This document shows, one piece after another, positions 1 through 64,000 of a stretch of DNA of 64,000 nucleotides. The DNA comes from a virus, in the IMG/VR virus record IMGVR_UViG_3300030108_004965, positions 62,001-126,000 of that record; one strand, 5' to 3'. Under the pieces are notes generated by a model that worked only from the letters and a program-made list of their open reading frames with translations, searched no databases and was not told the DNA's origin. Position 1 is the first letter of the stretch. Each line of letters starts with the position of its first letter. The translations under genes were made by a program, and so were the position numbers.

Positions 1-194
1 AAAAAGGCTTTGATGCTTTCATCATTTTCTAGTTGATACCCAACAGTCCCAACGGCAGCGATCTCTTGTAGAGAAATACCGTGAGCGGCTGCTTCTTGGC
101 ACCAGTAAATAATGCCCTTCATAATTTGCATAATTTCTGGATCTGCTTCGGCCTTTGTCAGAAAAGACTCTAAATTTTTATCACTTAATTTCAT
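1..194 (-). CDS. Hypothetical protein, C-terminus outside window
   Basis: This partial minus-strand gene starts with ATG at 194 and runs off the left edge (64 codons visible). The peptide begins MKLSDKNLESFLTKAEADPE and is mildly acidic and probably helical. Its start overlaps the last 14 nt of the nucleotidyltransferase gene, so the two are likely co-translated. I do not recognise the family. Confidence 0.7.
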   Translation of the reverse strand, partial: MKLSDKNLESFLTKAEADPEIMQIMKGIIYWCQEAAAHGISLQEIAAVGTVGYQLENDESIKAF

Positions 195-606
195 TTAATT
201 GCTCCATTGCTTTATTTACTAACCAAGAGGATGATTGCGGCTTATCTTTTCCTCCAATACCCCATAACATTTGTATTCCCATTTGTTCACACAAATCCAT
301 TTCGGGGGTGTTTTCTTTTTTTCTATCTCCGCCGTTTGCGAATGCATCTGGTCTATGATATCCAATAGCATTACACACCGTTCCATCAGCGTCATTCACG
401 CCGGTTACAAGACTAACTCCTTTGATGTTGCCCATAATGTAGGCTCTTTCTTTCCAAGGCATAAATACGTATCCTTTCTTTCTCATAAGCCAATCATCAG
501 AATTGATGACCACAATGACAGTGCCCCACTTTGAAGCCTCCTCGATCATCTTAATATGTCCAATGTGAACCGGATCAAATCCACCACTCACCATAATTTT
601 TTTCAT
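181..606 (-). CDS. Cytidylyltransferase-fold nucleotidyltransferase (RfaE/TagD-like)
   Basis: The 141-residue product has the nucleotidyltransferase signature GGFDPVHIGH near the N-terminus, whose HxGH binds the nucleotide phosphates. It also has a FANGGDR segment typical of the RfaE C-terminal (ADP-heptose synthase) and glycerol-3-phosphate cytidylyltransferase group. The family joins a sugar phosphate or alditol phosphate to CTP or ATP. I chose ATG 606 because it follows GAGG, although an in-frame GTG exists at 612. The gene overlaps the HNH stop codon region and the downstream partial gene. The substrate cannot be read from the sequence; a role in surface sugar or cofactor metabolism is inference. 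Confidence 0.8.
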   Translation of the reverse strand: MKKIMVSGGFDPVHIGHIKMIEEASKWGTVIVVINSDDWLMRKKGYVFMPWKERAYIMGNIKGVSLVTGVNDADGTVCNAIGYHRPDAFANGGDRKKENTPEMDLCEQMGIQMLWGIGGKDKPQSSSWLVNKAMEQLNEIK

Positions 607-608
607 TT

Positions 609-1094
609 TCACCTCGCAATAAAATTAAGCCAAATTTCTGGGACATCAAGATGGTGATAAAAATCTATGATGCTTACATTTGGTACGTATGGTGTTTTAA
701 TTAGTCTCATAGAGGCCTCAGAAGGCGTTTTATTGCCTTTTTTTTGATTACAAGTGTGACAACAAGTAACAAGATTTAACCAGCCTCTACCACCCCCTCT
801 AGACTTTGGAATAACGTGGTCCAATGATAATTCTTTGTATCTAAACTCTCCACTGCAATATTGACAAGTATACTTATCTCTCCAGTAAATGTTTTTTCTG
901 GTTGGACTCATTGACACTCTTCTTTTCTGTATATAATTTTTAAGAACAATGACCGATGGAAACAAAAAACGGGCACATGGCCCGTGAGTATAATTCTCAA
1001 TAGGCTGTGCCCGTCCGCTGTAAACCATACAGAATCCTTTTTCTGCTGGTATTATTTCTATAGGACGCCAAGCAGCATCCAACTTTAGTGTCAT
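609..1094 (-). CDS. HNH endonuclease
   Basis: The product is about 161 aa. It shows the HNH/zinc layout CxxC (77-80), DHVIPKSRGG (92-101, catalytic His), Asn 107, then CxxC (112-115) followed by N and KKG. These residues build the beta-beta-alpha metal nuclease fold. The N-terminal 70 residues (LDAAWRPIEI...) match the extra domain seen in many stand-alone phage and bacterial HNH proteins. ATG 1094 has a GGA five bases upstream; an in-frame GTG lies at 1106. It could be a free-standing homing-type or packaging-associated nuclease; the sequence does not separate these. Confidence 0.88.
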   Translation of the reverse strand: MTLKLDAAWRPIEIIPAEKGFCMVYSGRAQPIENYTHGPCARFLFPSVIVLKNYIQKRRVSMSPTRKNIYWRDKYTCQYCSGEFRYKELSLDHVIPKSRGGGRGWLNLVTCCHTCNQKKGNKTPSEASMRLIKTPYVPNVSIIDFYHHLDVPEIWLNFIAR

Positions 1095-1113
1095 TAAGTT
1101 CCGCACATATTAA

Positions 1114-1437
1114 TTAGGCCTTTGTCATTAGTTTCGACGCCGGGCCATCGGGAGTTAGTTTAGAAGTCACAATCTCAGGTAGGTTGAAATTATCAACAAA
1201 AGATTTGAGTTCCCCAAATGCCTTCTTGTAATCAGGCTCCATAACAACTTCGGTTTTTCCACCGTGACCGTGAATTGCATGAACTTCACCAATTGAATCA
1301 TAAACAGTTACACTAGGGTGTTCGCTTAGCCAAGTAACTGCTACTTTACCATTATCAAACACGAAGCCTTGAGCGACCCTTCCTGTGCCACTAATTCCGC
1401 TTTCATCTTCAGTTCTGTTTAAGTAAAAAATTTTCAT
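1114..1437 (-). CDS. Conserved phage hypothetical protein
   Basis: This is a 107-aa protein starting MKIFYLNRTEDESG. The open frame extends further upstream, but ATG 1437 has GGAG at the right distance and sits just past the neighbour's stop at 1451. The middle (VAQGFVFDNGKVAVTWL... VTVYDSIGEV) reads as alternating short beta strands. No catalytic motif is visible and the function is unknown. Confidence 0.75.
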   Translation of the reverse strand: MKIFYLNRTEDESGISGTGRVAQGFVFDNGKVAVTWLSEHPSVTVYDSIGEVHAIHGHGGKTEVVMEPDYKKAFGELKSFVDNFNLPEIVTSKLTPDGPASKLMTKA

Positions 1438-1450
1438 TGTGTTTGTTCTC

Positions 1451-1891
1451 CTAGATCCATTCATAATCATCATCATCACTGGATTCTTCTTCGATCTCTT
1501 TTTCTTTTGTGCTTTCATCTTTAATCCTGTTAACTTCGCTTGGTGTTTCAATTTTTATTTCTTCCAATCCTCTAAATTCAGTTACTATCACAAGGTGCCT
1601 ACTCGAAATAAATTTTAAAACCTCCGTAAAAATTTCCAACACATCTTCAACATATGGAATCAAATATAATGTAGACTCTGATACTCTTAATTCCATGGCC
1701 AGAACCATATCTTTGTTTTCAATTTCAATGACTCTATCCCCTCTTAAATAGGCTGATAAATCTGTTTTATCCTCGAAATACTCTAGCATTTTCAAAACAT
1801 AGTGCTGTTCTTCTTCCATAGATTCTAGGTTCAGATTTATACCATGCAAAAAAATGTTAGCAATACCAGATGAAAAGTAATCACTACTCAT
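1451..1891 (-). CDS. Hypothetical protein with acidic tail
   Basis: The product is 146 aa, with mixed alpha/beta content in the first 110 residues. A strongly acidic Lys/Glu then Asp-rich tail (ESSDDDDYEWI) ends it. ATG 1891 follows AGAGGTTAAAA and overlaps the phosphomannomutase stop by 8 nt. I do not recognise the family; the tail suggests binding to a basic partner, which is inference. Confidence 0.72.
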   Translation of the reverse strand: MSSDYFSSGIANIFLHGINLNLESMEEEQHYVLKMLEYFEDKTDLSAYLRGDRVIEIENKDMVLAMELRVSESTLYLIPYVEDVLEIFTEVLKFISSRHLVIVTEFRGLEEIKIETPSEVNRIKDESTKEKEIEEESSDDDDYEWI

Positions 1892-2681
1892 TTTTAACCT
1901 CTAAATTGTTGATAATGTTCTCAATTATTTCTTTAGTTTTCTCAGGACCTTCTGTTGTGTAGGCCTGATTGAGGCAAGCATTATAAATCTCATAATCATT
2001 TCCATTTTGCCCACAACGATCACCAACAAACCAAACATCCCAATTAGGAAAATGTTTTAGTCCATAAGTTTTATCCCATCCTGTTGGATAAATGTCAAAC
2101 GAAGTATCTCCACCAAGTTTTATCGTAACATCATTGTTTATCTCTTTTAGTTGTAGGATTGCCCTTAGTTCATCAATAAAATGCTTACGAATACTTCGTT
2201 CCTTATCCATTTTGATGAATTGTTCTCTTTGTTTTTGATTAGCATTTCTGCCAATCGGACTCCAGTTGATCAGAGAACCTCTGCAGTTTATAAAATGTCC
2301 GGTCAAAGGACAGCCAATGTGACAGACATCCAATTGAGAACAGATCAACTCACAAATCAATTCTCTATATTTTTTTTCTCCGAGTTCTTTTTCCATAAAA
2401 ACTTCGTGTGCAAGTTCAAAGTCCCCATCAGCAGTTTGTGGGGGCTTAAAGTACTTTGTTCCATTACAAGGCATCAAGTGCGTCTTATAACGACAAGAGG
2501 AGTTTTTCAAAAAACTTTTCATTTGCTCCCTTAGATAGTCTTCATCGGAACCGGTTATTATTCCGATTTCTGCGAATTCACTAAGTCTTCGTAATGATGG
2601 CTCTAAGATCTTGGGATTAAATTGTTGTCTGGGTTCAGTTAACGTTCCGTCCATGTCGAACAATACAATTGTCCTACTCAT
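1884..2681 (-). CDS. Eukaryotic-type phosphomannomutase (HAD superfamily)
   Basis: The product is 265 aa, close to the roughly 250 aa of eukaryotic PMM. The HAD nucleophile motif FDMDGT is at residues 8-13 (Asp9 nucleophile, Asp11 acid/base). NWSPIGR lies at 139-145 and GGDTSFDIYPTGWDK at 190-204, followed by FVGDRCGQNGND at 218-229. All four line up in order with the cap and core motifs of PMM1/PMM2. The family interconverts mannose-6-phosphate and mannose-1-phosphate, feeding GDP-mannose. ATG 2681 is preferred because GGGAG precedes it. Bacteria normally use an unrelated alpha-D-phosphohexomutase, so this type in a phage is unusual. The cupin at 40603 could be a pathway partner (inference). 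Confidence 0.83.
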   Translation of the reverse strand: MSRTIVLFDMDGTLTEPRQQFNPKILEPSLRRLSEFAEIGIITGSDEDYLREQMKSFLKNSSCRYKTHLMPCNGTKYFKPPQTADGDFELAHEVFMEKELGEKKYRELICELICSQLDVCHIGCPLTGHFINCRGSLINWSPIGRNANQKQREQFIKMDKERSIRKHFIDELRAILQLKEINNDVTIKLGGDTSFDIYPTGWDKTYGLKHFPNWDVWFVGDRCGQNGNDYEIYNACLNQAYTTEGPEKTKEIIENIINNLEVKNE

Positions 2682-2883
2682 TATTTGAACTCCCAATTGG
2701 GGTACCTGATTTTACAACAAACTTGGTGCCAAAAGGTCCACAGCGGCGAACCTTTGTAAGGCCGTCTAGATTATTTCTATGTTCGTCGGCTTGCTGGAAA
2801 TTATCATAAAATGCAACGTTGTTCCACATAACTTTTTGTGGGTTCGGTAACCTTTTGTCAGTAGTCTCCGTGTTCTCACTCAT
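2674..2883 (-). CDS. Hypothetical 69-aa protein
   Basis: This small basic protein starts at ATG 2883, directly downstream of a good promoter at 2920-2948. It contains NPQKVMWNNVAFYDNFQQADEH and KVRRCGPFGTKFVV, suggesting a short beta/alpha fold. It overlaps the phosphomannomutase start by 8 nt and is probably co-transcribed with it. The family is not recognised. Confidence 0.65.
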   Translation of the reverse strand: MSENTETTDKRLPNPQKVMWNNVAFYDNFQQADEHRNNLDGLTKVRRCGPFGTKFVVKSGTPIGSSNNE

Positions 2884-2919
2884 ACTGTTCTCCTATTATA
2901 AAAATGTAGTTGTTCTTAT

Positions 2920-2948
2920 AATATAACCTATGTAAGATCACTTGTCAA
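2920..2948 (-). promoter_or_regulatory. Sigma70-type promoter
   Basis: On the minus strand TTGACA (2943-2948) is separated by 17 bp from TATATT (2920-2925). It drives 2883 and the genes downstream. The -35 lies inside the last codons and stop of the 56-aa gene upstream. Confidence 0.8.
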
Positions 2949-3108
2949 GTTTTTTTTCTACTTCGCCTTTAACATCCTTTATAATGTCGAGAGCCTCGTA
3001 AATCTTTCTTTGGTAAGGTTCTGCTGTGGCCAAGTAAGCGGCTCTTCTAATTTTATGTTCAATTTTGTCCAGAGCCAAATAAATTTTTACATCTAGGTCA
3101 TTGCTCAT
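2938..3108 (-). CDS. Small helical hypothetical protein (56 aa)
   Basis: The frame ATG 3108 to TGA 2938 encodes a charged, all-helical peptide beginning MSNDLDVKIYLALDKIEHKI. It overlaps the 3098-3325 gene by 11 nt. No family is recognised. A coiled-coil or adaptor role is possible but unsupported. Confidence 0.55.
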   Translation of the reverse strand: MSNDLDVKIYLALDKIEHKIRRAAYLATAEPYQRKIYEALDIIKDVKGEVEKKLDK

Positions 3109-3325
3109 TTTCTACAACCTCTAAATAAATTTCTGGTATTGTTTCTTCCCTTCCGTTCGCCCACAATACGGTTATTTTACCTCTATCGATACCATCATAG
3201 GAGTGTGTTGTTTTTTCATGTACTTCCTTGACGATCCCCAATAGTCCTAAGTTTAGTGAACTACGAATAAACTCCGACATAACTACTCCAGAACCTCTCT
3301 GTTTAACTAGGTCACCTACTTTCAT
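3098..3325 (-). CDS. GDLV-family small protein (outlying copy)
   Basis: This 75-aa protein has the signature MKVGDLV at the N-terminus, LLGIVKEV at 28-35, a W-containing strand (ITVLWANGREE) and a final YLEVVENE. It is one of two copies about 15 kb away from the main array. GGAG precedes the ATG by 7 nt. A five-strand SH3/KOW-like barrel is inferred from the strand pattern. Confidence 0.78.
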   Translation of the reverse strand: MKVGDLVKQRGSGVVMSEFIRSSLNLGLLGIVKEVHEKTTHSYDGIDRGKITVLWANGREETIPEIYLEVVENEQ

Positions 3326-3533
3326 TTAATAACTCCAATTCATAATCTGAGAACTTCCAGACACCATCTGTTGTATGTACATAATAAATGATTCCTCGAA
3401 ACTCTATGCACCTATCAACCTCTATTATGATGCCAACACCCTTATGTTCTCCTCTAACAAAGAAAGGAGCGAATCCGGAATGTTTTATGGCTACAAGATC
3501 CCCTATCTTAAATATAGCAGATTCTTCTGTCAT
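3312..3533 (-). CDS. GDLV-family small protein (outlying copy)
   Basis: This 73-aa protein has FKIGDLV at 8-14, VGIIIEV at 33-39 and a closing YELELLNESR. Its last 14 nt overlap the start of the copy at 3098-3325, the same pairing style as in the 33-36 kb array. An upstream in-frame TTG at 3539 could be an alternative start; no clear ribosome-binding site is visible for either. Confidence 0.72.
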   Translation of the reverse strand: MTEESAIFKIGDLVAIKHSGFAPFFVRGEHKGVGIIIEVDRCIEFRGIIYYVHTTDGVWKFSDYELELLNESR

Positions 3534-3589
3534 TGTCAAATTTTCTTTTTGTTTATTTTTTCTTTTATATACATGTATAATAAATACTA

Positions 3590-3934
3590 TTAATCGTTAT
3601 TAAATAACTTTTCTGTATTATACCTTTTAATTAATTTATCAAACTCTCTTATATCTATACCTAACATTCTAGCACCATCTCTTTTAGATTGACATGCTGA
3701 TAATACAAATCTCAATACAGCATCTTTACAAATAGAGGGCATGGCTTTCCACAATGGAAAATTGTATAACTTTTGCTTGGTTAATTGCGCTGATAATTCT
3801 AATTTTATTGCAATTATTTCTTCAAAAGTTAACGTGGATAGCGTGTTTAAGAATTGATCGTTCACTCTTTGTTTTTTTCTCATAAGAGAAATAAAAGAAT
3901 AATTCTTAAATTTGTTTGTCTTTTTAGTTGACAT
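3590..3934 (-). CDS. Putative DNA-binding protein, Fis-type helix-turn-helix
   Basis: The 114-aa product ends with AVLRFVLSACQSKRDGARMLGIDIREFDKLIKRY. Its arrangement (helix, small-residue turn, A..LGI...E..KLIKRY) resembles the Fis/HTH_8 C-terminal motif. The N-terminal half is basic and helical. AGGTTCTG precedes the ATG. It is one of only two likely DNA-binding regulators I can see. It may be a transcription factor or nucleoid protein; the target is unknown. Confidence 0.6.
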   Translation of the reverse strand: MSTKKTNKFKNYSFISLMRKKQRVNDQFLNTLSTLTFEEIIAIKLELSAQLTKQKLYNFPLWKAMPSICKDAVLRFVLSACQSKRDGARMLGIDIREFDKLIKRYNTEKLFNND

Positions 3935-3972
3935 CAGAACCTTTATAGGTTATATTATATCTGTAGTTGTTT

Positions 3973-4866
3973 TTAGTTTTGCATAGAATCATATTGATCC
4001 GTTGATGGCTCCGATACTTCTTTTTGGATTTCATCTTCGAATTTGTCAAAATATAATTTCATGTTTGTGATCAGGTAGTCTACAAATATTTTTTTGTCTT
4101 CTACATTTGCCAACATGTCATAAGCATCAAGGATATATTGTGATACTTTCTTAAATGTTGTAAACGCCATATTTCGTCCTGTTTCGTCCAAGCCAGACAA
4201 ACCATCTCCAAATTGTTCTACCTCGTTTGGTTCGTCATCGTCTTCGACAGGTATCTTTTTTTCTTCATCTTCGACATCGATCTGGATTTCTGCTTCTTCT
4301 AGCGCACCTAGGACATCTTCCAAATCATCATCGCCTTCTTCTGCTCCCGTAACATCTTCTGGTGTTTCGGTTTCGGTTTCTTGACCATAAACTTCTTCGT
4401 CAGAGTTTGGTCCCCCAAATTCCGGAGTTGGCTCAGCCATCAGCGCATCAGTTCCTGATAAATAAGTATCATTAACAAGTGAAGGTGCAAGTGCCTTTTT
4501 GACAGCAGAAATCATGTGGGCACGAAATGACTCTCTTTGGGTTTTTGATGTTGTCATTCTCTTATAGTCAGTTCGAAGAGTTGTGATCATTTTCTTGAGG
4601 ACATCTTCGAGAACATTAATACCAGTAGATCGATGAGGGTGCATATCTGAAATGTCTCCCTCTTGAAGAAGTTGTCTTATTATTTTTCTCAAACGCAACT
4701 CTTCAGAGATTCGTCTTTTCTTATTTTCTAAAATAATTTTATTTATTTTTTTTCTTATGTATTTTCTGACAACTTGTTCACCAATAATTTCTTCTCTCAC
4801 AGGCTCTTCCTCTTTATCAATTAGTTCAAACAGTTGCTTGAAACTTGTAACTTCAATTTTGGCCAT
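3973..4866 (-). CDS. Putative virion-associated acidic protein
   Basis: This 297-aa protein has a basic helical first 70 residues containing LRLRKIIRQLLQEGD, an instance of the repeated amphipathic motif discussed in the findings. A long acidic low-complexity stretch (about 145-220) follows, and then a helical C-terminus. The composition resembles prohead core or internal head proteins of T4-like phages. The start overlaps the metallopeptidase stop by one base. The role is inferred from composition and the motif only. Confidence 0.55.
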   Translation of the reverse strand: MAKIEVTSFKQLFELIDKEEEPVREEIIGEQVVRKYIRKKINKIILENKKRRISEELRLRKIIRQLLQEGDISDMHPHRSTGINVLEDVLKKMITTLRTDYKRMTTSKTQRESFRAHMISAVKKALAPSLVNDTYLSGTDALMAEPTPEFGGPNSDEEVYGQETETETPEDVTGAEEGDDDLEDVLGALEEAEIQIDVEDEEKKIPVEDDDEPNEVEQFGDGLSGLDETGRNMAFTTFKKVSQYILDAYDMLANVEDKKIFVDYLITNMKLYFDKFEDEIQKEVSEPSTDQYDSMQN

Positions 4867-5966
4867 TATTTAAACCTTAATCTAATTTTTCTATTATTTT
4901 TTAACACTCTTTTGACTGACTCTTGTAGGTCGTTTCCTTCTTTCATCTCTTCTTTGTCTTCTTCTTCATTGTCATCTCCACCAACGTGCTTACGTAATTG
5001 TGGAGGAACTTTAGACATATCTTTCTTTTTAGAGCCACCTTCTTTTTCTTTCTTGTCCTGTTGTGCTTTAGAGATAGGTTCTTCTTTGTCTCCGTCACCA
5101 TCAACATCAGGAAAGTCAGGCTTTTCTGCCTCGTCTACGATGTTATTTCTTTCCTTGGTTTTCCGGAGCATCTCGTCCGCTCCTTCATTGTCAATCATAT
5201 CTTCTTTTTTGACCGGAGGGTGATCATCTCTCTTGTGATCTTCTTCTGTAAATGCCTCCAGAACAGTCAATTTTGATTCATGTATGTTCCTGATAATACT
5301 ACCATCTTCGAACTTAACATCGTACTTGGTGACTTTCTGTAATGATTCGTTCCAATTATGGTCAACAGTTACGCCTTTTTTTCCTTCATGCACAACATGG
5401 TGCGCACAATAGTGATTTGGGGCAAAAACTCTATCTTGGTTTTCTTCAAGATCGTATTCTTTTTTGTTTTCTTTTAAAATACCGAACTTTTTCATAAGAA
5501 GCTTGTTGAGTTCGTTGTTTTTCCATTCATTTAGAGACATTTGTTCGTTCCTTTTTAATTTTAATCCGTCTTCATACTCGCGCAAGGTTTCATTACCATC
5601 TTTCATGGCTTCTTGTTCAAGTTTTTTCAATCCTTTGTTCTTTAAATAGTACCCTTCCCCATGATATCCCCCAACGTCTAATCTGCCTTCGAGGTTCTGT
5701 CTGTGGTGAATAAGTTCGTGTGCGATAGATCTAAGCATGTCTTTTGGGTGTCGACCGTCAGTATATACGTGTATTTCAAGGGTGCTAGGGTCATAATAAG
5801 CTGTTTTTCCCAAAACATCAGCCTGATTACTAGGTTCTGAGTCGAAAACCATCACAGGAGGCTTAGAGAAGCCGTATTTTTGATCAAAATGATCATACAT
5901 ACCGTTGACATGACCTTCTAAAGAGGACAAATCAATGTTTGCGGGGTTTTTTATCTGACAGGGCAT
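4866..5966 (-). CDS. HExxH metallopeptidase-like modular protein
   Basis: The product is 366 aa. An N-terminal zinc-peptidase-like domain contains MLRSIAHELIHHRQN, with HELIH at 83-87 (two zinc His and the catalytic Glu). A central beta domain (HHVVHEGKKGVTVDHNWNES) follows. The last 120 residues are Lys/Glu-rich and end in KNNRKIRLRFK. The tail motif recurs at 7390 and 8710. The third metal ligand is not obvious. It may be a virion-borne peptidase acting during entry or head maturation; that is inference. Confidence 0.65.
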   Translation of the reverse strand: MPCQIKNPANIDLSSLEGHVNGMYDHFDQKYGFSKPPVMVFDSEPSNQADVLGKTAYYDPSTLEIHVYTDGRHPKDMLRSIAHELIHHRQNLEGRLDVGGYHGEGYYLKNKGLKKLEQEAMKDGNETLREYEDGLKLKRNEQMSLNEWKNNELNKLLMKKFGILKENKKEYDLEENQDRVFAPNHYCAHHVVHEGKKGVTVDHNWNESLQKVTKYDVKFEDGSIIRNIHESKLTVLEAFTEEDHKRDDHPPVKKEDMIDNEGADEMLRKTKERNNIVDEAEKPDFPDVDGDGDKEEPISKAQQDKKEKEGGSKKKDMSKVPPQLRKHVGGDDNEEEDKEEMKEGNDLQESVKRVLKNNRKIRLRFK

Positions 5967-5973
5967 ACCTTAA

Positions 5974-6276
5974 TTAGTCCTCTAAATCCGATTTTTTAAC
6001 TAAAATAAGGCTTATTTTGACTGGTTTTGAGTGTCCAAACGGCAGTATTTCGGCTATTTTTATCTCTCTTTTGTCTAATTTACCGGTATATATTGACATT
6101 AATACCCCATATTTGTAGTCTCGGGACACTTTTTCGTGCTCAATATGCCATCCGGGCCACCTAACTATCTCTCCGATGTCGAATTTTTCCGTCTGAGAGT
6201 CCCCAAAAACCTTATTTTTGAGTTTATCGAGCATTTCTTTGCTCAATTTAAGTATTTTCACCTGAATTGCGTCCAT
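5974..6276 (-). CDS. Hypothetical protein with GDLV-like core
   Basis: The product is about 100 aa. It has FDIGEIVRWPGW followed by YGVLMSIYTGKLDKREIKIAEIL and a final VKISLILVKKSDL. The order (GEIV strand, G-V strand, final strand) resembles the small array proteins, so it may be a distant member of the same fold. ATG 6276 was chosen over the in-frame TTG at 6282. A similar protein occurs in marine T4-like phages, to my recollection, without known function. Confidence 0.65.
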   Translation of the reverse strand: MDAIQVKILKLSKEMLDKLKNKVFGDSQTEKFDIGEIVRWPGWHIEHEKVSRDYKYGVLMSIYTGKLDKREIKIAEILPFGHSKPVKISLILVKKSDLED

Positions 6277-6562
6277 AATCAATCAATTCCACGCAATTTC
6301 CCCAAGGATCGGTCAAATAATGGTATTTTGAACCGTCTCGGTGCTCCTTGAACTCTAATTTACTAAAAGATTTCGGATTTACCTCCACAGCGAAGTGATT
6401 TGGGTGCGAATTTCGCAAAAAAAGTGCTAATTTTACGTTATCGAACCTCAAAAGCGCCCAAGATTCGTCATGATAAAGCATTTCTGCTTGAAAAGCGGCC
6501 CTATACCACCCACATGCCTCATAAATATCATCAACAGGTATCGCTATGTGGTCAATTTTCAC
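6248..6562 (-). CDS. VOC (glyoxalase/bleomycin resistance-type) family protein
   Basis: The 104-aa product starts KIDHIAIPVDDIYEACGWYRAAF and ends YHYLTDPWGNCVELI. These are the first-strand His and last-strand Glu typical of the vicinal-oxygen-chelate fold. FAVEVNP carries the middle strand. One module of about 105 aa is half the usual two-module glyoxalase, so it would act as a dimer. The substrate is unknown. It overlaps the genes on both sides. Confidence 0.8.
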   Translation of the reverse strand: MKIDHIAIPVDDIYEACGWYRAAFQAEMLYHDESWALLRFDNVKLALFLRNSHPNHFAVEVNPKSFSKLEFKEHRDGSKYHYLTDPWGNCVELIDYGRNSGENT

Positions 6563-6927
6563 TCTTCACCCAGTTCTTCAAGCATTTTCACTATAGTATT
6601 GTCTAAATTTTGCATCCCAACAGGCTCAACTGGGTCCATTTCAGGTGTTACTTGGTCATATGCACCCTCTTCCATGCCATATTCCACATAATGCTTGACA
6701 GTTTTAAGGTAATCAGCGGCTTTTGTCAGTTTTGCTTGTACCCAAGACTCTAATTGTGTAGTATCTGTGAGCATTTGGCTTAATTCTCGTGAATATCTTT
6801 CCATATCGTGCAATTGTCTCTTAGCCATAGCCCCTTCGTGGTCCATTTCTTGACCCATATGGGGGTCATCCATCATTTCACACTCTTCTTGGATGATTTC
6901 AACAAGTCTTTTTTTACTAATCTTCAT
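6559..6927 (-). CDS. Putative structural/internal head protein
   Basis: The 122-aa product begins MKISKKRLVEIIQEECE, an amphipathic start also seen in other likely virion proteins here. A Met/His-rich segment and a helical region (WVQAKLTKAADYLKTVKHYVEYGM) follow. I recall this last segment as conserved in uncultured marine phages. The start overlaps nothing upstream. The virion role is inferred from the N-terminal motif. Confidence 0.6.
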   Translation of the reverse strand: MKISKKRLVEIIQEECEMMDDPHMGQEMDHEGAMAKRQLHDMERYSRELSQMLTDTTQLESWVQAKLTKAADYLKTVKHYVEYGMEEGAYDQVTPEMDPVEPVGMQNLDNTIVKMLEELGEE

Positions 6928-6931
6928 TTTT

Positions 6932-6994
6932 TAGCCCTTTATAAATGCAATATAGAATAAAAGCAATACAATAACTGTCATTTCTTCAAGCATC
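6932..6994 (-). CDS. Possible 20-aa membrane micropeptide
   Basis: ATG 6994 follows TAGGAG with 5 nt spacing. It encodes MLEEMTVIVLLLFYIAFIKG, a single hydrophobic helix with charged ends. It fills the gap between 6927 and 7071. Only the ribosome-binding site and the composition support it. Confidence 0.38.
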
Positions 6995-7070
6995 GCTACT
7001 CCTAACATAGTAATTAGAAAAAAAATTGTTATTTTTATTGTATTTTCGATTTTTTCTTCTATCGGTATCA

Positions 7071-7409
7071 TTAATTCAGCCCTATAAATTGTAATTCACT
7101 CCTAGGAACCTTCAAGATCATACCAATGAACCAAGAATGGTGACAATAAATGTAGCATTCGTCAGATTTAGCTGCCTGCCAAGGTATATAATAATACTCA
7201 GAGTTCCTAGGGCAAGGAACAAACTTCTTATCATTATGAGAATAGTAATAACCTACCCCCTTTCCTTTTAATCTGACGGGTTCCAAAAGGGTACCATCAT
7301 CATCCTGCAGCATTTTTGCGAGTTTTTCAGCCATTTTCAAGGGATTTTTGTATAAATACTCCCTTAACTTTGCTTTATTTTTGATCTCGCTATTCTCCGC
7401 CGCCACCAT
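7071..7409 (-). CDS. Hypothetical protein, Trp/Tyr/Cys-rich
   Basis: This 112-aa product starts at ATG 7409, placed by GGAGG six bases upstream inside the end of the HAD-Nudix gene (20-nt overlap). Residues 1-40 are helical. The rest is rich in Tyr, Trp and Cys (SEYYYIPWQAAKSDECYIYC, HHSWFIGMIL). The GMIL...VPRSELQFIGL ending vaguely recalls the array proteins. The function is unknown. Confidence 0.65.
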   Translation of the reverse strand: MVAAENSEIKNKAKLREYLYKNPLKMAEKLAKMLQDDDGTLLEPVRLKGKGVGYYYSHNDKKFVPCPRNSEYYYIPWQAAKSDECYIYCHHSWFIGMILKVPRSELQFIGLN

Positions 7410-8652
7410 CGCCGCCTCCATCGTTGCTATCACCGTACCCGCCACCGTACCACCAAGATCCTACGCCCCAATGGTACTTATTTGTACGTTTTTTTCTTCT
7501 AGAGCCTTTTTTAGGCCCGGGTTTCTTACCTTTTCTACGTTTCTTACGCTTTTTTTTCTCATCAATGTCGTAAACAAACCTAATTTTTATTTTTTTTTCT
7601 TTTTTTTTGTCATTTTCTTCCTCAAGAGCGCCACCGAAACCAACTGGAGCGCTTTTTGACCGAGGTAAACTCAAATTCTTCATACCAGAAGTCTTATATT
7701 TATTCAAACCAGTATCTACAATCTTTTTTTTCTGGTTGTTGTATCCTTTTCTGACCTGTTTTTGATACTTTTCCATTTCTAAAAGTAAATTTTCATCCTC
7801 AGAGATAAAATTTATTACATTTTTTAGATTTTGAGTTGCACCTTCTCTTGAAGACATCTTGTCTATTACTTGATCAAGAGTTCCACAAAAATAATCTTCA
7901 ACTTCCCACTGCAATTTTACAATTCCTTTGAGTTCTTCACAAGAATACGGTACCATTGCCAAGAAATAATGAACCAATTTGTCTTTTTTCTGCCAAACTG
8001 TGTCTTTGGAGCCAAGATATTCGACTCCCCTGACTTCTAGGGCGAGTTCTTCCTTCACTTCTCTCCAAAATGCATAGGGAGCCTCTTCTCCTTCCATCAA
8101 ATGACCACCGGGAGCATCCCACTCCAAGGAATCAGACCTTTGCGCTATGACAAAACGATTATCATTAGTCATTATTATACCCTTTGAGATTACTTCGATG
8201 TCTGAAAGCAGTTCATCGGGGTATTTTACTGTGATGTTGAAGTCTTTGTGAAGATTTCCATATGCTTTTATGGCTTCATGTTCCTTTGGATCATCATCCC
8301 AGTGCATTGAAGAACCCAATTCATAAAGTTTTTTTGCTTTTGTGTCTCCGTTTGTATAGAAAATACCATCAACATCTAATTTTAACTGATCCAACATAGT
8401 TCGAACAGACGATTCAGGGACTTCTAAGTCAACATTTCGAGAAGTTACAACAAAAACAGTGACTCCAGCTTCTTTAAACTTCTTTAATTTAGAAATAATT
8501 TTTTTATTCAAGCCACCAAACTGATATTGTATCTCAACATCATCATTACTGTTCTCAAAAGACTTTACAATTGTGTTATCGAAATCAAAAGTTACAACTT
8601 TTGCATTTTTATTCTCATTAAGTTTTTTCATTTTATTTATAAGGTCTTTCAT
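7390..8652 (-). CDS. HAD phosphatase-Nudix hydrolase fusion with basic and Gly-rich tail
   Basis: The 420-aa product has three parts. Residues 18-135 form a HAD-like domain (TFDFDNTIV at 21-29, VVTSRN near 68-73, HWDDD at 117-121), like polynucleotide-kinase or acid phosphatases. Residues 155-285 are a Nudix domain with box GGHLMEGEE...REVKEEL from 182, which hydrolyses nucleoside diphosphates linked to another moiety. The tail contains KIKIRFV, then about 30 mostly Lys/Arg residues, then Trp/Tyr/Gly repeats ending GGGE. The fusion suggests nucleotide or end-repair chemistry tethered to nucleic acid or virion (inference). Confidence 0.8.
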   Translation of the reverse strand: MKDLINKMKKLNENKNAKVVTFDFDNTIVKSFENSNDDVEIQYQFGGLNKKIISKLKKFKEAGVTVFVVTSRNVDLEVPESSVRTMLDQLKLDVDGIFYTNGDTKAKKLYELGSSMHWDDDPKEHEAIKAYGNLHKDFNITVKYPDELLSDIEVISKGIIMTNDNRFVIAQRSDSLEWDAPGGHLMEGEEAPYAFWREVKEELALEVRGVEYLGSKDTVWQKKDKLVHYFLAMVPYSCEELKGIVKLQWEVEDYFCGTLDQVIDKMSSREGATQNLKNVINFISEDENLLLEMEKYQKQVRKGYNNQKKKIVDTGLNKYKTSGMKNLSLPRSKSAPVGFGGALEEENDKKKEKKIKIRFVYDIDEKKKRKKRRKGKKPGPKKGSRRKKRTNKYHWGVGSWWYGGGYGDSNDGGGDGGGGE

Positions 8653-8670
8653 TATGCTCTATCTTCCTAT

Positions 8671-8699
8671 ATTATAACACATTTTTGCTACTTTGTCAA
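8671..8699 (-). promoter_or_regulatory. Sigma70-type promoter
   Basis: TTGACA (8694-8699), a 17-bp spacer and a perfect TATAAT (8671-8676) on the minus strand lie 19 bp before the HAD-Nudix start. Confidence 0.85.
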
Positions 8700-8709
8700 C
8701 TATTATTAT

Positions 8710-9129
8710 CTAAATGTCCTCGTCTTCTTCCATTACGTTTTTTAATCCTTGATGCATTGATCTTTCAACGTGTCCTTCGTGCTCTTTTTCAGCACTGACA
8801 AAGCGAATACGAACGCCTCCCATAGTGCCGGAGGTTGAAAACAATTCATTTAGCTTAGAAATGTCTTCTTCTTTCTTGTTGAACTTTTCTATTTCATCTT
8901 TAGTACTGAAAGGAACTCCACCAGCACCCGAAATACCACCGACACCACTTATTTCATCTAGCTCTTCGACTTCTTTTAGTTCACCTTTGTCTCTCAGGAC
9001 GCTCGCAACGTAAGCATTACCTCTTTTTTCATCAAAACCTTTCTGGTTTTGGATACATTGTGATTTTGAATCAAAATCTTTTTCTTGAAAACAATCTTTT
9101 TTCTTTTCTTTTAAAATTCTAACTTTCAT
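8710..9129 (-). CDS. Hypothetical protein with RIRF motif
   Basis: The product is 139 aa, highly charged and low-complexity, starting MKVRILKEKKKDCFQEKDFD. It has a Gly-rich hinge (GVGGISGAGGVPFS) and MGGVRIRFVSAEKEHE near the C-terminus. Its RIRF segment matches those in 4866-5966 and 7390-8652. GAGG precedes ATG 9129 by 8 nt. Likely structural or virion-packaged by company, but unproven. Confidence 0.6.
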   Translation of the reverse strand: MKVRILKEKKKDCFQEKDFDSKSQCIQNQKGFDEKRGNAYVASVLRDKGELKEVEELDEISGVGGISGAGGVPFSTKDEIEKFNKKEEDISKLNELFSTSGTMGGVRIRFVSAEKEHEGHVERSMHQGLKNVMEEDEDI

Positions 9130-9164
9130 GGAACCCACCTCAACTTAAATAGTAAGGGCAAATG

Positions 9165-9677
9165 TTAATCTGGGATCCAAAATAATTCTCCACCTTGTTC
9201 ATGAATCGGGTGCATCATATGGCCTATCTTCTCTACGTGCCTCATGCCGAAAGCATGCCCTAGTTCATGCTCCAAAAGCCTAGGCATGTACTTATGTTCA
9301 TTGGGTAGTATGATTTGAGCAGAAACCATTTTGTTGAGAATAGTCAACCTAGAGGTTACAGCATATGTGTTGGGCAATAAATCACCTTCGCTACGAATTA
9401 AAATCATTCCTTGTGACCATTTATTGCTGCAAATTTTACCATTTTTGTCCCAATGTATGTATCCAATCTCGTATCCGCGTATGCCCCACCACTCAACAGC
9501 CTTGTGGACACGGTAGTTTGTCAATTGGCTATCTGGGCATACAATAACTATTGGTTTCTCTTCCCATTCTCCAATAATAAATCTACTTTCTTCCCAAGCT
9601 GTTTTTATTGCAACACCGATTGCAAACCCAAGAACACCAGATAAGAGAAGCCACCAAAAGTAATAACGCTTTAGCAT
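9165..9677 (-). CDS. Membrane-anchored metzincin (matrixin-like) metalloprotease
   Basis: The roughly 170-aa product has one N-terminal transmembrane segment (WWLLLSGVLGFAIGVAI). Near the C-terminus the extended zinc motif HELGHAFGMRH (137-147) supplies three His ligands and the catalytic Glu. It is followed by HMMHP, which fits a Met-turn. This is the metzincin pattern of matrixins and archaemetzincins. ATG 9677 overlaps the lipoprotein stop, so the two are coupled. An extracytoplasmic protease working with that lipoprotein is plausible; the substrate is unknown. Confidence 0.8.
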   Translation of the reverse strand: MLKRYYFWWLLLSGVLGFAIGVAIKTAWEESRFIIGEWEEKPIVIVCPDSQLTNYRVHKAVEWWGIRGYEIGYIHWDKNGKICSNKWSQGMILIRSEGDLLPNTYAVTSRLTILNKMVSAQIILPNEHKYMPRLLEHELGHAFGMRHVEKIGHMMHPIHEQGGELFWIPD

Positions 9678-11257
9678 CCCCAAATACCATATTCGATAGT
9701 AATGGTCTGGCTTGGCTCTGGTACGTACCCATCCTCAAACACAACAGAGTTGTTGTTCGGATCATAGAACCAGCCTGTAGTCGTTAGTTGGCCATTAATT
9801 GAAACCTGAATCGAAGACTCAATAGGATCTGGCTCATCTAATGGGAATCTTGTGCGAATAGTTACAGTGTTTGCAAGATCTTGCATTTGATTACCCCAAT
9901 CAGTAGCACAAATAGAATACCACTCACCATTATAACGCTGAGTCATGTCCCAATATCCTTTACCAAATTGAATTGTGCGCAAAATTGATCCCCATTGAAA
10001 GCTGCAACCAGCAGGATAATCGCCAATCACAGCAAATTGTCGAACCATGTCAACGTTTGGTTTTAAAACATCAAAAAAGCCAGTATAAGCATTCCAAGAT
10101 CCAATACTGTGATCTGGTTCGTCTGAGACATAAATAATAACTGCCGTTGCATCATCTCTCCAGAATGCTGTCCCCGGTGCTCCACCATTAGCATAGTCAG
10201 TATTTTCAAAAAATTGTTTCGCAGTCATAATTCCCATTTCATGGGCTGATCCTGAAATGCCTATTTGCGCTATTACTCCTTGGGCCCAATCGACAGGGTT
10301 TAAGGAATTAATATTGATAAAACAAATAGAACCAGTGCATTGTAGTCCCCATCGATCTGTTGTTATGAACCCTAAGTGAAAATCAGCACCCGAGGCCAAA
10401 AAGACATTCATAAAAGCAGTCATTTGGTTTGATAGTTCTCCTTGAAAAACACCCATAGAACCGGAATTATCAATGACAAATACGATGTCTAAAATAGGTA
10501 TTTCTTCTTGAATGTGCTCTTGTGTTATAATTTGTTCAAAAACTCCTTTTCCAAATTGATTCAGTTCTTCTTCTGCGTTTTGAGGATCATCTCCGCGAAC
10601 TATTATTGAACTCTCATCATCACCAGCGTCACTTGGTATGTAAGAAACAAGAAAATCTATTTCTTGATTTGGATCGAGAACCCATGGCGGAGGAGGTAAA
10701 GAGCCGAACTCCATAATGATATCAACAGGTTGCGTCACCATCTGAACTATCTCATGAATTGTGAGGGGTAAATTCCCATCATTTCTGATTGTTATTCTTT
10801 CCTCATTATCGCAACCCATTGAAATCGTTCCATAATCGAATTCTGAGGGGCCGACAGTCATTACAGGGGCATCACCCTTGCCAATTAAAAGAACTTCAAT
10901 TAAAGGGCTCTCATCGTCGTTAGAAAGCACTTCTATGAGGCCACCATTACTCTCAAATGTTTGAGGCTCATAATACACATCGATTTGAATTCCTTCTCCG
11001 GGCTGTAATTCCCAGCGATCTGATTCATCATGATCTACTGTAAACCTTGAGTTTCCTGCAATAAGATTCAAGGGATCAAGTAATAATACTTCATCCCCTG
11101 CATTTACAATAGTTAATTCCTCAACACCAGTTTCTTCTCCCGATCTTATGTTACCAAAATTAATAACTTCTGGTAAAACCACAATTTCAGGCTCTGGATT
11201 GTGTATTTTATTTAATGCTATGTCTTGACAAGCAAATAAAACTCCTAATAACAACAT
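9671..11257 (-). CDS. Lipoprotein with two ASH/Hydin-like domains and a vWA domain
   Basis: The 528-aa product starts with a short lipoprotein signal (LLGVLFAC, lipidated Cys10). Two immunoglobulin-like ASH/Hydin-type repeats span about 22-128 and 131-238; each starts with a strand ...INFGNIRSGEE or ...FDYGTISMG and ends at IGKGD or FGKGV. A von Willebrand A domain follows with the metal site DNSGSMG at 263-269. The architecture matches 'choice-of-anchor D' surface proteins of Myxococcota-like bacteria. In a phage it could be a surface modifier, superinfection excluder or acquired host gene. GGAGG lies 8 nt before the ATG. Confidence 0.82.
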   Translation of the reverse strand: MLLLGVLFACQDIALNKIHNPEPEIVVLPEVINFGNIRSGEETGVEELTIVNAGDEVLLLDPLNLIAGNSRFTVDHDESDRWELQPGEGIQIDVYYEPQTFESNGGLIEVLSNDDESPLIEVLLIGKGDAPVMTVGPSEFDYGTISMGCDNEERITIRNDGNLPLTIHEIVQMVTQPVDIIMEFGSLPPPPWVLDPNQEIDFLVSYIPSDAGDDESSIIVRGDDPQNAEEELNQFGKGVFEQIITQEHIQEEIPILDIVFVIDNSGSMGVFQGELSNQMTAFMNVFLASGADFHLGFITTDRWGLQCTGSICFININSLNPVDWAQGVIAQIGISGSAHEMGIMTAKQFFENTDYANGGAPGTAFWRDDATAVIIYVSDEPDHSIGSWNAYTGFFDVLKPNVDMVRQFAVIGDYPAGCSFQWGSILRTIQFGKGYWDMTQRYNGEWYSICATDWGNQMQDLANTVTIRTRFPLDEPDPIESSIQVSINGQLTTTGWFYDPNNNSVVFEDGYVPEPSQTITIEYGIWGC

Positions 11258-11314
11258 TCATAAGTCCTCCCTGTCTAAAGTAAATAGAGGGCGAATCAAT
11301 CATTTGGAAGATTT

Positions 11315-14300
11315 TTAATATTTCTCTATGTCCATAAATACTTTGGGTGCCCCATCATACCAATCAGCGCCGATGTGAATTTCCCTCTTAAGTGGTCGAT
11401 AAAAGTCCCTTAATGCATCTTGTAATTTTATAGCGGCTTGCTTTGAGTCCACTTCGAACACATATTCATCTTGAAGAACCTGAAAGTCCCTAGGAATGTC
11501 CTCAGCACTAAAAACGTCGTGCTTGCCTTCTATAAAAATCTCTAGTTCATTTGCAGCCATCATATAGATTCCATAAATTATACTTTCTGGGTTTTCAAAT
11601 TCTAGCATCAAATCGTGATACGGCTCATTTTTATTTTTTGAATACTCATCACCTAGAACTTCCATAATCATCGAGGTCAAATAGTTTCTATCAAGTTTTA
11701 TTTTCCCTTCATTGGCCTTCTTTTTTCCCTCAACAGCCAAATAAACCAACAGCGCTTGACTCGGTAGGTCTCTTAATGTTCCCTCCAATAGTTGTTCGAA
11801 TCTCATTGCTAACAAATGACCTTTGCTTTCACTCCAAGAGCGAACATCAATCTCGAAAGACACCCTCATCCTCATCTTATAGTTACCCATTCCTCCTAAT
11901 CTTAGTCTAGGATTGGAAATTTTACTGTATTTTATGTCAAGGCGAGTTGGTCTAGTTATTCTTTCTGGTATTGCATTATAAAGAAGTTGCTTGAACCCTT
12001 GGGACTCACCAAATTCCCTTGCTTCTCTAAAGATATCCGGATTTGCCTTTCTCCATTCTTCTGCTTTATCTGTTTCTTTTGTTTGTAAAATCACTTGGAG
12101 GTTTAAGGTAATTATAGCCACTGCTCCGGGCTTATCAACAGGCCCCGTCATTCCGCTATATGACAGAGAGGCTCTAAAAACATTTGTCTGGTTATTAATT
12201 GGGGCATTAGTTTCAATCTTCTCAGTGTAATACCCATCTCTGATTTGTTCTTTCATTGCCTCCCAAGACTCAATAGCCGGTCTTGGCTTGGTTCTCGCGC
12301 CAATACCTTGAATGAAAGCATCAATCCTTTTATCTAAATCTTTTTCGTCGTCCTCTTCTCCGTACATATGCTGAAAGGCATCTTTATCCAGTTCTGGATT
12401 CCCAGTAGCATTAAAAAACTCTGTTATGGAAGGCCAATATTTTTCTTTCGGCAGAGTGTTTGCTTTTCCGAGGACTTGAAGAATTTTATTCTCATCTTTA
12501 TTGTATTCAAGGGTTACATGATATCTCATTTTCCCCCCTTCACTAGTTGACATAAGATTGTATAAAGTGTTTCCGATCCCAGATGCAGAACCACAATTAG
12601 ACATTTCTGCTTGAGTTATTTCACAATAGTCTGTCTCGGTGCTATGCCAGAACATTCCATCATCTAGTCTCAAGAAAACACAAGGTTGACCAGCCTCCAC
12701 ATCACCACAATCTTTAAAATATTCTTCATTATAATCTACACTGAAGCCTCTTAGCCCTTCAATATATTCATCTAGGGGCAAATCTTTATTTGTATCCAGC
12801 CAATCATTAAGTTTTTGAGCAGCATCTTTACCAGTGCCTCTTATGCTTTTTGCATAACGAAATAAATAACCCACATCTTTTTGAAAAGTCTCAAAGACTT
12901 CTATTGCGTTATCTTGAAATTCACGTTCAACTCGATCAATTATGCCCTTAACAACCAGTTCTACCCGTTTGAACCCAACAGTATTATTTTTGTTCCATTT
13001 TACCAATTGTTTTTTTATTGATTTTAGTGTTTTATTTAAATATCTCATTAGTGGCATGTTGCTATTTGGATTAGCCTCGGCAATTTGACGAGATTGAAAC
13101 GAAACCTCTTTTCTCCTCGCCCTTCCAAAATAAAAAGGATCTCTTGCCAAAGACTTCACCTTTACATACAGATCGAGAAATTTTTGTTCTTCTTTTATTT
13201 TTGTTTCAAAATCAGCAATCTGCTCATCCTTTTCTTCTTGTGGAAAATCAATGAGAGGTGCTTCTTTTATACCTTCGATATACTTTTTGTAAGTTGCGAT
13301 CTTATTCTCATGAAGCCTTTCGCCACTTTCGGATAGGTCTATACTATAAATCCCAGCAGAGGTGATAAAGCGAACGGGTCTAATTCTTGAAATGTTTGCT
13401 GTCCTCAAGAAAACCTTAGAAAAAGCTTCTTGAAATGGCTCTTTCACGGAACCTTTTATCGAGTTGGTAAGGATTTTAAGTTCCGGAGGCCATTGATCCT
13501 CCCATCCTTCTTGCAGGACCTCATCGCCCCGCGATTCGCGCCCAAAATTTTCCTCATTTAACTCATTGAATTGGTCATAATTCGCCAAAATATTTTGAAA
13601 AACAAGTAGCGCAACCTGTCGGTACATTTCATAATAAATCGTACTATTATAGCGCCCTTTAATACTATCCCACTTTCCGAGTTCAGTAAAAGGTAATCCA
13701 ATTTTATCATCGTTCAACCACCTTTTGAGTTTATCTCCTAACTCAGGACGTGTAAGAGCATAGTCTAATATGGCAACAGTGCCTTTGTCAGAGATTGCAA
13801 AAGTAAGTCCGTGGTCATAGGAGTTACCCTCATCATTGACAATTCTTTGGAGTAATTCTTTATCCATTTCTAAATCATCAGCAAACTCAAATGCTTGCTT
13901 CACGTTACCGGAGGAAACTAGTCCAAACAATTTTTCCATAATACCTTCATCTTCACTCTCTTCTTCCCTAAGCACCTCGTTGATCATTTTATAAAGATAG
14001 TTACGGTCAATCTTTTCGTTGATATCACCAGATTCAGACCATCCAGTAAATTTTTTGATTTGCTCGGGGACTTCTTCTTTAGATAGGTTTCCGCCCATTG
14101 GAATGTAAGTGCCACGATCACTAGCAATCTCCATTGTAATTTTTCCGGGAGAAAGGGATTCAATAGTTGGAATCTCACCAGAACCATCGTCAGGGTTCAT
14201 AAATATCCATGGGTCGGATGGGTGATCGACATTGTTCCCTTCAAACCAAAATGTAAAAATCAATTTTTTATTCCGAGGCAAAGGAACACTTAATCTAGTA

Positions 14301-15766
14301 TCCCCATTGTCACTGTTAAATACAAACTCTTGGTCTCTTGGGGGAGTAACACCAAAAACTTCCGTAAATTCGTTGTGTAAATCGTAACCTATTTCGATAA
14401 GTTCTTTGCCCGGTTCATCGGCGTTATAAATAATGTTTTTTGCTACGATGTTACGCAATTCATCTATTTGTCCATCTGTTAGATCGAAGTATTCGTGCAT
14501 TTCCCACGCTTGCATTGCATTGCCCTCACCTTCTTGTTGGGCAAGATCCATTAGTTTTTGGAATTCTTCGTTGGACTCGTTTTCTTTCAAGGGATTTTTT
14601 CCTCTGCGAATGTCCCACGACGCATATGGCCTTGCGGGAGCATTAGCGTAAGGTAGTTGACCATCACTTGGAGGTTCGGTAAGTTGAGCGGAGAACATTA
14701 ATTGAAAAGCGAATGCATATCCCTCACGCCATTTTTCGTTTGGGTGGTTTTCTGTCGCTTTCTGGATGTAAGCCCGTAATCCTTTGGCGGATTGCTTTTC
14801 TCCTTTTCGAGCAAGCCGTTTTGCATCGCGATTCCCCTGTATGTGACCCCTAACCCAAGGAGAAGGTGTATTATTACGAGATTCTTCCAAACCAATGGCG
14901 CTGAATACACCACGTCGAAAATTGGATTTTAAATATTTGTTTGGGTTTTTAAGAAACCGTCGTTGCTGGGAGTGTTTAAGGATCTTGTCAACAAAACTAA
15001 GCAATTTTATTTTATCGGCTATCAATTGAACATCTTCTTCTTTGTTACCAGAAAAACTCCATACCTGACTGTTTACCCATTCATCGAACTCTGGCAGGGG
15101 TGGTGGTGGCTTTTCGCGATCTTTGATTATTTGACTCTCACTGGATTTGAAATATAATTTTGGTAGTTGCATGTCTGCTTCAAGATTTAGGATAAGCCTA
15201 ACGTCATTTGTCAAACTGCTTCTGGATTCACGCGATCTGTAATCCATAAAAAGTCTGGGAGCGATTGACACTCCGGCAGCGGTATTGTCATCTTCCATGT
15301 TGCCTTCCCAAGCAATAACATCGTATTTTCTCTGCGCGTTCCGAACCACGGGATCCGTAACAATGCTTTTCATAAATGTTACGACGTCGCTGTCTGTAGG
15401 TTGTGCTACGTAGCCGGTTTCGTCAGCTTCCGGTTCCGGTTGCACACCAATTAATTCGCCCTCTTCATCGTAACCTCTTTGTCCAATGTTGTATGCTCTC
15501 ACTGGATCTATGTCACTTCTTGCTCTTACGTAACTAGCAAGGAATCCATCTGGGGTGTTTGCTATTGCTTGTAATAGTTCATCTGCCTGTTGAATGTTAT
15601 CTGGGTCGCCTGTATTCAACAAATTATTAATAAATTCAAAATCGTCTTCATCAACCCCTGTTAATTTAATCCCTAGTCTGTTAGCCCATTCTTCAATTGA
15701 ACTGGGAATGTATCGGTCGAACGCCTCTTGTACCATTTCCATTAAGAGTTTCGATGTTACTTTCAT
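11315..15766 (-). CDS. Large virion-associated protein of unknown function
   Basis: At 1483 aa this is the largest protein in the window. It starts MKVTSKLLMEMVQEAFDRYI. Two internal segments repeat the same style: DRNYLYKMINEVLREEE (about 575-595) and DRNYLTSMIMEVLGDE (about 1350). A Cys-containing central module (DDGMFWHSTETDYCEITQAE...MSNCG) resembles a module I know from uncultured marine phage proteins. No enzyme signature is clear. Size, internal repeats and the motif argue for a head-internal or tail-associated protein injected or packaged with DNA (inference). GGAG precedes the ATG. Confidence 0.6.
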   Translation of the reverse strand: MKVTSKLLMEMVQEAFDRYIPSSIEEWANRLGIKLTGVDEDDFEFINNLLNTGDPDNIQQADELLQAIANTPDGFLASYVRARSDIDPVRAYNIGQRGYDEEGELIGVQPEPEADETGYVAQPTDSDVVTFMKSIVTDPVVRNAQRKYDVIAWEGNMEDDNTAAGVSIAPRLFMDYRSRESRSSLTNDVRLILNLEADMQLPKLYFKSSESQIIKDREKPPPPLPEFDEWVNSQVWSFSGNKEEDVQLIADKIKLLSFVDKILKHSQQRRFLKNPNKYLKSNFRRGVFSAIGLEESRNNTPSPWVRGHIQGNRDAKRLARKGEKQSAKGLRAYIQKATENHPNEKWREGYAFAFQLMFSAQLTEPPSDGQLPYANAPARPYASWDIRRGKNPLKENESNEEFQKLMDLAQQEGEGNAMQAWEMHEYFDLTDGQIDELRNIVAKNIIYNADEPGKELIEIGYDLHNEFTEVFGVTPPRDQEFVFNSDNGDTRLSVPLPRNKKLIFTFWFEGNNVDHPSDPWIFMNPDDGSGEIPTIESLSPGKITMEIASDRGTYIPMGGNLSKEEVPEQIKKFTGWSESGDINEKIDRNYLYKMINEVLREEESEDEGIMEKLFGLVSSGNVKQAFEFADDLEMDKELLQRIVNDEGNSYDHGLTFAISDKGTVAILDYALTRPELGDKLKRWLNDDKIGLPFTELGKWDSIKGRYNSTIYYEMYRQVALLVFQNILANYDQFNELNEENFGRESRGDEVLQEGWEDQWPPELKILTNSIKGSVKEPFQEAFSKVFLRTANISRIRPVRFITSAGIYSIDLSESGERLHENKIATYKKYIEGIKEAPLIDFPQEEKDEQIADFETKIKEEQKFLDLYVKVKSLARDPFYFGRARRKEVSFQSRQIAEANPNSNMPLMRYLNKTLKSIKKQLVKWNKNNTVGFKRVELVVKGIIDRVEREFQDNAIEVFETFQKDVGYLFRYAKSIRGTGKDAAQKLNDWLDTNKDLPLDEYIEGLRGFSVDYNEEYFKDCGDVEAGQPCVFLRLDDGMFWHSTETDYCEITQAEMSNCGSASGIGNTLYNLMSTSEGGKMRYHVTLEYNKDENKILQVLGKANTLPKEKYWPSITEFFNATGNPELDKDAFQHMYGEEDDEKDLDKRIDAFIQGIGARTKPRPAIESWEAMKEQIRDGYYTEKIETNAPINNQTNVFRASLSYSGMTGPVDKPGAVAIITLNLQVILQTKETDKAEEWRKANPDIFREAREFGESQGFKQLLYNAIPERITRPTRLDIKYSKISNPRLRLGGMGNYKMRMRVSFEIDVRSWSESKGHLLAMRFEQLLEGTLRDLPSQALLVYLAVEGKKKANEGKIKLDRNYLTSMIMEVLGDEYSKNKNEPYHDLMLEFENPESIIYGIYMMAANELEIFIEGKHDVFSAEDIPRDFQVLQDEYVFEVDSKQAAIKLQDALRDFYRPLKREIHIGADWYDGAPKVFMDIEKY

Positions 15767-15987
15767 ATTAAAATCTCCAAAATTTTTTTTGAGAATATTT
15801 TCGTCACTCTAAATAGTGCCTCAGTGATCTAATTTGGGGAAATTTGAAATCTGGGAAATTTTGTGGGGAGTATTTATGTATCTCGCTTCGCTCGTTGCGC
15901 AAATGGCAACATGAAGAACTTATTTCGACCTCTCCATGACCTCCACCACTAGGGGGGAGGGGGGAGCATGTGCGCACAAACGCAAAG
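15767..15987. other. Intergenic leader, no gene seen
   Basis: This stretch holds imperfect repeats of GGGGAAATTT / GGGAAATTTT, a polypurine run of G near 15952-15966 and, on the minus strand, CATAAATA at about 15872-15879. The last differs at one position from the T4 late promoter TATAAATA. I see no open frame with a ribosome-binding site. Confidence 0.4.
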
Positions 15988-16020
15988 CAAAAAAAAACCT
16001 GCTCAAAAATGAACAGGCTT
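15988..16020 (-). terminator. Rho-independent terminator
   Basis: On the minus strand AGCCTGTTCA-TTTTT-GAGCAGG forms a stem, followed by nine T. It ends the transcript of the gene at 16038-16634. Confidence 0.8.
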
Positions 16021-16037
16021 CTCTACACACTCGATGC

Positions 16038-16634
16038 TTACGCAGGATTAGAAGGTATCCACATATCTCCGAACGCTTCATTCATTTCAGCAACCAGCCA
16101 ATCTGGCTTAGTGGGATCTTCGAGAGTGCCGACACGAGAAGCAGGCTTCTGATAAGGTCGAGGAGCCGGGGCTTTACCACGCTTACGCTCAGACTTAGGA
16201 CGCTCGGTGAGATAGGTATCGAACTCCCAGCCTACATCCTCGGCACCATCGATAGCAACGAGCATCTCGTTAACACCGCGAGTACGGGAGATGATGGACT
16301 CTTGCATCTGCTTGACCAGCGGACGGGCTTCATAGAGAGCGTCCAGAGGGTCGGCAGAACGGGCATCCAAACCATCAATCATTGCAAGCGCGGTGTTCTC
16401 GGAAGCCTCGGCAACACGGGACATCCAAGCCTCACGGGAGATAGTGCCGGAGGAGAGGACAACATCGGTAGCCTCGGAGAAGTCGGTAACACGGACACGA
16501 ACGCGCTCACCTACACGACCGACAACATCGCAGAAGCCGATGGAAGGGTGATAAGCAAGAGTACCAATGGCCGGAATGCGCGAGCCTCTGGGGGTTGTAA
16601 CGAAAGAAGGAGAGTTGTTAGTTGAGTTAGGCAT
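16038..16634 (-). CDS. Hypothetical protein of the accessory regulon
   Basis: The 198-aa product starts MPNSTNNSPSFVTTPRGS at ATG 16634, fixed by AGGAGG five bases upstream; the longer open frame runs through the promoter. A beta-rich first third (GTLAYHPSIGFCDVVGRVGERV) is followed by helices and a basic Pro-rich segment (ERKRGKAPAPRP). Codons are visibly richer in G and C than in 0-15 kb. The family is not recognised. It has its own activator site and terminator. Confidence 0.75.
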   Translation of the reverse strand: MPNSTNNSPSFVTTPRGSRIPAIGTLAYHPSIGFCDVVGRVGERVRVRVTDFSEATDVVLSSGTISREAWMSRVAEASENTALAMIDGLDARSADPLDALYEARPLVKQMQESIISRTRGVNEMLVAIDGAEDVGWEFDTYLTERPKSERKRGKAPAPRPYQKPASRVGTLEDPTKPDWLVAEMNEAFGDMWIPSNPA

Positions 16635-16684
16635 GAAGCCTCCTATGGAAAAGGGTAGAGAACCATTCCCGACCCTGTACATAT

Positions 16685-16748
16685 AATGTATCATATTAGA
16701 ATAAAGATTGCAAGGAAAAAATAAAAGAGTTGAGGACATAAAATGTCC
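16685..16748 (-). promoter_or_regulatory. Promoter with distal GGACA-N5-TGTCC site
   Basis: TTGCAA (16708-16713), 17 bp, TACATT (16685-16690). The palindrome GGACATAAAATGTCC is at 16734-16748, centred about -63 from the inferred start. Drives 16634. Confidence 0.72.
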
Positions 16749-16760
16749 TATTTGTATGGT

Positions 16761-16871
16761 CTAAGTCTCATCATTGTAGAACTCCATGAGATGGTAGGCT
16801 TCACAAATAAGGAAGCCTAACAGGGTTGAAAGGAAAAAAACGATAGTAACATCAAAAGGGGTAATAATCAT
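16761..16871 (-). CDS. Small membrane protein (36 aa)
   Basis: ATG 16871 follows GGAGG by 4 nt and lies 12 bp after the upstream gene's stop. The peptide MIITPFDVTIVFFLSTLLGF continues into LICEAYHLMEFYNDET: one transmembrane helix and a short polar tail. The function is unknown; it could be a membrane-active regulator or lysis accessory. Confidence 0.55.
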   Translation of the reverse strand: MIITPFDVTIVFFLSTLLGFLICEAYHLMEFYNDET

Positions 16872-16883
16872 GTAACCTCCAGA

Positions 16884-17270
16884 TTATTGTCTAAGGTGCG
16901 CTACGTAGGCGGCAGTTGCGAGTTCACAGCCAACACCGTTCTTAGCGTAGTGACGGGCGGTCTGGGCATTAGCAACGTCCATGCGAACAACCTGTGAACC
17001 AGCGTGTATCTCGACATAGTACTGACCTGAGGGAGACACGAAGGGCACGGCCTTATAGGTGTAAGTTGTTTCATCAACTTTGTTAGGGGCGCGACCTTCT
17101 GAAATAGCCCGTGCAGACGCGATGTTAGCACACGCTACAACCTCGGAGCGGTTGGGACGGACAGCCCAGATAGTTGGAACCATACGATTGAGAGGTCGTT
17201 CTAGACCTTCGACATGTACGGGGGTGAAAAGAGTTCCTTCGAAGTAAGTAGAGTTTGAAATGGTAGTCAT
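16884..17270 (-). CDS. Hypothetical protein, beta-rich
   Basis: The 128-aa product starts MTTISNSTYFEGTLF. Alternating strands (YKAVPFVSPSGQYYVEIHAG) precede a helical end (AQTARHYAKNGVGCELATAA). GGAGG precedes ATG 17270. G+C-rich codons match 16038. The family is not recognised. Confidence 0.75.
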   Translation of the reverse strand: MTTISNSTYFEGTLFTPVHVEGLERPLNRMVPTIWAVRPNRSEVVACANIASARAISEGRAPNKVDETTYTYKAVPFVSPSGQYYVEIHAGSQVVRMDVANAQTARHYAKNGVGCELATAAYVAHLRQ

Positions 17271-17316
17271 AAGACCTCCGGAAATGAAAACAGAACCATT
17301 CTGCCTTCTTGTATAT

Positions 17317-17359
17317 AATGTATCATATTGAGAGAGAAATGCAAGGACATTATTTGTCC
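17317..17359 (-). promoter_or_regulatory. Class II-type activator site and promoter
   Basis: GGACATTATTTGTCC (17345-17359) abuts TTGCAT (17339-17344), then 16 bp and TACATT (17317-17322). The site centre is about -42. Drives 17270 and 16871. Confidence 0.78.
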
Positions 17360-17880
17360 GTTTTTTGATAACGCCCGAATGGTCGGTTCTTTGGAGGAAT
17401 AAAATTTCCTTCTGGATTAAAAGATTGTACGCGCCATCCGTATCGGTTGCCTCCTACAACCACGAGAGGATCGACGTATCCGCACTCTTGTTTATAGACA
17501 AGTTCGAGAGCATAAATATAATAACTGTTTAACTGAAGAATAGCACTACTGTAATCATCCCAGTCCCTCAGGACTTTCGCCTTCGCTACACGCCCGATGG
17601 CTAGGGACAACTTAGTGCCATTGATTTTATCGCTAGGTGTTCCGAATGGTCGGAGTTTTGCGATAGCCGCCGCATTGTCGTACAACCACTGAACCAACCA
17701 ACCGCATTGTTTCAACAACTTGGCTTCTACTTCCTCGATGAGCCGGGCTTCATCGGCATAGTTGTGAATGGAAACTTTGGAAAGTCTCTTCTTTCTCGAC
17801 CAGTCGAACCATTTATCGGTGTGGTGTGAAACGTCGGTATAATCGACCTTTGGGATAAACAGGGTTTTAAACTTCTTCAT
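17350..17880 (-). CDS. Hypothetical protein (176 aa)
   Basis: This basic, mostly helical protein starts MKKFKTLFIPKVDYTDVS and ends GRYQKTDK. Trp- and Tyr-rich stretches (KQCGWLVQWLYDN, YYIYALELVYKQE) are notable. Its last codons overlap the activator site of the next promoter. No motif is recognised. Confidence 0.72.
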   Translation of the reverse strand: MKKFKTLFIPKVDYTDVSHHTDKWFDWSRKKRLSKVSIHNYADEARLIEEVEAKLLKQCGWLVQWLYDNAAAIAKLRPFGTPSDKINGTKLSLAIGRVAKAKVLRDWDDYSSAILQLNSYYIYALELVYKQECGYVDPLVVVGGNRYGWRVQSFNPEGNFIPPKNRPFGRYQKTDK

Positions 17881-17914
17881 CGTAACTCCTTTGGTGAAGA
17901 TTGCTTATACCTAT

Positions 17915-17942
17915 ATTGTATCACGATGAGCCGATTTGTCAA
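17915..17942 (-). promoter_or_regulatory. Sigma70-type promoter without palindrome
   Basis: TTGACA (17937-17942), 16 bp, TACAAT (17915-17920). No GGACA palindrome lies upstream. Drives 17880. Confidence 0.75.
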
Positions 17943-17957
17943 ATAAATAATGGTCTT

Positions 17958-17986
17958 TTGACATTCTCTTGACATTTGGCTATAAG
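17958..17986 (+). promoter_or_regulatory. Possible plus-strand promoter
   Basis: TTGACA (17958-17963), exactly 17 bp, TATAAG (17981-17986). It would transcribe rightward through the repeat cluster, antisense to every gene nearby. Confidence 0.5.
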
Positions 17987-18038
17987 CCCCGTGGCTCTAG
18001 GAGCGGAGCGACTTGGGTTTGGAGCGGCCTCCGGCTTA

Positions 18039-18124
18039 CATAGTTATGTAAAGTTTTTTGTCCTCTCATAGTTATGTAAAGTTTTTACATTTAGAGACAT
18101 TTGTATAGTTATGTAAAGTTTTTT
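18039..18124 (+). repeat. Left ATAGTTATGTAAAGTTTTT repeat cluster (3 copies)
   Basis: Copies begin at 18039, 18067 and 18104, same orientation, spaced 28 and 37 bp. The same sequence recurs six times at 38.2-38.5 kb. Confidence 0.85.
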
Positions 18125-18147
18125 GATCTCCTGCAAAACTTCGTTTT

Positions 18148-18312
18148 GTTACGCATGTAACGCTCGCACCTCACATATGACACACGTAACACGTAACACA
18201 CGCATTTTTTCACAAATGAAAAAACCTAATAAAATCGGGGGGTTAATGGTGGTTGCTCCTAAAGGATGTTACTCGGTTACGCTCGGTTTCTCCGTAACAC
18301 ATTGGCGGTTAC
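18148..18312. repeat. GTTAC/GTAAC pentamer cluster
   Basis: Eight pentamers in both orientations lie in 165 bp, including the inverted repeat GTTACGCATGTAAC at 18148-18161 and tandem CGTAACACGTAACAC. This would suit protein binding at an origin or operator. Confidence 0.55.
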
Positions 18313-18631
18313 GATTGTTGCACACTACTTACAGATGGAGTTTCGTCTATAATGCCCGTAGAGCCGAAGGCTTCGTGCTTATTACACCCATAATACCAGC
18401 ACACAGGCACACACAACACAGAAGCCGCACAATCACGCATAGAGGCTTCTAAAAGCCCTCTCCTATACGACACCCACACGCAACGCAGGAAACGTTCACA
18501 AACAGCATTTACAGCCTTCTATGAGCATCTGTGAACACATACAAGTTCGCTCCTGTGGGAGTGAAGTGGGCTTAGGGATGGGGGGTAGTAGAGTAGTAGA
18601 GTAGACCGGACGGGGATAGGGTAGGGGAGTA

Positions 18632-18829
18632 CTAGTGTAGAAGGCCGCAGGACAGGGGCTTTAATCGTTTACTCTCAGTCCAGAAAGGTTTTATTTTATG
18701 TAAGAATGAAACATAAACATCAAGACCGTAATCATAAAAGGGTTCTTCTGGTACAGTCCTGAGAACCAAGACCATTCTATGGCCGTCCAGCATAAGCAAG
18801 TCACCTGCTGTTATGTCATTCCAGTTCAT
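18632..18829 (-). CDS. Divergent GDLV-family protein
   Basis: The 65-aa product has ITAGDLLMLDGHRMVLVLRTV, i.e. the GDL strand followed by a hydrophobic strand without the usual Gly. The C-terminus is basic (FWTESKRLKPL). It is the last gene of the operon that starts at 20116 and overlaps 18816-19010 by 14 nt. Confidence 0.62.
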   Translation of the reverse strand: MNWNDITAGDLLMLDGHRMVLVLRTVPEEPFYDYGLDVYVSFLHKIKPFWTESKRLKPLSCGLLH

Positions 18830-19010
18830 CTAACACCTCGTAGTATATAAGGAATGACGACCAGTTTGTTGTGTGGACATTATCATAACTACCGAACATT
18901 CTAACACGTAAGTGTTCTACTGTGATATCATTCGTTTCATTCTTTCCTACAACTTCAGCATGTCCATAGTTTCCTTTACTATCTCTCACCAATAACTTTT
19001 TATTTTTCAT
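18816..19010 (-). CDS. Hypothetical 64-aa protein of the array operon
   Basis: ATG 19010 follows GGAGG and overlaps the upstream stop as ATGA. MKNKKLLVRDSKGNYGHAEV has no GDLV motif but is also beta-rich and ends YYEVLDELE. It may be a fast-diverging relative. Confidence 0.6.
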   Translation of the reverse strand: MKNKKLLVRDSKGNYGHAEVVGKNETNDITVEHLRVRMFGSYDNVHTTNWSSFLIYYEVLDELE

Positions 19011-19186
19011 GTGTCCTCCGATGTTTTCACTTTGATTAACCATTTATTTGAGTGGTTGCTTGTTACGCCATTTGCCCATTGTACAGCACTTGCGCCCGAA
19101 TGAGATACAGAACCCTCAACAACTCTTATCACGATACCTAGACAGTCTTTGCTTCCGCTGTATCGCACTAAATCTCCTACCTTCAT
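19007..19186 (-). CDS. GDLV-family small protein
   Basis: 59 aa: MKVGDLVRYSGSKDCLGIVI, with GDLV at 4-7 and GIV at 17-19, then AVQWANGV. The C-terminus (WLIKVKTSEDT) departs from the usual LEVI. The stop overlaps the next start by 4 nt. Confidence 0.78.
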   Translation of the reverse strand: MKVGDLVRYSGSKDCLGIVIRVVEGSVSHSGASAVQWANGVTSNHSNKWLIKVKTSEDT

Positions 19187-19371
19187 AATGCCTCCAAATA
19201 ATCTTTGTGTACTCGCCTTGTCTCACCATCGCTCCATGTTACATACCATCCAAGATCCCATTCTCTAACCAGAACACCGACCTGCTCTCGATAGTCAACA
19301 TTGTCCATCTGCTCGTATTTCCTTCCAACGCACCATACCATCGTCCATTTAACTAAATCTCCTTTTTTCAT
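19183..19371 (-). CDS. GDLV-family small protein
   Basis: 62 aa: MKKGDLVKWTMVWCVGRKYE with an unusually long loop before VGVLVREW (31-38). YVTWSDGETRRVHKDYLEAL closes it with the expected Trp strand and LE end. Confidence 0.8.
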   Translation of the reverse strand: MKKGDLVKWTMVWCVGRKYEQMDNVDYREQVGVLVREWDLGWYVTWSDGETRRVHKDYLEAL

Positions 19372-19378
19372 TTTGTCC

Positions 19379-19552
19379 TCACGGGTTTGAGCATGCTATC
19401 AGTTCCATATCTTCATAGGAGCAAAGAACCGTTGTGTTGTCGAACAACTGGACAACAGCATACATTTCGCTTTCTGTGTCCTCCCAGTGGAGATCAATGA
19501 TGATCCCCATCTGGTCGATTATCTTGTCCTTTACCAAGTCTCCAATCTTCAT
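19379..19552 (-). CDS. GDLV-family small protein
   Basis: 57 aa: MKIGDLVKDKIIDQMGIIID, then MYAVVQLFDNTTVLCSYEDMELIAC. The acidic loop WEDTESE distinguishes it. An 8-bp gap separates it from the next gene. Confidence 0.76.
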   Translation of the reverse strand: MKIGDLVKDKIIDQMGIIIDLHWEDTESEMYAVVQLFDNTTVLCSYEDMELIACSNP

Positions 19553-19710
19553 TCTATCTTCTCCAGTTCATCGCTTGCCCACACACACGGCACAGGATAG
19601 GCACAGCCAGTTAACAATGAGCGCACAACGTAGAGCGCAGGTCTAATCTCGATGACTACCGCCAGTTCACCGAACTCTTTATCAAGCACCAAGTCTCCAA
19701 CATTAAACAT
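19549..19710 (-). CDS. GDLV-family small protein
   Basis: 53 aa: MFNVGDLVLDKEFGELAVVI; the Gly before the second strand is replaced by Ala. It is rich in Leu/Val/Cys and ends SDELEKIE. GGAAG supports ATG 19710; ATG 19713 is adjacent. Confidence 0.72.
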   Translation of the reverse strand: MFNVGDLVLDKEFGELAVVIEIRPALYVVRSLLTGCAYPVPCVWASDELEKIE

Positions 19711-19712
19711 CA

Positions 19713-19937
19713 TCACTTCCAAGTAGGCTGAAGAGTTTCAGTGCAGAAGGTCAGGTCTTTGTGAGTAATCCACTTGTCGATACCATCGAACAGTTCGAGA
19801 TCCCAAGTTCGCAACTTGACTTCTTTGCCTTTGGTGTCGGTAGCATCGACATAACTGTACCCTTGCGATATAACTATGAAGAGTTCTCCGGTGCGTTCGT
19901 GGCGAACCAAGTCGCCTGATTTAAGTCGTAATCTCAT
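19713..19937 (-). CDS. GDLV-family small protein
   Basis: 74 aa: MRLRLKSGDLVRHERTGELF with GDLV at 8-11, FIVISQGYSYVDATDTKGKE, then LRTWDLELFDGID and a 20-residue extra tail. Confidence 0.77.
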   Translation of the reverse strand: MRLRLKSGDLVRHERTGELFIVISQGYSYVDATDTKGKEVKLRTWDLELFDGIDKWITHKDLTFCTETLQPTWK

Positions 19938-20116
19938 TTTGCCTCCAAAGCGTAGATTATTTCGTCGATTGCTTCATCAAGTTCGAGAAGGTCATGTGCC
20001 TCGTCTTGATTGGTTGTTGTTGATGTTCGATGGATTATCCATCGCTGGATTTGTACCAGTCTTTCGTAGTCAGGATTTTCAGTGTTGTTAAGGTATTGCC
20101 AAATCTTGTCAATCAT
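19934..20116 (-). CDS. Hypothetical helical protein (60 aa)
   Basis: ATG 20116 is preceded by AAGGAAC. MIDKIWQYLNNTENPDYERL is followed by a helix ending LDEAIDEIIYALEAK. It is acidic with no GDLV motif. It is the first gene of the operon reading down to 18632. Confidence 0.65.
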   Translation of the reverse strand: MIDKIWQYLNNTENPDYERLVQIQRWIIHRTSTTTNQDEAHDLLELDEAIDEIIYALEAK

Positions 20117-20145
20117 CTTAGTTCCTTTTGTTGGGGTTATACTAT

Positions 20146-20188
20146 ATTGTATCACGTTGAGGGGAAAAGTCAAGGACAGAAAATGTCC
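20146..20188 (-). promoter_or_regulatory. Class II-type activator site and promoter
   Basis: GGACAGAAAATGTCC (20174-20188) abuts TTGACT (20168-20173), 16 bp, TACAAT (20146-20151). Drives the 20116-18632 operon. Confidence 0.8.
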
Positions 20189-20190
20189 GT

Positions 20191-20406
20191 TTATGCGATT
20201 TTTGTTATGCCTCGGAGTAGACCGAGTTTTGTAAAGACCTTTTCTTTTCCCTTGCCATAAACAGGGGATTTAATGACCTCAGTTGTGATGTAAGGCGCAC
20301 CATAACGGCTTGTATCGCAAGAAGTGCCCGTTACAATGAGAACCTCATTGCCTACGTTACATTCGTTAAGGAGAATGTCTCCTATTTTGATCTCGGTGAT
20401 GTTCAC
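20191..20406 (-). CDS. GDLV-like protein (GDIL variant)
   Basis: 71 aa: MNITEIKIGDILLNECNVGN, EVLIVTGTSCD, and a basic end PVYGKGKEKVFTKLGLLRGITKIA. It is a single-gene transcript with its own activator site. Confidence 0.65.
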   Translation of the reverse strand: MNITEIKIGDILLNECNVGNEVLIVTGTSCDTSRYGAPYITTEVIKSPVYGKGKEKVFTKLGLLRGITKIA

Positions 20407-20437
20407 AGTGAACTCCTTTTGTTTGGGTTATATAAGT

Positions 20438-20480
20438 AATGTATCACGTTTTGAGAGTTTGTCGAGGACATAAAATGTCC
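20438..20480 (-). promoter_or_regulatory. Class II-type activator site and promoter
   Basis: GGACATAAAATGTCC (20466-20480) abuts TCGACA (20460-20465), 16 bp, TACATT (20438-20443). Drives 20406. Confidence 0.82.
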
Positions 20481-20482
20481 GT

Positions 20483-20761
20483 TTATGCAATCAGCCCAGC
20501 ATGTCGAGCCGCTTCGGGAAGCATAATACTTGATGGCTTGACTTCACGCTTGATAAGTCCAACGTGTTGAGAAGTTGTCATCGAGATGAAGTCACCGCCT
20601 GTCGCTGTGAAGTCATAGACAACGATACCGCTTGTTGTCCACTCGGCAATCTTGAGTTTGTAAGAATAAAGAGCAGTACCATCGGTAAAAAGGTTAAGGC
20701 CGAGAGCGTCGCGACCGTTGAGGAAAGAGTTGATTACTTGTTCGTTTGTTGGGATTGGCAT
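20483..20761 (-). CDS. Conserved phage protein, paralog of 22207-22512
   Basis: 92 aa from ATG 20761 (GGAGG, 5 nt). MPIPTNEQVINSFLNGRDAL, ALYSYKLKIAEW, VVYDFTA and SMTTSQHVGLIKR occur in the same order in the second copy at 22207. I recall the TTSQHVG family from marine phages. The function is unknown; the pair has diverged to roughly a third identity by eye. Confidence 0.78.
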   Translation of the reverse strand: MPIPTNEQVINSFLNGRDALGLNLFTDGTALYSYKLKIAEWTTSGIVVYDFTATGGDFISMTTSQHVGLIKREVKPSSIMLPEAARHAGLIA

Positions 20762-20791
20762 TGTTGCCTCCATTGTTTGGGTTACATATAT

Positions 20792-20834
20792 AATGTATCA
20801 CGTTTTAAGGTTTTGTCGAGGACATTTTATGTCC
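20792..20834 (-). promoter_or_regulatory. Class II-type activator site and promoter
   Basis: GGACATTTTATGTCC (20820-20834) abuts TCGACA (20814-20819), 16 bp, TACATT (20792-20797). Drives 20761. Confidence 0.82.
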
Positions 20835-20855
20835 GTTTTTGTTTAGTCTCGAACA

Positions 20856-21074
20856 TCAGGGAGTTACAGGGAACACTTCATGTGCATGAAGCCAATAGGC
20901 CGAACCAAGCGATTGAAAGTGAACCTTGACCAGAAGCGTTGCTTGGTTCTTGTAACCCTCGACAGCAACGACTATTCCGATAGAACAGGTTCGCCATTGT
21001 CGATAGACGTTCTCATGCACATGGATACGAAGTGTCTCGCTATCCACGGTCACAAGATCGCCCACCTCGAACAC
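20856..21074 (-). CDS. GDLV-family small protein (GTG start)
   Basis: 72 aa: MFEVGDLVTVDSETLRIHVH, then SIGIVVAVEGYKNQATLLVKV and a final HEVFPVTP. The frame opens with GTG at 21074 right after the upstream stop, so coupling probably drives initiation. Confidence 0.74.
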   Translation of the reverse strand: MFEVGDLVTVDSETLRIHVHENVYRQWRTCSIGIVVAVEGYKNQATLLVKVHFQSLGSAYWLHAHEVFPVTP

Positions 21075-21662
21075 CTATGAAACCAACTTTAAGGCGCATT
21101 GACCACGGACAACAGCGGCTACACCGTCCTTCTCAACCATTCTCATACCAGCCTTGCGGAAGTCCTCGATAAGTTGGGAATGTTCGGCAACATCATCACC
21201 AAAGCCATCACCAGCGATTTCATTGATATACTCTTGTATCCCCACAAGATCGAATACATAGATACTAACGTGTGGATTAGAAGTTGGATACTTCGTATAG
21301 GTGAAGTCAGGGAACTGACTACCATGTGCGCTATCCGCTTGATACACGATAAATCGGTTAAACTGTATCATTTCACGGGAAATGCGGTGCGCTTTGCTTG
21401 TATGGATCGAACCGCTTCTAACGTCTTTGGTAACGTATCTATAAGCATATTGGCGAAGCAAATCACCAGTAATCCCCTGAGCGATACGCTCAACAACCAC
21501 ACTGTCATGTTCCTCCATCAGTGCAGTCCAATAGATATAACCGCTGTCATCGCTTTCAAGTTTCAAGCCGTGAAGAGAATAGCCAAGAGCAGACATGAAG
21601 ATTGCTCTAAGAGCGTCGAGAGTTTGTAGTTGTGTATGACATTCAAAAGTAGGATTTAACAT
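21075..21662 (-). CDS. Hypothetical protein (195 aa)
   Basis: ATG 21662 has CGGAG five bases upstream. The protein starts MLNPTFECHTQLQTLDALRA. It is a helical N-terminus, a beta region (VSIYVFDLVGIQEYINEIAGDGF) and a C-terminal GMRMVEKDGVAAVVRGQCAL. No known motif is seen. It is transcribed with 20856 from the promoter at 21730. Confidence 0.72.
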   Translation of the reverse strand: MLNPTFECHTQLQTLDALRAIFMSALGYSLHGLKLESDDSGYIYWTALMEEHDSVVVERIAQGITGDLLRQYAYRYVTKDVRSGSIHTSKAHRISREMIQFNRFIVYQADSAHGSQFPDFTYTKYPTSNPHVSIYVFDLVGIQEYINEIAGDGFGDDVAEHSQLIEDFRKAGMRMVEKDGVAAVVRGQCALKLVS

Positions 21663-21729
21663 AAGAACTCCGAAGGAGAAGAGGTTATTGTAAATAGGGC
21701 TTAGAACCATTCCTTGCCCTCTTGTCTAT

Positions 21730-21803
21730 ATTGTATCTCGTTTAGAACAAACTGTCAAGTAAATCGGCTAAGTTTTTTGGATCTTTTCGGACATTTTTTG
21801 TCC
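21730..21803 (-). promoter_or_regulatory. Promoter with far-upstream palindrome
   Basis: TTGACA (21753-21758), 17 bp, TACAAT (21730-21735). GGACATTTTTTGTCC (21789-21803) is centred about -73 and lies inside the coding end of 21742-22050. Drives 21662. Confidence 0.72.
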
Positions 21804-22050
21804 GTTTCTTAAATCCTCCGTTGCGTCCTTGCTTGTAAAGTTCGTTGGCACGGGCTTCATCAATAAATTCTATTTCTTCTTTGAGATTGAAATGTTTTGT
21901 ACAAAAGAACCATTTTTTACCATGACCCATAGACTGAAAAGTGACCATCCACAAGTCATCATTCGGGTTCTTTCGGGGCTTTATCCAAAGAGCATAGCCA
22001 ACCCCATACACTTGATGTTCACAGTATTTATATTTATCATCATTCGACAT
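21742..22050 (-). CDS. Hypothetical basic protein
   Basis: 102 aa, starting MSNDDKYKYCEHQVYGVGYA. A beta-rich middle (WMVTFQSMGHGKKWFFCTKHF) precedes a basic C-terminus (KRTKNVRKDPKNLADLL). The palindromic operator of the next gene is embedded near its 3' end. GAGG supports the start. Confidence 0.7.
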   Translation of the reverse strand: MSNDDKYKYCEHQVYGVGYALWIKPRKNPNDDLWMVTFQSMGHGKKWFFCTKHFNLKEEIEFIDEARANELYKQGRNGGFKKRTKNVRKDPKNLADLLDSLF

Positions 22051-22210
22051 AATCGTAATCCTCAGTTAAAATGTGCAAGATGTTATGGTAGTGTGCATTG
22101 TAGTGAAAAATAACAGGAGTGTCGTAGTCATCGAAGAAATGAACATGCCAATAGTTATCAACTCTCTTGGCATGTCCGTATCCTCGATCAAAGTGACGAA
22201 CCAAAATCAT
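22040..22210 (-). CDS. His-rich 56-aa protein
   Basis: ATG 22210 to TGA 22040 overlaps both neighbours by 4-11 nt. It encodes MILVRHFDRGYGHAKRVDNY, then WHVHFFDDYDTPVIFHYN and HYHNILHIL. The nine-odd His residues suggest metal binding, but no known spacing is met. Confidence 0.6.
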   Translation of the reverse strand: MILVRHFDRGYGHAKRVDNYWHVHFFDDYDTPVIFHYNAHYHNILHILTEDYDYVE

Positions 22211-22512
22211 CGTCTGTTCTGCGGCAGAAGGCCGGAAGCCACCGCAGTCTCGACTAATACGACGTTTCGCCTTGGTACACGTTGCTTCACCATGCCAACA
22301 TGCTGTGATGTCGTTTGAGACTTGTAAGCGTTGCCACGGGCAGTGTAGTCGTATACTAGGGTAGTAGCCTTTCCATAATCATCTGGAATATGTTCGGCAA
22401 TCCGTAGGTTGTAAGAGAAGAGAGATTGACCATCTGTGGTCAATGCACCCCCATTTGCTGGTCGTTGGTTCATAAAAGCATTTACTACTTGTTCGTTAGT
22501 GTGTCTAGCCAT
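22207..22512 (-). CDS. Conserved phage protein, paralog of 20483-20761
   Basis: 101 aa from ATG 22512. MARHTNEQVVNAFMNQRPAN, SLFSYNLRIAEH, LVYDYTARG and QTTSQHVGMVKQRV match the copy at 20483 motif by motif. It is driven by the AACCCGATA-type promoter rather than by a palindrome promoter, so the two copies are differently controlled. Confidence 0.78.
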   Translation of the reverse strand: MARHTNEQVVNAFMNQRPANGGALTTDGQSLFSYNLRIAEHIPDDYGKATTLVYDYTARGNAYKSQTTSQHVGMVKQRVPRRNVVLVETAVASGLLPQNRR

Positions 22513-22542
22513 TGTTACCTCCAATGGGTTTTGGGTTGTATA

Positions 22543-22574
22543 TAATACCTATCGGGTTGGATAGGATTTGTCAA
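22543..22574 (-). promoter_or_regulatory. AACCCGATA-type promoter
   Basis: TTGACA (22569-22574), spacer containing AACCCGATA (22550-22558), then TAGGTA/TATTAT. No GGACA palindrome. Drives 22512. Confidence 0.65.
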
Positions 22575-22598
22575 GAAAAAAGTTGAAAATAGTTCCAA

Positions 22599-22964
22599 TC
22601 ACCCCAGTTCTTCGCAAGCCAGATCAGCCTTTAATCTTCTGACCAGTGCGCCAGTCTTGCCCATGTCGGGGTGTGAGGTGATCAGATCGTAGGTAGGCAT
22701 GAGCCAGATTGGTTTGTGTTTTAGTTTATTAACGAACAGCAGGGCATTTTTGTAACTTGGAAATACCCCAACTTGCGCTCCAGAAAGCAGGTGAGTTACA
22801 ACATGCTTTTTGCTGTATCGTGTCCGTTCTTTTTGCTGTTTCTCTTTCCATTCTTTCACGCACCGATGAATGATAAAAGGATAAACATGTTCGGCTGGCA
22901 TTGTACAGGTCAGTTGATCAAAGTTGTATGTCATAATGTTAATTGTTTGTCTCGTAAGGCTCAT
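22599..22964 (-). CDS. Hypothetical basic protein (121 aa)
   Basis: ATG 22964 has GGAG five bases before it. MSLTRQTINIMTYNFDQLTC, a Lys/Glu/Arg helix (KEWKEKQQKERTRYSKKH), then ALLFVNKLKHKPIWLMPTYD. No family is recognised. No clear promoter lies directly upstream, so it may be read through from 24294. Confidence 0.65.
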   Translation of the reverse strand: MSLTRQTINIMTYNFDQLTCTMPAEHVYPFIIHRCVKEWKEKQQKERTRYSKKHVVTHLLSGAQVGVFPSYKNALLFVNKLKHKPIWLMPTYDLITSHPDMGKTGALVRRLKADLACEELG

Positions 22965-23024
22965 AAACGCTCCTATAAGGCATTTGTGAAGGTTCATAGG
23001 GGTACAGGTAGGGTAGGAGGAGAG

Positions 23025-23042
23025 AAGCCCCTAAAGGGGCTT
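23025..23042 (-). terminator. GC-rich hairpin at end of vWA gene
   Basis: AAGCCCC-TAAA-GGGGCTT is a perfect 7-bp stem overlapping the stop of 23041. A U-run is lacking on the minus strand, so termination may be partial. Confidence 0.45.
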
Positions 23043-24294
23043 ATTTGTCCACCGCAATGACACGCTCATTCGTTGTGAAGTATGGACGAGAAGCACACTC
23101 CGGAGTAGTCATCCACATACGCTGACACTTCGATGGTACGGGCTTAGGTGCTTCCATATCAGTTAGAATGATATGACCATCAAAGTTGCGCTCATTGACC
23201 CAACGGGTCGGAGCGTCGAAGCAAGTACCACCGCAAGAGACACGCTCGAAGGTTCGACGTTTCCCCTTCTTCCAGACATAGACTTCATCTTCAGCAACGA
23301 CTGTATCGAAGGGAACAACGGTAAACTCGGCATACTTGGCAAGTCCGTTAAGTTCTGCGAAGAAGATGGAAAGCATTTGATCTGAAACAGATCCCGACTG
23401 GTCGATAGAGATAGCAATCTTGGCTGTACGGTTGACCTTCTTTCCAGCATGAATGTAAGGGAAACGCTTGTTAATCCTACGGACTGTCGAGCGACGATTA
23501 GCCCGTTGGGAAGTCTTGACAAAGTATCGAAGCACAGACCGCCAGTTCACCTTCGGTGTAACCATATCTTGGATCTTCTTTCTCATACCTTGGGATACAG
23601 TACCCCAGCCACGACCGCCAGCATTGACTTCATCGGTTGCCTTGCGGATAACGTCTTTCAAGCGTTCCTCGGCCATAGCCTTAGTCTCTTGATCGACTTC
23701 TCCCCAACCGCTGTGGTCATCGAGGCTATCAGGCAAGCCGCCACCGCCTTTACCTTGCCCATCACCATCGGAAGGATCGCCAGAGCCAGAACCTTCGCCA
23801 TCTTGACCTTCGCCTTGACCTTCGCCTTCGCCATCTTTAGGCTTGAACTGCTCGTCATTCTGAAGTTTGGAGAAGTACCACTCAGCCGACATTTCCAGAG
23901 GATAGTCTTGAAACGGCTCTTGTGTCGGGATACAGCCACCTTCGGGAAGTTTACCAACCAAGAAGGAGTTGATCGCAAGGTCTGTGGCTACATTCCACAT
24001 TTTGGACATACCCTCCGGTGGTAGGCGACCAGTAACATGTTCTAAGATAAGATGATAAAACTCATGCATAAGAACCCCAAGCCGCTGTTCTTCTGGAAGA
24101 TCAGCAAAGAAGTTAGGATTGTACATCATGACGAACTGAGCAGTCTCTTTGTCAATCATTACACCAGCGGTAGGAATAGCGGTGCTTTCCACTTTGTGAA
24201 TACGACGAGACAAGCCAGCGAAGAAGGGTTCGGATTGTAGCAACTTGAAAGTGTGTTTGTTCAAGTCAAACTTGGGAGTTGTTTTGTCAGTCAT
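23041..24294 (-). CDS. Metallopeptidase-vWA protein (DUF2201 type)
   Basis: The 417-aa product has an N-terminal zinc-peptidase-like domain with VLMHEFYHLILEH (HEFYH at 77-81). A Gly/Glu/Asp-rich linker (about 153-188) follows. The C-terminal von Willebrand domain has the metal site DQSGS (298-302) and ends VIAVDK. This is the DUF2201 arrangement, which in bacteria is encoded beside a MoxR-type AAA+ ATPase, exactly as here (24394-25458). Such pairs are thought to act as metal-dependent chaperone or insertion machines. The substrate is unknown. Confidence 0.85.
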   Translation of the reverse strand: MTDKTTPKFDLNKHTFKLLQSEPFFAGLSRRIHKVESTAIPTAGVMIDKETAQFVMMYNPNFFADLPEEQRLGVLMHEFYHLILEHVTGRLPPEGMSKMWNVATDLAINSFLVGKLPEGGCIPTQEPFQDYPLEMSAEWYFSKLQNDEQFKPKDGEGEGQGEGQDGEGSGSGDPSDGDGQGKGGGGLPDSLDDHSGWGEVDQETKAMAEERLKDVIRKATDEVNAGGRGWGTVSQGMRKKIQDMVTPKVNWRSVLRYFVKTSQRANRRSTVRRINKRFPYIHAGKKVNRTAKIAISIDQSGSVSDQMLSIFFAELNGLAKYAEFTVVPFDTVVAEDEVYVWKKGKRRTFERVSCGGTCFDAPTRWVNERNFDGHIILTDMEAPKPVPSKCQRMWMTTPECASRPYFTTNERVIAVDK

Positions 24295-24320
24295 AAGACC
24301 TCCAAGGTTTTGGGTTATGT

Positions 24321-24353
24321 AATATACTTATCGGGTTAGACAGGAGTTGTCAA
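24321..24353 (-). promoter_or_regulatory. AACCCGATA-type promoter
   Basis: TTGACA (24348-24353), spacer ending AACCCGA, TAAGTA (24325-24330) with TATATT overlapping. Drives 24294. Confidence 0.65.
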
Positions 24354-24393
24354 GAAAAAGGAGTAAAAAACCTTGACAACCCCCGTCACTTCG

Positions 24394-25458
24394 TTAGTCC
24401 TTCTTAGCACCAAGGATCTCGATCATGTAATCACGAACAGAAGAACCGTTGGAAAGTTGCACAGAATGGACACCAGAAGCGTTGTGACGCTGTTCAGCAC
24501 CTGAAGCAATAACAGTCCAGAAAGACATGCCAATCTCCGATGGTAGCGTGATCATGTACTCAGCAACATTTTTCAGTTGATCAGCAGACAACTTATCATC
24601 GAAGCACTTAGATTGCTTGAACTTCTCGATAAGAGCGTTGTGGTCGTTGATCTTGAAGTCTTTGGTCAAATCAAGTTTGCCTTCATCCAAGATGTTCTCG
24701 ACAGTTACAATCTTCTTGTAGTTTGCAACGAAGTCATTGAAAGCGACCGCACCCTCGAAGCCAATGAAAGAAGAGGCAAGGTGATAAAGCACAGGGCTTT
24801 GCTTAATCTCCCCATTCATCGAGAGTAGAGCGTCTGAAAGACGAACCCAAGAGCGACGAGAAGGATAAACCTTGTTAGGCTCGTATTCATCGGTATGTTC
24901 AAGGTGTTGATGGTTTTGGTTGATGAAGTCCCAGATTTGAGAAACTACGTTTCCATCTGCCCAATCGAGCCAATCTTCAACCGTAGGTTGTACATCAAAG
25001 ACAGTATAGCGATCCAGTTCCGCTGGATCCATTTCACCAACTTGATACTGTGCCCCGTGTTCTCCACCGTTTACACAAGCAAAGATAAGGGTGTCGGGGT
25101 GTAGGGTATACCCTGCGATCTTCCGACTGTCGCATAACTCGAAGATACCTTGGCGAACTTCCATAGTTGCACGGTCTACTTCATCGAGGAATAGGATAGC
25201 AGGTTCATTGCAAGCGTTATGCAACCATTCTGGTGCAAGCCACGTAGTAACGTTGCCCTCTACCTTTGGTAGACCAAGCAAGTCACCTTCGGTCATCTGT
25301 GAAGCACGACGCTCGATGACAGGCAGACCACGGGCTTCTGCAATCTGATAGACGATAGCGGATTTACCGATACCGTGACGACCACGAATGAGAACAGGAA
25401 ACTTAGCGTCAAGGATGAAAGGAAGAACTGAGTTGAGAGTTTTGAAGTCAATAGCCAT
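24394..25458 (-). CDS. MoxR-type AAA+ ATPase
   Basis: 354 aa with Walker A GRHGIGKS (26-33), Walker B ILFLDEVDR (88-96) and sensor-1 FACVNGGE, followed by AELDRYTVFDV. These are the hallmarks of MoxR/RavA-like AAA+ proteins. These work as hexamers with a vWA partner to remodel proteins. The partner is presumably the vWA protein encoded next. It has its own class II-type promoter, while the partner has an AACCCGATA promoter, so they are not strictly one transcript. Confidence 0.88.
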   Translation of the reverse strand: MAIDFKTLNSVLPFILDAKFPVLIRGRHGIGKSAIVYQIAEARGLPVIERRASQMTEGDLLGLPKVEGNVTTWLAPEWLHNACNEPAILFLDEVDRATMEVRQGIFELCDSRKIAGYTLHPDTLIFACVNGGEHGAQYQVGEMDPAELDRYTVFDVQPTVEDWLDWADGNVVSQIWDFINQNHQHLEHTDEYEPNKVYPSRRSWVRLSDALLSMNGEIKQSPVLYHLASSFIGFEGAVAFNDFVANYKKIVTVENILDEGKLDLTKDFKINDHNALIEKFKQSKCFDDKLSADQLKNVAEYMITLPSEIGMSFWTVIASGAEQRHNASGVHSVQLSNGSSVRDYMIEILGAKKD

Positions 25459-25550
25459 AGTTGGCCTCCAAGGGTGTGTCCAGTAAGGACGGGTTATATA
25501 ATAAATAGTGATTGAGAATAGAAAGGTTGTTGTTTCGCTTTCATACTAAT

Positions 25551-25593
25551 AATGTATCATGCTATCAGAAAAAAGCAAGGTCAAAAAATGTCC
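25551..25593 (-). promoter_or_regulatory. Class II-type activator site and promoter
   Basis: GGTCAAAAAATGTCC (25579-25593) abuts TTGCTT (25573-25578), 16 bp, TACATT (25551-25556). The stop codon of 25581-25757 lies within the palindrome. Drives the MoxR gene. Confidence 0.78.
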
Positions 25594-25757
25594 GTTTTTA
25601 TTTTGCCTCGACAGGCTCGTTTGTTGCGCTTCTTTTTTTTATCGGTGTGCGCTCCAGCACCGCTTCTTTGAAATGCGTGAACTGCTATCCAGTTACGCTC
25701 TTTGGGTTGTTTATTCTTCTTAGAAGATTTGCAGGGTGATCTACACTTGTATGACAT
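25581..25757 (-). CDS. Small basic conserved phage protein (58 aa)
   Basis: ATG 25757 with GGAGG upstream. MSYKCRSPCKSSKKNKQPKE is followed by RNWIAVHAFQRSGAGAH and KKKKRNKRACR. I recall NW(I/V)AVHA...KK...RK proteins from T4-like marine phages, function unknown. Two Cys and about 19 Lys/Arg suggest nucleic-acid or ribosome binding. Confidence 0.65.
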   Translation of the reverse strand: MSYKCRSPCKSSKKNKQPKERNWIAVHAFQRSGAGAHTDKKKKRNKRACRGKIKTDIF

Positions 25758-25771
25758 GGTGTCCTCCAGAT

Positions 25772-25843
25772 TTAAGCGTTAATGATACCAGCAAAGGCAT
25801 ACATAGTGAAAAGAAAGGCGATGTAGATAGTGATCAAAGTCAT
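25772..25843 (-). CDS. Membrane micropeptide (23 aa)
   Basis: ATG 25843 follows GGAGG by 5 nt. It encodes MTLITIYIAFLFTMYAFAGI then INA, one hydrophobic helix. It is the first gene after an AACCCGATA promoter. Confidence 0.5.
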   Translation of the reverse strand: MTLITIYIAFLFTMYAFAGIINA

Positions 25844-25879
25844 AGTGACCTCCAAGTTGATCGGTTGTTGTTTCGGTTA

Positions 25880-25914
25880 TATTATACTCTTATCGGGTTA
25901 GGTTAGATTTGTCA
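25880..25914 (-). promoter_or_regulatory. AACCCG-type promoter
   Basis: TTGACA (25909-25914), spacer containing AACCCGATAAG, then TATAAT (25880-25885). Drives 25843 and 25757. Confidence 0.65.
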
Positions 25915-26088
25915 AGAAAAAAGTTTATTTTTTTCTATCACCTCGAAATTCTGGTCGAGTGTCCATTCCACCCCCCAACTGTTGTTAAGCCAATGGATTT
26001 TGGTTGTACTGGCTACTTTGTTTGTTTCTACTATTATCCCCAGCGCACGGGTGTGGACACGGTGTCTTACTAAATCTCCTATTTGCAT
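25897..26088 (-). CDS. GDLV-family small protein
   Basis: 63 aa: MQIGDLVRHRVHTRALGIIV, KIHWLNNSWGVEW and FEVIEKNKL. The frame runs through the -35 of the next promoter before stopping at TAA 25897, giving a hydrophobic tail (FFLTNLT). An earlier functional end cannot be excluded. Confidence 0.7.
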
Positions 26089-26261
26089 AAGACCTCCAGT
26101 TTATTAATCCAGTAATCCCCAACTCCCATTCCATTGAGCCAATGAACAGTTACCATAGTATAAATGCTCTCCGATGGCGATGTTATTTTCCTGAGTTCAA
26201 CCACAATACCCATGCCTTGGTGCATATCACTTTCATGCATTACTAAAGTTCCTATTTCCAT
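26079..26261 (-). CDS. GDLV-family small protein (GTLV variant)
   Basis: 60 aa: MEIGTLVMHESDMHQGMGIV, VTVHWLNGMG and NKLEVLCK. The LEVLCK end is encoded by the ribosome-binding site and start of the following gene. Confidence 0.8.
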   Translation of the reverse strand: MEIGTLVMHESDMHQGMGIVVELRKITSPSESIYTMVTVHWLNGMGVGDYWINKLEVLCK

Positions 26262-26956
26262 TATTTACCTCGCTTTTTACGGGATACAAGTTTGATTGCT
26301 CGCTCTTGTCGAAGTTGTTCGCCCGAAGGGAACATTATTCTGTATGTTCGAGTTCCACCTTTGGTTTTGTTGTATGTCGCGACCTCATGGACAACAGAAG
26401 CATCTACTTCTGTGATGAAGCCCATCTCTTTGTGTTCTCCCTGCTTCTCCTGCCAGTAGGTATATTCAGACTTGCGAACCTGTACCAAGTCACCTACGGA
26501 GTAGAGTAGGGGCTTTTCAAAAGTGTCTCGAAGTCTTGGGGCTAACTTGGAAGAAGTAAGTCTATTGCAATCTTCGAGACACGGTACACTACCTTCCGTA
26601 TCACGGGAGGCATGCAACACAGCACGAGCAGTTCGCTTGCGGTTGTCGATGTGATGGGCATAAGCCGATTGTCTTGAAGTGAGGAAGAAGGTAGCCAAGA
26701 ACAGAACCCATTCGCGATATGCACCATCCTCTTGCCACATTATACGGTGGTTCTCACGTTCTTCATCAATCTTACTAGCCTTCTCGTCCGAGTTGCGTTC
26801 CATAAGAACCTGAGCGAACTGGGCTTGACCAGAAGTCAATGCGCCCCACTTCTTCAGGCTTCTCGCCATGTCCTCTAGGATGCCGCTGTCTCGCAGATTA
26901 TTGAGTTTGTAGGCGTTGTTCATAGCGTTGATAAGTTGGTTGTGAGTGATGGTCAT
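26261..26956 (-). CDS. Two-domain protein: helical domain fused to a GDLV domain
   Basis: 231 aa from ATG 26956. Residues 1-150 are helical (MTITHNQLINAMNNAYKLNN, GALTSGQAQFAQVLMERN). From about residue 153, YSVGDLVQVRKSEYTYWQEK then MGFITEVDA and YRIMFPSGEQL reproduce the array fold. It is the only clear fusion, so the helical part may show what the free domains act with. The TxxQ...FA pattern recalls phage proteins with unassigned roles. Confidence 0.76.
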   Translation of the reverse strand: MTITHNQLINAMNNAYKLNNLRDSGILEDMARSLKKWGALTSGQAQFAQVLMERNSDEKASKIDEERENHRIMWQEDGAYREWVLFLATFFLTSRQSAYAHHIDNRKRTARAVLHASRDTEGSVPCLEDCNRLTSSKLAPRLRDTFEKPLLYSVGDLVQVRKSEYTYWQEKQGEHKEMGFITEVDASVVHEVATYNKTKGGTRTYRIMFPSGEQLRQERAIKLVSRKKRGK

Positions 26957-26980
26957 TGTGACCTCCATTGTTTTGGGTTA

Positions 26981-27016
26981 TATAATACTCTTATCGGGTT
27001 GAGTTAGATTTGTCAA
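26981..27016 (-). promoter_or_regulatory. AACCCG-type promoter
   Basis: TTGACA (27011-27016), AACCCGATAAG in the spacer, then TATTATATAACCC. Drives 26956 to 25897. Confidence 0.65.
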
Positions 27017-27030
27017 GAAAAAAGTTTATT

Positions 27031-27213
27031 TTAGTTGTTATCGGCCATTCTGTCGGCAACCATTAGCATAGCCAAAACTGTCTCCCAAATCAAGTCGCTA
27101 TCTTCTTTCGACAAATGCTTGGTTTCCTCGATTGTTGCTTGTATAAGTCCGGCAAAACTTAGGTTCTCCGCTAACTTCCTTATATTCTCTTCTGCTTGTT
27201 CAAATGGTGTCAT
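27031..27213 (-). CDS. Hypothetical acidic helical protein (60 aa)
   Basis: MTPFEQAEENIRKLAENLSF continues as a helix with a hydrophobic end (TVLAMLMVADRM). It overlaps 27200 by 14 nt and is the last gene of its operon. The family is not recognised. Confidence 0.65.
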   Translation of the reverse strand: MTPFEQAEENIRKLAENLSFAGLIQATIEETKHLSKEDSDLIWETVLAMLMVADRMADNN

Positions 27214-27544
27214 AGCCAGCCTCCATCATTATCAATGCAAAGGAAGTCAAGAGTTCATCGGCTGTGTGATCTCTGCCACCAGCGATTTCAACCATGCGGT
27301 CGACCTTTCCTTCTTCATTACAAGCAAACACTAATGTTTCCAAGTAGCCCATTCGGGTGCTTTCCGAGATTACGAAGTGATTGATCTTCGTAGCACCACC
27401 AATCAAAGAGCCGTGATTGCTTGGGTATCCATCGCTATCAATATAAAGACCCCATTCGGGAGCATGGACAACATACTGCTTGATGTAGGTATCATCGGAA
27501 AACACTGTCTTTTCTGTTTCGTTTATTACCTTCGGTATCATCAT
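27200..27544 (-). CDS. Hypothetical protein (114 aa)
   Basis: Starts MMIPKVINETEKTVFSDDTY. PEWGLYIDSDGYPSNHGSL and RMGYLETLVFACNEEGK suggest beta strands. GGAAGG lies 7-9 nt before the paired ATGs. The function is unknown. Confidence 0.68.
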   Translation of the reverse strand: MMIPKVINETEKTVFSDDTYIKQYVVHAPEWGLYIDSDGYPSNHGSLIGGATKINHFVISESTRMGYLETLVFACNEEGKVDRMVEIAGGRDHTADELLTSFALIMMEAGYDTI

Positions 27545-27738
27545 TTATCACCTTCCTTTGTTGGTGGTTGGAAGCCCATAGAAGGCTTCTCTGTGGCTTC
27601 TGGTGGTGTTGCCCGAACCATCATGGGCATACCCCCCATTTGGGGTGGTAGAGTAGCACTGGACAGGGCTAACACAGTTATTACTTTGTTTAATAGTTCA
27701 TCGGAAATGTCGATGGTTAGTTTGATTTGATTACTCAT
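27541..27738 (-). CDS. Hypothetical protein (65 aa)
   Basis: ATG 27738 with GGAGG upstream. MSNQIKLTIDISDELLNKVI is a strand-helix unit resembling ribbon-helix-helix starts. A Met/Pro-rich tail (PPQMGGMPMMVRATPP) follows. The TIDIS strand plus helix could bind DNA or a partner protein; this is uncertain. Confidence 0.62.
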   Translation of the reverse strand: MSNQIKLTIDISDELLNKVITVLALSSATLPPQMGGMPMMVRATPPEATEKPSMGFQPPTKEGDK

Positions 27739-27917
27739 AGTACCTCCAAGTATCGGGGATCGCACCATTGCAATCCGTTTAGTTTTTTTATTTCATGTCC
27801 GAGGAAATGGACACGGATAGTGTGGTGTCCTCGGATTGGTTTGTTGTCGATAAGCACGACAATGCCTGATCTGAAGCCAAGTGCGCTCCCCATTCTTACC
27901 AAGTCTCCTACTTGCAT
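27735..27917 (-). CDS. GDLV-family small protein
   Basis: 60 aa: MQVGDLVRMGSALGFRSGIV, TIRVHFLGHEIK, ending RYLEVL. A 4-nt overlap joins it to the next start. Confidence 0.8.
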   Translation of the reverse strand: MQVGDLVRMGSALGFRSGIVVLIDNKPIRGHHTIRVHFLGHEIKKLNGLQWCDPRYLEVL

Positions 27918-28069
27918 ATTACCTCCAAATCCCACACAGACATATTGCATATATCCCCATCATTCCAAAGGACTTCCACTTCATTGTCGTCGCCTATCTG
28001 TTCGGGGTCTATACAGGCAATGATACCGATGTGTCCTTGGTCGTGTCTAACTAAGTCTCCTACTTTCAT
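27908..28069 (-). CDS. GDLV-family small protein
   Basis: 53 aa, acidic: MKVGDLVRHDQGHIGIIACI, VEVLWNDGD and WDLEVICK. The last codons hold the GGAGG and start of 27735-27917. Confidence 0.82.
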   Translation of the reverse strand: MKVGDLVRHDQGHIGIIACIDPEQIGDDNEVEVLWNDGDICNMSVWDLEVICK

Positions 28070-28227
28070 ACGGCCTCCAAGTCGTCGGGGTTGCTTGTCC
28101 AAGTCTTTGCTCCACTGTGTTCTCCAAACCATTGGACATGGTGGTGAAAACCTACTATCTCGATGATGACACCGAGACACTGTGTGTGTCTGCAAGATAC
28201 CAATGTTCCTACTTTCCAGTTTCGCAT
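28066..28227 (-). CDS. GDLV-family small protein (GTLV variant)
   Basis: 53 aa: MRNWKVGTLVSCRHTQCLGV, IVGFHHHVQWFGEHSG, ending DDLEAV. Overlap ATGA with 28069. It is the first gene after the promoter at 28251. Confidence 0.77.
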   Translation of the reverse strand: MRNWKVGTLVSCRHTQCLGVIIEIVGFHHHVQWFGEHSGAKTWTSNPDDLEAV

Positions 28228-28250
28228 AAGACCTCCAAGTCTTTTTGGTT

Positions 28251-28287
28251 ATATTATACTCTTATCGGGTTGAATTGGATTTGTCAA
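28251..28287 (-). promoter_or_regulatory. AACCCG-type promoter
   Basis: TTGACA (28282-28287), AACCCGATAAG spacer element, TATAATATAACC near 28251-28259. Drives 28227 to 27031. Confidence 0.65.
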
Positions 28288-28296
28288 GAAAAAAGT

Positions 28297-28530
28297 TTAT
28301 TTTAGTTCTATGACCTCGAAGCAGTGGGAGTATTCCATTTCGAGTTCTTCTTCTGTGTATGATAGGATGGTGGTGTAGTCCTTCCCTAGTCCACGCACAT
28401 TTCGGGGGCAAACCCAATAAATACTGTAAATGTTATCACCACGATAGTCTACATAGACTTGGAAAACTACGCCTGTATCTCGACAACCTCCAGTTGTATC
28501 TATGATAAGTTGTCCAAGTTTCAGTTTCAT
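28297..28530 (-). CDS. GDLV-like protein (GQLI variant)
   Basis: 77 aa: MKLKLGQLIIDTTGGCRDTG, VVFQVYVD, YSIYWVCPRN and a long acidic end closing CFEVIELK. It is the last gene of the operon from 29759. Confidence 0.7.
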   Translation of the reverse strand: MKLKLGQLIIDTTGGCRDTGVVFQVYVDYRGDNIYSIYWVCPRNVRGLGKDYTTILSYTEEELEMEYSHCFEVIELK

Positions 28531-28688
28531 AATGCCTCCAAGTCACAGGGGTCTAGCCACCCACCAGTTTGGTGTTGTATCTCGAACCAATAAACCCTTG
28601 CATATGTTTTCGATCCCCATTCCATAACATGGGTTACAACACCCATCAGCCCGTTGACTTCGCCTCTTATCAAATCTCCAACATTCAT
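28527..28688 (-). CDS. GDLV-family small protein
   Basis: 53 aa: MNVGDLIRGEVNGLMGVVTH, ARVYWFEIQHQTGG, ending CDLEAL. The longer frame in another phase at 28543-28779 is a shadow of this gene and its neighbour. Confidence 0.78.
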   Translation of the reverse strand: MNVGDLIRGEVNGLMGVVTHVMEWGSKTYARVYWFEIQHQTGGWLDPCDLEAL

Positions 28689-28897
28689 TTCGCCCCCTTA
28701 AATCTTTTGATTTCATATCGAGCCATAGGGAAGTTGTATGTTGTTCCGTCTTTTTTATACCAGTCAATCTGGTAGCCATGTCTTTGGTTCTTATATTCTA
28801 CGACCATTCCGAAAAGTCCGAGGACATTGTGGTTCTGGTCTAGTTTCTTCCCAGCCGCAGATAGTTCGACCAGTTCGCCATTCTCTATTCTTTTCAT
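28685..28897 (-). CDS. GDLV-like protein (GELV variant)
   Basis: 70 aa, basic: MKRIENGELVELSAAGKKLD, LFGMVVEYKNQRHGYQIDW and PMARYEIKRFKGAK. Confidence 0.74.
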   Translation of the reverse strand: MKRIENGELVELSAAGKKLDQNHNVLGLFGMVVEYKNQRHGYQIDWYKKDGTTYNFPMARYEIKRFKGAK

Positions 28898-29064
28898 AGT
28901 GCCTCCAGCACTTGCTTTGTTGCGTAGTATTCCCAGTCTAAGGACTGGTCAAGGGTTATTACTTTGTAAACGGGGTCATCTGTTGCAAGGTCATCATAGG
29001 TTATACCAACGATAAGCACGATCTCCTCGACAGTTTTGTCAAACGCTATGTCTCCTATTTGCAT
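28894..29064 (-). CDS. GDLV-like protein (GDIA variant), acidic
   Basis: 56 aa: MQIGDIAFDKTVEEIVLIVG, DDPVYKVITLDQ, ending VLEAL. The start and first codons are family-like, but the body has lost the Gly-Ile-Val and Trp strand consensus. Confidence 0.68.
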   Translation of the reverse strand: MQIGDIAFDKTVEEIVLIVGITYDDLATDDPVYKVITLDQSLDWEYYATKQVLEAL

Positions 29065-29225
29065 ATTACCTCCACATATTTGTTGGGCAAAGACAGTTCA
29101 TACGTGTTTCCCACCGCCTTGGTTAAACCGATGATTTTCCAGCGGTTAAACTCGTTGGATACCCTTGCGGTTACGATCCCGATTTCATCGGTAGTTGTTA
29201 TTCTTACTAAACTTCCTATTTGCAT
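29055..29225 (-). CDS. GDLV-family small protein (GSLV variant)
   Basis: 56 aa: MQIGSLVRITTTDEIGIVTA, RWKIIGLTKAVG, ending YVEVICK. The stop lies 7-10 nt inside the next gene. Confidence 0.76.
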   Translation of the reverse strand: MQIGSLVRITTTDEIGIVTARVSNEFNRWKIIGLTKAVGNTYELSLPNKYVEVICK

Positions 29226-29413
29226 GTTACCTCCATAGGGTAGGAAATAAGTTTCAAGTCATAATCCTCATACCACCCGTTATGCTGGGGAGTAGAGGGG
29301 AAGTGTACTTCATAGGCACGTTGCTTCTTTCCGCTTTCTGGAAAGATCCAGCCAAGAGCCACGATAAAACCGATGTTGCCAAGCCCATCATCTACTAAAT
29401 CACCTATTTGCAT
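29216..29413 (-). CDS. GDLV-family small protein
   Basis: 65 aa: MQIGDLVDDGLGNIGFIVAL, YEVHFPSTPQHNGWYEDYDL and PMEVTCK. Confidence 0.78.
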   Translation of the reverse strand: MQIGDLVDDGLGNIGFIVALGWIFPESGKKQRAYEVHFPSTPQHNGWYEDYDLKLISYPMEVTCK

Positions 29414-29592
29414 ATTACCTCCAACCTGTGGCACTCCCACCAATGCTCGTAGCCTTCTGGTGTCCAGCAAACAAGAGCCGTGGGGTTGCTGGTGATAGTT
29501 GAACATTCAACAATCTTGACTACAATCCCGAAGGAAACACCAAAGGTGTTGACTTGGTTGTCTTTTATCTTCACTAAATCTCCTACTTTCAT
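29404..29592 (-). CDS. GDLV-family small protein
   Basis: 62 aa: MKVGDLVKIKDNQVNTFGVS, FGIVVKIVE, ALVCWTPEGYEHWW and RLEVICK. It has an unusually Trp/Cys-rich C-terminal half. Confidence 0.82.
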   Translation of the reverse strand: MKVGDLVKIKDNQVNTFGVSFGIVVKIVECSTITSNPTALVCWTPEGYEHWWECHRLEVICK

Positions 29593-29759
29593 GATACCAC
29601 CTCACACATAAAGTAAAGCCATTCTTTCTCGACACCTTCACAAAGAACAGTGTAAGTGCCATTCATAGCGTTTAGCCGAAGGCAAAGCCCAACATAGTGT
29701 TGGGGTTGCCCTCCAGTGTAGTCAGTGTATTGTATCAGTGATCCAACTTCATCATTCAT
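29589..29759 (-). CDS. GDLV-like protein (GSLI variant)
   Basis: 56 aa: MNDEVGSLIQYTDYTGGQPQ, HYVGLCLRLN, EWLYFMCEVVS. It is the first gene of the operon; GGAG lies 8 nt before the ATG. Confidence 0.72.
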   Translation of the reverse strand: MNDEVGSLIQYTDYTGGQPQHYVGLCLRLNAMNGTYTVLCEGVEKEWLYFMCEVVS

Positions 29760-29789
29760 AATGTCTCCAGTTGTTTGGGTTATGTTAGT

Positions 29790-29832
29790 AATGTATCACG
29801 ATTTGAAGATTTGTCGAGGACAGAAAATGACC
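29790..29832 (-). promoter_or_regulatory. Class II-type activator site and promoter
   Basis: GGACAGAAAATGACC (29818-29832) abuts TCGACA (29812-29817), 16 bp, TACATT (29790-29795). Drives 29759 to 28297. Confidence 0.8.
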
Positions 29833-29835
29833 GTT

Positions 29836-30735
29836 TTATAGCCAAAGTTGTATAAGGTCGGTCACACCTTCTTCATAGAGTTTTTCTTGTGAGCGTTTTT
29901 TCGTTAGGAACTCCATTGCTTTGGCATGCCCTTCTTCTATCCACTCCGCACCAAGGGGAGTTTTGGAAGGAGACAAGACAGATATAAACTGGGGTTCGTT
30001 CCAAGAGTATCGAGAACCTGTGTATTTCACCAAGTTTCGTTCAAGACTATTGCTTATTCTAACTCCTATACCATCTGTGCCGAAGGAAACAAGTTTTGTC
30101 TCGTTGCCGATCTGGACTGTGACTTTGAGGTGCTGTCTGTAATCGTCTTTTCGATAATCATAACCGTTGCTGTGTGTTTTACTTCCGCAGAATAAAGACA
30201 GTTCATGCCAGTTTACATCTGTAACAACTCCGATAAACTCTTCGGTTGTACGGTTGTTACCATAGCCGCTCTCGGTCTTTAGGTTGAGTAATGCTCCTTC
30301 GGAGATACCCATTTGCTCGACAAATACCTGATGGAACATTTTACGCCAGTTGCGATTGGCATTGATAGCATCGGTGTTGTAAGCGTCCATATCTTCGCAG
30401 TGTCTACGATTGTGTTCTGTTGAACCACAGAACCCACACTTCGATTTAGACCGCTTGCGACCAGTGTTGCCACGTTTTTTGGCGGCTTCTTGCTTTGCAT
30501 AAGCGTTCATGCAGTTTTGATACCACTCTCCCCAATACTTTGGGTTCTTGTACCAATGACAGGTAGCAGTAGACTTACTTACCCCGATGGGTATCACGGG
30601 AGGAGACTTTGTAAACCAAGCATAGTCCTCGGCTACACGGGGGCAGTTGGTTGCGTTGTGCCCTTCTGCTCGGCAGTAGGAACATTTTGATTTACTTCTG
30701 TAAGAAGTGTTTCCGCTGTTGTTGTATATATTCAT
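29836..30735 (-). CDS. Double zinc-knuckle protein, paralog of 31792-32772
   Basis: The 299-aa product has two CCHC-like knuckles: C18-C21-H26-C31 and C100-C103-H108-C113 (CGFCGSTEHNRRHC). A C-terminal domain (about 150-299) follows with GVVTDVNWHELSLF and a conserved PLGAEWIEEGHAKAMEF. Zinc knuckles of this spacing bind single-stranded nucleic acid. The second copy shares both knuckles and the C-terminal outline, so this is a duplicated phage family. AGGAG supports ATG 30735. RNA or ssDNA binding is inferred. Confidence 0.78.
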   Translation of the reverse strand: MNIYNNSGNTSYRSKSKCSYCRAEGHNATNCPRVAEDYAWFTKSPPVIPIGVSKSTATCHWYKNPKYWGEWYQNCMNAYAKQEAAKKRGNTGRKRSKSKCGFCGSTEHNRRHCEDMDAYNTDAINANRNWRKMFHQVFVEQMGISEGALLNLKTESGYGNNRTTEEFIGVVTDVNWHELSLFCGSKTHSNGYDYRKDDYRQHLKVTVQIGNETKLVSFGTDGIGVRISNSLERNLVKYTGSRYSWNEPQFISVLSPSKTPLGAEWIEEGHAKAMEFLTKKRSQEKLYEEGVTDLIQLWL

Positions 30736-30737
30736 GA

Positions 30738-30989
30738 TTACTTCTCCTGTGAAGTTCGGGGTGTTTGTCCACCTGTGGACTTTGGTTTTTTAGGTTGTTT
30801 TTTAATGGGCATATAACACAAGCCCTCTTGTATCATTACAGAAGCGGTGCGACCGAAGAAGCCCTGCATAGACCATGCAAGTCCTGTGTCAATAAGGTGT
30901 TGCCACGCTTGAATGTATTGCTCGTCGCTATCGGCTTCTTGTGCGCCTTCGGCTATCATCGTAGCCTCTAAGTTAGTTAGTTTCTTCAT
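30738..30989 (-). CDS. Small conserved protein (DUF7417-like)
   Basis: 83 aa from ATG 30989. MKKLTNLEATMIAEGAQEAD, EQYIQAWQHLIDTGLAW and MQGFFGRTASVMIQEGLC match a family I recall from phages and plasmids (AWQ.L.DTGLAW.LQG.FGR.A). The tail is Lys/Pro-rich. The function is unknown. It is transcribed ahead of the zinc-knuckle gene. Confidence 0.78.
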   Translation of the reverse strand: MKKLTNLEATMIAEGAQEADSDEQYIQAWQHLIDTGLAWSMQGFFGRTASVMIQEGLCYMPIKKQPKKPKSTGGQTPRTSQEK

Positions 30990-31020
30990 CGAAACCTCCA
31001 TTTGTTTGGGTTATACTATA

Positions 31021-31063
31021 AGTGTATCACGGTGGTGGGATTTTGCAAGGACAAAATATGTCC
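31021..31063 (-). promoter_or_regulatory. Class II-type activator site and promoter
   Basis: GGACAAAATATGTCC (31049-31063) abuts TTGCAA (31043-31048), 16 bp, TACACT (31021-31026). Drives 30989 and 30735. Confidence 0.8.
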
Positions 31064-31067
31064 GTTT

Positions 31068-31220
31068 TCATAATAGTTCGAGATTACAGCCGTTGTAGCC
31101 TTGTTTGTATTTTTCATCGAACCAGTAGACCACCCACCTATCGACACAACCTACTTGCCATAGAATAATACCTATGCCTTCGCCACAGCCGTCTGTTACC
31201 AAATCACCTACTCCGAACAT
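31068..31220 (-). CDS. GDLV-family small protein
   Basis: 50 aa, among the shortest: MFGVGDLVTDGCGEGIGIIL, RWVVYWFDEKYKQGYNG, ending LELL. The stop is 5 bp from the palindrome. Confidence 0.78.
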   Translation of the reverse strand: MFGVGDLVTDGCGEGIGIILWQVGCVDRWVVYWFDEKYKQGYNGCNLELL

Positions 31221-31221
31221 G

Positions 31222-31494
31222 CTACACCTTCCCACTGTCTACATTTTGTACTACAAGTAAAGGTTCACCATTCGCATAGGAGGCTGAGACAAACGCATAT
31301 TCGCTCACAAATGCCCCTTGGTTGAGTTCCTTGTGGAAATGCTTAACCTCACCGCTGGTGAGCCACAAACGCTCGTCAGGGGTAACATATGCGCTTGCTG
31401 TGGCAAACTCATGAACATCGCCCGACCATTCGCCTCGGTTCTCTTCTGCTAGCATTTTGGCTGTTTTCATTATTATTTCCAGTTTATCGTTCAT
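31222..31494 (-). CDS. Hypothetical protein (90 aa)
   Basis: ATG 31494 follows GGAGG. MNDKLEIIMKTAKMLAEENR is a helix; the rest is beta-like (EYAFVSASYANGEPLLVVQN). No family is recognised. Confidence 0.68.
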   Translation of the reverse strand: MNDKLEIIMKTAKMLAEENRGEWSGDVHEFATASAYVTPDERLWLTSGEVKHFHKELNQGAFVSEYAFVSASYANGEPLLVVQNVDSGKV

Positions 31495-31717
31495 GTTGTC
31501 CTCCTTTGACAATCTTGAATGTTTCAGTTGAACCATAAAGGTCATGATCCCACATAGCGTCATCGTCATCTTCACTTAACCACTTAATGTAGATAAGATG
31601 GGCAAAGCCACCATTTTTGTGGTGCGCCTCGGTATGAGTTACCCACCCTATGTCATTAGCCTCTGGATGATTATTTTCCCAATGTTTATACAGTATCATG
31701 TCTCCAACTTCTATCAT
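31484..31717 (-). CDS. GDLV-family small protein (GDMI variant)
   Basis: 77 aa: MIEVGDMILYKHWENNHPEA, NDIGWVTHTEAHH, LIYIKWLSEDDDD and TFKIVKGGQ. Strongly acidic loop. Confidence 0.76.
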   Translation of the reverse strand: MIEVGDMILYKHWENNHPEANDIGWVTHTEAHHKNGGFAHLIYIKWLSEDDDDAMWDHDLYGSTETFKIVKGGQHER

Positions 31718-31746
31718 AATGTCCTCCAGTGTTGGGGTATAGTAGT

Positions 31747-31789
31747 AATGTATCATGTCCTCGAAATAAATCAAGGACATTTTTTGTCC
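31747..31789 (-). promoter_or_regulatory. Class II-type activator site and promoter
   Basis: GGACATTTTTTGTCC (31775-31789) abuts TTGATT (31769-31774), 16 bp, TACATT (31747-31752). Drives 31717 to 31068. Confidence 0.8.
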
Positions 31790-31791
31790 GA

Positions 31792-32772
31792 TTATGGAAC
31801 ATGGTATCCATAAGATTTCAATCGTGCCTTAAGTTTCCCAGCGTTGCGACCTCTACGGGATGGATGGAACTTTGCTATCAACGGGGCTAGTTTACAGTTA
31901 ACTTCCCAAAGATTTTTGTTTTTTGCAATCCATTCCCAACACTCGGTATATCCATTGTTAAACCATTCTTCAGTAGGAATGTTCTCACTTGGTGCAAGGA
32001 TGTTATCTATTCTAGCACCCCAACTAGAGCCACGGTTGAACAACTCAGCAATCTTACCTTCTTTGCCCTGCTGGGTGTCGTTAATAACAAGAGAATGAAA
32101 CGGGTTTGTTAGTGTATGAGTTTGACCATCTATCAATACATCAATGCTTAACTCTGATTTGTAATCCCAATCTGATAGCGTCAAACCCATGTTGACCTGA
32201 TCCCAAGAAATAGCGGTGACAATACCAATCCCTGACCAGTTCTCTAGCCATAGGCCATTTTGTCGAAAGTGACTAGCAGACAAAGAAAGCAATGCACCTT
32301 CAGCAAAGCCCATACCCTTCACAAAACGCTCATAGAATAACTTGCGATAGTTCTGAGAGGCTCGGCCAAGATCGTCGATGAAGTTGTGCATAACATCGCA
32401 GTTCCTACGGTTATGCCCAGTCTCTCCGCAGAAGCCACAAGAAGTCTTGCGCTTTCGAGGCTTAACGCCCAGCCGTTCTAGTCGATCTTTCTTTTCCTTT
32501 CTGGCTTGTATCCGACGTTGTTGTCGGTCGTAGGCAGACTGCATGTTTCTGAAGATACGGTCATGATAAATCAACCTACCATCTTGATCTCTCTTACCGT
32601 AGGTGTTCCCATACCAAGTGGTGAACAGGCTAATGTCGGGTTCTTTGCCCTGCTTCTTCAGTTCCACCATCTTGGCTGGTACAGGGCAGGTCATCCACAT
32701 GTGACCTTCATTGCCACAGGTAGGGCAGTGTGTTGCTCGTTTATATCGATTTCTTTCTTCGTATATTTTCAT
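31792..32772 (-). CDS. Double zinc-knuckle protein, paralog of 29836-30735
   Basis: 326 aa from ATG 32772 (GGAGG, 5 nt). Knuckles C16-C19-H24-C29 (CPTCGNEGHMWMTC) and C112-C115-H120-C125 (CGFCGETGHNRRNC) are separated by a longer basic linker than in the paralog. The C-terminal half has GIGIVTAISWDQVNM, comparable to GVVTDVNWHEL in the other copy, and IPTEEWFNNGYTECWEW. The basic tail (KFHPSRRGRNAGKLKARL) is specific to this copy. Confidence 0.78.
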   Translation of the reverse strand: MKIYEERNRYKRATHCPTCGNEGHMWMTCPVPAKMVELKKQGKEPDISLFTTWYGNTYGKRDQDGRLIYHDRIFRNMQSAYDRQQRRIQARKEKKDRLERLGVKPRKRKTSCGFCGETGHNRRNCDVMHNFIDDLGRASQNYRKLFYERFVKGMGFAEGALLSLSASHFRQNGLWLENWSGIGIVTAISWDQVNMGLTLSDWDYKSELSIDVLIDGQTHTLTNPFHSLVINDTQQGKEGKIAELFNRGSSWGARIDNILAPSENIPTEEWFNNGYTECWEWIAKNKNLWEVNCKLAPLIAKFHPSRRGRNAGKLKARLKSYGYHVP

Positions 32773-32796
32773 TTCGACCTCCAAGTCGTTTGGGTT

Positions 32797-32833
32797 ATAT
32801 AGAACACTTATCGGGTTCAGTTGGTTTTGTCAA
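32797..32833 (-). promoter_or_regulatory. AACCCG-type promoter
   Basis: TTGACA (32828-32833), GAACCCGATAAG spacer element, then GTTCTATATAACCC. Drives 32772. Confidence 0.62.
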
Positions 32834-33024
32834 ACATTTTCTTGATTTTTCTTTATAGCCTCGGTGATCTCGATAAAGTCATCTTTTTTTATTTTTGCAA
32901 GAGCCAGACTAACAATGGCTGGGTCTGTATCCATTCCTTCTATTATATCTTGCAGTTCCCATATGCCCGATTGCTGTAAGATGTGCAATGAGTTAACGGA
33001 GATTTCTAAATCAACTAGGTTCAT
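32830..33024 (-). CDS. Hypothetical helical protein (64 aa)
   Basis: ATG 33024 with GGAGG. MNLVDLEISVNSLHILQQSG, a Leu-rich helical protein ending EITEAIKKNQENV. Its last codons overlap the next promoter. The family is not recognised. Confidence 0.65.
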   Translation of the reverse strand: MNLVDLEISVNSLHILQQSGIWELQDIIEGMDTDPAIVSLALAKIKKDDFIEITEAIKKNQENV

Positions 33025-33259
33025 TTTGTACCTCCTGTATGACTTCGATTTCATTGGACGAACAGCCGATATAGTCTCCGTTCTCCAATGCTACGTGCCA
33101 ACGACCCCAGTGTTCTTGTCCGTGTTCATCGACACCTTCATCGGCCATGACTATCCCGATCCTGTCGGAATAAACATAGCCCCTTTTATCTTTCCATTCT
33201 TTTACAATGACCAGTTCCCCGATCTGAATGGCTTTTTTGCTTCTGTTTATTTTTAACAT
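33011..33259 (-). CDS. GDLV-family small protein (GELV variant)
   Basis: 82 aa with a basic extension: MLKINRSKKAIQIGELVIVK, DRIGIVMADEGV, RWHVALENGDYIG, IEVIQEVQ. Confidence 0.77.
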   Translation of the reverse strand: MLKINRSKKAIQIGELVIVKEWKDKRGYVYSDRIGIVMADEGVDEHGQEHWGRWHVALENGDYIGCSSNEIEVIQEVQNEPS

Positions 33260-33420
33260 AGTATCTCCAAATCTTCTTTGTCTACCCAATCATCTACCAA
33301 ATCTTCTTCACAGACCCAATAGCAAAGTATCATTCCATCCGCTAAATCTTCATGATCCACGATGATACCTATCCCCCAGTAGGGATAACGGGGGTTGTGG
33401 ACTAAATCTCCTATTTTCAT
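33253..33420 (-). CDS. GDLV-family small protein
   Basis: 55 aa, acidic: MKIGDLVHNPRYPYWGIGII, MILCYWVCEEDLVDDWV, EDLEILC. Confidence 0.8.
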   Translation of the reverse strand: MKIGDLVHNPRYPYWGIGIIVDHEDLADGMILCYWVCEEDLVDDWVDKEDLEILC

Positions 33421-33617
33421 ATTACCTCCAAGTAGTAGCCATATTCGTGCGTAGGAGATGCGTTGTGTGCCCACAGCACCGCATACTCCTCATGTTCGTC
33501 CTCATACCCCCCTGCACCTCGGTAGGAGACTATCATCCCGATCCAATCGAACTCATTGCCAGATGGATCAGCGAAGCCCTTCTGGATCTTTACAAGGTCG
33601 CCTATCTCAAAGTTCAT
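33417..33617 (-). CDS. GDLV-family small protein
   Basis: 66 aa: MNFEIGDLVKIQKGFADPSG, WIGMIVSYRGAG, YAVLWAHNASP and YYLEVI. The stop TGA overlaps the next ATG. Confidence 0.8.
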   Translation of the reverse strand: MNFEIGDLVKIQKGFADPSGNEFDWIGMIVSYRGAGGYEDEHEEYAVLWAHNASPTHEYGYYLEVI

Positions 33618-33894
33618 CCTTCACCTCCTTAACGTCCAGAAATGAGCCTATATAACCCACAGGACACCTATACATTATGACCCTCCAGCCCATGAACTGG
33701 GTAGGTAGACGGGTATGCCACGGGGATACCTCGGTATCCTCTGTCTCTGCGTATACGTCTAGTGTAGTACCGCAGTCATTCGATGCCTTGCGGATGTAGA
33801 AGGCACTATCCGTACACTCTATCACTAAGGATTTTATCTCTTCTTTTGCCTCGTCAAACGGGGCTTTCTCTTTATTCCAATGTATGTTAGCCAT
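33607..33894 (-). CDS. Conserved hypothetical protein (95 aa)
   Basis: MANIHWNKEKAPFDEAKEEI, then LVIECTDSAFYIRKASND and QFMGWRVIMYRCPVG. Likely alpha plus beta. GGAGGTGATAA precedes the ATG. It interrupts the array but shares its operon; function unknown. Confidence 0.7.
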   Translation of the reverse strand: MANIHWNKEKAPFDEAKEEIKSLVIECTDSAFYIRKASNDCGTTLDVYAETEDTEVSPWHTRLPTQFMGWRVIMYRCPVGYIGSFLDVKEVKDEL

Positions 33895-34036
33895 TTATCA
33901 CCTCCATTTCGCTTTCTATGTGATAGCCTTGTGTGCCATCAGTCCACTGAACATAAAACTCTCCGTCGTATACCACTTCTGTGATAATGCCGATGTCTCC
34001 ATCTTCGTTGTATCTTACTAAATCACCTACTTCCAT
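33887..34036 (-). CDS. GDLV-family small protein
   Basis: 49 aa, the shortest: MEVGDLVRYNEDGDIGIITE, YVQWTDGTQGYH, MEVING. It shares an identical 34-nt start region with the next copy upstream. Confidence 0.8.
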   Translation of the reverse strand: MEVGDLVRYNEDGDIGIITEVVYDGEFYVQWTDGTQGYHIESEMEVING

Positions 34037-34202
34037 TTATCACCTCCAAGTTTTCTTTTCGTTCATAACTGCTTTTTTGATTGCTCCACTGGATCAGGCA
34101 CTGTTCCACTATCCCGAATGGGGTATATCCAAGCCGTTTCCTAACGACAATACCAAACAACCACTTTGTGTGCTTGGGGCTTACTAAATCACCTACTTCC
34201 AT
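34023..34202 (-). CDS. GDLV-family small protein
   Basis: 59 aa: MEVGDLVSPKHTKWLFGIVV, VEQCLIQWSNQKSS, NLEVINGSR. Basic, unlike its acidic neighbour at 33887. Confidence 0.8.
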   Translation of the reverse strand: MEVGDLVSPKHTKWLFGIVVRKRLGYTPFGIVEQCLIQWSNQKSSYERKENLEVINGSR

Positions 34203-34350
34203 TTATCACCTCCATATCGCTTGGGTTCATAAATCCCAAATCTCCACAAGACCATTGTACCCACCAGCCACCTGTGTTGTGCTTGACAATAATACCTGTC
34301 CTGTTGCACCCATACTTTGACTTCATCTTTACTAAATCACCTACTTTCAT
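34189..34350 (-). CDS. GDLV-family small protein
   Basis: 53 aa: MKVGDLVKMKSKYGCNRTGI, IVKHNTGGWWVQWSCGD and DMEVINGSR. Confidence 0.82.
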   Translation of the reverse strand: MKVGDLVKMKSKYGCNRTGIIVKHNTGGWWVQWSCGDLGFMNPSDMEVINGSR

Positions 34351-34526
34351 ATTACCTCCAACTGAGTTGGGAAATACATTCCGTACTTTCCTGTGTTGAG
34401 CCACAAAACTCTCGTTCTTTGAAACTGGCCAGTTGGTGACATTGATCCTTCTATGACCATGCCAAACCAGTTTGATTTGTCGTGAGAGGTTTTGTGCCTA
34501 AACTTTACCAAATCACCTACTTTCAT
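34347..34526 (-). CDS. GDLV-family small protein
   Basis: 59 aa: MKVGDLVKFRHKTSHDKSNW, FGMVIEGSMS, TRVLWLNTGKYGMY, QLEVI. A GGAGGTAATATG start cassette follows in its C-terminal codons. Confidence 0.82.
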   Translation of the reverse strand: MKVGDLVKFRHKTSHDKSNWFGMVIEGSMSPTGQFQRTRVLWLNTGKYGMYFPTQLEVI

Positions 34527-34689
34527 TTATCACCTCCACATGATAACTGCCGCCAGTTGTAATGCGGCCATCACCCCACTGAATACGGTAAATCCAATGA
34601 ACAGGGTTTACTTGTTTCTTCTTGCTTATTACAATCCCAACACCTTGTTTCGGGTTGGTTGTTAGTTTTACCAAATCACCTACTTCCAT
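34513..34689 (-). CDS. GDLV-family small protein
   Basis: 58 aa: MEVGDLVKLTTNPKQGVGIV, HWIYRIQWGDGRIT, HVEVINESR. Confidence 0.82.
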   Translation of the reverse strand: MEVGDLVKLTTNPKQGVGIVISKKKQVNPVHWIYRIQWGDGRITTGGSYHVEVINESR

Positions 34690-34828
34690 TTATCACCTCC
34701 AGTGATGTTAAAGGGCATAGGTAGATTTCATTATTGAACATAACACAGCAGTCACCATTTCTTCTTATCTCTACAAGAACACCGATGGTTGGGTCATTCG
34801 CAAACAAAACTAAATCACCTATATTCAT
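34676..34828 (-). CDS. GDLV-family small protein
   Basis: 50 aa: MNIGDLVLFANDPTIGVLVE, CCVMFNNEIYLC, SLEVINGSR. ATG 34828 has only a weak GGGG upstream and overlaps the end of 34830 by none (1-bp gap). Confidence 0.75.
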   Translation of the reverse strand: MNIGDLVLFANDPTIGVLVEIRRNGDCCVMFNNEIYLCPLTSLEVINGSR

Positions 34829-34829
34829 A

Positions 34830-35201
34830 TCAATACCCCACTTGTATTTCACGCTTGACATGGATCTCACTTTCCCACCAGTCGCCACGATACTCTATGT
34901 CTTCGAGTTCTTCGCCAATGCGGAGGAAGCGAAACTTTTCTCTTTTTTCAACATCTTCCTCCATAGCGTCCATAAACTTCTCAAACATTTGAATGTCTTC
35001 AAACTCATTGAAGGTGGTATACCATTTTATACTATTGCACGTAAAGAGCCAATGCCCCTCGCATTGATAGTCTTTATCGAACTCAAAGTCAGACATATCT
35101 CCAAAGATTTGAGCCATGAGTTCTTCTGTTTTGAGAAAGGTGAGGAAGTCACCTTGTAAGTCTTTGTGTATTGCTATTGCAACGTCTGATCTGTATCCCA
35201 T
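34830..35201 (-). CDS. Conserved phage protein (MGYRSDV family)
   Basis: 123 aa, acidic: MGYRSDVAIAIHKDLQGDFL, then FDKDYQCEGHWLFTCNSIKW and MDAMEEDVEKREKFRFLRIG. The MGYRSDVA start is one I recall in several phage families; function unassigned. AGGAGG supports the start. It is the first gene of the long array operon down to 33024. Confidence 0.78.
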   Translation of the reverse strand: MGYRSDVAIAIHKDLQGDFLTFLKTEELMAQIFGDMSDFEFDKDYQCEGHWLFTCNSIKWYTTFNEFEDIQMFEKFMDAMEEDVEKREKFRFLRIGEELEDIEYRGDWWESEIHVKREIQVGY

Positions 35202-35232
35202 TGGACACCTCCTGTTTGTTGGTTATACTATA

Positions 35233-35275
35233 AGTGTATCACGACCAGCCAAAAAAGCAAGGTCATTTTTTGTCC
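35233..35275 (-). promoter_or_regulatory. Class II-type activator site and promoter
   Basis: GGTCATTTTTTGTCC (35261-35275) abuts TTGCTT (35255-35260), 16 bp, TACACT (35233-35238). It overlaps the stop of 35263. Drives 35201 to 32830. Confidence 0.78.
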
Positions 35276-35445
35276 GTTTTTATTATTCTTAATTCGACCT
35301 CGGCAATCTCGGAGATAACTCCATCGTTCCACCAAACTCTATACCATCTGTTCCCTGTGTACATGTGCGAAGAGATTACAATGCCGATCTTCTTTGTGTT
35401 GCTCCAAGTCCAGATAAACTCGACAAGTTCACCGTTCTGGATCAT
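35263..35445 (-). CDS. GDLV-family small protein (GELV variant)
   Basis: 60 aa: MIQNGELVEFIWTWSNTKKI, GIVISSHMY, YRVWWNDGVIS, VELRIIKTDKK. Last gene of the operon from 37120. Confidence 0.78.
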   Translation of the reverse strand: MIQNGELVEFIWTWSNTKKIGIVISSHMYTGNRWYRVWWNDGVISEIAEVELRIIKTDKK

Positions 35446-35626
35446 CATTTAAGGCCATTAGTTCACAGTCTATAAGGTCAATCCCTTCAGTTCCATCTGC
35501 CCACAAAACATCGTAAGTTGTCTGATTGAATGTATTTAACTCTGGGCTTGTTATATCCGAAACGATCCCGATCATTCCGTGGTCTGCGTCGTATTGTATC
35601 CACATAACTAAATCACCTATTTTCAT
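35429..35626 (-). CDS. GDLV-family small protein
   Basis: 65 aa, acidic: MKIGDLVMWIQYDADHGMIG, IVSDITSPE, YDVLWADGTEG, CELMALNDDPER. Confidence 0.8.
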   Translation of the reverse strand: MKIGDLVMWIQYDADHGMIGIVSDITSPELNTFNQTTYDVLWADGTEGIDLIDCELMALNDDPER

Positions 35627-35783
35627 TTATCACCTCCAATCCACTGGTGTACATTCCAGACCTGCTTCCGCACTGCCAGAACACCACGGCATATTCCTGA
35701 GCATGCACATGAAAACACAATATGTTCTCTACTATTCCGTACTGTTCGTGTTCTTTGTGTTTTACTAAATCACCTACTTTCAT
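35613..35783 (-). CDS. GDLV-family small protein
   Basis: 56 aa: MKVGDLVKHKEHEQYGIVEN, YAVVFWQCGSRS, GLEVINENR. Confidence 0.82.
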   Translation of the reverse strand: MKVGDLVKHKEHEQYGIVENILCFHVHAQEYAVVFWQCGSRSGMYTSGLEVINENR

Positions 35784-35934
35784 TTATCACCTCCAACCAT
35801 TGGATCTCGATCCAGTAGGTTTTACCACTAGACCAATAAACATTCGCATATCCTTTTGTAACCTCGACAATCATTCCGGTGTCTCCGGCAGAAGGATAAT
35901 CTTCACCTACTATAACTAAATCACCCCTCTCCAT
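35770..35934 (-). CDS. GDLV-family small protein
   Basis: 54 aa: MERGDLVIVGEDYPSAGDTG, MIVEVTKGYANVYWSSGKTY, WLEVINESR. Confidence 0.8.
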   Translation of the reverse strand: MERGDLVIVGEDYPSAGDTGMIVEVTKGYANVYWSSGKTYWIEIQWLEVINESR

Positions 35935-36121
35935 CGAACACCTCGTCGATGCTATCTATCTTCTTGATGAAATGCCCAGCAATGTCAGGGTGCTTTACTT
36001 TGAGCCACATGCCCACAATGTCGCACTCCCACATGTCTACAACCTCATAGTACACGGGTTCATAGTTTTGATACACTCCGTACCTTTTTGCTGTTACCTT
36101 ATCGCCTATTTTTATTCGCAT
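35921..36121 (-). CDS. GDLV-like protein (GDKV variant)
   Basis: 66 aa: MRIKIGDKVTAKRYGVYQNY, YYEVVDMWECDIVGMWLKV, IDEVFDGEG. The second strand is less family-like; the overlap arrangement is kept. Confidence 0.72.
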   Translation of the reverse strand: MRIKIGDKVTAKRYGVYQNYEPVYYEVVDMWECDIVGMWLKVKHPDIAGHFIKKIDSIDEVFDGEG

Positions 36122-36297
36122 AATACCTCCATGCCCCAACTGTCATACGTCCAGCCTCTACCAGATCGCCCGTTTGAGAAAAGAACAACAAAGTAAGATT
36201 TACCCTCCATCCTATATTCTTCCGTCGCAATACCCAACGCACCAACCAATTGTTTGTTGTCGCTTTTTGTGACCATCACTAAACTACCTACTTTCAT
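36112..36297 (-). CDS. GDLV-family small protein (GSLV variant)
   Basis: 61 aa: MKVGSLVMVTKSDNKQLVGA, LGIATEEYRM, YFVVLFSNGRSG, GMEVLCE. Confidence 0.78.
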   Translation of the reverse strand: MKVGSLVMVTKSDNKQLVGALGIATEEYRMEGKSYFVVLFSNGRSGRGWTYDSWGMEVLCE

Positions 36298-36445
36298 TTA
36301 TCACCTCCATTCTTCTGGCTGGTGTCCAAGAATGATCCCCATCGTACCAAAGCACCTTGATGGTGAACTCATTCTGGCCAATCTCTGTTACTATTCCCAT
36401 TTGTTCACTATGGAATACATGCTTTACTAAATCACCTACTTTCAT
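36284..36445 (-). CDS. GDLV-family small protein
   Basis: 53 aa: MKVGDLVKHVFHSEQMGIVT, IKVLWYDGDHSW, RMEVINESR. Confidence 0.82.
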   Translation of the reverse strand: MKVGDLVKHVFHSEQMGIVTEIGQNEFTIKVLWYDGDHSWTPARRMEVINESR

Positions 36446-36624
36446 GATGCCTCCTGTTTGTCGTCTAAGGGTCTGTAAAAGACCCTCCAGTTAATGTCGC
36501 CAATCTGGCAATACCTGTCTTTGTCTAGGTTGATACAGCCGATATATCCACCAACCAATGATGGTTCTGTGACTACGTATCTGTCGCCTAGATCCTTGTG
36601 TATGTAAATGTCGCCTACTTTCAT
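36442..36624 (-). CDS. GDLV-like protein (GDIY variant)
   Basis: 60 aa: MKVGDIYIHKDLGDRYVVTE, GGYIGCINLDKD, INWRVFYRPLDDKQEAS. Lacks the LEVI end. Confidence 0.74.
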   Translation of the reverse strand: MKVGDIYIHKDLGDRYVVTEPSLVGGYIGCINLDKDRYCQIGDINWRVFYRPLDDKQEAS

Positions 36625-36782
36625 ATTACCTCCAACAGATCCTTGTGGATACGGAATGTTAGGTTCGGTTTCCTCGATCTGTTCTTCTTATGAATAAAAA
36701 CAGCACAGTGTGTCGAAGATGCACTGACAACGATACCTATTTCTTTTGTGCTTTTGGTCATTACCAAATCTCCTGATTTCAT
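36621..36782 (-). CDS. GDLV-family small protein
   Basis: 53 aa, strongly basic: MKSGDLVMTKSTKEIGIVVS, CAVFIHKKNRSRKP, LLEVI. The overlapping 133-aa frame at 36688-37089 is a shadow. Confidence 0.78.
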   Translation of the reverse strand: MKSGDLVMTKSTKEIGIVVSASSTHCAVFIHKKNRSRKPNLTFRIHKDLLEVI

Positions 36783-37120
36783 GATGCTTTCCCCTTGTGA
36801 TTAGAGTTGCCGATGTTCTCTCCAACCTTGGAGAAAGCCACGTTATTAAGACCGCCACGACGTTGGTTATTCCAGCCTCTGTTGGCTTCCCAAGTCTTGC
36901 CGTAAATCTCTGCGTCATCCTCGCTGTCGAAGCGTAGGATCTGCATAGCCGCCATCTTACCATCACCGGTAGTGAAGGCACGAACTCTGCTCTTGATTTC
37001 AAGACCAAGTTCCTCGACGCAATCGGGACACTCGTTGATCTTGCCACCTGCCCGTCGCTTTTTAGGGCATTGCAAACTAAAGTCATCACCGCAGTGAATA
37101 CATTCTCTTATGTGTCTCAT
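36779..37120 (-). CDS. Zinc-ribbon protein
   Basis: 113 aa from ATG 37120 (GGAGG). Two CxxC pairs (C7-C10 and C31-C34: MRHIRECIHCGDDF, INECPDCVEEL) form a treble-clef or zinc-ribbon site. KMAAMQILRFDSEDDAEIYG and Asn/Gly/Arg-rich C-terminal stretches follow. It is the first gene of the 37120-35263 operon. Nucleic-acid or protein binding is possible. Confidence 0.74.
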   Translation of the reverse strand: MRHIRECIHCGDDFSLQCPKKRRAGGKINECPDCVEELGLEIKSRVRAFTTGDGKMAAMQILRFDSEDDAEIYGKTWEANRGWNNQRRGGLNNVAFSKVGENIGNSNHKGKAS

Positions 37121-37152
37121 TTGACACCTCCGTTTTGTTTGGGTTATACTAT

Positions 37153-37195
37153 ATCGTATCACGTTGTTAAAATAAATCAAGGACAAATTATGTCC
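37153..37195 (-). promoter_or_regulatory. Class II-type activator site and promoter
   Basis: GGACAAATTATGTCC (37181-37195) abuts TTGATT (37175-37180), 16 bp, TACGAT (37153-37158). Drives 37120 to 35263. Confidence 0.8.
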
Positions 37196-37401
37196 GAAAA
37201 TGCTTTGTAGAGTGCTGGTGTCCAGTCGCTCGGCTTTATCTCATAGTGAAACATTGATTTCCAAGTCTCACTACAAGTGAAGTCTCCATCGTTCCAAGCC
37301 ACTTGGAACATCTCACGATCATCATCATAATCGACAACAATCCCAATGAAAACGTCATCTGTGTCGCTTCTTACGAAGTCTCCGATCTTGAAGTTATTCA
37401 T
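37177..37401 (-). CDS. GDLV-family small protein (GDFV variant)
   Basis: 74 aa: MNNFKIGDFVRSDTDDVFIG, IVVDYDDDREMFQVAWNDGD, then an added helical C-terminus (SDWTPALYKAFSDIICP) that reads across the next operator. Confidence 0.78.
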   Translation of the reverse strand: MNNFKIGDFVRSDTDDVFIGIVVDYDDDREMFQVAWNDGDFTCSETWKSMFHYEIKPSDWTPALYKAFSDIICP

Positions 37402-37603
37402 AGATACCCCCAAGATGCCTAATTTCATCCGTGTAGTGTGGCTGGATGCGTTCATCATAAACTCCATTCAGCCACTCAACAAGGACTTGTCCATAGCCTT
37501 CTTCTGTTATCACCATGCCTATCGGCAATGTAACATCATTTTCCGATGGATCTGGTGTCCAATGTGCGTCATAAACTAAATCACCAATCTTGAACTCACT
37601 CAT
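37394..37603 (-). CDS. GDLV-family small protein
   Basis: 69 aa: MSEFKIGDLVYDAHWTPDPS, LPIGMVITEEGYGQVLVEWL, ending GGIYE. Confidence 0.8.
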   Translation of the reverse strand: MSEFKIGDLVYDAHWTPDPSENDVTLPIGMVITEEGYGQVLVEWLNGVYDERIQPHYTDEIRHLGGIYE

Positions 37604-37853
37604 AATCGCCTCCATCACTGTCGATACCTCCGAAAATCTTCGGATTTCTTTCTTGAACCTGCTTCATACATCGCACTGCTTGCTCATACTGCTCTCTGTA
37701 TTCGTCATTAGGTTCTATCTGATACATAAGTTGCAACTCATGCACACGTTCTTTTATTGCAGTTAGAATAAGAATGTCAACCTGCTCATGTATTGTTGGT
37801 TCTCTTCCTAAGATGGTTTCTAACTCTTGGTTCATTTTTTTAATCGCACTCAT
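37596..37853 (-). CDS. Hypothetical helical protein (85 aa)
   Basis: MSAIKKMNQELETILGREPT, then a long helix (ILILTAIKERVHELQLMYQI) and an acidic Gly/Asp end. GGAG supports the start. No family is recognised. Confidence 0.68.
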   Translation of the reverse strand: MSAIKKMNQELETILGREPTIHEQVDILILTAIKERVHELQLMYQIEPNDEYREQYEQAVRCMKQVQERNPKIFGGIDSDGGDYE

Positions 37854-38085
37854 GGCTATCTCCTTTGATTTCCTTGCAATACTTGATAAGACCTTTGTCC
37901 ATCAAGACAGTTTCGTTCTTGATTATATCGTGAAAGCGGTAGTTGTTTATCACAATACCATCGCTCCTTTTTATTGTTTCTTCTCCTATAAATAGAAGCA
38001 TATCCCAGCCACGATCCCATGAGTTGTTATCATAGTTCCATTGGTTCGTTCGCCAACGGCATTTGTATAATAATCCTGCTGTCAT
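37840..38085 (-). CDS. Hypothetical protein (81 aa), possible distant barrel
   Basis: MTAGLLYKCRWRTNQWNYDN, WDMLLFIGEETIKRSDGIVI, ending LIKYCKEIKGDSHECD. Alternating strands suggest a beta barrel, but there is no GDLV. First gene of its operon. Confidence 0.66.
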   Translation of the reverse strand: MTAGLLYKCRWRTNQWNYDNNSWDRGWDMLLFIGEETIKRSDGIVINNYRFHDIIKNETVLMDKGLIKYCKEIKGDSHECD

Positions 38086-38114
38086 TTTGTCCTCCTGACT
38101 TTGGGTTATACTAT

Positions 38115-38178
38115 ATTGTATCCCGTTGTGGTTCAGTTGTCAAATCTTTTCTGTTTCTTTTCCGGACATTTTTTGACC
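38115..38178 (-). promoter_or_regulatory. Promoter with distal palindrome
   Basis: TTGACA (38138-38143), 17 bp, TACAAT (38115-38120). GGACATTTTTTGACC (38164-38178) is centred about -63. Drives 38085 to 37177. Confidence 0.75.
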
Positions 38179-38226
38179 GCCTCACATGTGATAATAAAAG
38201 GATCGCATACATGCGGAATGAGATTG

Positions 38227-38511
38227 CATAGTTATGTTAAATAAATTTTTTTTTGGGGAAATACATAACATAGTTATGTAAAGTTTTTAGATGATAAAAG
38301 TTGTCAAAAAGTTGTCAAATCTTTGTTGCAAAAGGGTCAAAAACGTGTTATATTAGATAATACGGAGGCTTTTGTGTCAAGTGTTTTTTTACAAGGCTCA
38401 CATAGTTATGTTAAGTTTTTATGAGTTATGTAAAGTTTTTTAGACAAAAGCCATAGTTATGTAAAGTTTTTTGGATTTGTTTTACAGATCCCATAGTTAT
38501 GTAAAGTTTTT
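38227..38511 (+). repeat. Right ATAGTTATGTAAAGTTTTT repeat cluster (6 copies)
   Basis: Copies start near 38227, 38269, 38401, 38423, 38452 and 38492, all in the same orientation as the left cluster. Copies 1 and 3 have an extra T (ATGTTAA), and copy 4 lacks CATA. Confidence 0.85.
38326..38354 (+). promoter_or_regulatory. Possible plus-strand promoter
   Basis: TTGCAA (38326-38331), 17 bp, TATATT (38349-38354), reading into repeats 3-6 and antisense to 38511-38828. Confidence 0.45.
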
Positions 38512-38828
38512 CAATCCTCATCATCAGAACTATCTTCCTCCCAAAATGAGGGGAAATATGCAAAGTGCCTGTACATTTCTGCGTAATAGGAATAGTCCGT
38601 TTCAAACAATTCACTTTTGAATTCGTAGTCTGGTGCAAAGCCTTTACATGCTACGGATGTTATTTCATTGTTATATACAATTCCATAAACTCCGCTCTCT
38701 AAACAAACACTATAATAAAATCCACGATTTTTATTGGAGCAAATAACAAATTCATCCGTGAGTATGATGCACGTTGATGTTGTTGTGCCATCAGAAATCA
38801 AAACAAGATCACCTTTTTCTACCTTCAC
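38511..38828 (-). CDS. GDLV-family protein, long form
   Basis: 105 aa: MKVEKGDLVLISDGTTTSTC, YYSVCLESGVYGIVYNNEIT, then an extra acidic C-terminal stretch (YFPSFWEEDSSDDED). Its stop overlaps the sixth repeat copy. It ends the operon that comes from about 40.9 kb. Confidence 0.72.
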   Translation of the reverse strand: MKVEKGDLVLISDGTTTSTCIILTDEFVICSNKNRGFYYSVCLESGVYGIVYNNEITSVACKGFAPDYEFKSELFETDYSYYAEMYRHFAYFPSFWEEDSSDDED

Positions 38829-39028
38829 TTGCTAGACCATTCGGCTAATTCATGATCCCAAAATGCCAACAAAGACATCGTGAGATCAAAAGCCTGCTGT
38901 TTGTCACTTTCTGATAGGTGTTCAAAATATTGTATCTTCAAACACTGATCGCATAGGCTATCCATGATTTGATCAAGGGTGGCGTAAGGAGGGGAGGAGG
39001 GTAGGGTAGTAGTAGGGTAGTAGGTCAT
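38825..39028 (-). CDS. Hypothetical 67-aa protein
   Basis: MTYYPTTTLPSSPPYATLDQ is encoded by a C-rich repeat tract (plus strand GGGTAGTAGTAGGG). A helical, acidic C-terminus follows (IQYFEHLSESDKQQAFDLTM). No family is recognised. Confidence 0.6.
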   Translation of the reverse strand: MTYYPTTTLPSSPPYATLDQIMDSLCDQCLKIQYFEHLSESDKQQAFDLTMSLLAFWDHELAEWSSK

Positions 39029-39258
39029 GATTTGTCTTCTAAAATTTCAATTTGGCCATTTTCTACAAGCCTCTTGAAGGTGTCACCACCCATAACAACC
39101 ACATTACCATCATCATAAAAAATTTCGTAATTCGTTTTCCAATTGAACAAAGGTTGCTCTGTCCAAGTACCGGATTTAATCTCGCGATAGATAATTCCAA
39201 CACGCTTTCCGTCTTGTATAAGAGTCCCTAGTTTTACTATGTCAGAGTTTTTTTGCAT
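39025..39258 (-). CDS. GDLV-like protein (GTLI variant)
   Basis: 77 aa: DIVKLGTLIQDGKRVGIIYR near the start, YEIFYDDGNVVVMGGD and a final IEILEDKS. It overlaps the protease stop by 17 nt. Confidence 0.7.
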   Translation of the reverse strand: MQKNSDIVKLGTLIQDGKRVGIIYREIKSGTWTEQPLFNWKTNYEIFYDDGNVVVMGGDTFKRLVENGQIEILEDKS

Positions 39259-39958
39259 CCCTCAAGACTACCCTTAAAGTTTCTTGATCCAAAGTTTTAA
39301 TGTTGGATGCAAGTGTTATATGTTCAATCAAAGATGGTAGACCAAAAGGTGCGCCGACTCTAATAGCCGAGAGGACCCCCAGTACCCTACCAGATTCATC
39401 AAACAAAACTGATCCTGAAGAACCCGGCCATGCAAATGTGTTAACCATTAGCGTATCATTGTGTGTGCCCGTTAATAACCCTTCGGAGATGTGCCACCCT
39501 TCTTTGGCTGGGTGCCCACAGTGGTAGACTTTCTCGCCCATCTGGTTGGTAATGTCTCTACGAAATGGTATTGCTTTTGTGTAATTTAATTTTTCTTTAG
39601 GAACAAGTATCGCTATATCTGTATTGTAGTCTGCCAAAATAACTACGGCTTCTGTCATTGCAAAGCCTCTTTCTATAATCGAAACCTCAGTGGCTCCATG
39701 AACAACGTGTGCTGCTGTCATGATGAACCTGTGCTTTCCTAGTTTAAAATAGTTGCCAGACCCTGTGCCGGCTGGTATGTCCCCTTCGAAACTTTGAATA
39801 GCAACTGATGACAGGTATGAAACTTTAAGTCCTCGTGGGGCAAATGGATCTAGTTCAGCAGTATAGCTATCATCATACTCCGGTGACAAATCAATGTCTA
39901 AATGAGCGTTGGCAGGTGGTGTACAAGCCAACATTATAAATAAAATAGTTTTAATCAT
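39242..39958 (-). CDS. Exported trypsin-like serine protease
   Basis: 238 aa with an N-terminal export signal (IKTILFIMLACTPPANA; the LAC could be a lipobox with Cys12, or cleavage may follow ANA). The chymotrypsin-fold triad is readable: His84 in TAAHVV, Asp114 in NTDIAIL, Ser181 in WPGSSGSVLF. Length suits a single S1 domain. It would act in the periplasm or outside the cell. A G-run lies upstream of the ATG. The target is unknown: host surface proteins, competing phage or its own virion. Confidence 0.87.
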   Translation of the reverse strand: MIKTILFIMLACTPPANAHLDIDLSPEYDDSYTAELDPFAPRGLKVSYLSSVAIQSFEGDIPAGTGSGNYFKLGKHRFIMTAAHVVHGATEVSIIERGFAMTEAVVILADYNTDIAILVPKEKLNYTKAIPFRRDITNQMGEKVYHCGHPAKEGWHISEGLLTGTHNDTLMVNTFAWPGSSGSVLFDESGRVLGVLSAIRVGAPFGLPSLIEHITLASNIKTLDQETLRVVLRDAKKL

Positions 39959-39995
39959 TTTCTATTCCCCCCTATAAGTAACTAGGAATAAAAAA

Positions 39996-40016
39996 CAAAA
40001 AAACCCCGTAGGGTTG
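39996..40016 (-). terminator. Rho-independent terminator
   Basis: Minus strand AACCC-TACG-GGGTT followed by a T-run, between 40031 and the protease gene. Confidence 0.7.
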
Positions 40017-40030
40017 GGAAGGATAAAGAA

Positions 40031-40600
40031 TTACTTAACCGGGTGTATCGACGCAAACAGTATTGTGACAGCCTGCTTGATGTCTTTGTCTAAAATACTT
40101 GGCTTTAAATTCGTACATTTATCTGGGAACTTTTCTGTTATTTGTGTTGGTGGACGGCCAACTTGATTAATACTAGTTTCTTTTACTTGCTCTTTGCATT
40201 TCTCTAAAGAGTAAGACGATTTCGAAGCGCTTGCTATTAGTTGAGTGTTCTCGTCATACAGTTTCACAACAATTGTTGCAAAGTTCTCGGTTGTAAAGAT
40301 GTCAGTCACCATGACCCAGTGATAATTTTCAGACCCACACCTAAGTGGCCTACTGTAGTCGCAAGTAGTATCTAGAGCGTATTCTATTGTGTGCTTATCG
40401 TAGACCCTTAAATCTTGAGCACGATTGCTGCGCACAACCCAATGTGAATTTACATTTGCTGATGATACTAGGACGCTATTGATATAACTTTGATATCCGT
40501 TTAGTAGTGGATCGTGTATTGTTGGGGGAGCAACAAACACTTTTTCTGTTTCTTTTATTGGCTCTGCTGCGAGCATTAATGAAGTTACTAACCAATACAT
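40031..40600 (-). CDS. Exported hypothetical protein
   Basis: 189 aa with a short signal-like start (MYWLVTSLMLAAEPIK). The mature part is beta-rich (NYHWVMVTDIFTTENFATIV, VVKLYDENTQLIASASKS) with Cys residues that could pair. It lies beside the exported protease but is separated from it by a terminator. The family is not recognised. Confidence 0.7.
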   Translation of the reverse strand: MYWLVTSLMLAAEPIKETEKVFVAPPTIHDPLLNGYQSYINSVLVSSANVNSHWVVRSNRAQDLRVYDKHTIEYALDTTCDYSRPLRCGSENYHWVMVTDIFTTENFATIVVKLYDENTQLIASASKSSYSLEKCKEQVKETSINQVGRPPTQITEKFPDKCTNLKPSILDKDIKQAVTILFASIHPVK

Positions 40601-40602
40601 TT

Positions 40603-40950
40603 TTATTTCCTCCCATGATCATCTTGGATACGCACCACATCATGTATCTCACTAGTAGATACCTCAATGATCTTTACATCAGTTCCTTGGGAAGCGCAAA
40701 ATCTGTGTACAGTTAGTGGAGAGATGTGGTAAGTGTCTCCGGGATTTAAGATAAGTCTGGTTTCTTCTCTTCTAGATCCTTCTTCCAAGACCAATTCCAT
40801 AATACCCTCTAAAACCATAATTGTTTCCTCTTTCACTTTGTGAAATTGTAGAGACAACCTTTTTCCTTTTTTGATATGTAAGATTTTTCCAACATACTTT
40901 TCTGTTAGTGCCCAAATGTTTTCGTGGCCCCAAGGTTTATTAACAATCAT
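40603..40950 (-). CDS. Cupin, mannose-6-phosphate isomerase type II-like
   Basis: 115 aa. VNKPWGHENIW, VGKILHIKKGKRLSLQFHKV, KEETIMVLEG and LNPGDTYHISPLTVHRF follow the order of the C-terminal cupin of GDP-mannose pyrophosphorylase/phosphomannose isomerase (ManC). The His/Glu of FHKVKEE and the later VHRF are the metal ligands. A stand-alone cupin of this size can be a sugar isomerase. Together with the phosphomannomutase this hints at mannose metabolism. Confidence 0.8.
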   Translation of the reverse strand: MIVNKPWGHENIWALTEKYVGKILHIKKGKRLSLQFHKVKEETIMVLEGIMELVLEEGSRREETRLILNPGDTYHISPLTVHRFCASQGTDVKIIEVSTSEIHDVVRIQDDHGRK

Positions 40951-41306
40951 TTTATCTCCTTCATATATAATCTAAGCGCAGTTTCAACTCTCTCCGCGTA
41001 TTCTTCAAGATTTATTTCTATTCCATTTTTGAGCGCATAATCATAACCTAAGTGCCAAGCAAGGGCTTCCTCAAATAATTGTATACGCCTGTGTTCTTTT
41101 AGTCTGTTGCTCTCGTGAAAAATAACGTGGCCTATCTCGTGAGCCAAAGATACAAGTTTTTCAAATTCATCTTGGTCATCTCCGATGTCTATTATACCTT
41201 CGCACTCTAACTCTTCTATTTCATCCTCCGGTGTAGGAACCCAATAGGAGTTTGATCCGGGGGCACACTCAACACTGATATTGAAATCATACTCTGCTCT
41301 CTCCAT
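40947..41306 (-). CDS. ImmA/IrrE-type metallopeptidase
   Basis: About 119 aa from ATG 41306. LVSLAHEIGHVIFHES gives HEIGH at 56-60, and LFEEALAWHLGYDYAL supplies the downstream Glu/His helix typical of ImmA/IrrE peptidases. These cleave phage or stress repressors. An in-frame ATG at 41399 would add 31 residues but overlap the glutaredoxin by 113 nt, so I prefer 41306 although no ribosome-binding site is obvious. A cognate repressor is not visible. Confidence 0.75.
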   Translation of the reverse strand: MERAEYDFNISVECAPGSNSYWVPTPEDEIEELECEGIIDIGDDQDEFEKLVSLAHEIGHVIFHESNRLKEHRRIQLFEEALAWHLGYDYALKNGIEINLEEYAERVETALRLYMKEIK

Positions 41307-41577
41307 CAGTAGAGCAAATTTCTGTTTCAATATCTTTTTTGGTGAAGTACTTGATAAGATCCGTATAACCTCCAATGAATTTTTCTTCGCCTTTTTCATT
41401 TATTTCAATAATCATAGGCACCGTATCATGTTTGTAAATAGATTTATAATACATTAACATCTGACTGCTGTGGTCCACGGAGCAGTATTCAAACGGCAAT
41501 GATCTTTCTATCATTTCCATTTTTGCCCGTAAACAAAACGGACATTCGTTCCAGCAAATAATTTTATAATATTTCAT
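41287..41577 (-). CDS. Glutaredoxin-like protein
   Basis: 96 aa with a CPFC active site (NECPFCLRAKMEMIERS) and a downstream TVPMIIEI cis-Pro and GGYTDLIKY GSH-site segment. These are the standard thioredoxin-fold elements. It may reduce ribonucleotide reductase or other disulfides during infection. AGAGG lies before the ATG. Confidence 0.87.
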   Translation of the reverse strand: MKYYKIICWNECPFCLRAKMEMIERSLPFEYCSVDHSSQMLMYYKSIYKHDTVPMIIEINEKGEEKFIGGYTDLIKYFTKKDIETEICSTDGESRV

Positions 41578-41578
41578 T

Positions 41579-41857
41579 TCATCCTCTTAAAATTTGTCGC
41601 TTCTTAACTTTACCATTAACTTCTGATGGTGTGCCCACCACTGTCAGTATTCTTGTTTGATTCCCTTCAGACAAGACTATCCTACTGAACTTTACTCCTT
41701 CTACGAGACCCAAGTTCGTTACTTCGTTGACAAGATTTTGGTTTGCGTTTATGTCTTCCGATACAGAGATAATGTGTGCTGAGTTTATATAAATTTCATT
41801 TAAAAATGCAGTGCCTCCGCGCATACCTCTCTTTACTTCAACTAGTTTAATCAGCAC
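41579..41857 (-). CDS. FlbD-like small protein (GTG start)
   Basis: 92 aa: MLIKLVEVKRGMRGGTAFLN, EIYINSAHIISVSED and FSRIVLSEGNQTRILTVVG. The (E)IYIN...I...V segment resembles the FlbD-type INP..I fold also present at 48973 and 49202. GTG 41857 has AGGAGGTGG upstream. Known to me from marine T4-like phages without function. Confidence 0.7.
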   Translation of the reverse strand: MLIKLVEVKRGMRGGTAFLNEIYINSAHIISVSEDINANQNLVNEVTNLGLVEGVKFSRIVLSEGNQTRILTVVGTPSEVNGKVKKRQILRG

Positions 41858-42083
41858 AAGCCACCTCCTGTATGTTGTGTCTTATATTTTTCGTAGGCAC
41901 AGTCCAATTGTCTCCGCCCATCATTACCAAGCATTGGTTGTTTTCTTTGAACTCTAAAAAGATAGCGACATTAGGCGCAGTTGTTTGGTAAAAATTAGAA
42001 AACAGATCATCTTTGCCGGGAATCCTAGGTCTGTTCATCAGTGTCCCCGCTGGGATCCATAGTAGGTCGCCCTTCTGGTACAT
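41847..42083 (-). CDS. GDLV-like protein (GDLL variant)
   Basis: 78 aa: MYQKGDLLWIPAGTLMNRPR, VAIFLEFKENNQCLVMMGGD, NWTVPTKNIRH. The order of strands matches the small array proteins with a longer first loop. GGAG precedes ATG 42083. Confidence 0.7.
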   Translation of the reverse strand: MYQKGDLLWIPAGTLMNRPRIPGKDDLFSNFYQTTAPNVAIFLEFKENNQCLVMMGGDNWTVPTKNIRHNIQEVACAD

Positions 42084-42351
42084 TTTTCTCTCCATTATAA
42101 TAATTGTTCAAGCCAATCAATATGGCTTCGACATCGCCCATAATTAGATCTGCTATGTTCAATTTTTTACGCACTTTATCAAACATTTCTAAAATTAGGT
42201 CGTAGTTGTCGTTTGCCTCTTCGATGTTCTCGAGTGCTTTCTTCAATACATCACAGGCTTGTTTTAGTTCGAATTGGGCATTGTATCCCAAAGTTTCGGC
42301 TTGTTCAGGAACCTCTTCGATTTCCATCCCATAAGATATTCTTACTCTCAT
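42025..42351 (-). CDS. Conserved phage hypothetical protein
   Basis: 108 aa: MRVRISYGMEIEEVPEQAET followed by a helical, acidic region (LKKALENIEEANDNYDLILE, DKVRKKLNIADLIMGDVEAI). I recall MRVR(I/V)SYG proteins from uncultured marine phages; function unknown. GGAGG supports the start. Confidence 0.75.
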   Translation of the reverse strand: MRVRISYGMEIEEVPEQAETLGYNAQFELKQACDVLKKALENIEEANDNYDLILEMFDKVRKKLNIADLIMGDVEAILIGLNNYYNGEKNVPEGRPTMDPSGDTDEQT

Positions 42352-42361
42352 TTTACCTCCA

Positions 42362-42622
42362 TTAAAATAAATTTGAGTATAATGCTTGGACTATCAGTCC
42401 GGTTATAGCAAGACCAAATGACCATATAAATTTCGACATGCCTGCTTGCCATTGCTCTAGGTCACGAACGCGAGCATACAAACCCTGCTCTGGATTGTAG
42501 ATTGCTTCTTTGATCTTTTTTACATCATCAAACATCTCTGCTTGTCTGTCAGCCATACGTTGAATTTGATGTGCAAGATCAACTATTGCATCTTTTAAGT
42601 CTTGGTGATCGTTCTCGCTCAT
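42362..42622 (-). CDS. Holin-like/XhlA-like membrane protein
   Basis: 86 aa. A coiled coil (DLAHQIQRMADRQAEMFDDV) leads into NPEQGLYARVRDLEQWQ and a single C-terminal transmembrane helix (FIWSFGLAITGLIVQALY). The EGLY.RVR.LE segment and topology match haemolysin XhlA-type holin accessory proteins. The endolysin gene lies about 3.2 kb upstream on the same strand. The holin role is plausible but not shown. Confidence 0.65.
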   Translation of the reverse strand: MSENDHQDLKDAIVDLAHQIQRMADRQAEMFDDVKKIKEAIYNPEQGLYARVRDLEQWQAGMSKFIWSFGLAITGLIVQALYSNLF

Positions 42623-42651
42623 AATCGTAAACCCTCTGATACTAAGTAGTA

Positions 42652-44220
42652 TCAACAAGCCACAATAGCATGGGACGTTGTCAATAAAGTTCCCGCAGCA
42701 CTCGTAGCATTACGCAAAGCGCACTTGGTAACTTTACAAGGATCAATGATTCCTTTCTCGTAGGTACTAGTCAGTTCCCTATTCAAAAAATCATAGCCAA
42801 TATCTCCCTCGCATGACTTTACGTTTTTAACTATAATGTCTGCAGACTCTCCAGCATTTGTTGCCATTTGTCTCAAAGGTACCTCGCATGCCTTTAGCAC
42901 CACTTGTGCACCCAGAGATTGTTCTTCATTGTCTGTCTCAACAAACAAGCCGGTGGTGGCTCTGAGTAAGGCTACTCCACCGCCCGGTACTATACCCTCT
43001 TCCTGCGCAGACCTAACAGCCTCTAGAGCATCATCAATACGGTGGCGCTTCTCAATCATTTCTACTTCAGTTTGAGCACCCACTTTGATCACCGCTACAC
43101 CCGATGCCAGTCTGGTTATTCTTTCCTGAAGTCTTTCGCACTCAGAAAGATTGTCTGTTTGTTTTATCAGTGCCTTTACGGTCTCGATTGTATCATCAAT
43201 CTTTTGATTATTTCCCTTGCCTCCGACAACTGTTGTCCAAGTCTTGGTTATATTAATGTTTTTGCATTGCCCAAAGTGATTGAGGGTAACATCTTTTAAG
43301 GTCAGAGAGTTCTCTCTTGTAATGAATGTTGCTCCTGTGCTGACGCACAAGTCCTTCATTATGTTTCTTCTCTCCTCTCCATACTTTGGTGCTTTGATAG
43401 CACACACCTTCATTGTACCACGGACTGCATTGGCAATGAAAGCAGCAAGGGCTTGACCTTCAATGTCGTTTGATATCAAAACCAATGGACGATTGTCTCT
43501 TGCGGCAAGTTCGAGTACTTTCATTACCTGTTCAATGTGTTCAACCTTTTCATCTGTCACAAGAATAAGCGGATTGTCATAGTTCACCATTGCGTTTCTT
43601 TGGTCTGTGATAAAGGTGTTGCTAGCATACCCAGAATCGAATCTAAAGCCTTCAATAAGGTCTAGTGATGTATTCATACTCCGAGCCTCTTCAACGAGCA
43701 CAGAACCATCTTTACCGGCTTTGTCAATAGCGGTTGCAATAAGTTTACCAATTGATTTATCATTGTTGGCAGAGATGGTTGCAATGTGTCTTATGTCCTC
43801 GACAGTTTGAATGGGTCTCGACATTTCTGTGAGTTTCTCTGTGATAACTTCGACTGCTTTATCCATGCCACGTTTTAATTCAACAGGAGATACACCTGCT
43901 GTCATATACTTTTGTGCTTCTTTTAAGATCGCACGAGACAATACTGTTGCGGTGGTTGTTCCATCACCAGCAGAGTTCACTGTTTCTTCTGCTGCTTGCT
44001 TGATCACTTGTGCTCCAAGGTTTTGGAACGGGTCTTCAAGTTCAATGAACTTTGCAATTGTCACACCATCTTTGGTGATGACAGGTAGATTCTCTTCTTT
44101 ATGGTATAGTGCTACATTCCGCCCTCGAGGACCGAGAGTGGTTGCAACATTATCCGCAAGAATGTCAACTCCCTCCAGAATCTTTTGGTTGAGAGTTTGT
44201 CCTTGGTCATAATGTTTCAT
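42652..44220 (-). CDS. groEL: Chaperonin GroEL (phage-encoded)
   Basis: 522 aa, slightly shorter than the roughly 548 of E. coli. Nucleotide-site segments TLGPRGRN (28-35) and AGDGTTTAT (84-92) are intact, as is GIVPGGGVALLRA. The C-terminal Gly-Gly-Met repeats are missing; the protein ends TTSHAIVAC. Equatorial, intermediate and apical regions can all be followed. It would form the folding chamber for phage or host proteins. No GroES-like gene is in this window, so it may borrow the host cap or use one elsewhere. It has its own promoter. Confidence 0.97.
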   Translation of the reverse strand: MKHYDQGQTLNQKILEGVDILADNVATTLGPRGRNVALYHKEENLPVITKDGVTIAKFIELEDPFQNLGAQVIKQAAEETVNSAGDGTTTATVLSRAILKEAQKYMTAGVSPVELKRGMDKAVEVITEKLTEMSRPIQTVEDIRHIATISANNDKSIGKLIATAIDKAGKDGSVLVEEARSMNTSLDLIEGFRFDSGYASNTFITDQRNAMVNYDNPLILVTDEKVEHIEQVMKVLELAARDNRPLVLISNDIEGQALAAFIANAVRGTMKVCAIKAPKYGEERRNIMKDLCVSTGATFITRENSLTLKDVTLNHFGQCKNINITKTWTTVVGGKGNNQKIDDTIETVKALIKQTDNLSECERLQERITRLASGVAVIKVGAQTEVEMIEKRHRIDDALEAVRSAQEEGIVPGGGVALLRATTGLFVETDNEEQSLGAQVVLKACEVPLRQMATNAGESADIIVKNVKSCEGDIGYDFLNRELTSTYEKGIIDPCKVTKCALRNATSAAGTLLTTSHAIVAC

Positions 44221-44241
44221 TGTTCCTCCATTGTTTTATAT

Positions 44242-44270
44242 AATATAACCTTATATTGATTGTTTGTCAA
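44242..44270 (-). promoter_or_regulatory. Sigma70-type promoter for groEL
   Basis: TTGACA (44265-44270), 17 bp, TATATT (44242-44247); GGAGG then lies just before the ATG. Confidence 0.85.
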
Positions 44271-44271
44271 G

Positions 44272-45834
44272 TTATTTTAATAACTTTTCTTCAATAATTG
44301 ATTCGATCAATTGATCAAGGGATAAATTGGATTCTTTGATTGTTTGACCGTAGTTTGTTGCTAGTAATTTCAGGTCTTTTGAGTATTTTTCTGATTTGCG
44401 CAGCGCGTCTTCACCTTTGGTAATTGTTGGTTCGGTCGAATAATCTTGTGTTGCGGTTTTCAACTGTCTTAAATCATCTAATAATGTTTTAAATTTTTTA
44501 AAAGTGTCCTCAACAACTGTATCAATTCCTTTGGCTGCTTCGCTAGCAAATTCGGTTAGGGTCTTTTTATTTGTTTGTGGCATAATAAAAGTTCCAATTT
44601 TATTCCAATCACCAGTTCTTTTACTAATAATTAATTGGCCATCGCCATCTATCAAGTCTTTGTTTTTTGTAAGATCATATTTGTTACCCTCAATAGAAAC
44701 TTCTGTCGGGCCTGTTTTTTCAACTATGACTCTATAGATGTCTAGGTTATATAATGCTTCAATGTCAGAAGTTTTTGTGCCCTGTTTATCGGTCTTGTAT
44801 GCTATTACATATTCAACAGGAAAGCCTTCTGTGAAGTTTTTCCACGATTGCGAAATTTTACTGCCATCCTGATAATATTTTGCACTACCTTTGGTTCCGT
44901 CCGCTTTTAAGAAGTCAGCCTCACCCATTCCACCAGCGATACCAGTTATTTTTCCTCCCGCTTGTCCTCCGGAAATATAAGCCAAAAAAGTTTCAAAATA
45001 ATATGCACCAGCACCGTGATCAATATTTTTTGCAAAATTGTTAAACATGTCTAAAATACCAATGTTTACAATAAAATTTTGCGATAACTTCATTAAATCC
45101 GTCTTGCTTCCAGCCGTATACCTGCCTTTCAAAGCATTTTTGACCTGCTTGGCGCCTTTAGAATTTGCAATTAAAAGTGAAAAATCAGTCAGTGTCTTAA
45201 GTCGAGTCGACAAATCAGTTCCAGTTGAGTTCATCGCAAAAAATCTATCGAAATAATTTTTTTGCTCCGCTGTCATTTCCGCTCGATCTCCAAGACCAGT
45301 CTGTATGTTCGGTGATGTTATCGATGGATCATCAACAACTTTTTGCGTGATTGCTTTTGGAGCCATTAACTTTTGGAAATCACTTAAAATCTTTTTATAA
45401 TCATTAGGAAAATAATTAGCAAAATTAGGAACCCTCTTTAATAAACCCCAGTTTTTAAGTTGAAAAAATTCCTTTTTAAATTTTTTTTTGTTGGTGCTTG
45501 AGATCTCACCCCAGACTGTTGGACCTAAGAAAATCTGCATCAACGCTACGTTATTTTTACTACTTGGTGACAACATTTTTTGCCCTTTCTTCACCTTTTT
45601 TTGCCTAATCAATTCCGAGTCGTCTTTAATGTCAGAATATGTGAAACTTTTAGTATCTGAATAGTCAAATACATCCGAATTCGACTGTTTTCTAAAGATG
45701 TCTTTTGTTTTCTTCGTGATGTATACACTATCAGAACCCAGTGCTTTCCTTAAGTCATCGACCTTTGTTCCTATTGGGATGTTTAATACTTCACTCAACA
45801 TCTGCTCGATCAACTTGTCCAATTCTTTGCTCAT
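44272..45834 (-). CDS. Putative virion protein with terminal I-x-E motifs
   Basis: 520 aa. It begins SKELDKLIEQMLSEVLN and ends SLDQLIESIIEEKLLK, so both termini carry the amphipathic motif seen in other candidate virion proteins. A central Gly-rich module (YYFETFLAYISGGQAGG, GGMGEADFLKADGTKGSAKY) resembles a domain I know from uncultured phage structural proteins. Its last codons overlap the groEL -35. Function unknown; a head-internal location is inferred. Confidence 0.6.
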   Translation of the reverse strand: MSKELDKLIEQMLSEVLNIPIGTKVDDLRKALGSDSVYITKKTKDIFRKQSNSDVFDYSDTKSFTYSDIKDDSELIRQKKVKKGQKMLSPSSKNNVALMQIFLGPTVWGEISSTNKKKFKKEFFQLKNWGLLKRVPNFANYFPNDYKKILSDFQKLMAPKAITQKVVDDPSITSPNIQTGLGDRAEMTAEQKNYFDRFFAMNSTGTDLSTRLKTLTDFSLLIANSKGAKQVKNALKGRYTAGSKTDLMKLSQNFIVNIGILDMFNNFAKNIDHGAGAYYFETFLAYISGGQAGGKITGIAGGMGEADFLKADGTKGSAKYYQDGSKISQSWKNFTEGFPVEYVIAYKTDKQGTKTSDIEALYNLDIYRVIVEKTGPTEVSIEGNKYDLTKNKDLIDGDGQLIISKRTGDWNKIGTFIMPQTNKKTLTEFASEAAKGIDTVVEDTFKKFKTLLDDLRQLKTATQDYSTEPTITKGEDALRKSEKYSKDLKLLATNYGQTIKESNLSLDQLIESIIEEKLLK

Positions 45835-46724
45835 TATAATTCCTCTAGTAATTTTTTAATGTCTAAACCAGCGCAATCAATCTTTCGCTTGGTCAAATGA
45901 TAATGGCTTATAAAGCCTTCAAAGCGCCCTTCAGAGGCTTTCTTGCTCACCTTGGTGTTCGTATTGCCTGCACGATCTAAAGGTGCCTGAAGGGGTATCC
46001 CCGTGCATTTATGAACGGCTTTCATGAGCGCCTTTAGGGCTTCGATTTGCACAGGATAGAAGCCGAGATGTTCTGGTAGTTTCTTGCCATGAACGTGTGC
46101 ATCTGTGATGATTGGGCGTGGACCGAAGTCTCGCTTCTCATACCAAGATTGATACTTTGTGTAATAGGCATTGCTTATCTCAACACCAACGGATCGGTCG
46201 TTCCAAACTTTACCTCCGGCATGCCAAGCAATGTCGTTCATATCCATAAACTGATAGATTGTACCATCGTTGTCGATTGAAAAGTGGACAGAGATTCCAC
46301 GCTTGGTGAGAACTCTATAGCAGGATTCTGCTGATAGACATACATCCCAATGACACACAAAGAACTTTGGATCTCTTTTGTACTTAGACTTTTTCCATCC
46401 GCTTCTTAATTTTAGACCTCCGCCTTCAAAAAACAACTTGACCTTTGGCCAGTCGATTGGAAAATACTCCGAGTTGTATATAATAAATGATTCCGTATTG
46501 TCCTTATGTCCCATAGGGGCATGCTCGTCCCAGTTGGCAATTCGTTGTGTATAGATTCTACGATATGTTGCAGGTCCGCAAAGACCGTCTGCTGTTATTT
46601 TATGTTCTTTTTGAAACTTTTCAATGGCAGCGACAAGTTTTTCACCATGCTTGTTGCAACCAAACCATTCCGGAGTCCATCCTAGTTTTGCGGCAGAGCC
46701 TTCATTATAAAAAATCTTATCCAT
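45834..46724 (-). CDS. Endolysin: peptidoglycan-binding plus amidase_2 domain
   Basis: 296 aa. Residues 10-58 form a peptidoglycan-binding repeat (FQKEHKITADGLCGPATYRR). From about 115 an N-acetylmuramoyl-L-alanine amidase follows: CHWDV (His125), VHFSIDNDGTIYQFMD, AWHAGG (His168), SVGVEIS and ISHYHLTKRKIDCAG (His276, Cys284). The His-His-Cys set matches T7-lysozyme-type zinc amidases. It cleaves the glycan-peptide link of peptidoglycan at lysis. No signal peptide is present, so a holin is needed. Confidence 0.92.
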   Translation of the reverse strand: MDKIFYNEGSAAKLGWTPEWFGCNKHGEKLVAAIEKFQKEHKITADGLCGPATYRRIYTQRIANWDEHAPMGHKDNTESFIIYNSEYFPIDWPKVKLFFEGGGLKLRSGWKKSKYKRDPKFFVCHWDVCLSAESCYRVLTKRGISVHFSIDNDGTIYQFMDMNDIAWHAGGKVWNDRSVGVEISNAYYTKYQSWYEKRDFGPRPIITDAHVHGKKLPEHLGFYPVQIEALKALMKAVHKCTGIPLQAPLDRAGNTNTKVSKKASEGRFEGFISHYHLTKRKIDCAGLDIKKLLEEL

Positions 46725-47360
46725 CTATAGCACCTCGTCTGCCATGCCTCTTTCAATAGCCTCATCCGCTGATAAATAAACGTTTGAGTTCTTATTAATT
46801 AGTGTTTGAATCTGTCTTTTTGTCATCGAAGACTCCTCAGACAAACACTGCAAGTATATGTCTTGAAGATGATGCATGTTTTCCACCTCATTTTTCATAT
46901 GCTTAAGGTCTCCCATGTAACCAGCATTGACTGAGTGCAACATGATTTGGCAGTGTTTTCCGAGTTTTCTTTTGCCTTTGGTACCGGCTGCTAAAATTAG
47001 AGTTCCGGCGGACATTACCTTGCCAATGCCAATTGTTTCAATGTCACAAAACTGTTTGCACCAGTTCATAACATCATATACCCCAAACATTTCATGAGCC
47101 GATCCGCCAAAGGTTGAAACATAAATTTTTATATCCTCGGCTCTCTCTGCTTCTGGTTCTTTCTCTTGAGCAAGCACCAAAAGTGCTGAAATTAAGTCTG
47201 CTGTTTTCTCTTCGTTGACCTCTCCAACAAACATAATGCTTCTCTGTTCTGGGCCTTTGCTTAGAGACCCTAGGAGATCTACAACCGTTTGTGTTTCTTG
47301 TTCTCCGACCTCTTCAATTGATGACTCAGATTTTTTTGTTTTCTTTTTTCCAAAATACAT
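46725..47360 (-). CDS. clpP: ClpP-like protease
   Basis: 211 aa with the ClpP fold: FVGEVNEE, IYVSTFGGSAHE, GIGKVMSAGTLILAAG (nucleophile Ser117), QIMLHSVNAG (His142) and VYLSADEAIERGMADEVL. The acidic triad residue, Asp in canonical ClpP, aligns with Asn193. Such variants occur in phage ClpP proteins, which may serve prohead or host protein turnover. An N-terminal Lys/Glu/Thr-rich 25-residue extension could be a propeptide. ClpS and tmRNA are also encoded here; no Clp ATPase is. Confidence 0.9.
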   Translation of the reverse strand: MYFGKKKTKKSESSIEEVGEQETQTVVDLLGSLSKGPEQRSIMFVGEVNEEKTADLISALLVLAQEKEPEAERAEDIKIYVSTFGGSAHEMFGVYDVMNWCKQFCDIETIGIGKVMSAGTLILAAGTKGKRKLGKHCQIMLHSVNAGYMGDLKHMKNEVENMHHLQDIYLQCLSEESSMTKRQIQTLINKNSNVYLSADEAIERGMADEVL

Positions 47361-47372
47361 TTTATCTCCATA

Positions 47373-47399
47373 ATAAAAAAGAGGGGACGAAACCCCTCT
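47373..47399 (-). terminator. Rho-independent terminator
   Basis: Minus strand AGAGGGG-TTTCGT-CCCCTCT then six T, just upstream of clpP. It separates the scaffold-like gene's transcript from clpP and leaves the clpP promoter unidentified. Confidence 0.85.
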
Positions 47400-47434
47400 A
47401 ATTAGATTTGTATAACAAGAATTAATCCTGTTTT

Positions 47435-48016
47435 TTATTTTCGTTGGCTACGAGTATGGCGCTTGTTTCCAAGAGCCTTGTTCATCTTGGCCTCAGCCTT
47501 TTTTGCTTCCAAAAGTCTTTTAGCTACGCGCTTTGCAACTTCTTGCACAATTTCTTTTCTACCGGGACGGTAGTTAATACCTTTGAGAGCCTCAGCAATC
47601 ATTTCTTCTTCCATTGGATCATCGTCCATTGGATCATCACCCATTGGTGCATCGTCCATTGGCTCTTCTTCTGCTCCGGCTGCGGAAGTAATTTGAGATA
47701 GAATGCTTACGGCTTGTTCTAGAACGTCTACATCTTCTCGAGAAAGATCAACATCAGCGGCGCCATCAGCATCCATTTCAATTGCTTCTTCGTCTTCTGC
47801 TGGTAGGTCTCCGCCTTCCATCTCAGCACCCATAGCAACTTCTTCTTCGGCTTCTTCTTGCATTACCTCTTCGTCGTCACGCTTATGGTCCATGCCATAG
47901 CCTTCTTCAACAGTTTCTTCTTCTTCATTTTTGGCATACATTTCATTGATTGGTGAAAGGTTTGCCAATTTTGCAAATCGGCGTACTTGCGCCTCGCTCA
48001 ATATTTTTTTAGCCAT
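47435..48016 (-). CDS. Acidic prohead-core/scaffold-like protein
   Basis: 193 aa, roughly 30% Glu/Asp. It starts MAKKILSEAQVRRFAKLANL, a segment I recall from many marine phage proteins. Acidic low-complexity follows, including tandem PM(G/D)DDPMDDDPMEEE repeats. The end is a basic helix (RKEIVQEVAKRVAKRLLEAK). Charge separation, helices and high Met/Glu content resemble scaffolding or prohead core proteins. This is inference from composition. Confidence 0.65.
   Translation of the reverse strand: MAKKILSEAQVRRFAKLANLSPINEMYAKNEEEETVEEGYGMDHKRDDEEVMQEEAEEEVAMGAEMEGGDLPAEDEEAIEMDADGAADVDLSREDVDVLEQAVSILSQITSAAGAEEEPMDDAPMGDDPMDDDPMEEEMIAEALKGINYRPGRKEIVQEVAKRVAKRLLEAKKAEAKMNKALGNKRHTRSQRK
47588..47663 (-). 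repeat. Short in-frame tandem repeats
   Basis: About four 15-nt units of the type CATCGTCCATTGGAT code for the (D/E)DxPM repeats of the acidic protein. Confidence 0.7.
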
Positions 48017-48083
48017 AGTATTTCTCCTTAAAGCCTTTTTTCATTATAAATAGGATTAAAAATAATAAAAGAACACAATGAAA

Positions 48084-48431
48084 TCAAATTTCTGGGTGCT
48101 CTTTTGCTATAATATCAAAAATGTCATCTATCTCATCTTCAACAAAGCCAAAATCTTTTAATAATTCCTCAGACTTTTCTTGATCTTTTTTGATTTTTTC
48201 GCGTTGGATCTTTGACTGCTTTCCTTCAGCTTCCTTGTAATGATTGATAAACATTTCCATAACAGGATCCTTTTCAACAACCGCCTGCACACAGGCTCTG
48301 AGAAATTCTGATTGTGTCATGCTGTGATATTGCATACGTATTTTAAAATCTGCATGCAGAGTGTCTTTTGCATAAAATGTGAATTTCTTAGTGTCCTTGG
48401 CGTACTTATTTGGCATCTTTATCTTTGACAT
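48084..48431 (-). CDS. Possible ribbon-helix-helix protein
   Basis: 115 aa. KKFTFYAKDTLHADFKIRMQ then YHSMTQSEFLRACVQAVVE looks like a strand followed by two helices, as in ribbon-helix-helix DNA-binding proteins. A Lys/Glu coiled-coil C-terminus follows. It overlaps the 48406 gene. It is one of two candidate regulators in the window. Confidence 0.58.
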   Translation of the reverse strand: MSKIKMPNKYAKDTKKFTFYAKDTLHADFKIRMQYHSMTQSEFLRACVQAVVEKDPVMEMFINHYKEAEGKQSKIQREKIKKDQEKSEELLKDFGFVEDEIDDIFDIIAKEHPEI

Positions 48432-48681
48432 CCTGTATGATTTTTTGTGCTGTATTCCAACAATCTGGACAATACAGTCTTACTATCTTTTCTTCCTCTT
48501 TAACAACTACATTCCAAGTTTTAACCATCTGTTTATCTTTGTTATCGTAGGGAGCAAGACAAGCAGAACATTGATCCGGTAGAAGATCAAACAAGCCTAC
48601 TATTTTATCTATTTCTTTGTTAGGTTTGTGACCTTTTTTTTTCTTAGATTTTTGCGCTGCTCGTCTTTGTGCCCTATTCAT
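48406..48681 (-). CDS. Zinc-ribbon protein
   Basis: 91 aa: MNRAQRRAAQKSKKKKGHKP, LPDQCSACLAPYD and VRLYCPDCWNTAQ, giving CxxC...CxxC. The basic head suggests RNA or DNA contact. A similar protein occurs in marine T4-like phages, to my recollection. AGGAG precedes the ATG. Confidence 0.76.
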   Translation of the reverse strand: MNRAQRRAAQKSKKKKGHKPNKEIDKIVGLFDLLPDQCSACLAPYDNKDKQMVKTWNVVVKEEEKIVRLYCPDCWNTAQKIIQDVKDKDAK

Positions 48682-48983
48682 TATTTCTCCTTTCTTAAGT
48701 TATCATAAATGTCGATCAGTGCATCAATGTCAACATCATTTTTAAGCAGACGATAAGCCCGAACAGTTAGGCTGATGTCTTCTTTTGTTAACCAACCGCT
48801 GTCAATGTAGTCAGCCTTCAGTTCACGCTTTTGTTCTTTGAATGGCTCCATCGCATCTTCTAGTGCCTTCATTGACTTGATGTAGTCAGCCATGTGCTGC
48901 TCTTTTGTTTTAAAGCAAGCCTCTTCGTAGTCCTCAACAATTTCAGTTGGGTTATTAGTATATACTTCAAATTTAGTCATCAT
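48681..48983 (-). CDS. Hypothetical helical protein (100 aa)
   Basis: MMTKFEVYTNNPTEIVEDYE, then helices EEACFKTKEQHMADYIKSMK and SLTVRAYRLLKNDVDIDALI. It overlaps both neighbours. No family is assigned. Confidence 0.7.
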   Translation of the reverse strand: MMTKFEVYTNNPTEIVEDYEEACFKTKEQHMADYIKSMKALEDAMEPFKEQKRELKADYIDSGWLTKEDISLTVRAYRLLKNDVDIDALIDIYDNLRKEK

Positions 48984-49200
48984 CTTGTTCCTCCACTATT
49001 TCTTCAATTTGATTATGATTATATTGTACTCCCAGATAATCCATTAATGAACCGGGATCTTGAAACTCTACTGTTTCCAAAATATCTTCTTCTATAAAGA
49101 TTTCCATGTTACCAACTTCATTTCTGCTGATTCCATAAATTTGTGATGGATTTATCCACCAGTCTTCTCCATCTACTGTTTTAATTAATACAAAAGTCAT
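48973..49200 (-). CDS. FlbD-like small protein
   Basis: 75 aa: MTFVLIKTVDGEDWWINPSQ then IYGISRNEVGNMEIFIEED, with an acidic tail. The INPSQI segment matches the next gene, suggesting tandem duplication. Confidence 0.7.
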   Translation of the reverse strand: MTFVLIKTVDGEDWWINPSQIYGISRNEVGNMEIFIEEDILETVEFQDPGSLMDYLGVQYNHNQIEEIVEEQDDD

Positions 49201-49201
49201 G

Positions 49202-49411
49202 TTAACCTCCTATTAATGAATGACTTGATGCTCTTTGTATGTAATCAAGAGCATGATCAATTGTTGTAAATTGTGTTCTAATGGTCGGGCCACCAGATAA
49301 AGAGATTATTACATCTTTGCTTCCACTGGAGCAGTACCATATTTGTGCTATTTGATTAGGGTTCACTAAAACTACCTCGCCACTGTTAGCAGTTATTTGT
49401 ATCATTCTCAT
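49202..49411 (-). CDS. FlbD-like small protein
   Basis: 69 aa: MRMIQITANSGEVVLVNPNQ then IAQIWYCSSGSKDVIISLSG. VNPNQIAQIW corresponds to INPSQIYGIS in the neighbour. AGGAGG supports the start. Function unknown. Confidence 0.72.
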   Translation of the reverse strand: MRMIQITANSGEVVLVNPNQIAQIWYCSSGSKDVIISLSGGPTIRTQFTTIDHALDYIQRASSHSLIGG

Positions 49412-49517
49412 TATATCCTCCTATTTTTGATTTAATGTATAATCCCACAAAAGGGATTGATGATGCCGCAGCAAAAAGAATGTTCCATTCGCCATGACAG
49501 TTTAAAAAATGTTGCAT
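49386..49517 (-). CDS. Small membrane protein (43 aa)
   Basis: ATG 49517 with GGAGG 4 nt upstream overlaps the methyltransferase stop. MQHFLNCHGEWNILFAAASS then IPFVGLYIKSKIGG: one hydrophobic segment. It overlaps the start of 49411 by 26 nt, and the shared sequence carries that gene's ribosome-binding site. Confidence 0.5.
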   Translation of the reverse strand: MQHFLNCHGEWNILFAAASSIPFVGLYIKSKIGGYNENDTNNC

Positions 49518-50527
49518 CATACCTCCAACTTAAAATTTTTTAACCCAAACCACTTATTTAACTCATAATTTATCTCTTGAATCGACAAGGCTTGCACATA
49601 AGCAACGTTATTATAGTATTTTGAAAAATCTATCTTTCTTAGCGCATCCTTGACATCTTCTCTATCGATTTTTAAATACATTGTTGTGGTTTTAGCCTCG
49701 ACAGAGGGTTCTGTAATCTCGCGGCATTTGCCACAAGAGTGTCCAAAAACAATTATTTCAAAATTAGCACCTTTAACAAAATCTGGTCTGTTGACTTTCA
49801 CCTTTTCATAACAGTCTGTTTCAAATGGTACATATTTACCATCTATGAACTCAAACAGTTCTTTCTTAATTTTCTTATGTGATATAACCTTTTTCTGCTT
49901 TGGTGTAATTTTTTTAATAAGTTTGTGGTCCGGTATCTTAATCGTCTTACGTTTCTTTTTCTTTCGCTGCCAGATTTGAAATACAGTATTTAATACATCC
50001 GCTTCTTTGCTTGTTCCATCTGGAAGATAAAAACAATTTTTGGGCATTTCTATATCAGAAATCAAATGATAGTGGCGGTCTAATGAATTGTGCACTGTCC
50101 ATTTTCTCCAAGACTTTGGCACAAGATAACAAATATACTCACAGTGAGTTGTAGCATGTTCAAAAAACTGTTTTGCCAAAGAACTCGCCCTCCCAAAGGG
50201 AGGGTTCGTTATGGAGATAAGATCATTATGATCAGAAAAATTAGTTTTAAGATAGTTACCTTTTTTTACCAAAGGGTGTTTGGGCTCAATGTCATATGAG
50301 ATTATGTTACTGGTTGGTACACCAATCCGTTGGAAGCCTTTTATGAACTCACCAGTGCCTCCACAGGGCTCCAATAAAGTCTTGCCTTTTAAATCAATGT
50401 GCTTTTGTACTTCTGCTAGGCAAAGATCAACTACGTCTACATTTGTATAGTATTGTTCTTTCCCTGTCGTTCTAGTGTTCGCATAAGATTGTTTATTTTT
50501 GTGTCCTGCCTTAACATTGTTGCTCAT
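49517..50527 (-). CDS. DNA adenine methyltransferase of a putative R-M pair
   Basis: 336 aa. Motif I LLEPCGGTGEFI (51-62) binds S-adenosylmethionine, and TNPPFGR (NPPF at 108-111) is the catalytic motif of N6-adenine methyltransferases. The C-terminal half is basic and has a possible CxxC (HSCGKCREI) recognition part. A PD-(D/E)XK protein is encoded immediately upstream with a 17-nt overlap. Together they look like a compact type II restriction-modification system. The recognition site cannot be deduced. Confidence 0.85.
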   Translation of the reverse strand: MSNNVKAGHKNKQSYANTRTTGKEQYYTNVDVVDLCLAEVQKHIDLKGKTLLEPCGGTGEFIKGFQRIGVPTSNIISYDIEPKHPLVKKGNYLKTNFSDHNDLISITNPPFGRASSLAKQFFEHATTHCEYICYLVPKSWRKWTVHNSLDRHYHLISDIEMPKNCFYLPDGTSKEADVLNTVFQIWQRKKKKRKTIKIPDHKLIKKITPKQKKVISHKKIKKELFEFIDGKYVPFETDCYEKVKVNRPDFVKGANFEIIVFGHSCGKCREITEPSVEAKTTTMYLKIDREDVKDALRKIDFSKYYNNVAYVQALSIQEINYELNKWFGLKNFKLEV

Positions 50528-51185
50528 TTATAGCCTCCAATTTCTTACATAAGTTTGATGTATCCACTTCCAGATACGGCCAGTTTATTTTTTTCTTTTG
50601 TTCTTTTCCGTTGCCATCTGTCCACTTGTGATCATAACTCTTGGTGTGCGGACCACATTCAGAAATTAGATTGTCTGTTAAAACAGAAGTCTCTACGAAG
50701 ATTATACGAATGTCTTCTAGGTTTGCTATGGATTTCATACCACAAGTTTCAGTTAACATATAATAATCATCGTGATAAGAGGATTCAAAAACAATCTTCT
50801 TCATTGCCTCGAGGGTTTGATCACTTTGCTTAAGGGCTGTTATGCCTCCATTACTAGCAAAAAACTTAGAAGCGCCTGTTCTAATTGGCTTTAGATTATT
50901 GAACTCACTGGTGGTGAAACCTTTTAGTTCGAGCGTCTTTTTGCCCCAATAAAGATCAGGCTCAGAGTTACCTTGTCCTCCAACTGTTATTTGTCCACTA
51001 GAAAGGATGGCTATAATTTTTTGAAACCAATAGTGGTTCACTCTTCCGTTAGTTATAATAGTATCAACATACTTTTGCATTATCTGCAAGCCACGAACAA
51101 ACTCGTTGTATTGTTGTATTGCTTCCTTTGAAGCATGCTTCTTTAGTTGTCCGATTGTAAAGATTTTGTTAACAAAGTTTTTCAT
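50511..51185 (-). CDS. Putative PD-(D/E)XK restriction endonuclease
   Basis: 224 aa. SEPDLYWGKKTLELKGF contains P76-D77 and E86-L87-K88, the PD...ExK metal-binding core, after a helical N-terminus. A conserved-looking ETCGMKSI and RIIFVETSVL follow. No other domain is visible, as usual for small type II enzymes. Pairing with an adjacent adenine methyltransferase strengthens the call. It has its own sigma70 promoter, so nuclease and methylase are co-transcribed, nuclease first. Alternatively it could be a repair or degradation nuclease. Confidence 0.68.
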   Translation of the reverse strand: MKNFVNKIFTIGQLKKHASKEAIQQYNEFVRGLQIMQKYVDTIITNGRVNHYWFQKIIAILSSGQITVGGQGNSEPDLYWGKKTLELKGFTTSEFNNLKPIRTGASKFFASNGGITALKQSDQTLEAMKKIVFESSYHDDYYMLTETCGMKSIANLEDIRIIFVETSVLTDNLISECGPHTKSYDHKWTDGNGKEQKKKINWPYLEVDTSNLCKKLEAINEQQC

Positions 51186-51217
51186 ATTGTCCTCCTATGA
51201 TTCTTTATTATGTTTAT

Positions 51218-51246
51218 AATATAACTGGTTTTTGATCAGTTGTCAA
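51218..51246 (-). promoter_or_regulatory. Sigma70-type promoter
   Basis: TTGACA (51241-51246), 17 bp, TATATT (51218-51223). Drives the endonuclease-methyltransferase pair. Confidence 0.85.
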
Positions 51247-51252
51247 GTTTTT

Positions 51253-54200
51253 TTATCCAATCATCATCCATTTTTTGTCAACAGCACCGTAGGTTGAGAA
51301 TCCCCAAGTTTCATTATACTTTGGATATTTCAAAACGTATGGTTTATTAAGAAAAATCAGATCCTTTTGAGGATTAACTCCCCAGCACCTAAGTCTAGTG
51401 ACTTCTGAATTTGAATCAATGACATCAATTGTATAAAACCACTTTCCATTCTTAGATTTTTTAGAACTAAGTTTAATTGGAATACACCAAGCCATCCCCA
51501 AGTCAGGATCAAATTCCGATAGTGGTGGAATCATGTATTGATCTATTATTTTATTGGATCTTTCAGTCATTACCATGTTGATAGGATAAATGCCTGTGAG
51601 AGTTTGTGTGTTCTGGATTATCTCTGCGGTTGAAAAGGAACCCTCTGGTCTGTAAGACTCAATGTTTTCGTTTAGTTTCTTCTTGTTCTTAGGTTTGTCA
51701 ACCACGACGGCAGACCAAAAATGTTTGTCACCAGTAAACCTACTATCAATGAGATCATCCATCGCAGAGGCTCTACAAAGGGCATCCAAGGACTTCTTGT
51801 TGAGTTTCCTTGCTACTACCCCACCATCAAAAAGAAGTTGCTCTACGGACGCAAATGGGCGCTTCTCGATGATTTCATCAATGGCTGCGTCGCCAAGACC
51901 CTTGATCGTTGTCAACGGTGCAATAAGCGTTTCATCATCTTGTGGAGTCCAACGTCTTCCGGAAGTATTGATATTCAATGGCTTGATTGTGTAGCCCCAA
52001 GATTTTGCGATGTTGATTGCCGCTTCTTTGCGAGACTCCGGCTCTTTGTCCAAGAATGCACAAGCCCACTCAGCGTTATAGTATGTAGCCAGCCAAGCAG
52101 TCTGGTAAGAAATCATAGAGTAAGCGACGGCGTGAGACTTATTGAAACCATAGCCAGAGAAGTATTCAAACTTCTGCCACATGTCTTCTGCTGATCTTTT
52201 GCTCATTCCTTTCTCAATACAGCCTTCAACAAACTTATGAAGAATCTCTTCTTTCTTTGCTTGCTTTGAGGCATCAAGACCTTTCTTAGTTAACAGTTTG
52301 CGTAGTAAATTAGCATCATCAAGGCTAATGCCTTTACCAAGGCGGTTCGCAAGAAGAGCGATCTGCTCCTGAAATATAAGGAATCCTCTTGTTTCTCTTG
52401 TAAGTTCTTCGACGATTTCATTTTCATACTTTATTGATAACGGGTCTTTGACGGCTTGTACGTAGGCTTTGTCAACACCAGCAGACAAAGGGCCGGGGCG
52501 ATAAATACTCGTAATAGCAGAGATGTCGATGATTGACTTTGGCTGCGCTCTTTTGGAAAGGTTTTGTGCTCCCTTCTCTGTGAATTGGAATATACCCATC
52601 CACTTTCCCGCTTGGAAAATGTTCTTATAAACTTCTTTATCATTTAAATTAATTACATCCGGATGAAGATTTTCATCATAATACTTTTTAACGTCCTCGA
52701 AGGTCGGGGACTCAACACCATGGTGTCGTTGGAGAATACGCTCAATGCATTCCTCCATCATTCTAAGGGTTGCTAAGCCTAAAATGTCAAACTTAATAAA
52801 GCCCATAGGCTCAAGTTGTCTTACGTTCTGTCCTTCAGACCAAGGAGTCTGTCTCACACCCTTAGAGGCAATAAGGGGCATATACTTGTCTAGGTCTGCA
52901 CCAATCACCACACCACCGGCATGACGAGAAGTAGAGCGTACTTGTCCCATTAAACCTTCGACATGAGACTTGACCTTTGGGTGTTCAATAAAAAACTTTT
53001 GCAGAGTCTCAGAGAACTCACACACTTCTTCAAAGGTCGGAGTATAAACCCCAGCACGAATACCGTGCTTCTTCTTAGCAAGCGGAGTTGCTTCCTTAAG
53101 CATGGTATTTGTGACCTTGTTCACATCTGCAAATGGTATGTCATAGAACTTTGAAATGTCTTTGATTAATGATTTCAATTGTAAAGTATTGAAATTAGAG
53201 ATAGGAACTACAGTGTTAGAGCCCCATTCATCAATAAGTATTTCTTTAAGCACCATAGGATCAGAAACATCGTAATCAATGTCAGGATAATCCGTGGCGT
53301 CCGCTCTGAGGAAACGAGAAAAAAGGAGACCATACTTAATAGGATCCACTTGTGTAATACCCAGTGCATAAGCCACCAGCGATCCTGCTGCTGATCCTCT
53401 TCCGGGTCCTGCGAGTTGTACTTCATTTGTTTTATCCGTAATTGACTTCATAGTCAAGAAATATTTTGAGAATCCTCTGTCTGATATAACTTCCAATTCA
53501 TGCTTTAGTCTATCGGCGTACTCCACCCAAGTGGCTGACCCTCGTTTAACAGAACGCGATGCCAGAATTTTAAATAAGCCCTCGAAGGATAGTTGAGCCA
53601 AGTATTCTGCAGGGTGATGGCCAGCAGGTACGACAAAATCAGGCAAGCGTACAGTGTTATCAGGGAGAAAATCATCAATCCTTTCAAAAGCAATACGGAC
53701 CGTTTCCAGCATCGATTGGCGAACGATTTCGTCATCGTAAGGAACATCGGTATGTATGATGTTTGTATATCGTTTATAATCGGCCCACATCTGTTCGCCG
53801 TTCTTTGGATAAAGCTCATAACCAATCTCGTCCACGTTATCAGGTAGTTCATCAGACATCCATTCCGGTTTACCCTTGCCGAGCCAACCTATTTTCTTAT
53901 ATAGTTCTCGATCGTTCCAAGCATCAGGCGTTGGATAATGAGAGTCACATGTTGATATCAAAGGAATGCCAAACTCTTTGTGCATCTGAATGACATAGCG
54001 ATTCAGTTCGTGTTGTTCCGGAATGGCATTCCATTGCAGTTCTCCATACCATCTATCACCAAAGATGTCTAGCATCTTTACTGTCATGTCTCGCATGGCT
54101 TGCTTGACAGCCCTAGGGCCTTCTTCACGATGCTCCCAGTAACAACCGGCATAGATACCACCAAGACAAGCAGAAGCGGCAATGATACCCTCATTGTGCT

Positions 54201-54708
54201 TCTCTAATAGATCAAAATCAATACGAGGCTTACGATAGAAGTTATCGCCGTGATAAGATTCTGAAACCAACTTGAAAATGTTATTCAAGCCAGTCTGGTT
54301 CATTGCAAGTAGAACAATGTGTCTCTTGCGGTTTAGTTCTGATTTAGATGCAGACTTGGATTCCGCTTCGTTCTCGACGGTTGTTCCGGAGCGAGCGTCG
54401 TCAATGTTTTTAGACTTATCTTTGTCTGCTCTGTGTTCTTCAAGTTTAAGTTTCCATTCCGCAACGGACTCGATAAAATATGCTTCAACACCAAAGATGG
54501 GCTTGAAGTCTTTACCTTCTTTCTTCATTCGCTTGGCGTGAAGAACTTGGTAAGCCAGACCATTCATGTTCCCGTGGTCTGTTAATGCAAGGGCTCTGCT
54601 TCCATTGTTATAAGCAAAGTCCATATGGTCTTGTGGATATCCAAATCCATCGAAAGGGGATCCAACCCCAGAATGAGCGTGTAGCCCAACAAAGTCAATC
54701 TTATTCAT
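51253..54708 (-). CDS. dnaE: DNA polymerase III alpha subunit (family C)
   Basis: 1151 aa, close to E. coli DnaE (1160). N-terminal PHP domain: GLHAHSGVGS (8-17), TDHGN (43-47), FGVEAYF. Palm: AGPGRGSAAGS (about 433-443) and YPDIDYDVSD (about 474-482) with the catalytic Asp pair. Fingers: YRPGPLSAGVD and FQEQI. A helix-hairpin-helix TIKGLGDAAIDEII and an OB-like end (KWFYTIDVIDS) follow. This is a full replicative polymerase rather than a fragment. ATG 54708 has GGAGG; the frame opens 12 nt earlier. Family C polymerases are uncommon in phages compared with families A and B. Confidence 0.97.
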   Translation of the reverse strand: MNKIDFVGLHAHSGVGSPFDGFGYPQDHMDFAYNNGSRALALTDHGNMNGLAYQVLHAKRMKKEGKDFKPIFGVEAYFIESVAEWKLKLEEHRADKDKSKNIDDARSGTTVENEAESKSASKSELNRKRHIVLLAMNQTGLNNIFKLVSESYHGDNFYRKPRIDFDLLEKHNEGIIAASACLGGIYAGCYWEHREEGPRAVKQAMRDMTVKMLDIFGDRWYGELQWNAIPEQHELNRYVIQMHKEFGIPLISTCDSHYPTPDAWNDRELYKKIGWLGKGKPEWMSDELPDNVDEIGYELYPKNGEQMWADYKRYTNIIHTDVPYDDEIVRQSMLETVRIAFERIDDFLPDNTVRLPDFVVPAGHHPAEYLAQLSFEGLFKILASRSVKRGSATWVEYADRLKHELEVISDRGFSKYFLTMKSITDKTNEVQLAGPGRGSAAGSLVAYALGITQVDPIKYGLLFSRFLRADATDYPDIDYDVSDPMVLKEILIDEWGSNTVVPISNFNTLQLKSLIKDISKFYDIPFADVNKVTNTMLKEATPLAKKKHGIRAGVYTPTFEEVCEFSETLQKFFIEHPKVKSHVEGLMGQVRSTSRHAGGVVIGADLDKYMPLIASKGVRQTPWSEGQNVRQLEPMGFIKFDILGLATLRMMEECIERILQRHHGVESPTFEDVKKYYDENLHPDVINLNDKEVYKNIFQAGKWMGIFQFTEKGAQNLSKRAQPKSIIDISAITSIYRPGPLSAGVDKAYVQAVKDPLSIKYENEIVEELTRETRGFLIFQEQIALLANRLGKGISLDDANLLRKLLTKKGLDASKQAKKEEILHKFVEGCIEKGMSKRSAEDMWQKFEYFSGYGFNKSHAVAYSMISYQTAWLATYYNAEWACAFLDKEPESRKEAAINIAKSWGYTIKPLNINTSGRRWTPQDDETLIAPLTTIKGLGDAAIDEIIEKRPFASVEQLLFDGGVVARKLNKKSLDALCRASAMDDLIDSRFTGDKHFWSAVVVDKPKNKKKLNENIESYRPEGSFSTAEIIQNTQTLTGIYPINMVMTERSNKIIDQYMIPPLSEFDPDLGMAWCIPIKLSSKKSKNGKWFYTIDVIDSNSEVTRLRCWGVNPQKDLIFLNKPYVLKYPKYNETWGFSTYGAVDKKWMMIG

Positions 54709-54737
54709 GTTGTCCTCCATGATTGTATTATGTTTAT

Positions 54738-54766
54738 AATATAACGTGTTGTTGTTTAGTTGTCAA
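54738..54766 (-). promoter_or_regulatory. Sigma70-type promoter for dnaE
   Basis: TTGACA (54761-54766), 17 bp, TATATT (54738-54743). Confidence 0.85.
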
Positions 54767-54767
54767 G

Positions 54768-55109
54768 TTATTTCATCAAGAATTGTGTAAGTATCAGAAC
54801 CAGACACAAACAAAATGAAATAATATTTTTTGCAGTCAAGAACTCTTCCCCTAGGAAATACCATGTAAGGGGAATAAATATAAGGTAGCCAATACCAAAA
54901 GTTAAGAACCTAATGACCCAAAGAGATTCGACTTCCTGATACATCATTCGTGTAGCAACTGCAAACCCAACAGAAACAATAGGGCCGAGACAAACCGCCA
55001 AGAGAATGTAGTTCTCTTCAAGTTTACCTCCGATCACACCAGCGTTGCTCTGGAACCAAGCGGCAAACTGACAAACTGCGAAAATGATAGTGGCTAATAA
55101 GAACCTCAA
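54768..55109 (-). CDS. Four-helix membrane protein (DMT/EamA-half-like)
   Basis: 113 aa with four predicted transmembrane segments: LLATIIFAVCQFAAWF, ILLAVCLGPIVSVGFAVA, FLTFGIGYLIFIPLTWYF and IISFCLCLVLILTQFLM. EEFLTAKNIISF before the last helix resembles small transporter halves. I recall related proteins in marine phages. It lies just after uvsE on the same strand. The substrate is unknown. Confidence 0.72.
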   Translation of the reverse strand: MRFLLATIIFAVCQFAAWFQSNAGVIGGKLEENYILLAVCLGPIVSVGFAVATRMMYQEVESLWVIRFLTFGIGYLIFIPLTWYFLGEEFLTAKNIISFCLCLVLILTQFLMK

Positions 55110-55119
55110 TGCTTCATCC

Positions 55120-56061
55120 TCATTTGGCGGCTAGTTGAAAATCATCTGACATCAACTCTCTCATTTTAAATAGTCCCAACTCTTTGTGTTTGCACTCTAG
55201 CATCACATCCATTTCAAGACCAAAGGTATTGATCGGAGTCCAGTATGAATCTGAGTGGGCATGGGCTCTGATCTTTGGGTCATTCTGCTCTACGGAGCGT
55301 GACTGACTGTAGTGAACCACGGGGCGAACATCGCCCCATGTGGAGAGAGCCAATTCAACGGCATCCAGTTGAGACAAGCCACCAGTACAAAATGTATGAT
55401 GATGGTAGTCATGTACAATGGGGATGCCTATCTTTTTGAATATACCATCGTACAACTCTTGGGTTGAATATAGCGACTCTTTGTCGTCATTCTCTACAGT
55501 CAGTCGAGACCGTACAGCGTCTGATAATCTAGCGAAGTTCCGGCAAAAATTGCCAAGGGCCATAGGTTTATCATTGTAAGCGCCTCCAACATGAATGTTG
55601 ATTTTGGCTTTTGGTGTGCGTGGTTGGCACAACAAGTCCATTAGTTTACCGTGAATCTCAAGATCACGGATGGTGTTTAGCACCACTTGCTCGTTAGGCG
55701 AGCAAAGTTTGTTGAACGGACCGGGATGCGTTGTAAGACGCATACCATGTTCCTCTGCAAATAGTCCGCAGTCAAATAAAATTTCTTCAATCTCATTGAA
55801 GTCAGGGAGATCTTCAAGTTTGTAATCGGAAGCCCACGGAAAGATGTCGGAGGACATACGAAAAAACGTGATGTCATTTTGTAAGTTCCACTCTAGAATT
55901 TGTCGCAGATCTTTCACATTCTGTAGAGCAAGTTCTGAAGCGTAGGGCAAACCTTTTGCTTGGAAGGTTCGCTTGATCATAGAGCGGTTTGTTGTGATCT
56001 TGGGCTTTTGTGCGCCAAGGGTCATGTTTATACAGGCATAGCCTAGTCGATAGTTAGTCAT
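55120..56061 (-). CDS. uvsE: UV-damage endonuclease (UvsE/UVDE)
   Basis: 313 aa from ATG 56061 (GGAGGACACA). YRLGYACINMTL, FFRMSSDIFPWAS, MRLTTHPGPFNKL, INIHVGGAYNDK, LTVENDD and IPIVHDYHHH are the ordered TIM-barrel metal-site motifs of UVDE enzymes. These nick DNA 5' of pyrimidine dimers and other lesions using Mn/Zn ions. The length is typical. It suggests light-exposed surroundings and direct repair of phage or host DNA. It is transcribed from its own promoter. Confidence 0.95.
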   Translation of the reverse strand: MTNYRLGYACINMTLGAQKPKITTNRSMIKRTFQAKGLPYASELALQNVKDLRQILEWNLQNDITFFRMSSDIFPWASDYKLEDLPDFNEIEEILFDCGLFAEEHGMRLTTHPGPFNKLCSPNEQVVLNTIRDLEIHGKLMDLLCQPRTPKAKINIHVGGAYNDKPMALGNFCRNFARLSDAVRSRLTVENDDKESLYSTQELYDGIFKKIGIPIVHDYHHHTFCTGGLSQLDAVELALSTWGDVRPVVHYSQSRSVEQNDPKIRAHAHSDSYWTPINTFGLEMDVMLECKHKELGLFKMRELMSDDFQLAAK

Positions 56062-56093
56062 TGTGTCCTCCAATGTCTTTGTATTATGTTTAT

Positions 56094-56122
56094 AATATAA
56101 CGTGTTTTTATGCTACTGTCAA
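56094..56122 (-). promoter_or_regulatory. Sigma70-type promoter for uvsE
   Basis: TTGACA (56117-56122), 17 bp, TATATT (56094-56099). Confidence 0.85.
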
Positions 56123-56464
56123 GTTTTTATTTCTTCTATCAAAAACCAACGCATTTCGAAATAATTTTTCTTTCTCTAACTCTTTGATTTCTAAAACTTT
56201 TCTTAAAATTACTTTACAATTATTTTTACGCGGCTGATTGTGAGTTCTCTCTTGGCTGTGGTCCCAATCTGGTTCCTTACCAAAAGCATCAACAATTACC
56301 CACCACCAATCTGATCCATAATTTTTAGATGTGTCAAAGTTAGGATAACAAAAAGAGATGACCTCTAGCATGTTCTCTTTGCTCCAAAATGTTGGTGTAT
56401 CTTTCAGGTACAATTCTTTGTGAATTTGTGCTTTTATTTCTGGTAGTAATTTATCTTTTTTCAT
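56108..56464 (-). CDS. Hypothetical protein (118 aa)
   Basis: ATG 56464 with GGAGG follows a good promoter; the open frame upstream crosses that promoter and is rejected. MKKDKLLPEIKAQIHKELYL, NYGSDWWWVIVDAFGKEPDW and a basic C-terminus. No family is recognised. Its end overlaps the uvsE -35. Confidence 0.7.
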   Translation of the reverse strand: MKKDKLLPEIKAQIHKELYLKDTPTFWSKENMLEVISFCYPNFDTSKNYGSDWWWVIVDAFGKEPDWDHSQERTHNQPRKNNCKVILRKVLEIKELEKEKLFRNALVFDRRNKNLTVA

Positions 56465-56485
56465 TTTGCCTCCAATGTTATTTAT

Positions 56486-56514
56486 AATATAACTGATTGG
56501 AAGACTGTTGTCAA
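56486..56514 (-). promoter_or_regulatory. Sigma70-type promoter
   Basis: TTGACA (56509-56514), 17 bp, TATATT (56486-56491). Drives 56464. Confidence 0.85.
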
Positions 56515-56531
56515 GTTTTTTGGTGAAGTTT

Positions 56532-57911
56532 TTATTCTTCTGCCCAATCTTTACACGCTTGACCCTTAGGAGTATTTGCTTTTGCCCCTTTGCATCCGTG
56601 CCTAGCCTTAAATGATTTCTTTCTCTTAGTGTTACCAGACTTCCCCGTAACGCGTACTCCGGCTTGTCCCCAGTGGATTCTTTTATAACCACCACTGTCG
56701 CTTTTTACACACTTCATCCATTTCTTTCCTTTACGAGTAGACGATGCCTTCTTTGTGACCTTGGTGCATTTTGAATTTTTCTTTTCTTCCAGTTCCGCCT
56801 CGGCAAGTTCGTTATTCATTTCCTCGATAACTTCCTCGATAATTTTATTTAACGATTCTTTCTTTGGATCTGTGTTCACGTTTTTGGCTTTACCTTTACG
56901 ATTTGGGTTTGGGTCTTTCTTTCTTTTTCTTTTAGCAGCGTTATCTCTTTCTTTCTTTGACATTGATGCTGCTTTTTCTGGTGATGCACATTTTGGTTTG
57001 GTCTTTTGTCCGGGTTGCTTAGCACATGGTTTTCCATCGTATTTACCGCCAATTTGCTCCCAACCTTTTTGTCCATCACCATCTTTGTCATCAAACCAAT
57101 CACGAAGACCTTCTTCGTCTAGTTGACCTTCCTCAGCCTTGACACAATTCCGATAGGTTCTGCCGAACATCTTTTTTGTTTTTTGTGTGTCATGGGTTTT
57201 ATATCCTTTTTGGCAGCGTTCTTCAAGTTCTATGTTTTTCTTTTCTTCTTGAATTCCGTATGTCTTACAGGGATCTTGGCCGCAGCCGCAGTTTTTTTTT
57301 CCTTCTTTTTTGAGAGCCTTATCGATTGATTTTGCTTGTTTACCATGTGCCTTGACAGCACCTTTTAGTTGCTTAGAAACATCCTCCAACTCTTCTTTTT
57401 CATCATCAGTGATTTCTGCTTCGTCAAGAGATTCATTTTTTTTCTTTGATTTGTTTCCCCAATTCTTTGCCCCAACTTTCCGACACTTAACAAGGGCACC
57501 AGAAGCATATGCGGATGGCCAAACATCATAACGAGCCTTTACCTTGTGATAGCAAGCGTCTTTTTTGCCATTTTCATCAAGCATTTCTTCTTCTAGAACT
57601 TCTTCAATAAGTTCATACAGCATTCTTTTCTTTTCACTTAGATCAGCGTCTTCTGGTGTTCCTTGTAATACTGCTCTGATGTCCATTGCAATATCTTCTG
57701 TATCTGCTTTATCGATGGGCTCTGTGGAGTGTCTTTCTCCATTCTTAGAGAACTCAATCCTTCCTGTGTCCTCGTTGTACATAAGAGCATTGGAGTAGTC
57801 TTTTCTGACTAGTCTCTTGATTTCTCGGAACTTAGGCTTAAACTTATGCCAGTATCTTTTTCTCTCTTCTAGAACTTCTTCAATAATCTTTCGTAATGTC
57901 TCATTTCTCAT
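56532..57911 (-). CDS. Modular Lys/Cys-rich protein, probably virion-packaged
   Basis: 459 aa built of separable pieces. These are an amphipathic start (RNETLRKIIEEVLEERKR); ACYHKVKARYDVWPSAYASG...KCRKVG (DUF5872-like); DWFDDKDGDGQKGWEQIGGK...GKPCAKQPGQKTKPKCAS; a basic KRKRKKDPNPNRKGKAKN; a second amphipathic motif (SLNKIIEEVIEEMNNE); and a Cys/Lys-rich end (SFKARHGCKGAKANTPKGQA). I recall these modules shuffled among marine phage proteins. A DNA-condensing or internal head function is inferred. Confidence 0.65.
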   Translation of the reverse strand: MRNETLRKIIEEVLEERKRYWHKFKPKFREIKRLVRKDYSNALMYNEDTGRIEFSKNGERHSTEPIDKADTEDIAMDIRAVLQGTPEDADLSEKKRMLYELIEEVLEEEMLDENGKKDACYHKVKARYDVWPSAYASGALVKCRKVGAKNWGNKSKKKNESLDEAEITDDEKEELEDVSKQLKGAVKAHGKQAKSIDKALKKEGKKNCGCGQDPCKTYGIQEEKKNIELEERCQKGYKTHDTQKTKKMFGRTYRNCVKAEEGQLDEEGLRDWFDDKDGDGQKGWEQIGGKYDGKPCAKQPGQKTKPKCASPEKAASMSKKERDNAAKRKRKKDPNPNRKGKAKNVNTDPKKESLNKIIEEVIEEMNNELAEAELEEKKNSKCTKVTKKASSTRKGKKWMKCVKSDSGGYKRIHWGQAGVRVTGKSGNTKRKKSFKARHGCKGAKANTPKGQACKDWAEE

Positions 57912-57939
57912 AAATCAAACCCTTATTTATCTAGTTTAA

Positions 57940-59022
57940 TTAGTCATAAGGAAACAATCGTCCCTCTGCTTTATCGAAAAATTCTTCGTCTAATTCACAT
58001 CCAATGAACCCACGGCCCAAATTTTTGGCGGCGAGCAGCGTTGCTGCTGAACCGGCGAATGTGTCTAATACCACATCTGCGGGATTACTATGTTTTTTGA
58101 TCAAGGCTTCCATGAACGCCAAGGGTTTTTGTGTAGGGTGAAACCTTCCTCTCTCGTGACAGATAGGGAAACGATACACTCCATTATCGTATTCCGAATT
58201 AAACGTGGGCTTACTGACTTTTACGCCGAGGAGAGCGACCTCTCTAGCGTTTGACAAGTAATTACGTTTTGAATTAAGCGGAACCGGGTTTGTTTTGACC
58301 CATTCAATAAAGCGAATCTGTTTGAATCCTGCTTCTTCCATTATACGCTTCACATCTGTAATTTTCCAAAGATCACAAAAGATAATAGCGGTTCCGTGCT
58401 TCTTTAATACGCGATAATATTCAAAAACAGAATCTCGCAAATCTTCCAAAGAAAAATTTTCGGATTTATCCCATTCACCATGTTCCGTAGATACAGCAAA
58501 ACGCTTCTCTCCGTTCACAACACTTTTGAAGCCTGATTTTTTACTAATAATATAAGGTGGATCGGTCAGAACCAGATCCACGGATCCTTTTTCCATCTTC
58601 GCCATTAACGATAGGGAGTCTGTCCACTCAAAGTCTTGGATTTCTCCTCGAAGCATCTTTAGGATCTCCTTGTGCTCTTGTTCCGAGAAAAAATCAGTGC
58701 CGTCTGTGAAGCAATCTGGTTGTTCGAATCCCACCTTTCGCATCTCTTCCATCCATTCAAATCCATGTGCTTCCACTTCCATTCCATATTCTTCATAAAC
58801 CACATGATGACACATTTCATGCAATAATACCCCAAGCATTTGTCTCTCGGAGAGTCCTTGGTTGTTTGCTAGCAAAATGGCATTACAACCCATTTCATCA
58901 TGACGATAGCTTCCTAACAAATCATCATCCATTTCTTTAATAAAAACCGGTACCGATCTGTACTCATTGTCCCAGTATTTTTTCATAAAATAACCAAAAG
59001 CGTAATTCCATATATAATTCAT
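57940..59022 (-). CDS. SprT-like metalloprotease fused to DNA N4/N6 methyltransferase
   Basis: 360 aa. Residues 1-125 form a SprT-like domain: MLGVLLHEMCHHVVYEEYG with HEMCH at 68-72 and a third ligand His86 in EAHGFEW. From about 130 a methyltransferase follows: VLTDPPYIIS (DPPY at 154-157), HPTQKPLAFM, then DTFAGSAATLLAAKNLGRGF (320-339) and IGCELDEEF. The order (DPPY before FAGS) indicates a beta-class N4-cytosine or N6-adenine enzyme. Both halves look catalytically intact. The join links a protease type known for DNA-protein crosslinks with DNA modification. Confidence 0.88.
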   Translation of the reverse strand: MNYIWNYAFGYFMKKYWDNEYRSVPVFIKEMDDDLLGSYRHDEMGCNAILLANNQGLSERQMLGVLLHEMCHHVVYEEYGMEVEAHGFEWMEEMRKVGFEQPDCFTDGTDFFSEQEHKEILKMLRGEIQDFEWTDSLSLMAKMEKGSVDLVLTDPPYIISKKSGFKSVVNGEKRFAVSTEHGEWDKSENFSLEDLRDSVFEYYRVLKKHGTAIIFCDLWKITDVKRIMEEAGFKQIRFIEWVKTNPVPLNSKRNYLSNAREVALLGVKVSKPTFNSEYDNGVYRFPICHERGRFHPTQKPLAFMEALIKKHSNPADVVLDTFAGSAATLLAAKNLGRGFIGCELDEEFFDKAEGRLFPYD

Positions 59023-59246
59023 TTGTCCTCCATTACGTATATAAGTTTTTCAACTTCTGCGAACCAAACAGGCAACATCCCGCCATCTGCGAGTTGAATA
59101 CTTAAATCAAAAAAATTTTCTTCATCGTTTGATTCATAGATTTCTATAACTATTCCGATCTCCTGTTGAATGGCAGTGACACCGTCGTACTGCACATTTT
59201 GTAAAAACACAACAAGATCTCCGATTTCATAGTTACAAAAATCCAA
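59019..59246 (-). CDS. GDLV-family protein (outlying copy, TTG start)
   Basis: 75 aa: MDFCNYEIGDLVVFLQNVQY, EIGIVIEIYESND, LSIQLADGGMLPV, EVEKLIYVMEDK. It is far from the main array. The only in-frame start is TTG 59246, with GGGGG about 9 nt upstream. Its stop overlaps the SprT-methyltransferase start by 4 nt, so coupling is likely. Confidence 0.74.
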   Translation of the reverse strand: MDFCNYEIGDLVVFLQNVQYDGVTAIQQEIGIVIEIYESNDEENFFDLSIQLADGGMLPVWFAEVEKLIYVMEDK

Positions 59247-59301
59247 CTAATAATTCCCCCAATTACAATCACAGGGATCGCACTCACATACGGGGCAAGC
59301 C

Positions 59302-59604
59302 TCACTCTGGCTCTGATTCTGCATGGAGCGGATATCCTGCACCTCTCGCATACATTTTTGTTGTTTCGACTTTTGTTTCTGCGATTTGTTTTGAATAGAT
59401 TCCTGCAATTCCTTTCCCCTTCTTGTGGACGTTCATCATTATTGATTTTGCCTCTTGTTCGCCCTTATTAAATACCTCCATAAGAATCAAAGTAACCAAA
59501 TTCATTGGAGTGTAGTCATCATTATAGAATACAACCTTATATTTTCTAGGTCTGTCTATTTTTTGCCGGTCTTTCACCAGTAAGTCTTTTTGTTTTTTTG
59601 TCAT
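59302..59604 (-). CDS. clpS: ClpS adaptor
   Basis: 100 aa. KYKVVFYNDDYTPMNLV (NDD at 28-30) and NVHKKGKGIAGIYSKQIAETKV's HKKGKGIAGIY segment match the N-degron pocket and ClpA-contact region of ClpS. The N-terminal tail (MTKKQKDLLVKDRQKI) is basic and flexible. ClpS delivers N-degron substrates to ClpAP and inhibits ssrA-tagged degradation. A phage copy may redirect host ClpAP. GGAGG precedes ATG 59604. Confidence 0.92.
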   Translation of the reverse strand: MTKKQKDLLVKDRQKIDRPRKYKVVFYNDDYTPMNLVTLILMEVFNKGEQEAKSIMMNVHKKGKGIAGIYSKQIAETKVETTKMYARGAGYPLHAESEPE

Positions 59605-59767
59605 GTGTCCTCCCATGCTTTACTTTAAACTTAATTTTTTTTTCTTCGAAACAGCAGTCCTCTACCTTTTTGTTAGACAAGATACAAATTTGCTTTTCAA
59701 AATACTTTATCATTCGCCTGTATGATGCTATAGATTCATCTATAATCTTAGTTTCGTGATCAGTCAT
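59546..59767 (-). CDS. Hypothetical charged protein (73 aa)
   Basis: ATG 59767 overlaps the lipoprotein stop (ATGA). MTDHETKIIDESIASYRRMI is helical, then ICILSNKKVEDCCFEEKKIK and a basic tail that overlaps clpS by 59 nt. No family is recognised. Confidence 0.62.
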   Translation of the reverse strand: MTDHETKIIDESIASYRRMIKYFEKQICILSNKKVEDCCFEEKKIKFKVKHGRTHDKKTKRLTGERPAKNRQT

Positions 59768-60660
59768 TCTATGTGACCCGTTCCAACGACTTCCCATTCC
59801 ATGTGAGTCTCTATGTAAGTATTTTCTTCCTCCCAAAGAACATTTTCAATCTTATGTCTTGTAAGATGTACGGCAACAAGAGCCCAAGTAGGATAAGATG
59901 ACAGGTACTGTCCCGGAATCGTCATCATCCCCGTGTCTCCACTAGAGCAAGCAACATAGCCTAGCAAAGAAGCGCCATCGGGTGAATAAACTGCCAACAT
60001 TATAGTAAATGTACTGTTAGATCCATAAGGTGCCCACCAAAACGTAGCACCCGTTCTGTAAATTGGCGCAGCGAAAGCATATGAAATGTCAACATACCTA
60101 AGTTCAAACGGCTCTATAGAATCAAAACCATGAAACGATGTAAACTGGGCGAAATCATAATCATCTTCTCTTGAAATAGTATGCACAGTATCTCTTATAT
60201 AAATAGAGTCAGTGAACCAAGTACCAACATAATTACCATCCATGGTTTTATAAGCGTTAAGAGTAGTATTCCCTGTTCTTGCTTTTATCTCTGCTCCCAT
60301 ATCATATAATTGGACAAGGGGCACGATCTGTGTTACATTTTGTGTGCATTGTCCTTGGGGAGGAATGTGTCTTGTATAAGTATCAAAAATCTTTTCGTGG
60401 AACCTTGCATCAAATCGAACTGTTATTTCATTTGTCTCGCCCATACAAGCCAAACAAGCCACTTGTCTCAAGTGGTAGTGTACATACCCTCCAATGCCTT
60501 CAGGAGGCTCTGTAGAGGGCTCTGAGGCTGGCTCTGTTGATGGTTCGACAGGCGGTGGTGCAGTGTCTGCTACAGTAGAAGAATCTACAATAATGTCCGG
60601 TCTTTTTGATATTGATACCTCTGTGCAGGACAGCATCAATAGTGGTAATAAATATTTCAT
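59764..60660 (-). CDS. Lipoprotein of unknown function
   Basis: 298 aa from ATG 60660 (GGAGG). Lipobox LLMLSC gives a lipidated Cys about residue 12. A Pro/Thr/Glu-rich linker (TAPPPVEPSTEPASEPSTEP) leads to a beta-rich domain with four Cys (QVACLACMGET, GQCTQNV, YVACSSGD). This build is common for outer-membrane lipoproteins of delta-type Proteobacteria and Myxococcota. It lies directly downstream of tmRNA, perhaps on the same primary transcript. Could serve receptor masking; unproven. Confidence 0.75.
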   Translation of the reverse strand: MKYLLPLLMLSCTEVSISKRPDIIVDSSTVADTAPPPVEPSTEPASEPSTEPPEGIGGYVHYHLRQVACLACMGETNEITVRFDARFHEKIFDTYTRHIPPQGQCTQNVTQIVPLVQLYDMGAEIKARTGNTTLNAYKTMDGNYVGTWFTDSIYIRDTVHTISREDDYDFAQFTSFHGFDSIEPFELRYVDISYAFAAPIYRTGATFWWAPYGSNSTFTIMLAVYSPDGASLLGYVACSSGDTGMMTIPGQYLSSYPTWALVAVHLTRHKIENVLWEEENTYIETHMEWEVVGTGHIE

Positions 60661-60674
60661 TTTTTCCTCCAAAG

Positions 60675-61006
60675 TGGTGGACTCGAGGGGAGTCGAACCC
60701 CTGTCCGCGCTAGTCTTAGTTTGAGTCATTCACATGCTTGTCTGATTCTTTCTCCAACCAGATAGATAGACGGCTGTGAAACGATGCTTACCGCCCTATT
60801 GCATCGAGTTGTTTTGATTTTTACAACTGTCCTGTTGTGTTGCCTCTCTTGGATAGATGGTTCGAGGCGACCACCCGATTAAGCCGCTAGGGCTTCTTCG
60901 AAATACAAATTGTTGTTTGCGTTTATAAAGTTTGAACGATTAAGGCTGATTCACGCCTGCATGCACTCTCTCCTTGATTCTAACACGTCGAAGCCATTGC
61001 GAGCCC
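60675..61006 (-). ncRNA. ssrA: tmRNA
   Basis: The minus-strand 5' end GGGCTCG (61006-61000) pairs with CGAGTCC (60685-60679), giving a 7-bp acceptor with a G-U third pair as needed for alanyl-tRNA synthetase. It is followed by ACCA with an encoded CCA (60675-60677). GGGGTTCGACTCCCC forms the T arm. The tag frame (60920-60879) reads ANNNLYFEEALAA then TAA, ending in the ALAA degron. Length is 332 nt. It rescues stalled ribosomes and tags products for Clp proteolysis. Confidence 0.96.
60879..60920 (-). other. tmRNA tag-peptide reading frame
   Basis: Resume codon GCA then 12 codons and TAA: ANNNLYFEEALAA. The LAA end suits ClpXP/ClpAP recognition; NNNLYFEE is unlike the E. coli tag ANDENYALAA. 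Confidence 0.93.
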
Positions 61007-61019
61007 GTATTATAATTAT

Positions 61020-61048
61020 AATATAACTGATTAAGTAACAGTTGTCAA
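61020..61048 (-). promoter_or_regulatory. Sigma70-type promoter for tmRNA
   Basis: TTGACA (61043-61048), 17 bp, TATATT (61020-61025), about 14 bp before the mature 5' end. Confidence 0.85.
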
Positions 61049-61656
61049 CTTAAATCTGTACAATCTATGTAAAAGTGTTCTAAAAAATTTTTGACAATGT
61101 TGTTTTTTTGCTCCTCAGTCTCGGCCTCATAAAGCAACCAACCGTATGTTTGTTTTTTCATTTTTATTTGTTCTCTTAGTTTTCCTATCTGCACTTTTAA
61201 ACACTCTATAGCATTTTCATAATTATCAATTGTCAGATTGTGATCTTCTACAATTTCAAATAATTCTCCCCACTTTGCATTATTTATGGCAGAAGAAGCA
61301 TTTTGAAAGATTCTATTGTACTCTTCTTGCCTTGGGTCATCAAGTGGTATTGTATCTGGGTGGAATTTTCTCGCTATTTGTCTGAAAATGTGTTTTGAAT
61401 CAAATTGATTTTTTCTCATTTCTTCTTTCATTAACTCCATGACAGCCGACTCAGAGGAAAAAATCTCAGACACTCTGGTTGCGTGTTTTTCTCTAAGCCG
61501 AGAAAGGTCAATGTTATTATCAATACAGTATTGGGTGTAGTACTTTTCGAAAAGCACATTTGCTTCTGGCATTACTTCTAGAACATAACTTAATTCGTTA
61601 GATTCTGCTCTGAATTCGTTCATCAATTTTTTGAATTTAAACTTTAACTTATTCAT
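61045..61656 (-). CDS. J-domain (DnaJ-like) protein
   Basis: 203 aa. HIFRQIARKFHPDTIPLDDP carries the HPD signature (99-101), followed by EEYNRIFQNASSAIN as J-helix III. The rest is helical or coiled coil. The J-domain is placed mid-protein rather than at the N-terminus. It would stimulate a host DnaK-type chaperone; the coiled coil could recruit phage clients. Similar proteins are known in marine T4-like phages, to my recollection. Its 3' end overlaps the tmRNA promoter. Confidence 0.82.
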   Translation of the reverse strand: MNKLKFKFKKLMNEFRAESNELSYVLEVMPEANVLFEKYYTQYCIDNNIDLSRLREKHATRVSEIFSSESAVMELMKEEMRKNQFDSKHIFRQIARKFHPDTIPLDDPRQEEYNRIFQNASSAINNAKWGELFEIVEDHNLTIDNYENAIECLKVQIGKLREQIKMKKQTYGWLLYEAETEEQKNNIVKNFLEHFYIDCTDLS

Positions 61657-62557
61657 CTCGCTCTAAATAGTTTTGAGCAATTGGTTTACACTTTTGTCTC
61701 GTAAGAATCGTCTTCGTAGGTCTTTTTATTTCTTTATCAACAGTCGCAGACATAAAGTTTTTATACTCAACCCAAGAAGAAATATTATAAAAATCATTTA
61801 CCTCCCTTTCTATCGCATTTTCAAAATTAAATGGAGCAAACACCTGATCTATTTCAAAAAAACGAGCAGACCATCTCTCTTCAATAGGAAGTGTATCGTG
61901 CTCTCTCCAATCAGATCCGGGCCTGAACCTGCCTGTACCAGACCTTATGACTTTTCTGAATTCTATGAATTCTTCTTTGCCAAACGTGAAGGAAGTGTAT
62001 AAGCCATCTTTAAAGGTCTTTCCTTCTGATGAAATATAAAAGTTTTTTGTAGAAGAAATCAGCTTCCTGTGTTCTCGAAGTTGCCATGCTGGAAAGTAAC
62101 CATAAGGAAAACTGACATAGTATTTGTTTGGTATGACCCACTTAGAAATTTCGTCGGCTATTTTAAAAACAGATAAAGATCCATGTATAACAGACCATGC
62201 CAAGCAATCTCTTTTGTCTCTATCTTTTGGGTGCACCGGGACGTAGTAAACAGGTATGTATCTTATCGTTTTTTCAGGCTTCCTTTCGTGTCTCCTGTGG
62301 GCATACACTGGGTCTTTTACAAAGTCTCCAATCTTCTTTTTTATCAAAGGAGAAATGTCATCATTACAGATGATCCAAATAGTGTCGCAGCCAACATAAG
62401 CACACTCAGCAACAGCAGCCTCAAGCAAAGAATAGTCAGGGGCGATTGGCATTAAACAATCAGGCCATGCTTGATTAAAATCTAAGGGTTGCCCAGCAAC
62501 TGGGATGATCCCTGCTAGGTGAAAGTATGTTGTGTCATTTTCTCTAGTAACTTCCAT
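61649..62557 (-). CDS. Sugar nucleotidyltransferase-like (GT-A fold) protein
   Basis: 302 aa. HLAGIIPVAGQPLDFNQAWP, DCLMPIAPDYSLLEAAVAEC, AYVGCDTIWIICNDDISP follow the N-terminal strand, P-loop-like and K/P segments of NDP-sugar pyrophosphorylases. The glycine-rich nucleotide loop is reduced (PVAGQ). Later DCLAWSVIHG and YVSFPYGYFPAW also fit. Activity is uncertain because of the altered loop. GGATACAC precedes the ATG. Confidence 0.7.
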   Translation of the reverse strand: MEVTRENDTTYFHLAGIIPVAGQPLDFNQAWPDCLMPIAPDYSLLEAAVAECAYVGCDTIWIICNDDISPLIKKKIGDFVKDPVYAHRRHERKPEKTIRYIPVYYVPVHPKDRDKRDCLAWSVIHGSLSVFKIADEISKWVIPNKYYVSFPYGYFPAWQLREHRKLISSTKNFYISSEGKTFKDGLYTSFTFGKEEFIEFRKVIRSGTGRFRPGSDWREHDTLPIEERWSARFFEIDQVFAPFNFENAIEREVNDFYNISSWVEYKNFMSATVDKEIKRPTKTILTRQKCKPIAQNYLERDE

Positions 62558-63312
62558 GTGTATCCTTTTTTCTGCTTCATTTCATAAACATTTTTAAAAG
62601 AAATTTCTGGGACATAATGCGGTACTGTCACGCGCTTATTAAACTCAATCACCGGCTTCCGAAACTTAGGTAAGCCCTTAGAATTATATCCAACAACGCT
62701 TCCATTAATACCTTCTTTTTTTATCATCTGTAACATCTTTAATCTAGAGTAAGTTGGGGACATTTCTAAGTCATTTAATTGACTCTCTGAGAGGTATGAA
62801 ATACCAACCAAATCTTTGACGTGGGAGCCAACATTTTCTCTCTCCGAAGAGAAGAATTTTATGTTCTTTATGAACTCATCTTGTGGGTCAATTATTTCAT
62901 CGACATCGTGGTTCCCACCCACTCGCCAATCATAAAAATCATAGACGTGATACCACCCCGTTTCACGGTGGTCAAACTCATTTAATTTGTCGTAAGAAAT
63001 AGTGATTTTTTTATTGAAATTTGTTAGCAATACTAAATTTTCATTTTCTTTACGATAACCCGCAATGTTGTTAGGAAAAAGCAAAATTCCGGACATGCTC
63101 AGTAAAAAACAAAGCCTATCCCACACTTGCAAAGGTGTTGCTTTGTCAATACCAAGCCATGCAAAGTCATAGTCATCATACTGTACATCTAAATTAAAGG
63201 GCGGAATAGGGGATATTAATACGCAGGGAGTTTCAGTACGAAATGAGTGCAGTAAACACGTTATTGTTTTCCCTATATTGAGTTCTTTGTAGTGCAATTC
63301 TAAATCTGACAC
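62515..63312 (-). CDS. Hypothetical protein (265 aa, GTG start)
   Basis: Starts at GTG 63312 after AGAGGTATTC: MSDLELHYKELNIGKTITCL. Alternating strands and helices (CVLISPIPPFNLDVQYDDYD, RLCFLLSMSGILLFPNNIAG) suggest a Rossmann-like or dinucleotide fold, but no Gly-rich signature is seen. It overlaps the nucleotidyltransferase by 43 nt, indicating a linked function. The family is not recognised. Confidence 0.65.
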   Translation of the reverse strand: MSDLELHYKELNIGKTITCLLHSFRTETPCVLISPIPPFNLDVQYDDYDFAWLGIDKATPLQVWDRLCFLLSMSGILLFPNNIAGYRKENENLVLLTNFNKKITISYDKLNEFDHRETGWYHVYDFYDWRVGGNHDVDEIIDPQDEFIKNIKFFSSERENVGSHVKDLVGISYLSESQLNDLEMSPTYSRLKMLQMIKKEGINGSVVGYNSKGLPKFRKPVIEFNKRVTVPHYVPEISFKNVYEMKQKKGYTWKLLEKMTQHTFT

Positions 63313-63321
63313 GAATACCTC

Positions 63322-63987
63322 TTAACTTCTACCGAATTTTTTCATTTGCGCTAACATTTCTTCCGGGGACATTTTAGGTTCTCTTCTAGATCTTTTCTTT
63401 TGTTTTGGTGCTGATTTTTGTGTCGCATATCCAGAATTTTTTAATACCGGAATCAAGTGTCTATTGATCGCAGAACTAGTGGTCATGTAAGCATCCTGAA
63501 CCTTCTGTCCATTGATGACTCCAATGCCCACAGCAAGGTCAGTTGGAAAGACCATTCCGCCTCTGTCCGACGACACCATTTGTAGTATGTTTTTCATCCC
63601 TTCTTGTTTTAGAAATTCCAGTTCCTCTGGTTCTAAATTTGCTTCAAGAATTTTTAGTTTTTTATCGATAATTTTCTTAACAATCTCAGAGGACCCATAG
63701 CCTCTTCTGCTTTCGTCTGACCAGTAAAGAGTGAGGCCGATGTTAGCATTCCCAAGAATGGTTGAAACATCATCATCAGATAGTGAAGTGTTAGATGCTA
63801 CTGATTTTTCTAGATCAGAATAAAGCAAATCAAATTCTTTATCATGTAGTCTTTTATATTCATCATCCCAACTATTGTAAGCACCAAAAAATATGTCACG
63901 AACCTTGTCCAATAATTTATCTTTATCAATGTTAAATCTGGAATTTTCTTTGAGAAAAATTTTCCACTCTTTAAGTATTTTTTTCAT
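63322..63987 (-). CDS. Putative head-internal protein with W..FLKE start
   Basis: 221 aa starting MKKILKEWKIFLKENSRFNI, which resembles the capsid-targeting start of T4 internal proteins (MKTYQEFIAE). The body is helical (LLDKVRDIFFGAYNSWDDEY, ILEANLEPEELEFLKQEGMK), ending with a basic Lys/Arg/Ser stretch and SPEEMLAQMKKFGRS. Virion packaging is inferred from the N-terminus. AGGA precedes the ATG. Confidence 0.62.
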   Translation of the reverse strand: MKKILKEWKIFLKENSRFNIDKDKLLDKVRDIFFGAYNSWDDEYKRLHDKEFDLLYSDLEKSVASNTSLSDDDVSTILGNANIGLTLYWSDESRRGYGSSEIVKKIIDKKLKILEANLEPEELEFLKQEGMKNILQMVSSDRGGMVFPTDLAVGIGVINGQKVQDAYMTTSSAINRHLIPVLKNSGYATQKSAPKQKKRSRREPKMSPEEMLAQMKKFGRS

Positions 63988-64000
63988 TTTTGATTATCCT

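What the first reader, a model, noticed from the sequence alone, without database searches (positions are those of the whole stretch)
18632..38828. Array of about 45 tiny paralogous GDLV proteins, an apparent undescribed phage gene system
Seen: about 45 minus-strand genes of 49-105 aa share (V/I)GDLV near the N-terminus, then a variable loop, G(I/V)(I/V)V, a Trp-containing strand and a terminal LEV(I/L)-type strand. Four or more further copies lie at 3.1-3.5, 39.0, 41.9 and 59.0 kb. Charge and loops differ greatly between neighbours, while core positions are kept. Known: the strand pattern resembles small SH3/KOW/Tudor barrels, which bind proteins or nucleic acid. Inference: a diversified set of binding modules, perhaps anti-defence inhibitors, host-takeover adaptors or decoys, expanded by duplication.
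Basis: partly seen in the sequence, partly recalled or inferred. Interest (0 to 1): 0.88.

Follow-up and report, generated by a model that had tools for sequence, protein, structure and literature searches.

The report
Phage array of shuffling SH3-like cassettes
A little-known group of marine viruses of bacteria carries, side by side, dozens of tiny genes that all build the same small protein barrel but with completely different surfaces, swapped in and out as ready-made units, probably a toolkit of binders for taking over or outwitting the host cell.

Summary
The copies claimed at 39.0 and 41.9 kb are not supported. AlphaFold gives a confident five-strand SH3-like barrel (pLDDT 93), closest to Tudor/KOW/MIB-HERC2 domains. 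The window is part of a 191.7-kb T4-like virus from an uncultivated marine clade. At least 34 clade records carry such arrays (4-41 copies); related isolates do not. New findings: (1) neighbouring copies overlap by exactly 14, 4 or 10 nt, and the conserved C-terminal 'LEV' partly encodes the next gene's Shine-Dalgarno; (2) copies move, appear and vanish as whole cassettes bounded at these junctions while other genes stay collinear; (3) core positions are kept, but surface positions are near random between paralogues (8.5% identical, 5.6% by chance) yet constrained between orthologues (dN/dS about 0.25); (4) the array has its own promoters and is bracketed by a 20-bp repeat. Best reading: a cassette library of specialised small binding proteins for host takeover or counter-defence. 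Anatomy strong; function inferred.

The parts
33011..37603 (-). Densest part: 18 family genes in cassette runs (33011 to 33617; 33887 to 34828; 35263 to 35934; 36112 to 36445; 36621; 37177-37603)
   Evidence: profile E 3e-15 to 7e-7; overlaps of 14, 4 and 10 nt
25912..31717 (-). Middle part: 12 family genes at 25912, 26079, 26261 (fusion), 27735, 27908, 28066, 28527, 29055, 29216, 29404, 31068, 31484; plus probable members 28297 and 28685 and marginal 28894 and 29589
19007..21074 (-). Promoter-distal part: 6 family genes at 19007, 19183, 19379, 19549, 19713, 20856
3098..3533 (-). Two overlapping family genes outside the array, with orthologues in G003 and G005
   Evidence: AlphaFold model of 3098-3325
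59019..59246 (-). Single distant family gene, net charge -14
   Evidence: E 3e-6; charge
36284..36445 (-). Modelled member: strands at residues 6-9, 16-22, 28-33, 38-42, 46-48, with a short turn before the last
   Evidence: pLDDT 93.1, pTM 0.75; PHF19 Tudor TM 0.79-0.80, NusG KOW 0.76-0.78, HERC2 0.79
26261..26968 (-). Larger protein with an N-terminal domain of unknown type and a C-terminal copy of the barrel
   Evidence: domain at residues 158-218, E 3e-4; no Pfam match
34670..34700 (-). Example junction GGAGGTGATAAATGGAAGTAGGTGATTTGGT: end of one gene (E-V-I-N-G-S-R-stop), Shine-Dalgarno and start of the next (M-E-V-G-D-L-V); same pattern at 34017, 34183, 34507, 35607, 35764
   Evidence: 6 exact matches, 0 expected
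17325..38123 (-). 19 promoters of two array-specific classes (anchor positions). A, with GGACA-N5-TGTCC next to -35, then TTGAC/TTGCT and GTGATACAWT: 17325, 17923, 20154, 20446, 20800, 21738, 25559, 29798, 31029, 31755, 35241, 37161, 38123 (17923, 21738 and 38123 lack the palindrome). B, TTGACAAATC-N7-AACCCGATAAG: 22554, 24333, 25895, 26996, 28267, 32813
   Evidence: 19 of 21 matches in the 191.7-kb genome; sequences
18039..18123 (-). Bracket at the 3' side: 3 copies of the 20-bp direct repeat AAAAACTTTACATAACTATG
38269..38511 (-). Bracket at the 5' side: 5 copies (4 close, 1 diverged) of the same repeat; no copy elsewhere in the genome

Best explanation
This is a cassette library of small binding proteins in a T4-like marine phage clade. 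SHOWN: each cassette encodes one SH3-like (KOW/Tudor/MIB-type) barrel with a fixed hydrophobic core and a surface unique to that copy. Cassettes are chained by a constant junction in which the end of one gene, the Shine-Dalgarno and the start of the next gene overlap. Whole cassettes are gained, lost and moved between related phages, with edges at these junctions, while the rest of the genome stays collinear. Orthologous copies keep their surfaces under purifying selection. The array has its own promoter classes and boundary repeats. INFERRED: the overlap couples translation, so a swapped-in cassette is expressed at once. The constant junction (about 30 nt) supplies the homology for cassette exchange by the phage's recombination machinery. 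The array is expressed early by host RNA polymerase. Each protein binds a different host or defence target, or sometimes nucleic acid, so that the set works in host takeover and counter-defence and its make-up follows the local host population. Roughly: cassette architecture 0.9; specialised binders 0.7; host takeover or counter-defence as the main role 0.5.
For: Fold. Junctions: 144 of 181 adjacent pairs overlap by exactly 14, 4 or 10 nt. LE(V/A) ending in 80/153 genes with an overlapping downstream family gene against 28/157 without, p=1.6e-10. Junction codons GGT-GAT-TTA-GTA are over-used compared with the rest of the genes and with N-termini of other genes. Cassette events: in the G010/G011 pair single or double cassettes are present or absent start to start; 14 of 20 breakpoints lie within 20 nt of a family start, 2.4 expected. 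Gene moves: adjacencies with a family gene broken 14/35 against 0/52 (G003) and 14/35 against 0/30 (G005); with orthologues at >=50% identity p=9e-5 and 0.002, and every moved gene is a family gene. Specialisation: variable columns 8.5% identical between paralogues, 44-60% between orthologues; dN/dS at variable sites 0.25-0.26, core 0.12-0.17. Own regulon. Mixed acidic and basic members argue against one shared ligand. Precedent: T4 MotB, an early protein with a predicted KOW domain, non-essential, toxic on expression, binds DNA, copurifies with H-NS and doubles burst size (PMC6070864, PMC7827196).
Against: No expression, binding or phenotype data; host unknown; timing not shown, since the rest of the genome also has sigma70-like promoters of another class. 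No dN/dS above 1, so no sign of a fast arms race at this distance; dS is near 1 or above and imprecise. Alignment blocks tend to run into the conserved junction before stopping, which inflates the breakpoint statistic; the clean start-to-start indels do not depend on this. Recent cassette donors were not found: two window cassettes searched in viral contigs gave only 32-43% relatives. SH3-like barrels bind many things, so the fold alone does not give the function.
Confidence: 0.55

Rival explanations
1. Nucleic-acid-binding set: the barrels act like KOW domains of NusG/Spt5, ribosomal proteins or T4 MotB, binding DNA, RNA, ribosomes or RNA polymerase with different preferences, to reprogram transcription, translation or the nucleoid.
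For: Best sequence-profile matches in the PDB are Spt5 KOW domains (E 4e-4), then uL24c; eL21 and NusG are weaker. NusG and Spt5 KOW among the fold matches. MotB precedent (PMC7827196). 35% of members have pI above 8.
Against: 48% of members have pI below 6, some with net charge -9 to -16. No conserved basic patch; the only strongly conserved charged positions are D5 and E55.
Confidence: 0.2
2. Neutral or selfish accumulation: cassettes spread because the junction makes recombination easy, and most copies do little.
For: High turnover and no similarity between neighbours; members lie between other fast-evolving small genes.
Against: Intact frames and dN/dS about 0.25 also at variable positions; arrays kept across the clade, with dedicated promoters in the window and close relatives.
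Confidence: 0.13
3. Subunits of one phage assembly or structural scaffold (hetero-oligomeric barrels interacting with each other) rather than binders of many host targets.
For: Common fold, co-expressed run of genes and mixed acidic and basic members would suit mutual assembly.
Against: Copy number varies from 4 to 41 between records and order and content change freely, which does not fit fixed stoichiometry; surfaces near random.
Confidence: 0.07

Closest known systems
Bacteriophage T4 MotB (PMC6070864, PMC7827196)
   Same: Phage-encoded early protein with a predicted KOW/SH3-like domain in a dispensable region, assigned to host takeover
   Different: One gene, two domains (KOW plus OB-fold), no array; the family profile finds nothing in T4
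Small uncharacterised SH3-like phage proteins (PHROG 1690, 21012, 9237; BFVD entries such as A0A516MBH7; Bacillus subtilis YorP 2HEQ)
   Same: Same fold, size and weak sequence similarity
   Different: Unknown function; in the isolates tested at most one weak match per genome, no array
Tudor (PHF19/PHF1), MIB/HERC2, KOW (NusG, Spt5) and PetP domains
   Different: Mostly 9-20% identity; mostly domains of larger cellular proteins; ligands not transferable
Integron gene cassettes and other cassette arrays (from general knowledge)
   Same: Works like: interchangeable coding units at a constant joint, one expression direction
   Different: No attC-type site or integrase was identified; the joint is itself coding and carries the ribosome-binding site; all cassettes share one fold
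Host-takeover / early accessory regions of phages such as T4 and SPO1 (from general knowledge)
   Same: Cluster of small fast-evolving genes under its own promoters
   Different: Those are mixtures of unrelated small proteins; here one fold makes up a third of the region, with cassette joints

Membership tests
SH3-like barrel (KOW/Tudor/MIB class) | Five-strand small barrel with a short 3-10 type turn before the last strand | tested here: met
   Two AlphaFold models, pLDDT 93 and 80, same strand order; Foldseek matches of that class
KOW motif family (Pfam) | Score above a Pfam KOW gathering cut-off | tested here: not met
   Best KOW model 17.5 bits against cut-off 27; Spt5 KOW found only by profile search
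Ribosomal protein L9 N-terminal domain (PF01281) | Consistent match across members | tested here: not met
   One of ten members just above the cut-off, 28 residues
T4 MotB | N-terminal KOW plus C-terminal OB-fold, two domains | tested here: not met
   Members are single domains, median 65 aa; no match in T4
Integron-type cassette array | attC-like recombination site and an adjacent integrase | tested here: inconclusive
   No attC-like hairpin or integrase noticed, but no dedicated search was made; joint is a coding/Shine-Dalgarno overlap
Phage host-takeover (early) module | Transcribed immediately after infection by host RNA polymerase | not testable with these tools
   Distinct sigma70-like promoter classes confined to the region; no expression data
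Anti-defence proteins | Inhibition of a defence system | not testable with these tools
   No experimental data; no match to a named anti-defence family in the Pfam and PHROGs scans run

The most novel reading that the evidence does not exclude
A virus-encoded natural binder library: one barrel scaffold with independently specialised surfaces, assembled from a pool shared by the clade through recombination at a joint that is at once protein end, ribosome-binding site and protein start, so that each phage carries 4-41 different host- or defence-targeting proteins and can exchange them without a dedicated recombinase.
Probability: 0.4. Interest if true: 0.92.

Novelty: new variant of a known kind. 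Interest (0 to 1): 0.76.

Why it matters
Phage accessory regions full of tiny unknown genes are among the largest unexplained parts of the viral protein world. Here one such region resolves into a single fold, a rule for how units are joined, and direct traces of units being exchanged. If the members bind different host or defence proteins, each array is a ready list of weak points of marine bacteria and a natural counterpart of engineered SH3-type binder scaffolds; the question becomes testable copy by copy.

Tried and rejected
Recent tandem duplication as main source: adjacent and non-adjacent pairs equally similar, though a few recent pairs exist in other genomes. Positive selection on loops: dN/dS at variable sites 0.22-0.26, none above 1. 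Decaying repeats: no broken fragments. Single shared nucleic-acid ligand: charge distribution bimodal. Membership in Pfam KOW or ribosomal L9: not met. Copies at 39.0 and 41.9 kb: not supported.
Full report
WHAT THE WINDOW IS. The window is positions 62001-126000 of a 191,696-bp IMG/VR virus record. Nearly all long reading frames of the record point the same way. Its terminase is T4-like, nearest isolate Flavobacterium phage immuto at 46%. Its DNA polymerase is of DnaE type, with no isolate above about 32% identity among the best matches but some 600 or more relatives in viral contigs. It also encodes GroEL (from sequence) and a tmRNA. The host is unknown.

WHERE ELSE. The same arrays, on one strand in every locus read, occur in related phage contigs: 18 of 20 records in a first set and 19 of 19 in a second, with up to about 41 copies; in all, at least 34 records held 4 or more copies. 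In 13 of the 19 records of the second set a TerL or DnaE of this clade is present; the other six carry neither and are fragments of 16-50 kb or, for L133, hold only the end of a DnaE. Isolates with related terminases (immuto, Mel-JY01, S-PM2) and T4 have no match; Salinivibrio CW02 and Klebsiella SBP have one weak match each. The array is thus a hallmark of an uncultivated clade, as far as these collections show.

FOLD. AlphaFold on a window member gives five strands with a short turn before the last (pLDDT 93). A second member with long loop insertions gives the same order (pLDDT 80). Foldseek puts them with Tudor, KOW, MIB/HERC2 and PetP domains, with E-values of 0.007 and above because the domain is so small. 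Profile search of PDB sequences finds Spt5 KOW at E 4e-4. Pfam cut-offs for KOW are not met.

CONSTANT CORE, PRIVATE SURFACE. In 310 members the positions of the motif, the second strand, V and W of the third, and L-E-V-I of the last have entropies of 0.06-2.8 bits; all others lie between 3 and 4.2 bits. At variable columns paralogues in one genome are 8.5-9.6% identical against 5.6% by composition, whereas orthologues in two related phages are 44-60% identical. dN/dS between orthologues is about 0.25 at variable sites and 0.12-0.17 in the core; for comparison other genes of the window have about 0.14. dS is high, so ratios are approximate, but the inference that copies are real genes with individually maintained surfaces is robust. 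Charge varies widely, pI 4.05-11.6.

JUNCTIONS. Of 181 adjacent family pairs in 14 records, 144 overlap by exactly 14, 4 or 10 nt. The joint reads, for example, TTGGAGGTGATAAATGAAAGTAGGTGATTTAGTA: in one frame L-E-V-I-N-E-S-R-stop, in the other a Shine-Dalgarno and M-K-V-G-D-L-V. The LE(V/A) ending is found in 80 of 153 genes that overlap a downstream family gene but in only 28 of 157 others (p=1.6e-10), so this conserved motif is partly the neighbour's ribosome-binding site. Codons of GDLV are biased to GGT GAT TTA GTA relative to other positions and to other genes' N-termini; six exact 31-nt joints occur in the window with none expected.

CASSETTE EXCHANGE. In a closely related pair (G010/G011, mostly 80-88% DNA identity) the collinear blocks are interrupted by the presence or absence of one or two whole cassettes, start to start; 14 of 20 breakpoints in the array lie within 20 nt of a family start against 2.4 expected. 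The conserved joint also attracts alignment ends, so the statistic is somewhat inflated, but the clean indels stand. Between the window and two relatives (G003, 187 kb; G005, 112 kb), gene order is conserved everywhere except at family genes: broken adjacencies 14/35 versus 0/52, and 14/35 versus 0/30. After discarding weak orthologue pairs the effect remains and every moved gene is a family gene. Neighbours are not more similar than distant copies, so recent tandem duplication is not the main source. That recombination runs through the junction homology is inference.

REGULATION AND BORDERS. Two array-specific sigma70-like promoter classes, one with a GGACA-N5-TGTCC palindrome beside the -35 box, have 19 of their 21 genome-wide matches between 17.3 and 38.2 kb (the matrices were built from array sites, so this shows confinement, not strength). 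The rest of the genome shows another class, TTGACA...GTTATATTATAA. The array is flanked on both sides by clusters of a 20-bp repeat that occurs nowhere else in the genome; both clusters are at the same syntenic places in G003, and the 3' cluster in G005. G+C is 41-47% inside and mostly 34-42% outside.

MECHANISM. Best reading: a library of specialised small binding proteins, exchanged as cassettes, deployed in host takeover or counter-defence. The anatomy, constraint and exchange are shown; translational coupling, early timing, recombination at the joint and the targets are inferred. T4 MotB, an early protein with a predicted KOW domain that copurifies with H-NS, is toxic to E. coli and improves burst size, is a functional precedent for one such protein (PMC6070864, PMC7827196). 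Rivals are nucleic-acid binding as the common function, neutral or selfish accumulation, and a multi-subunit phage assembly.

NOVELTY. The fold is known and small phage SH3-like proteins of unknown function exist singly. Arrays of tens of copies with coding/ribosome-site joints and traces of cassette exchange were not found in the open literature library searched, which does not cover most subscription journals or preprints. I file it as a new variant of phage accessory modules, with a 0.4 chance that it deserves a category of its own.

Noticed in passing
window 18039-18123 and 38269-38511: Clusters of a 20-bp direct repeat (AAAAACTTTACATAACTATG on the minus strand) bracket the array; absent elsewhere in the genome, conserved at both ends in G003 and at the 3' end in G005. 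Function unknown (operator, origin or boundary).
   Followed up: partly
window 29836-30735 and 31792-32784 (-): Two paralogous proteins in the array, each with two CCHC-type zinc-knuckle-like motifs, unusual for a phage; no Pfam match above cut-off.
   Followed up: no
window 23041-25458 (-): DUF2201 metallopeptidase/VWA protein next to a MoxR-type AAA ATPase, 90-95% conserved between relatives although embedded in the fast-changing array.
   Followed up: partly
window 60675-61006 (-): Phage-encoded tmRNA with tag ANNNLYFEEALAA; a weaker match to the permuted tmRNA family overlaps it.
   Followed up: no
window 26261-26968 (-): Fusion of an unknown N-terminal domain with a C-terminal copy of the barrel, conserved in G003 and G005; could reveal what the barrels work with.
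   Followed up: no
window 20483-20773 and 22207-22524 (-): Another pair of small paralogues in the array, beginning (M)PIPTNEQVINSF / ARHTNEQVVNAF; only a weak PHROG 7247 match for the second.
   Followed up: no
window 9671-11257 and 59764-60729 (-): Putative lipoproteins, one with a VWA-like region and choice-of-anchor-D-like stretches, that look like proteins of Myxococcota or relatives; possible hint to the host, from sequence inspection only.
   Followed up: no
G000:C1:34000-54000 (L009, L010): Long run of sugar-nucleotide and glycosyltransferase-like genes in the same virus, judged from N-terminal sequences only.
   Followed up: no
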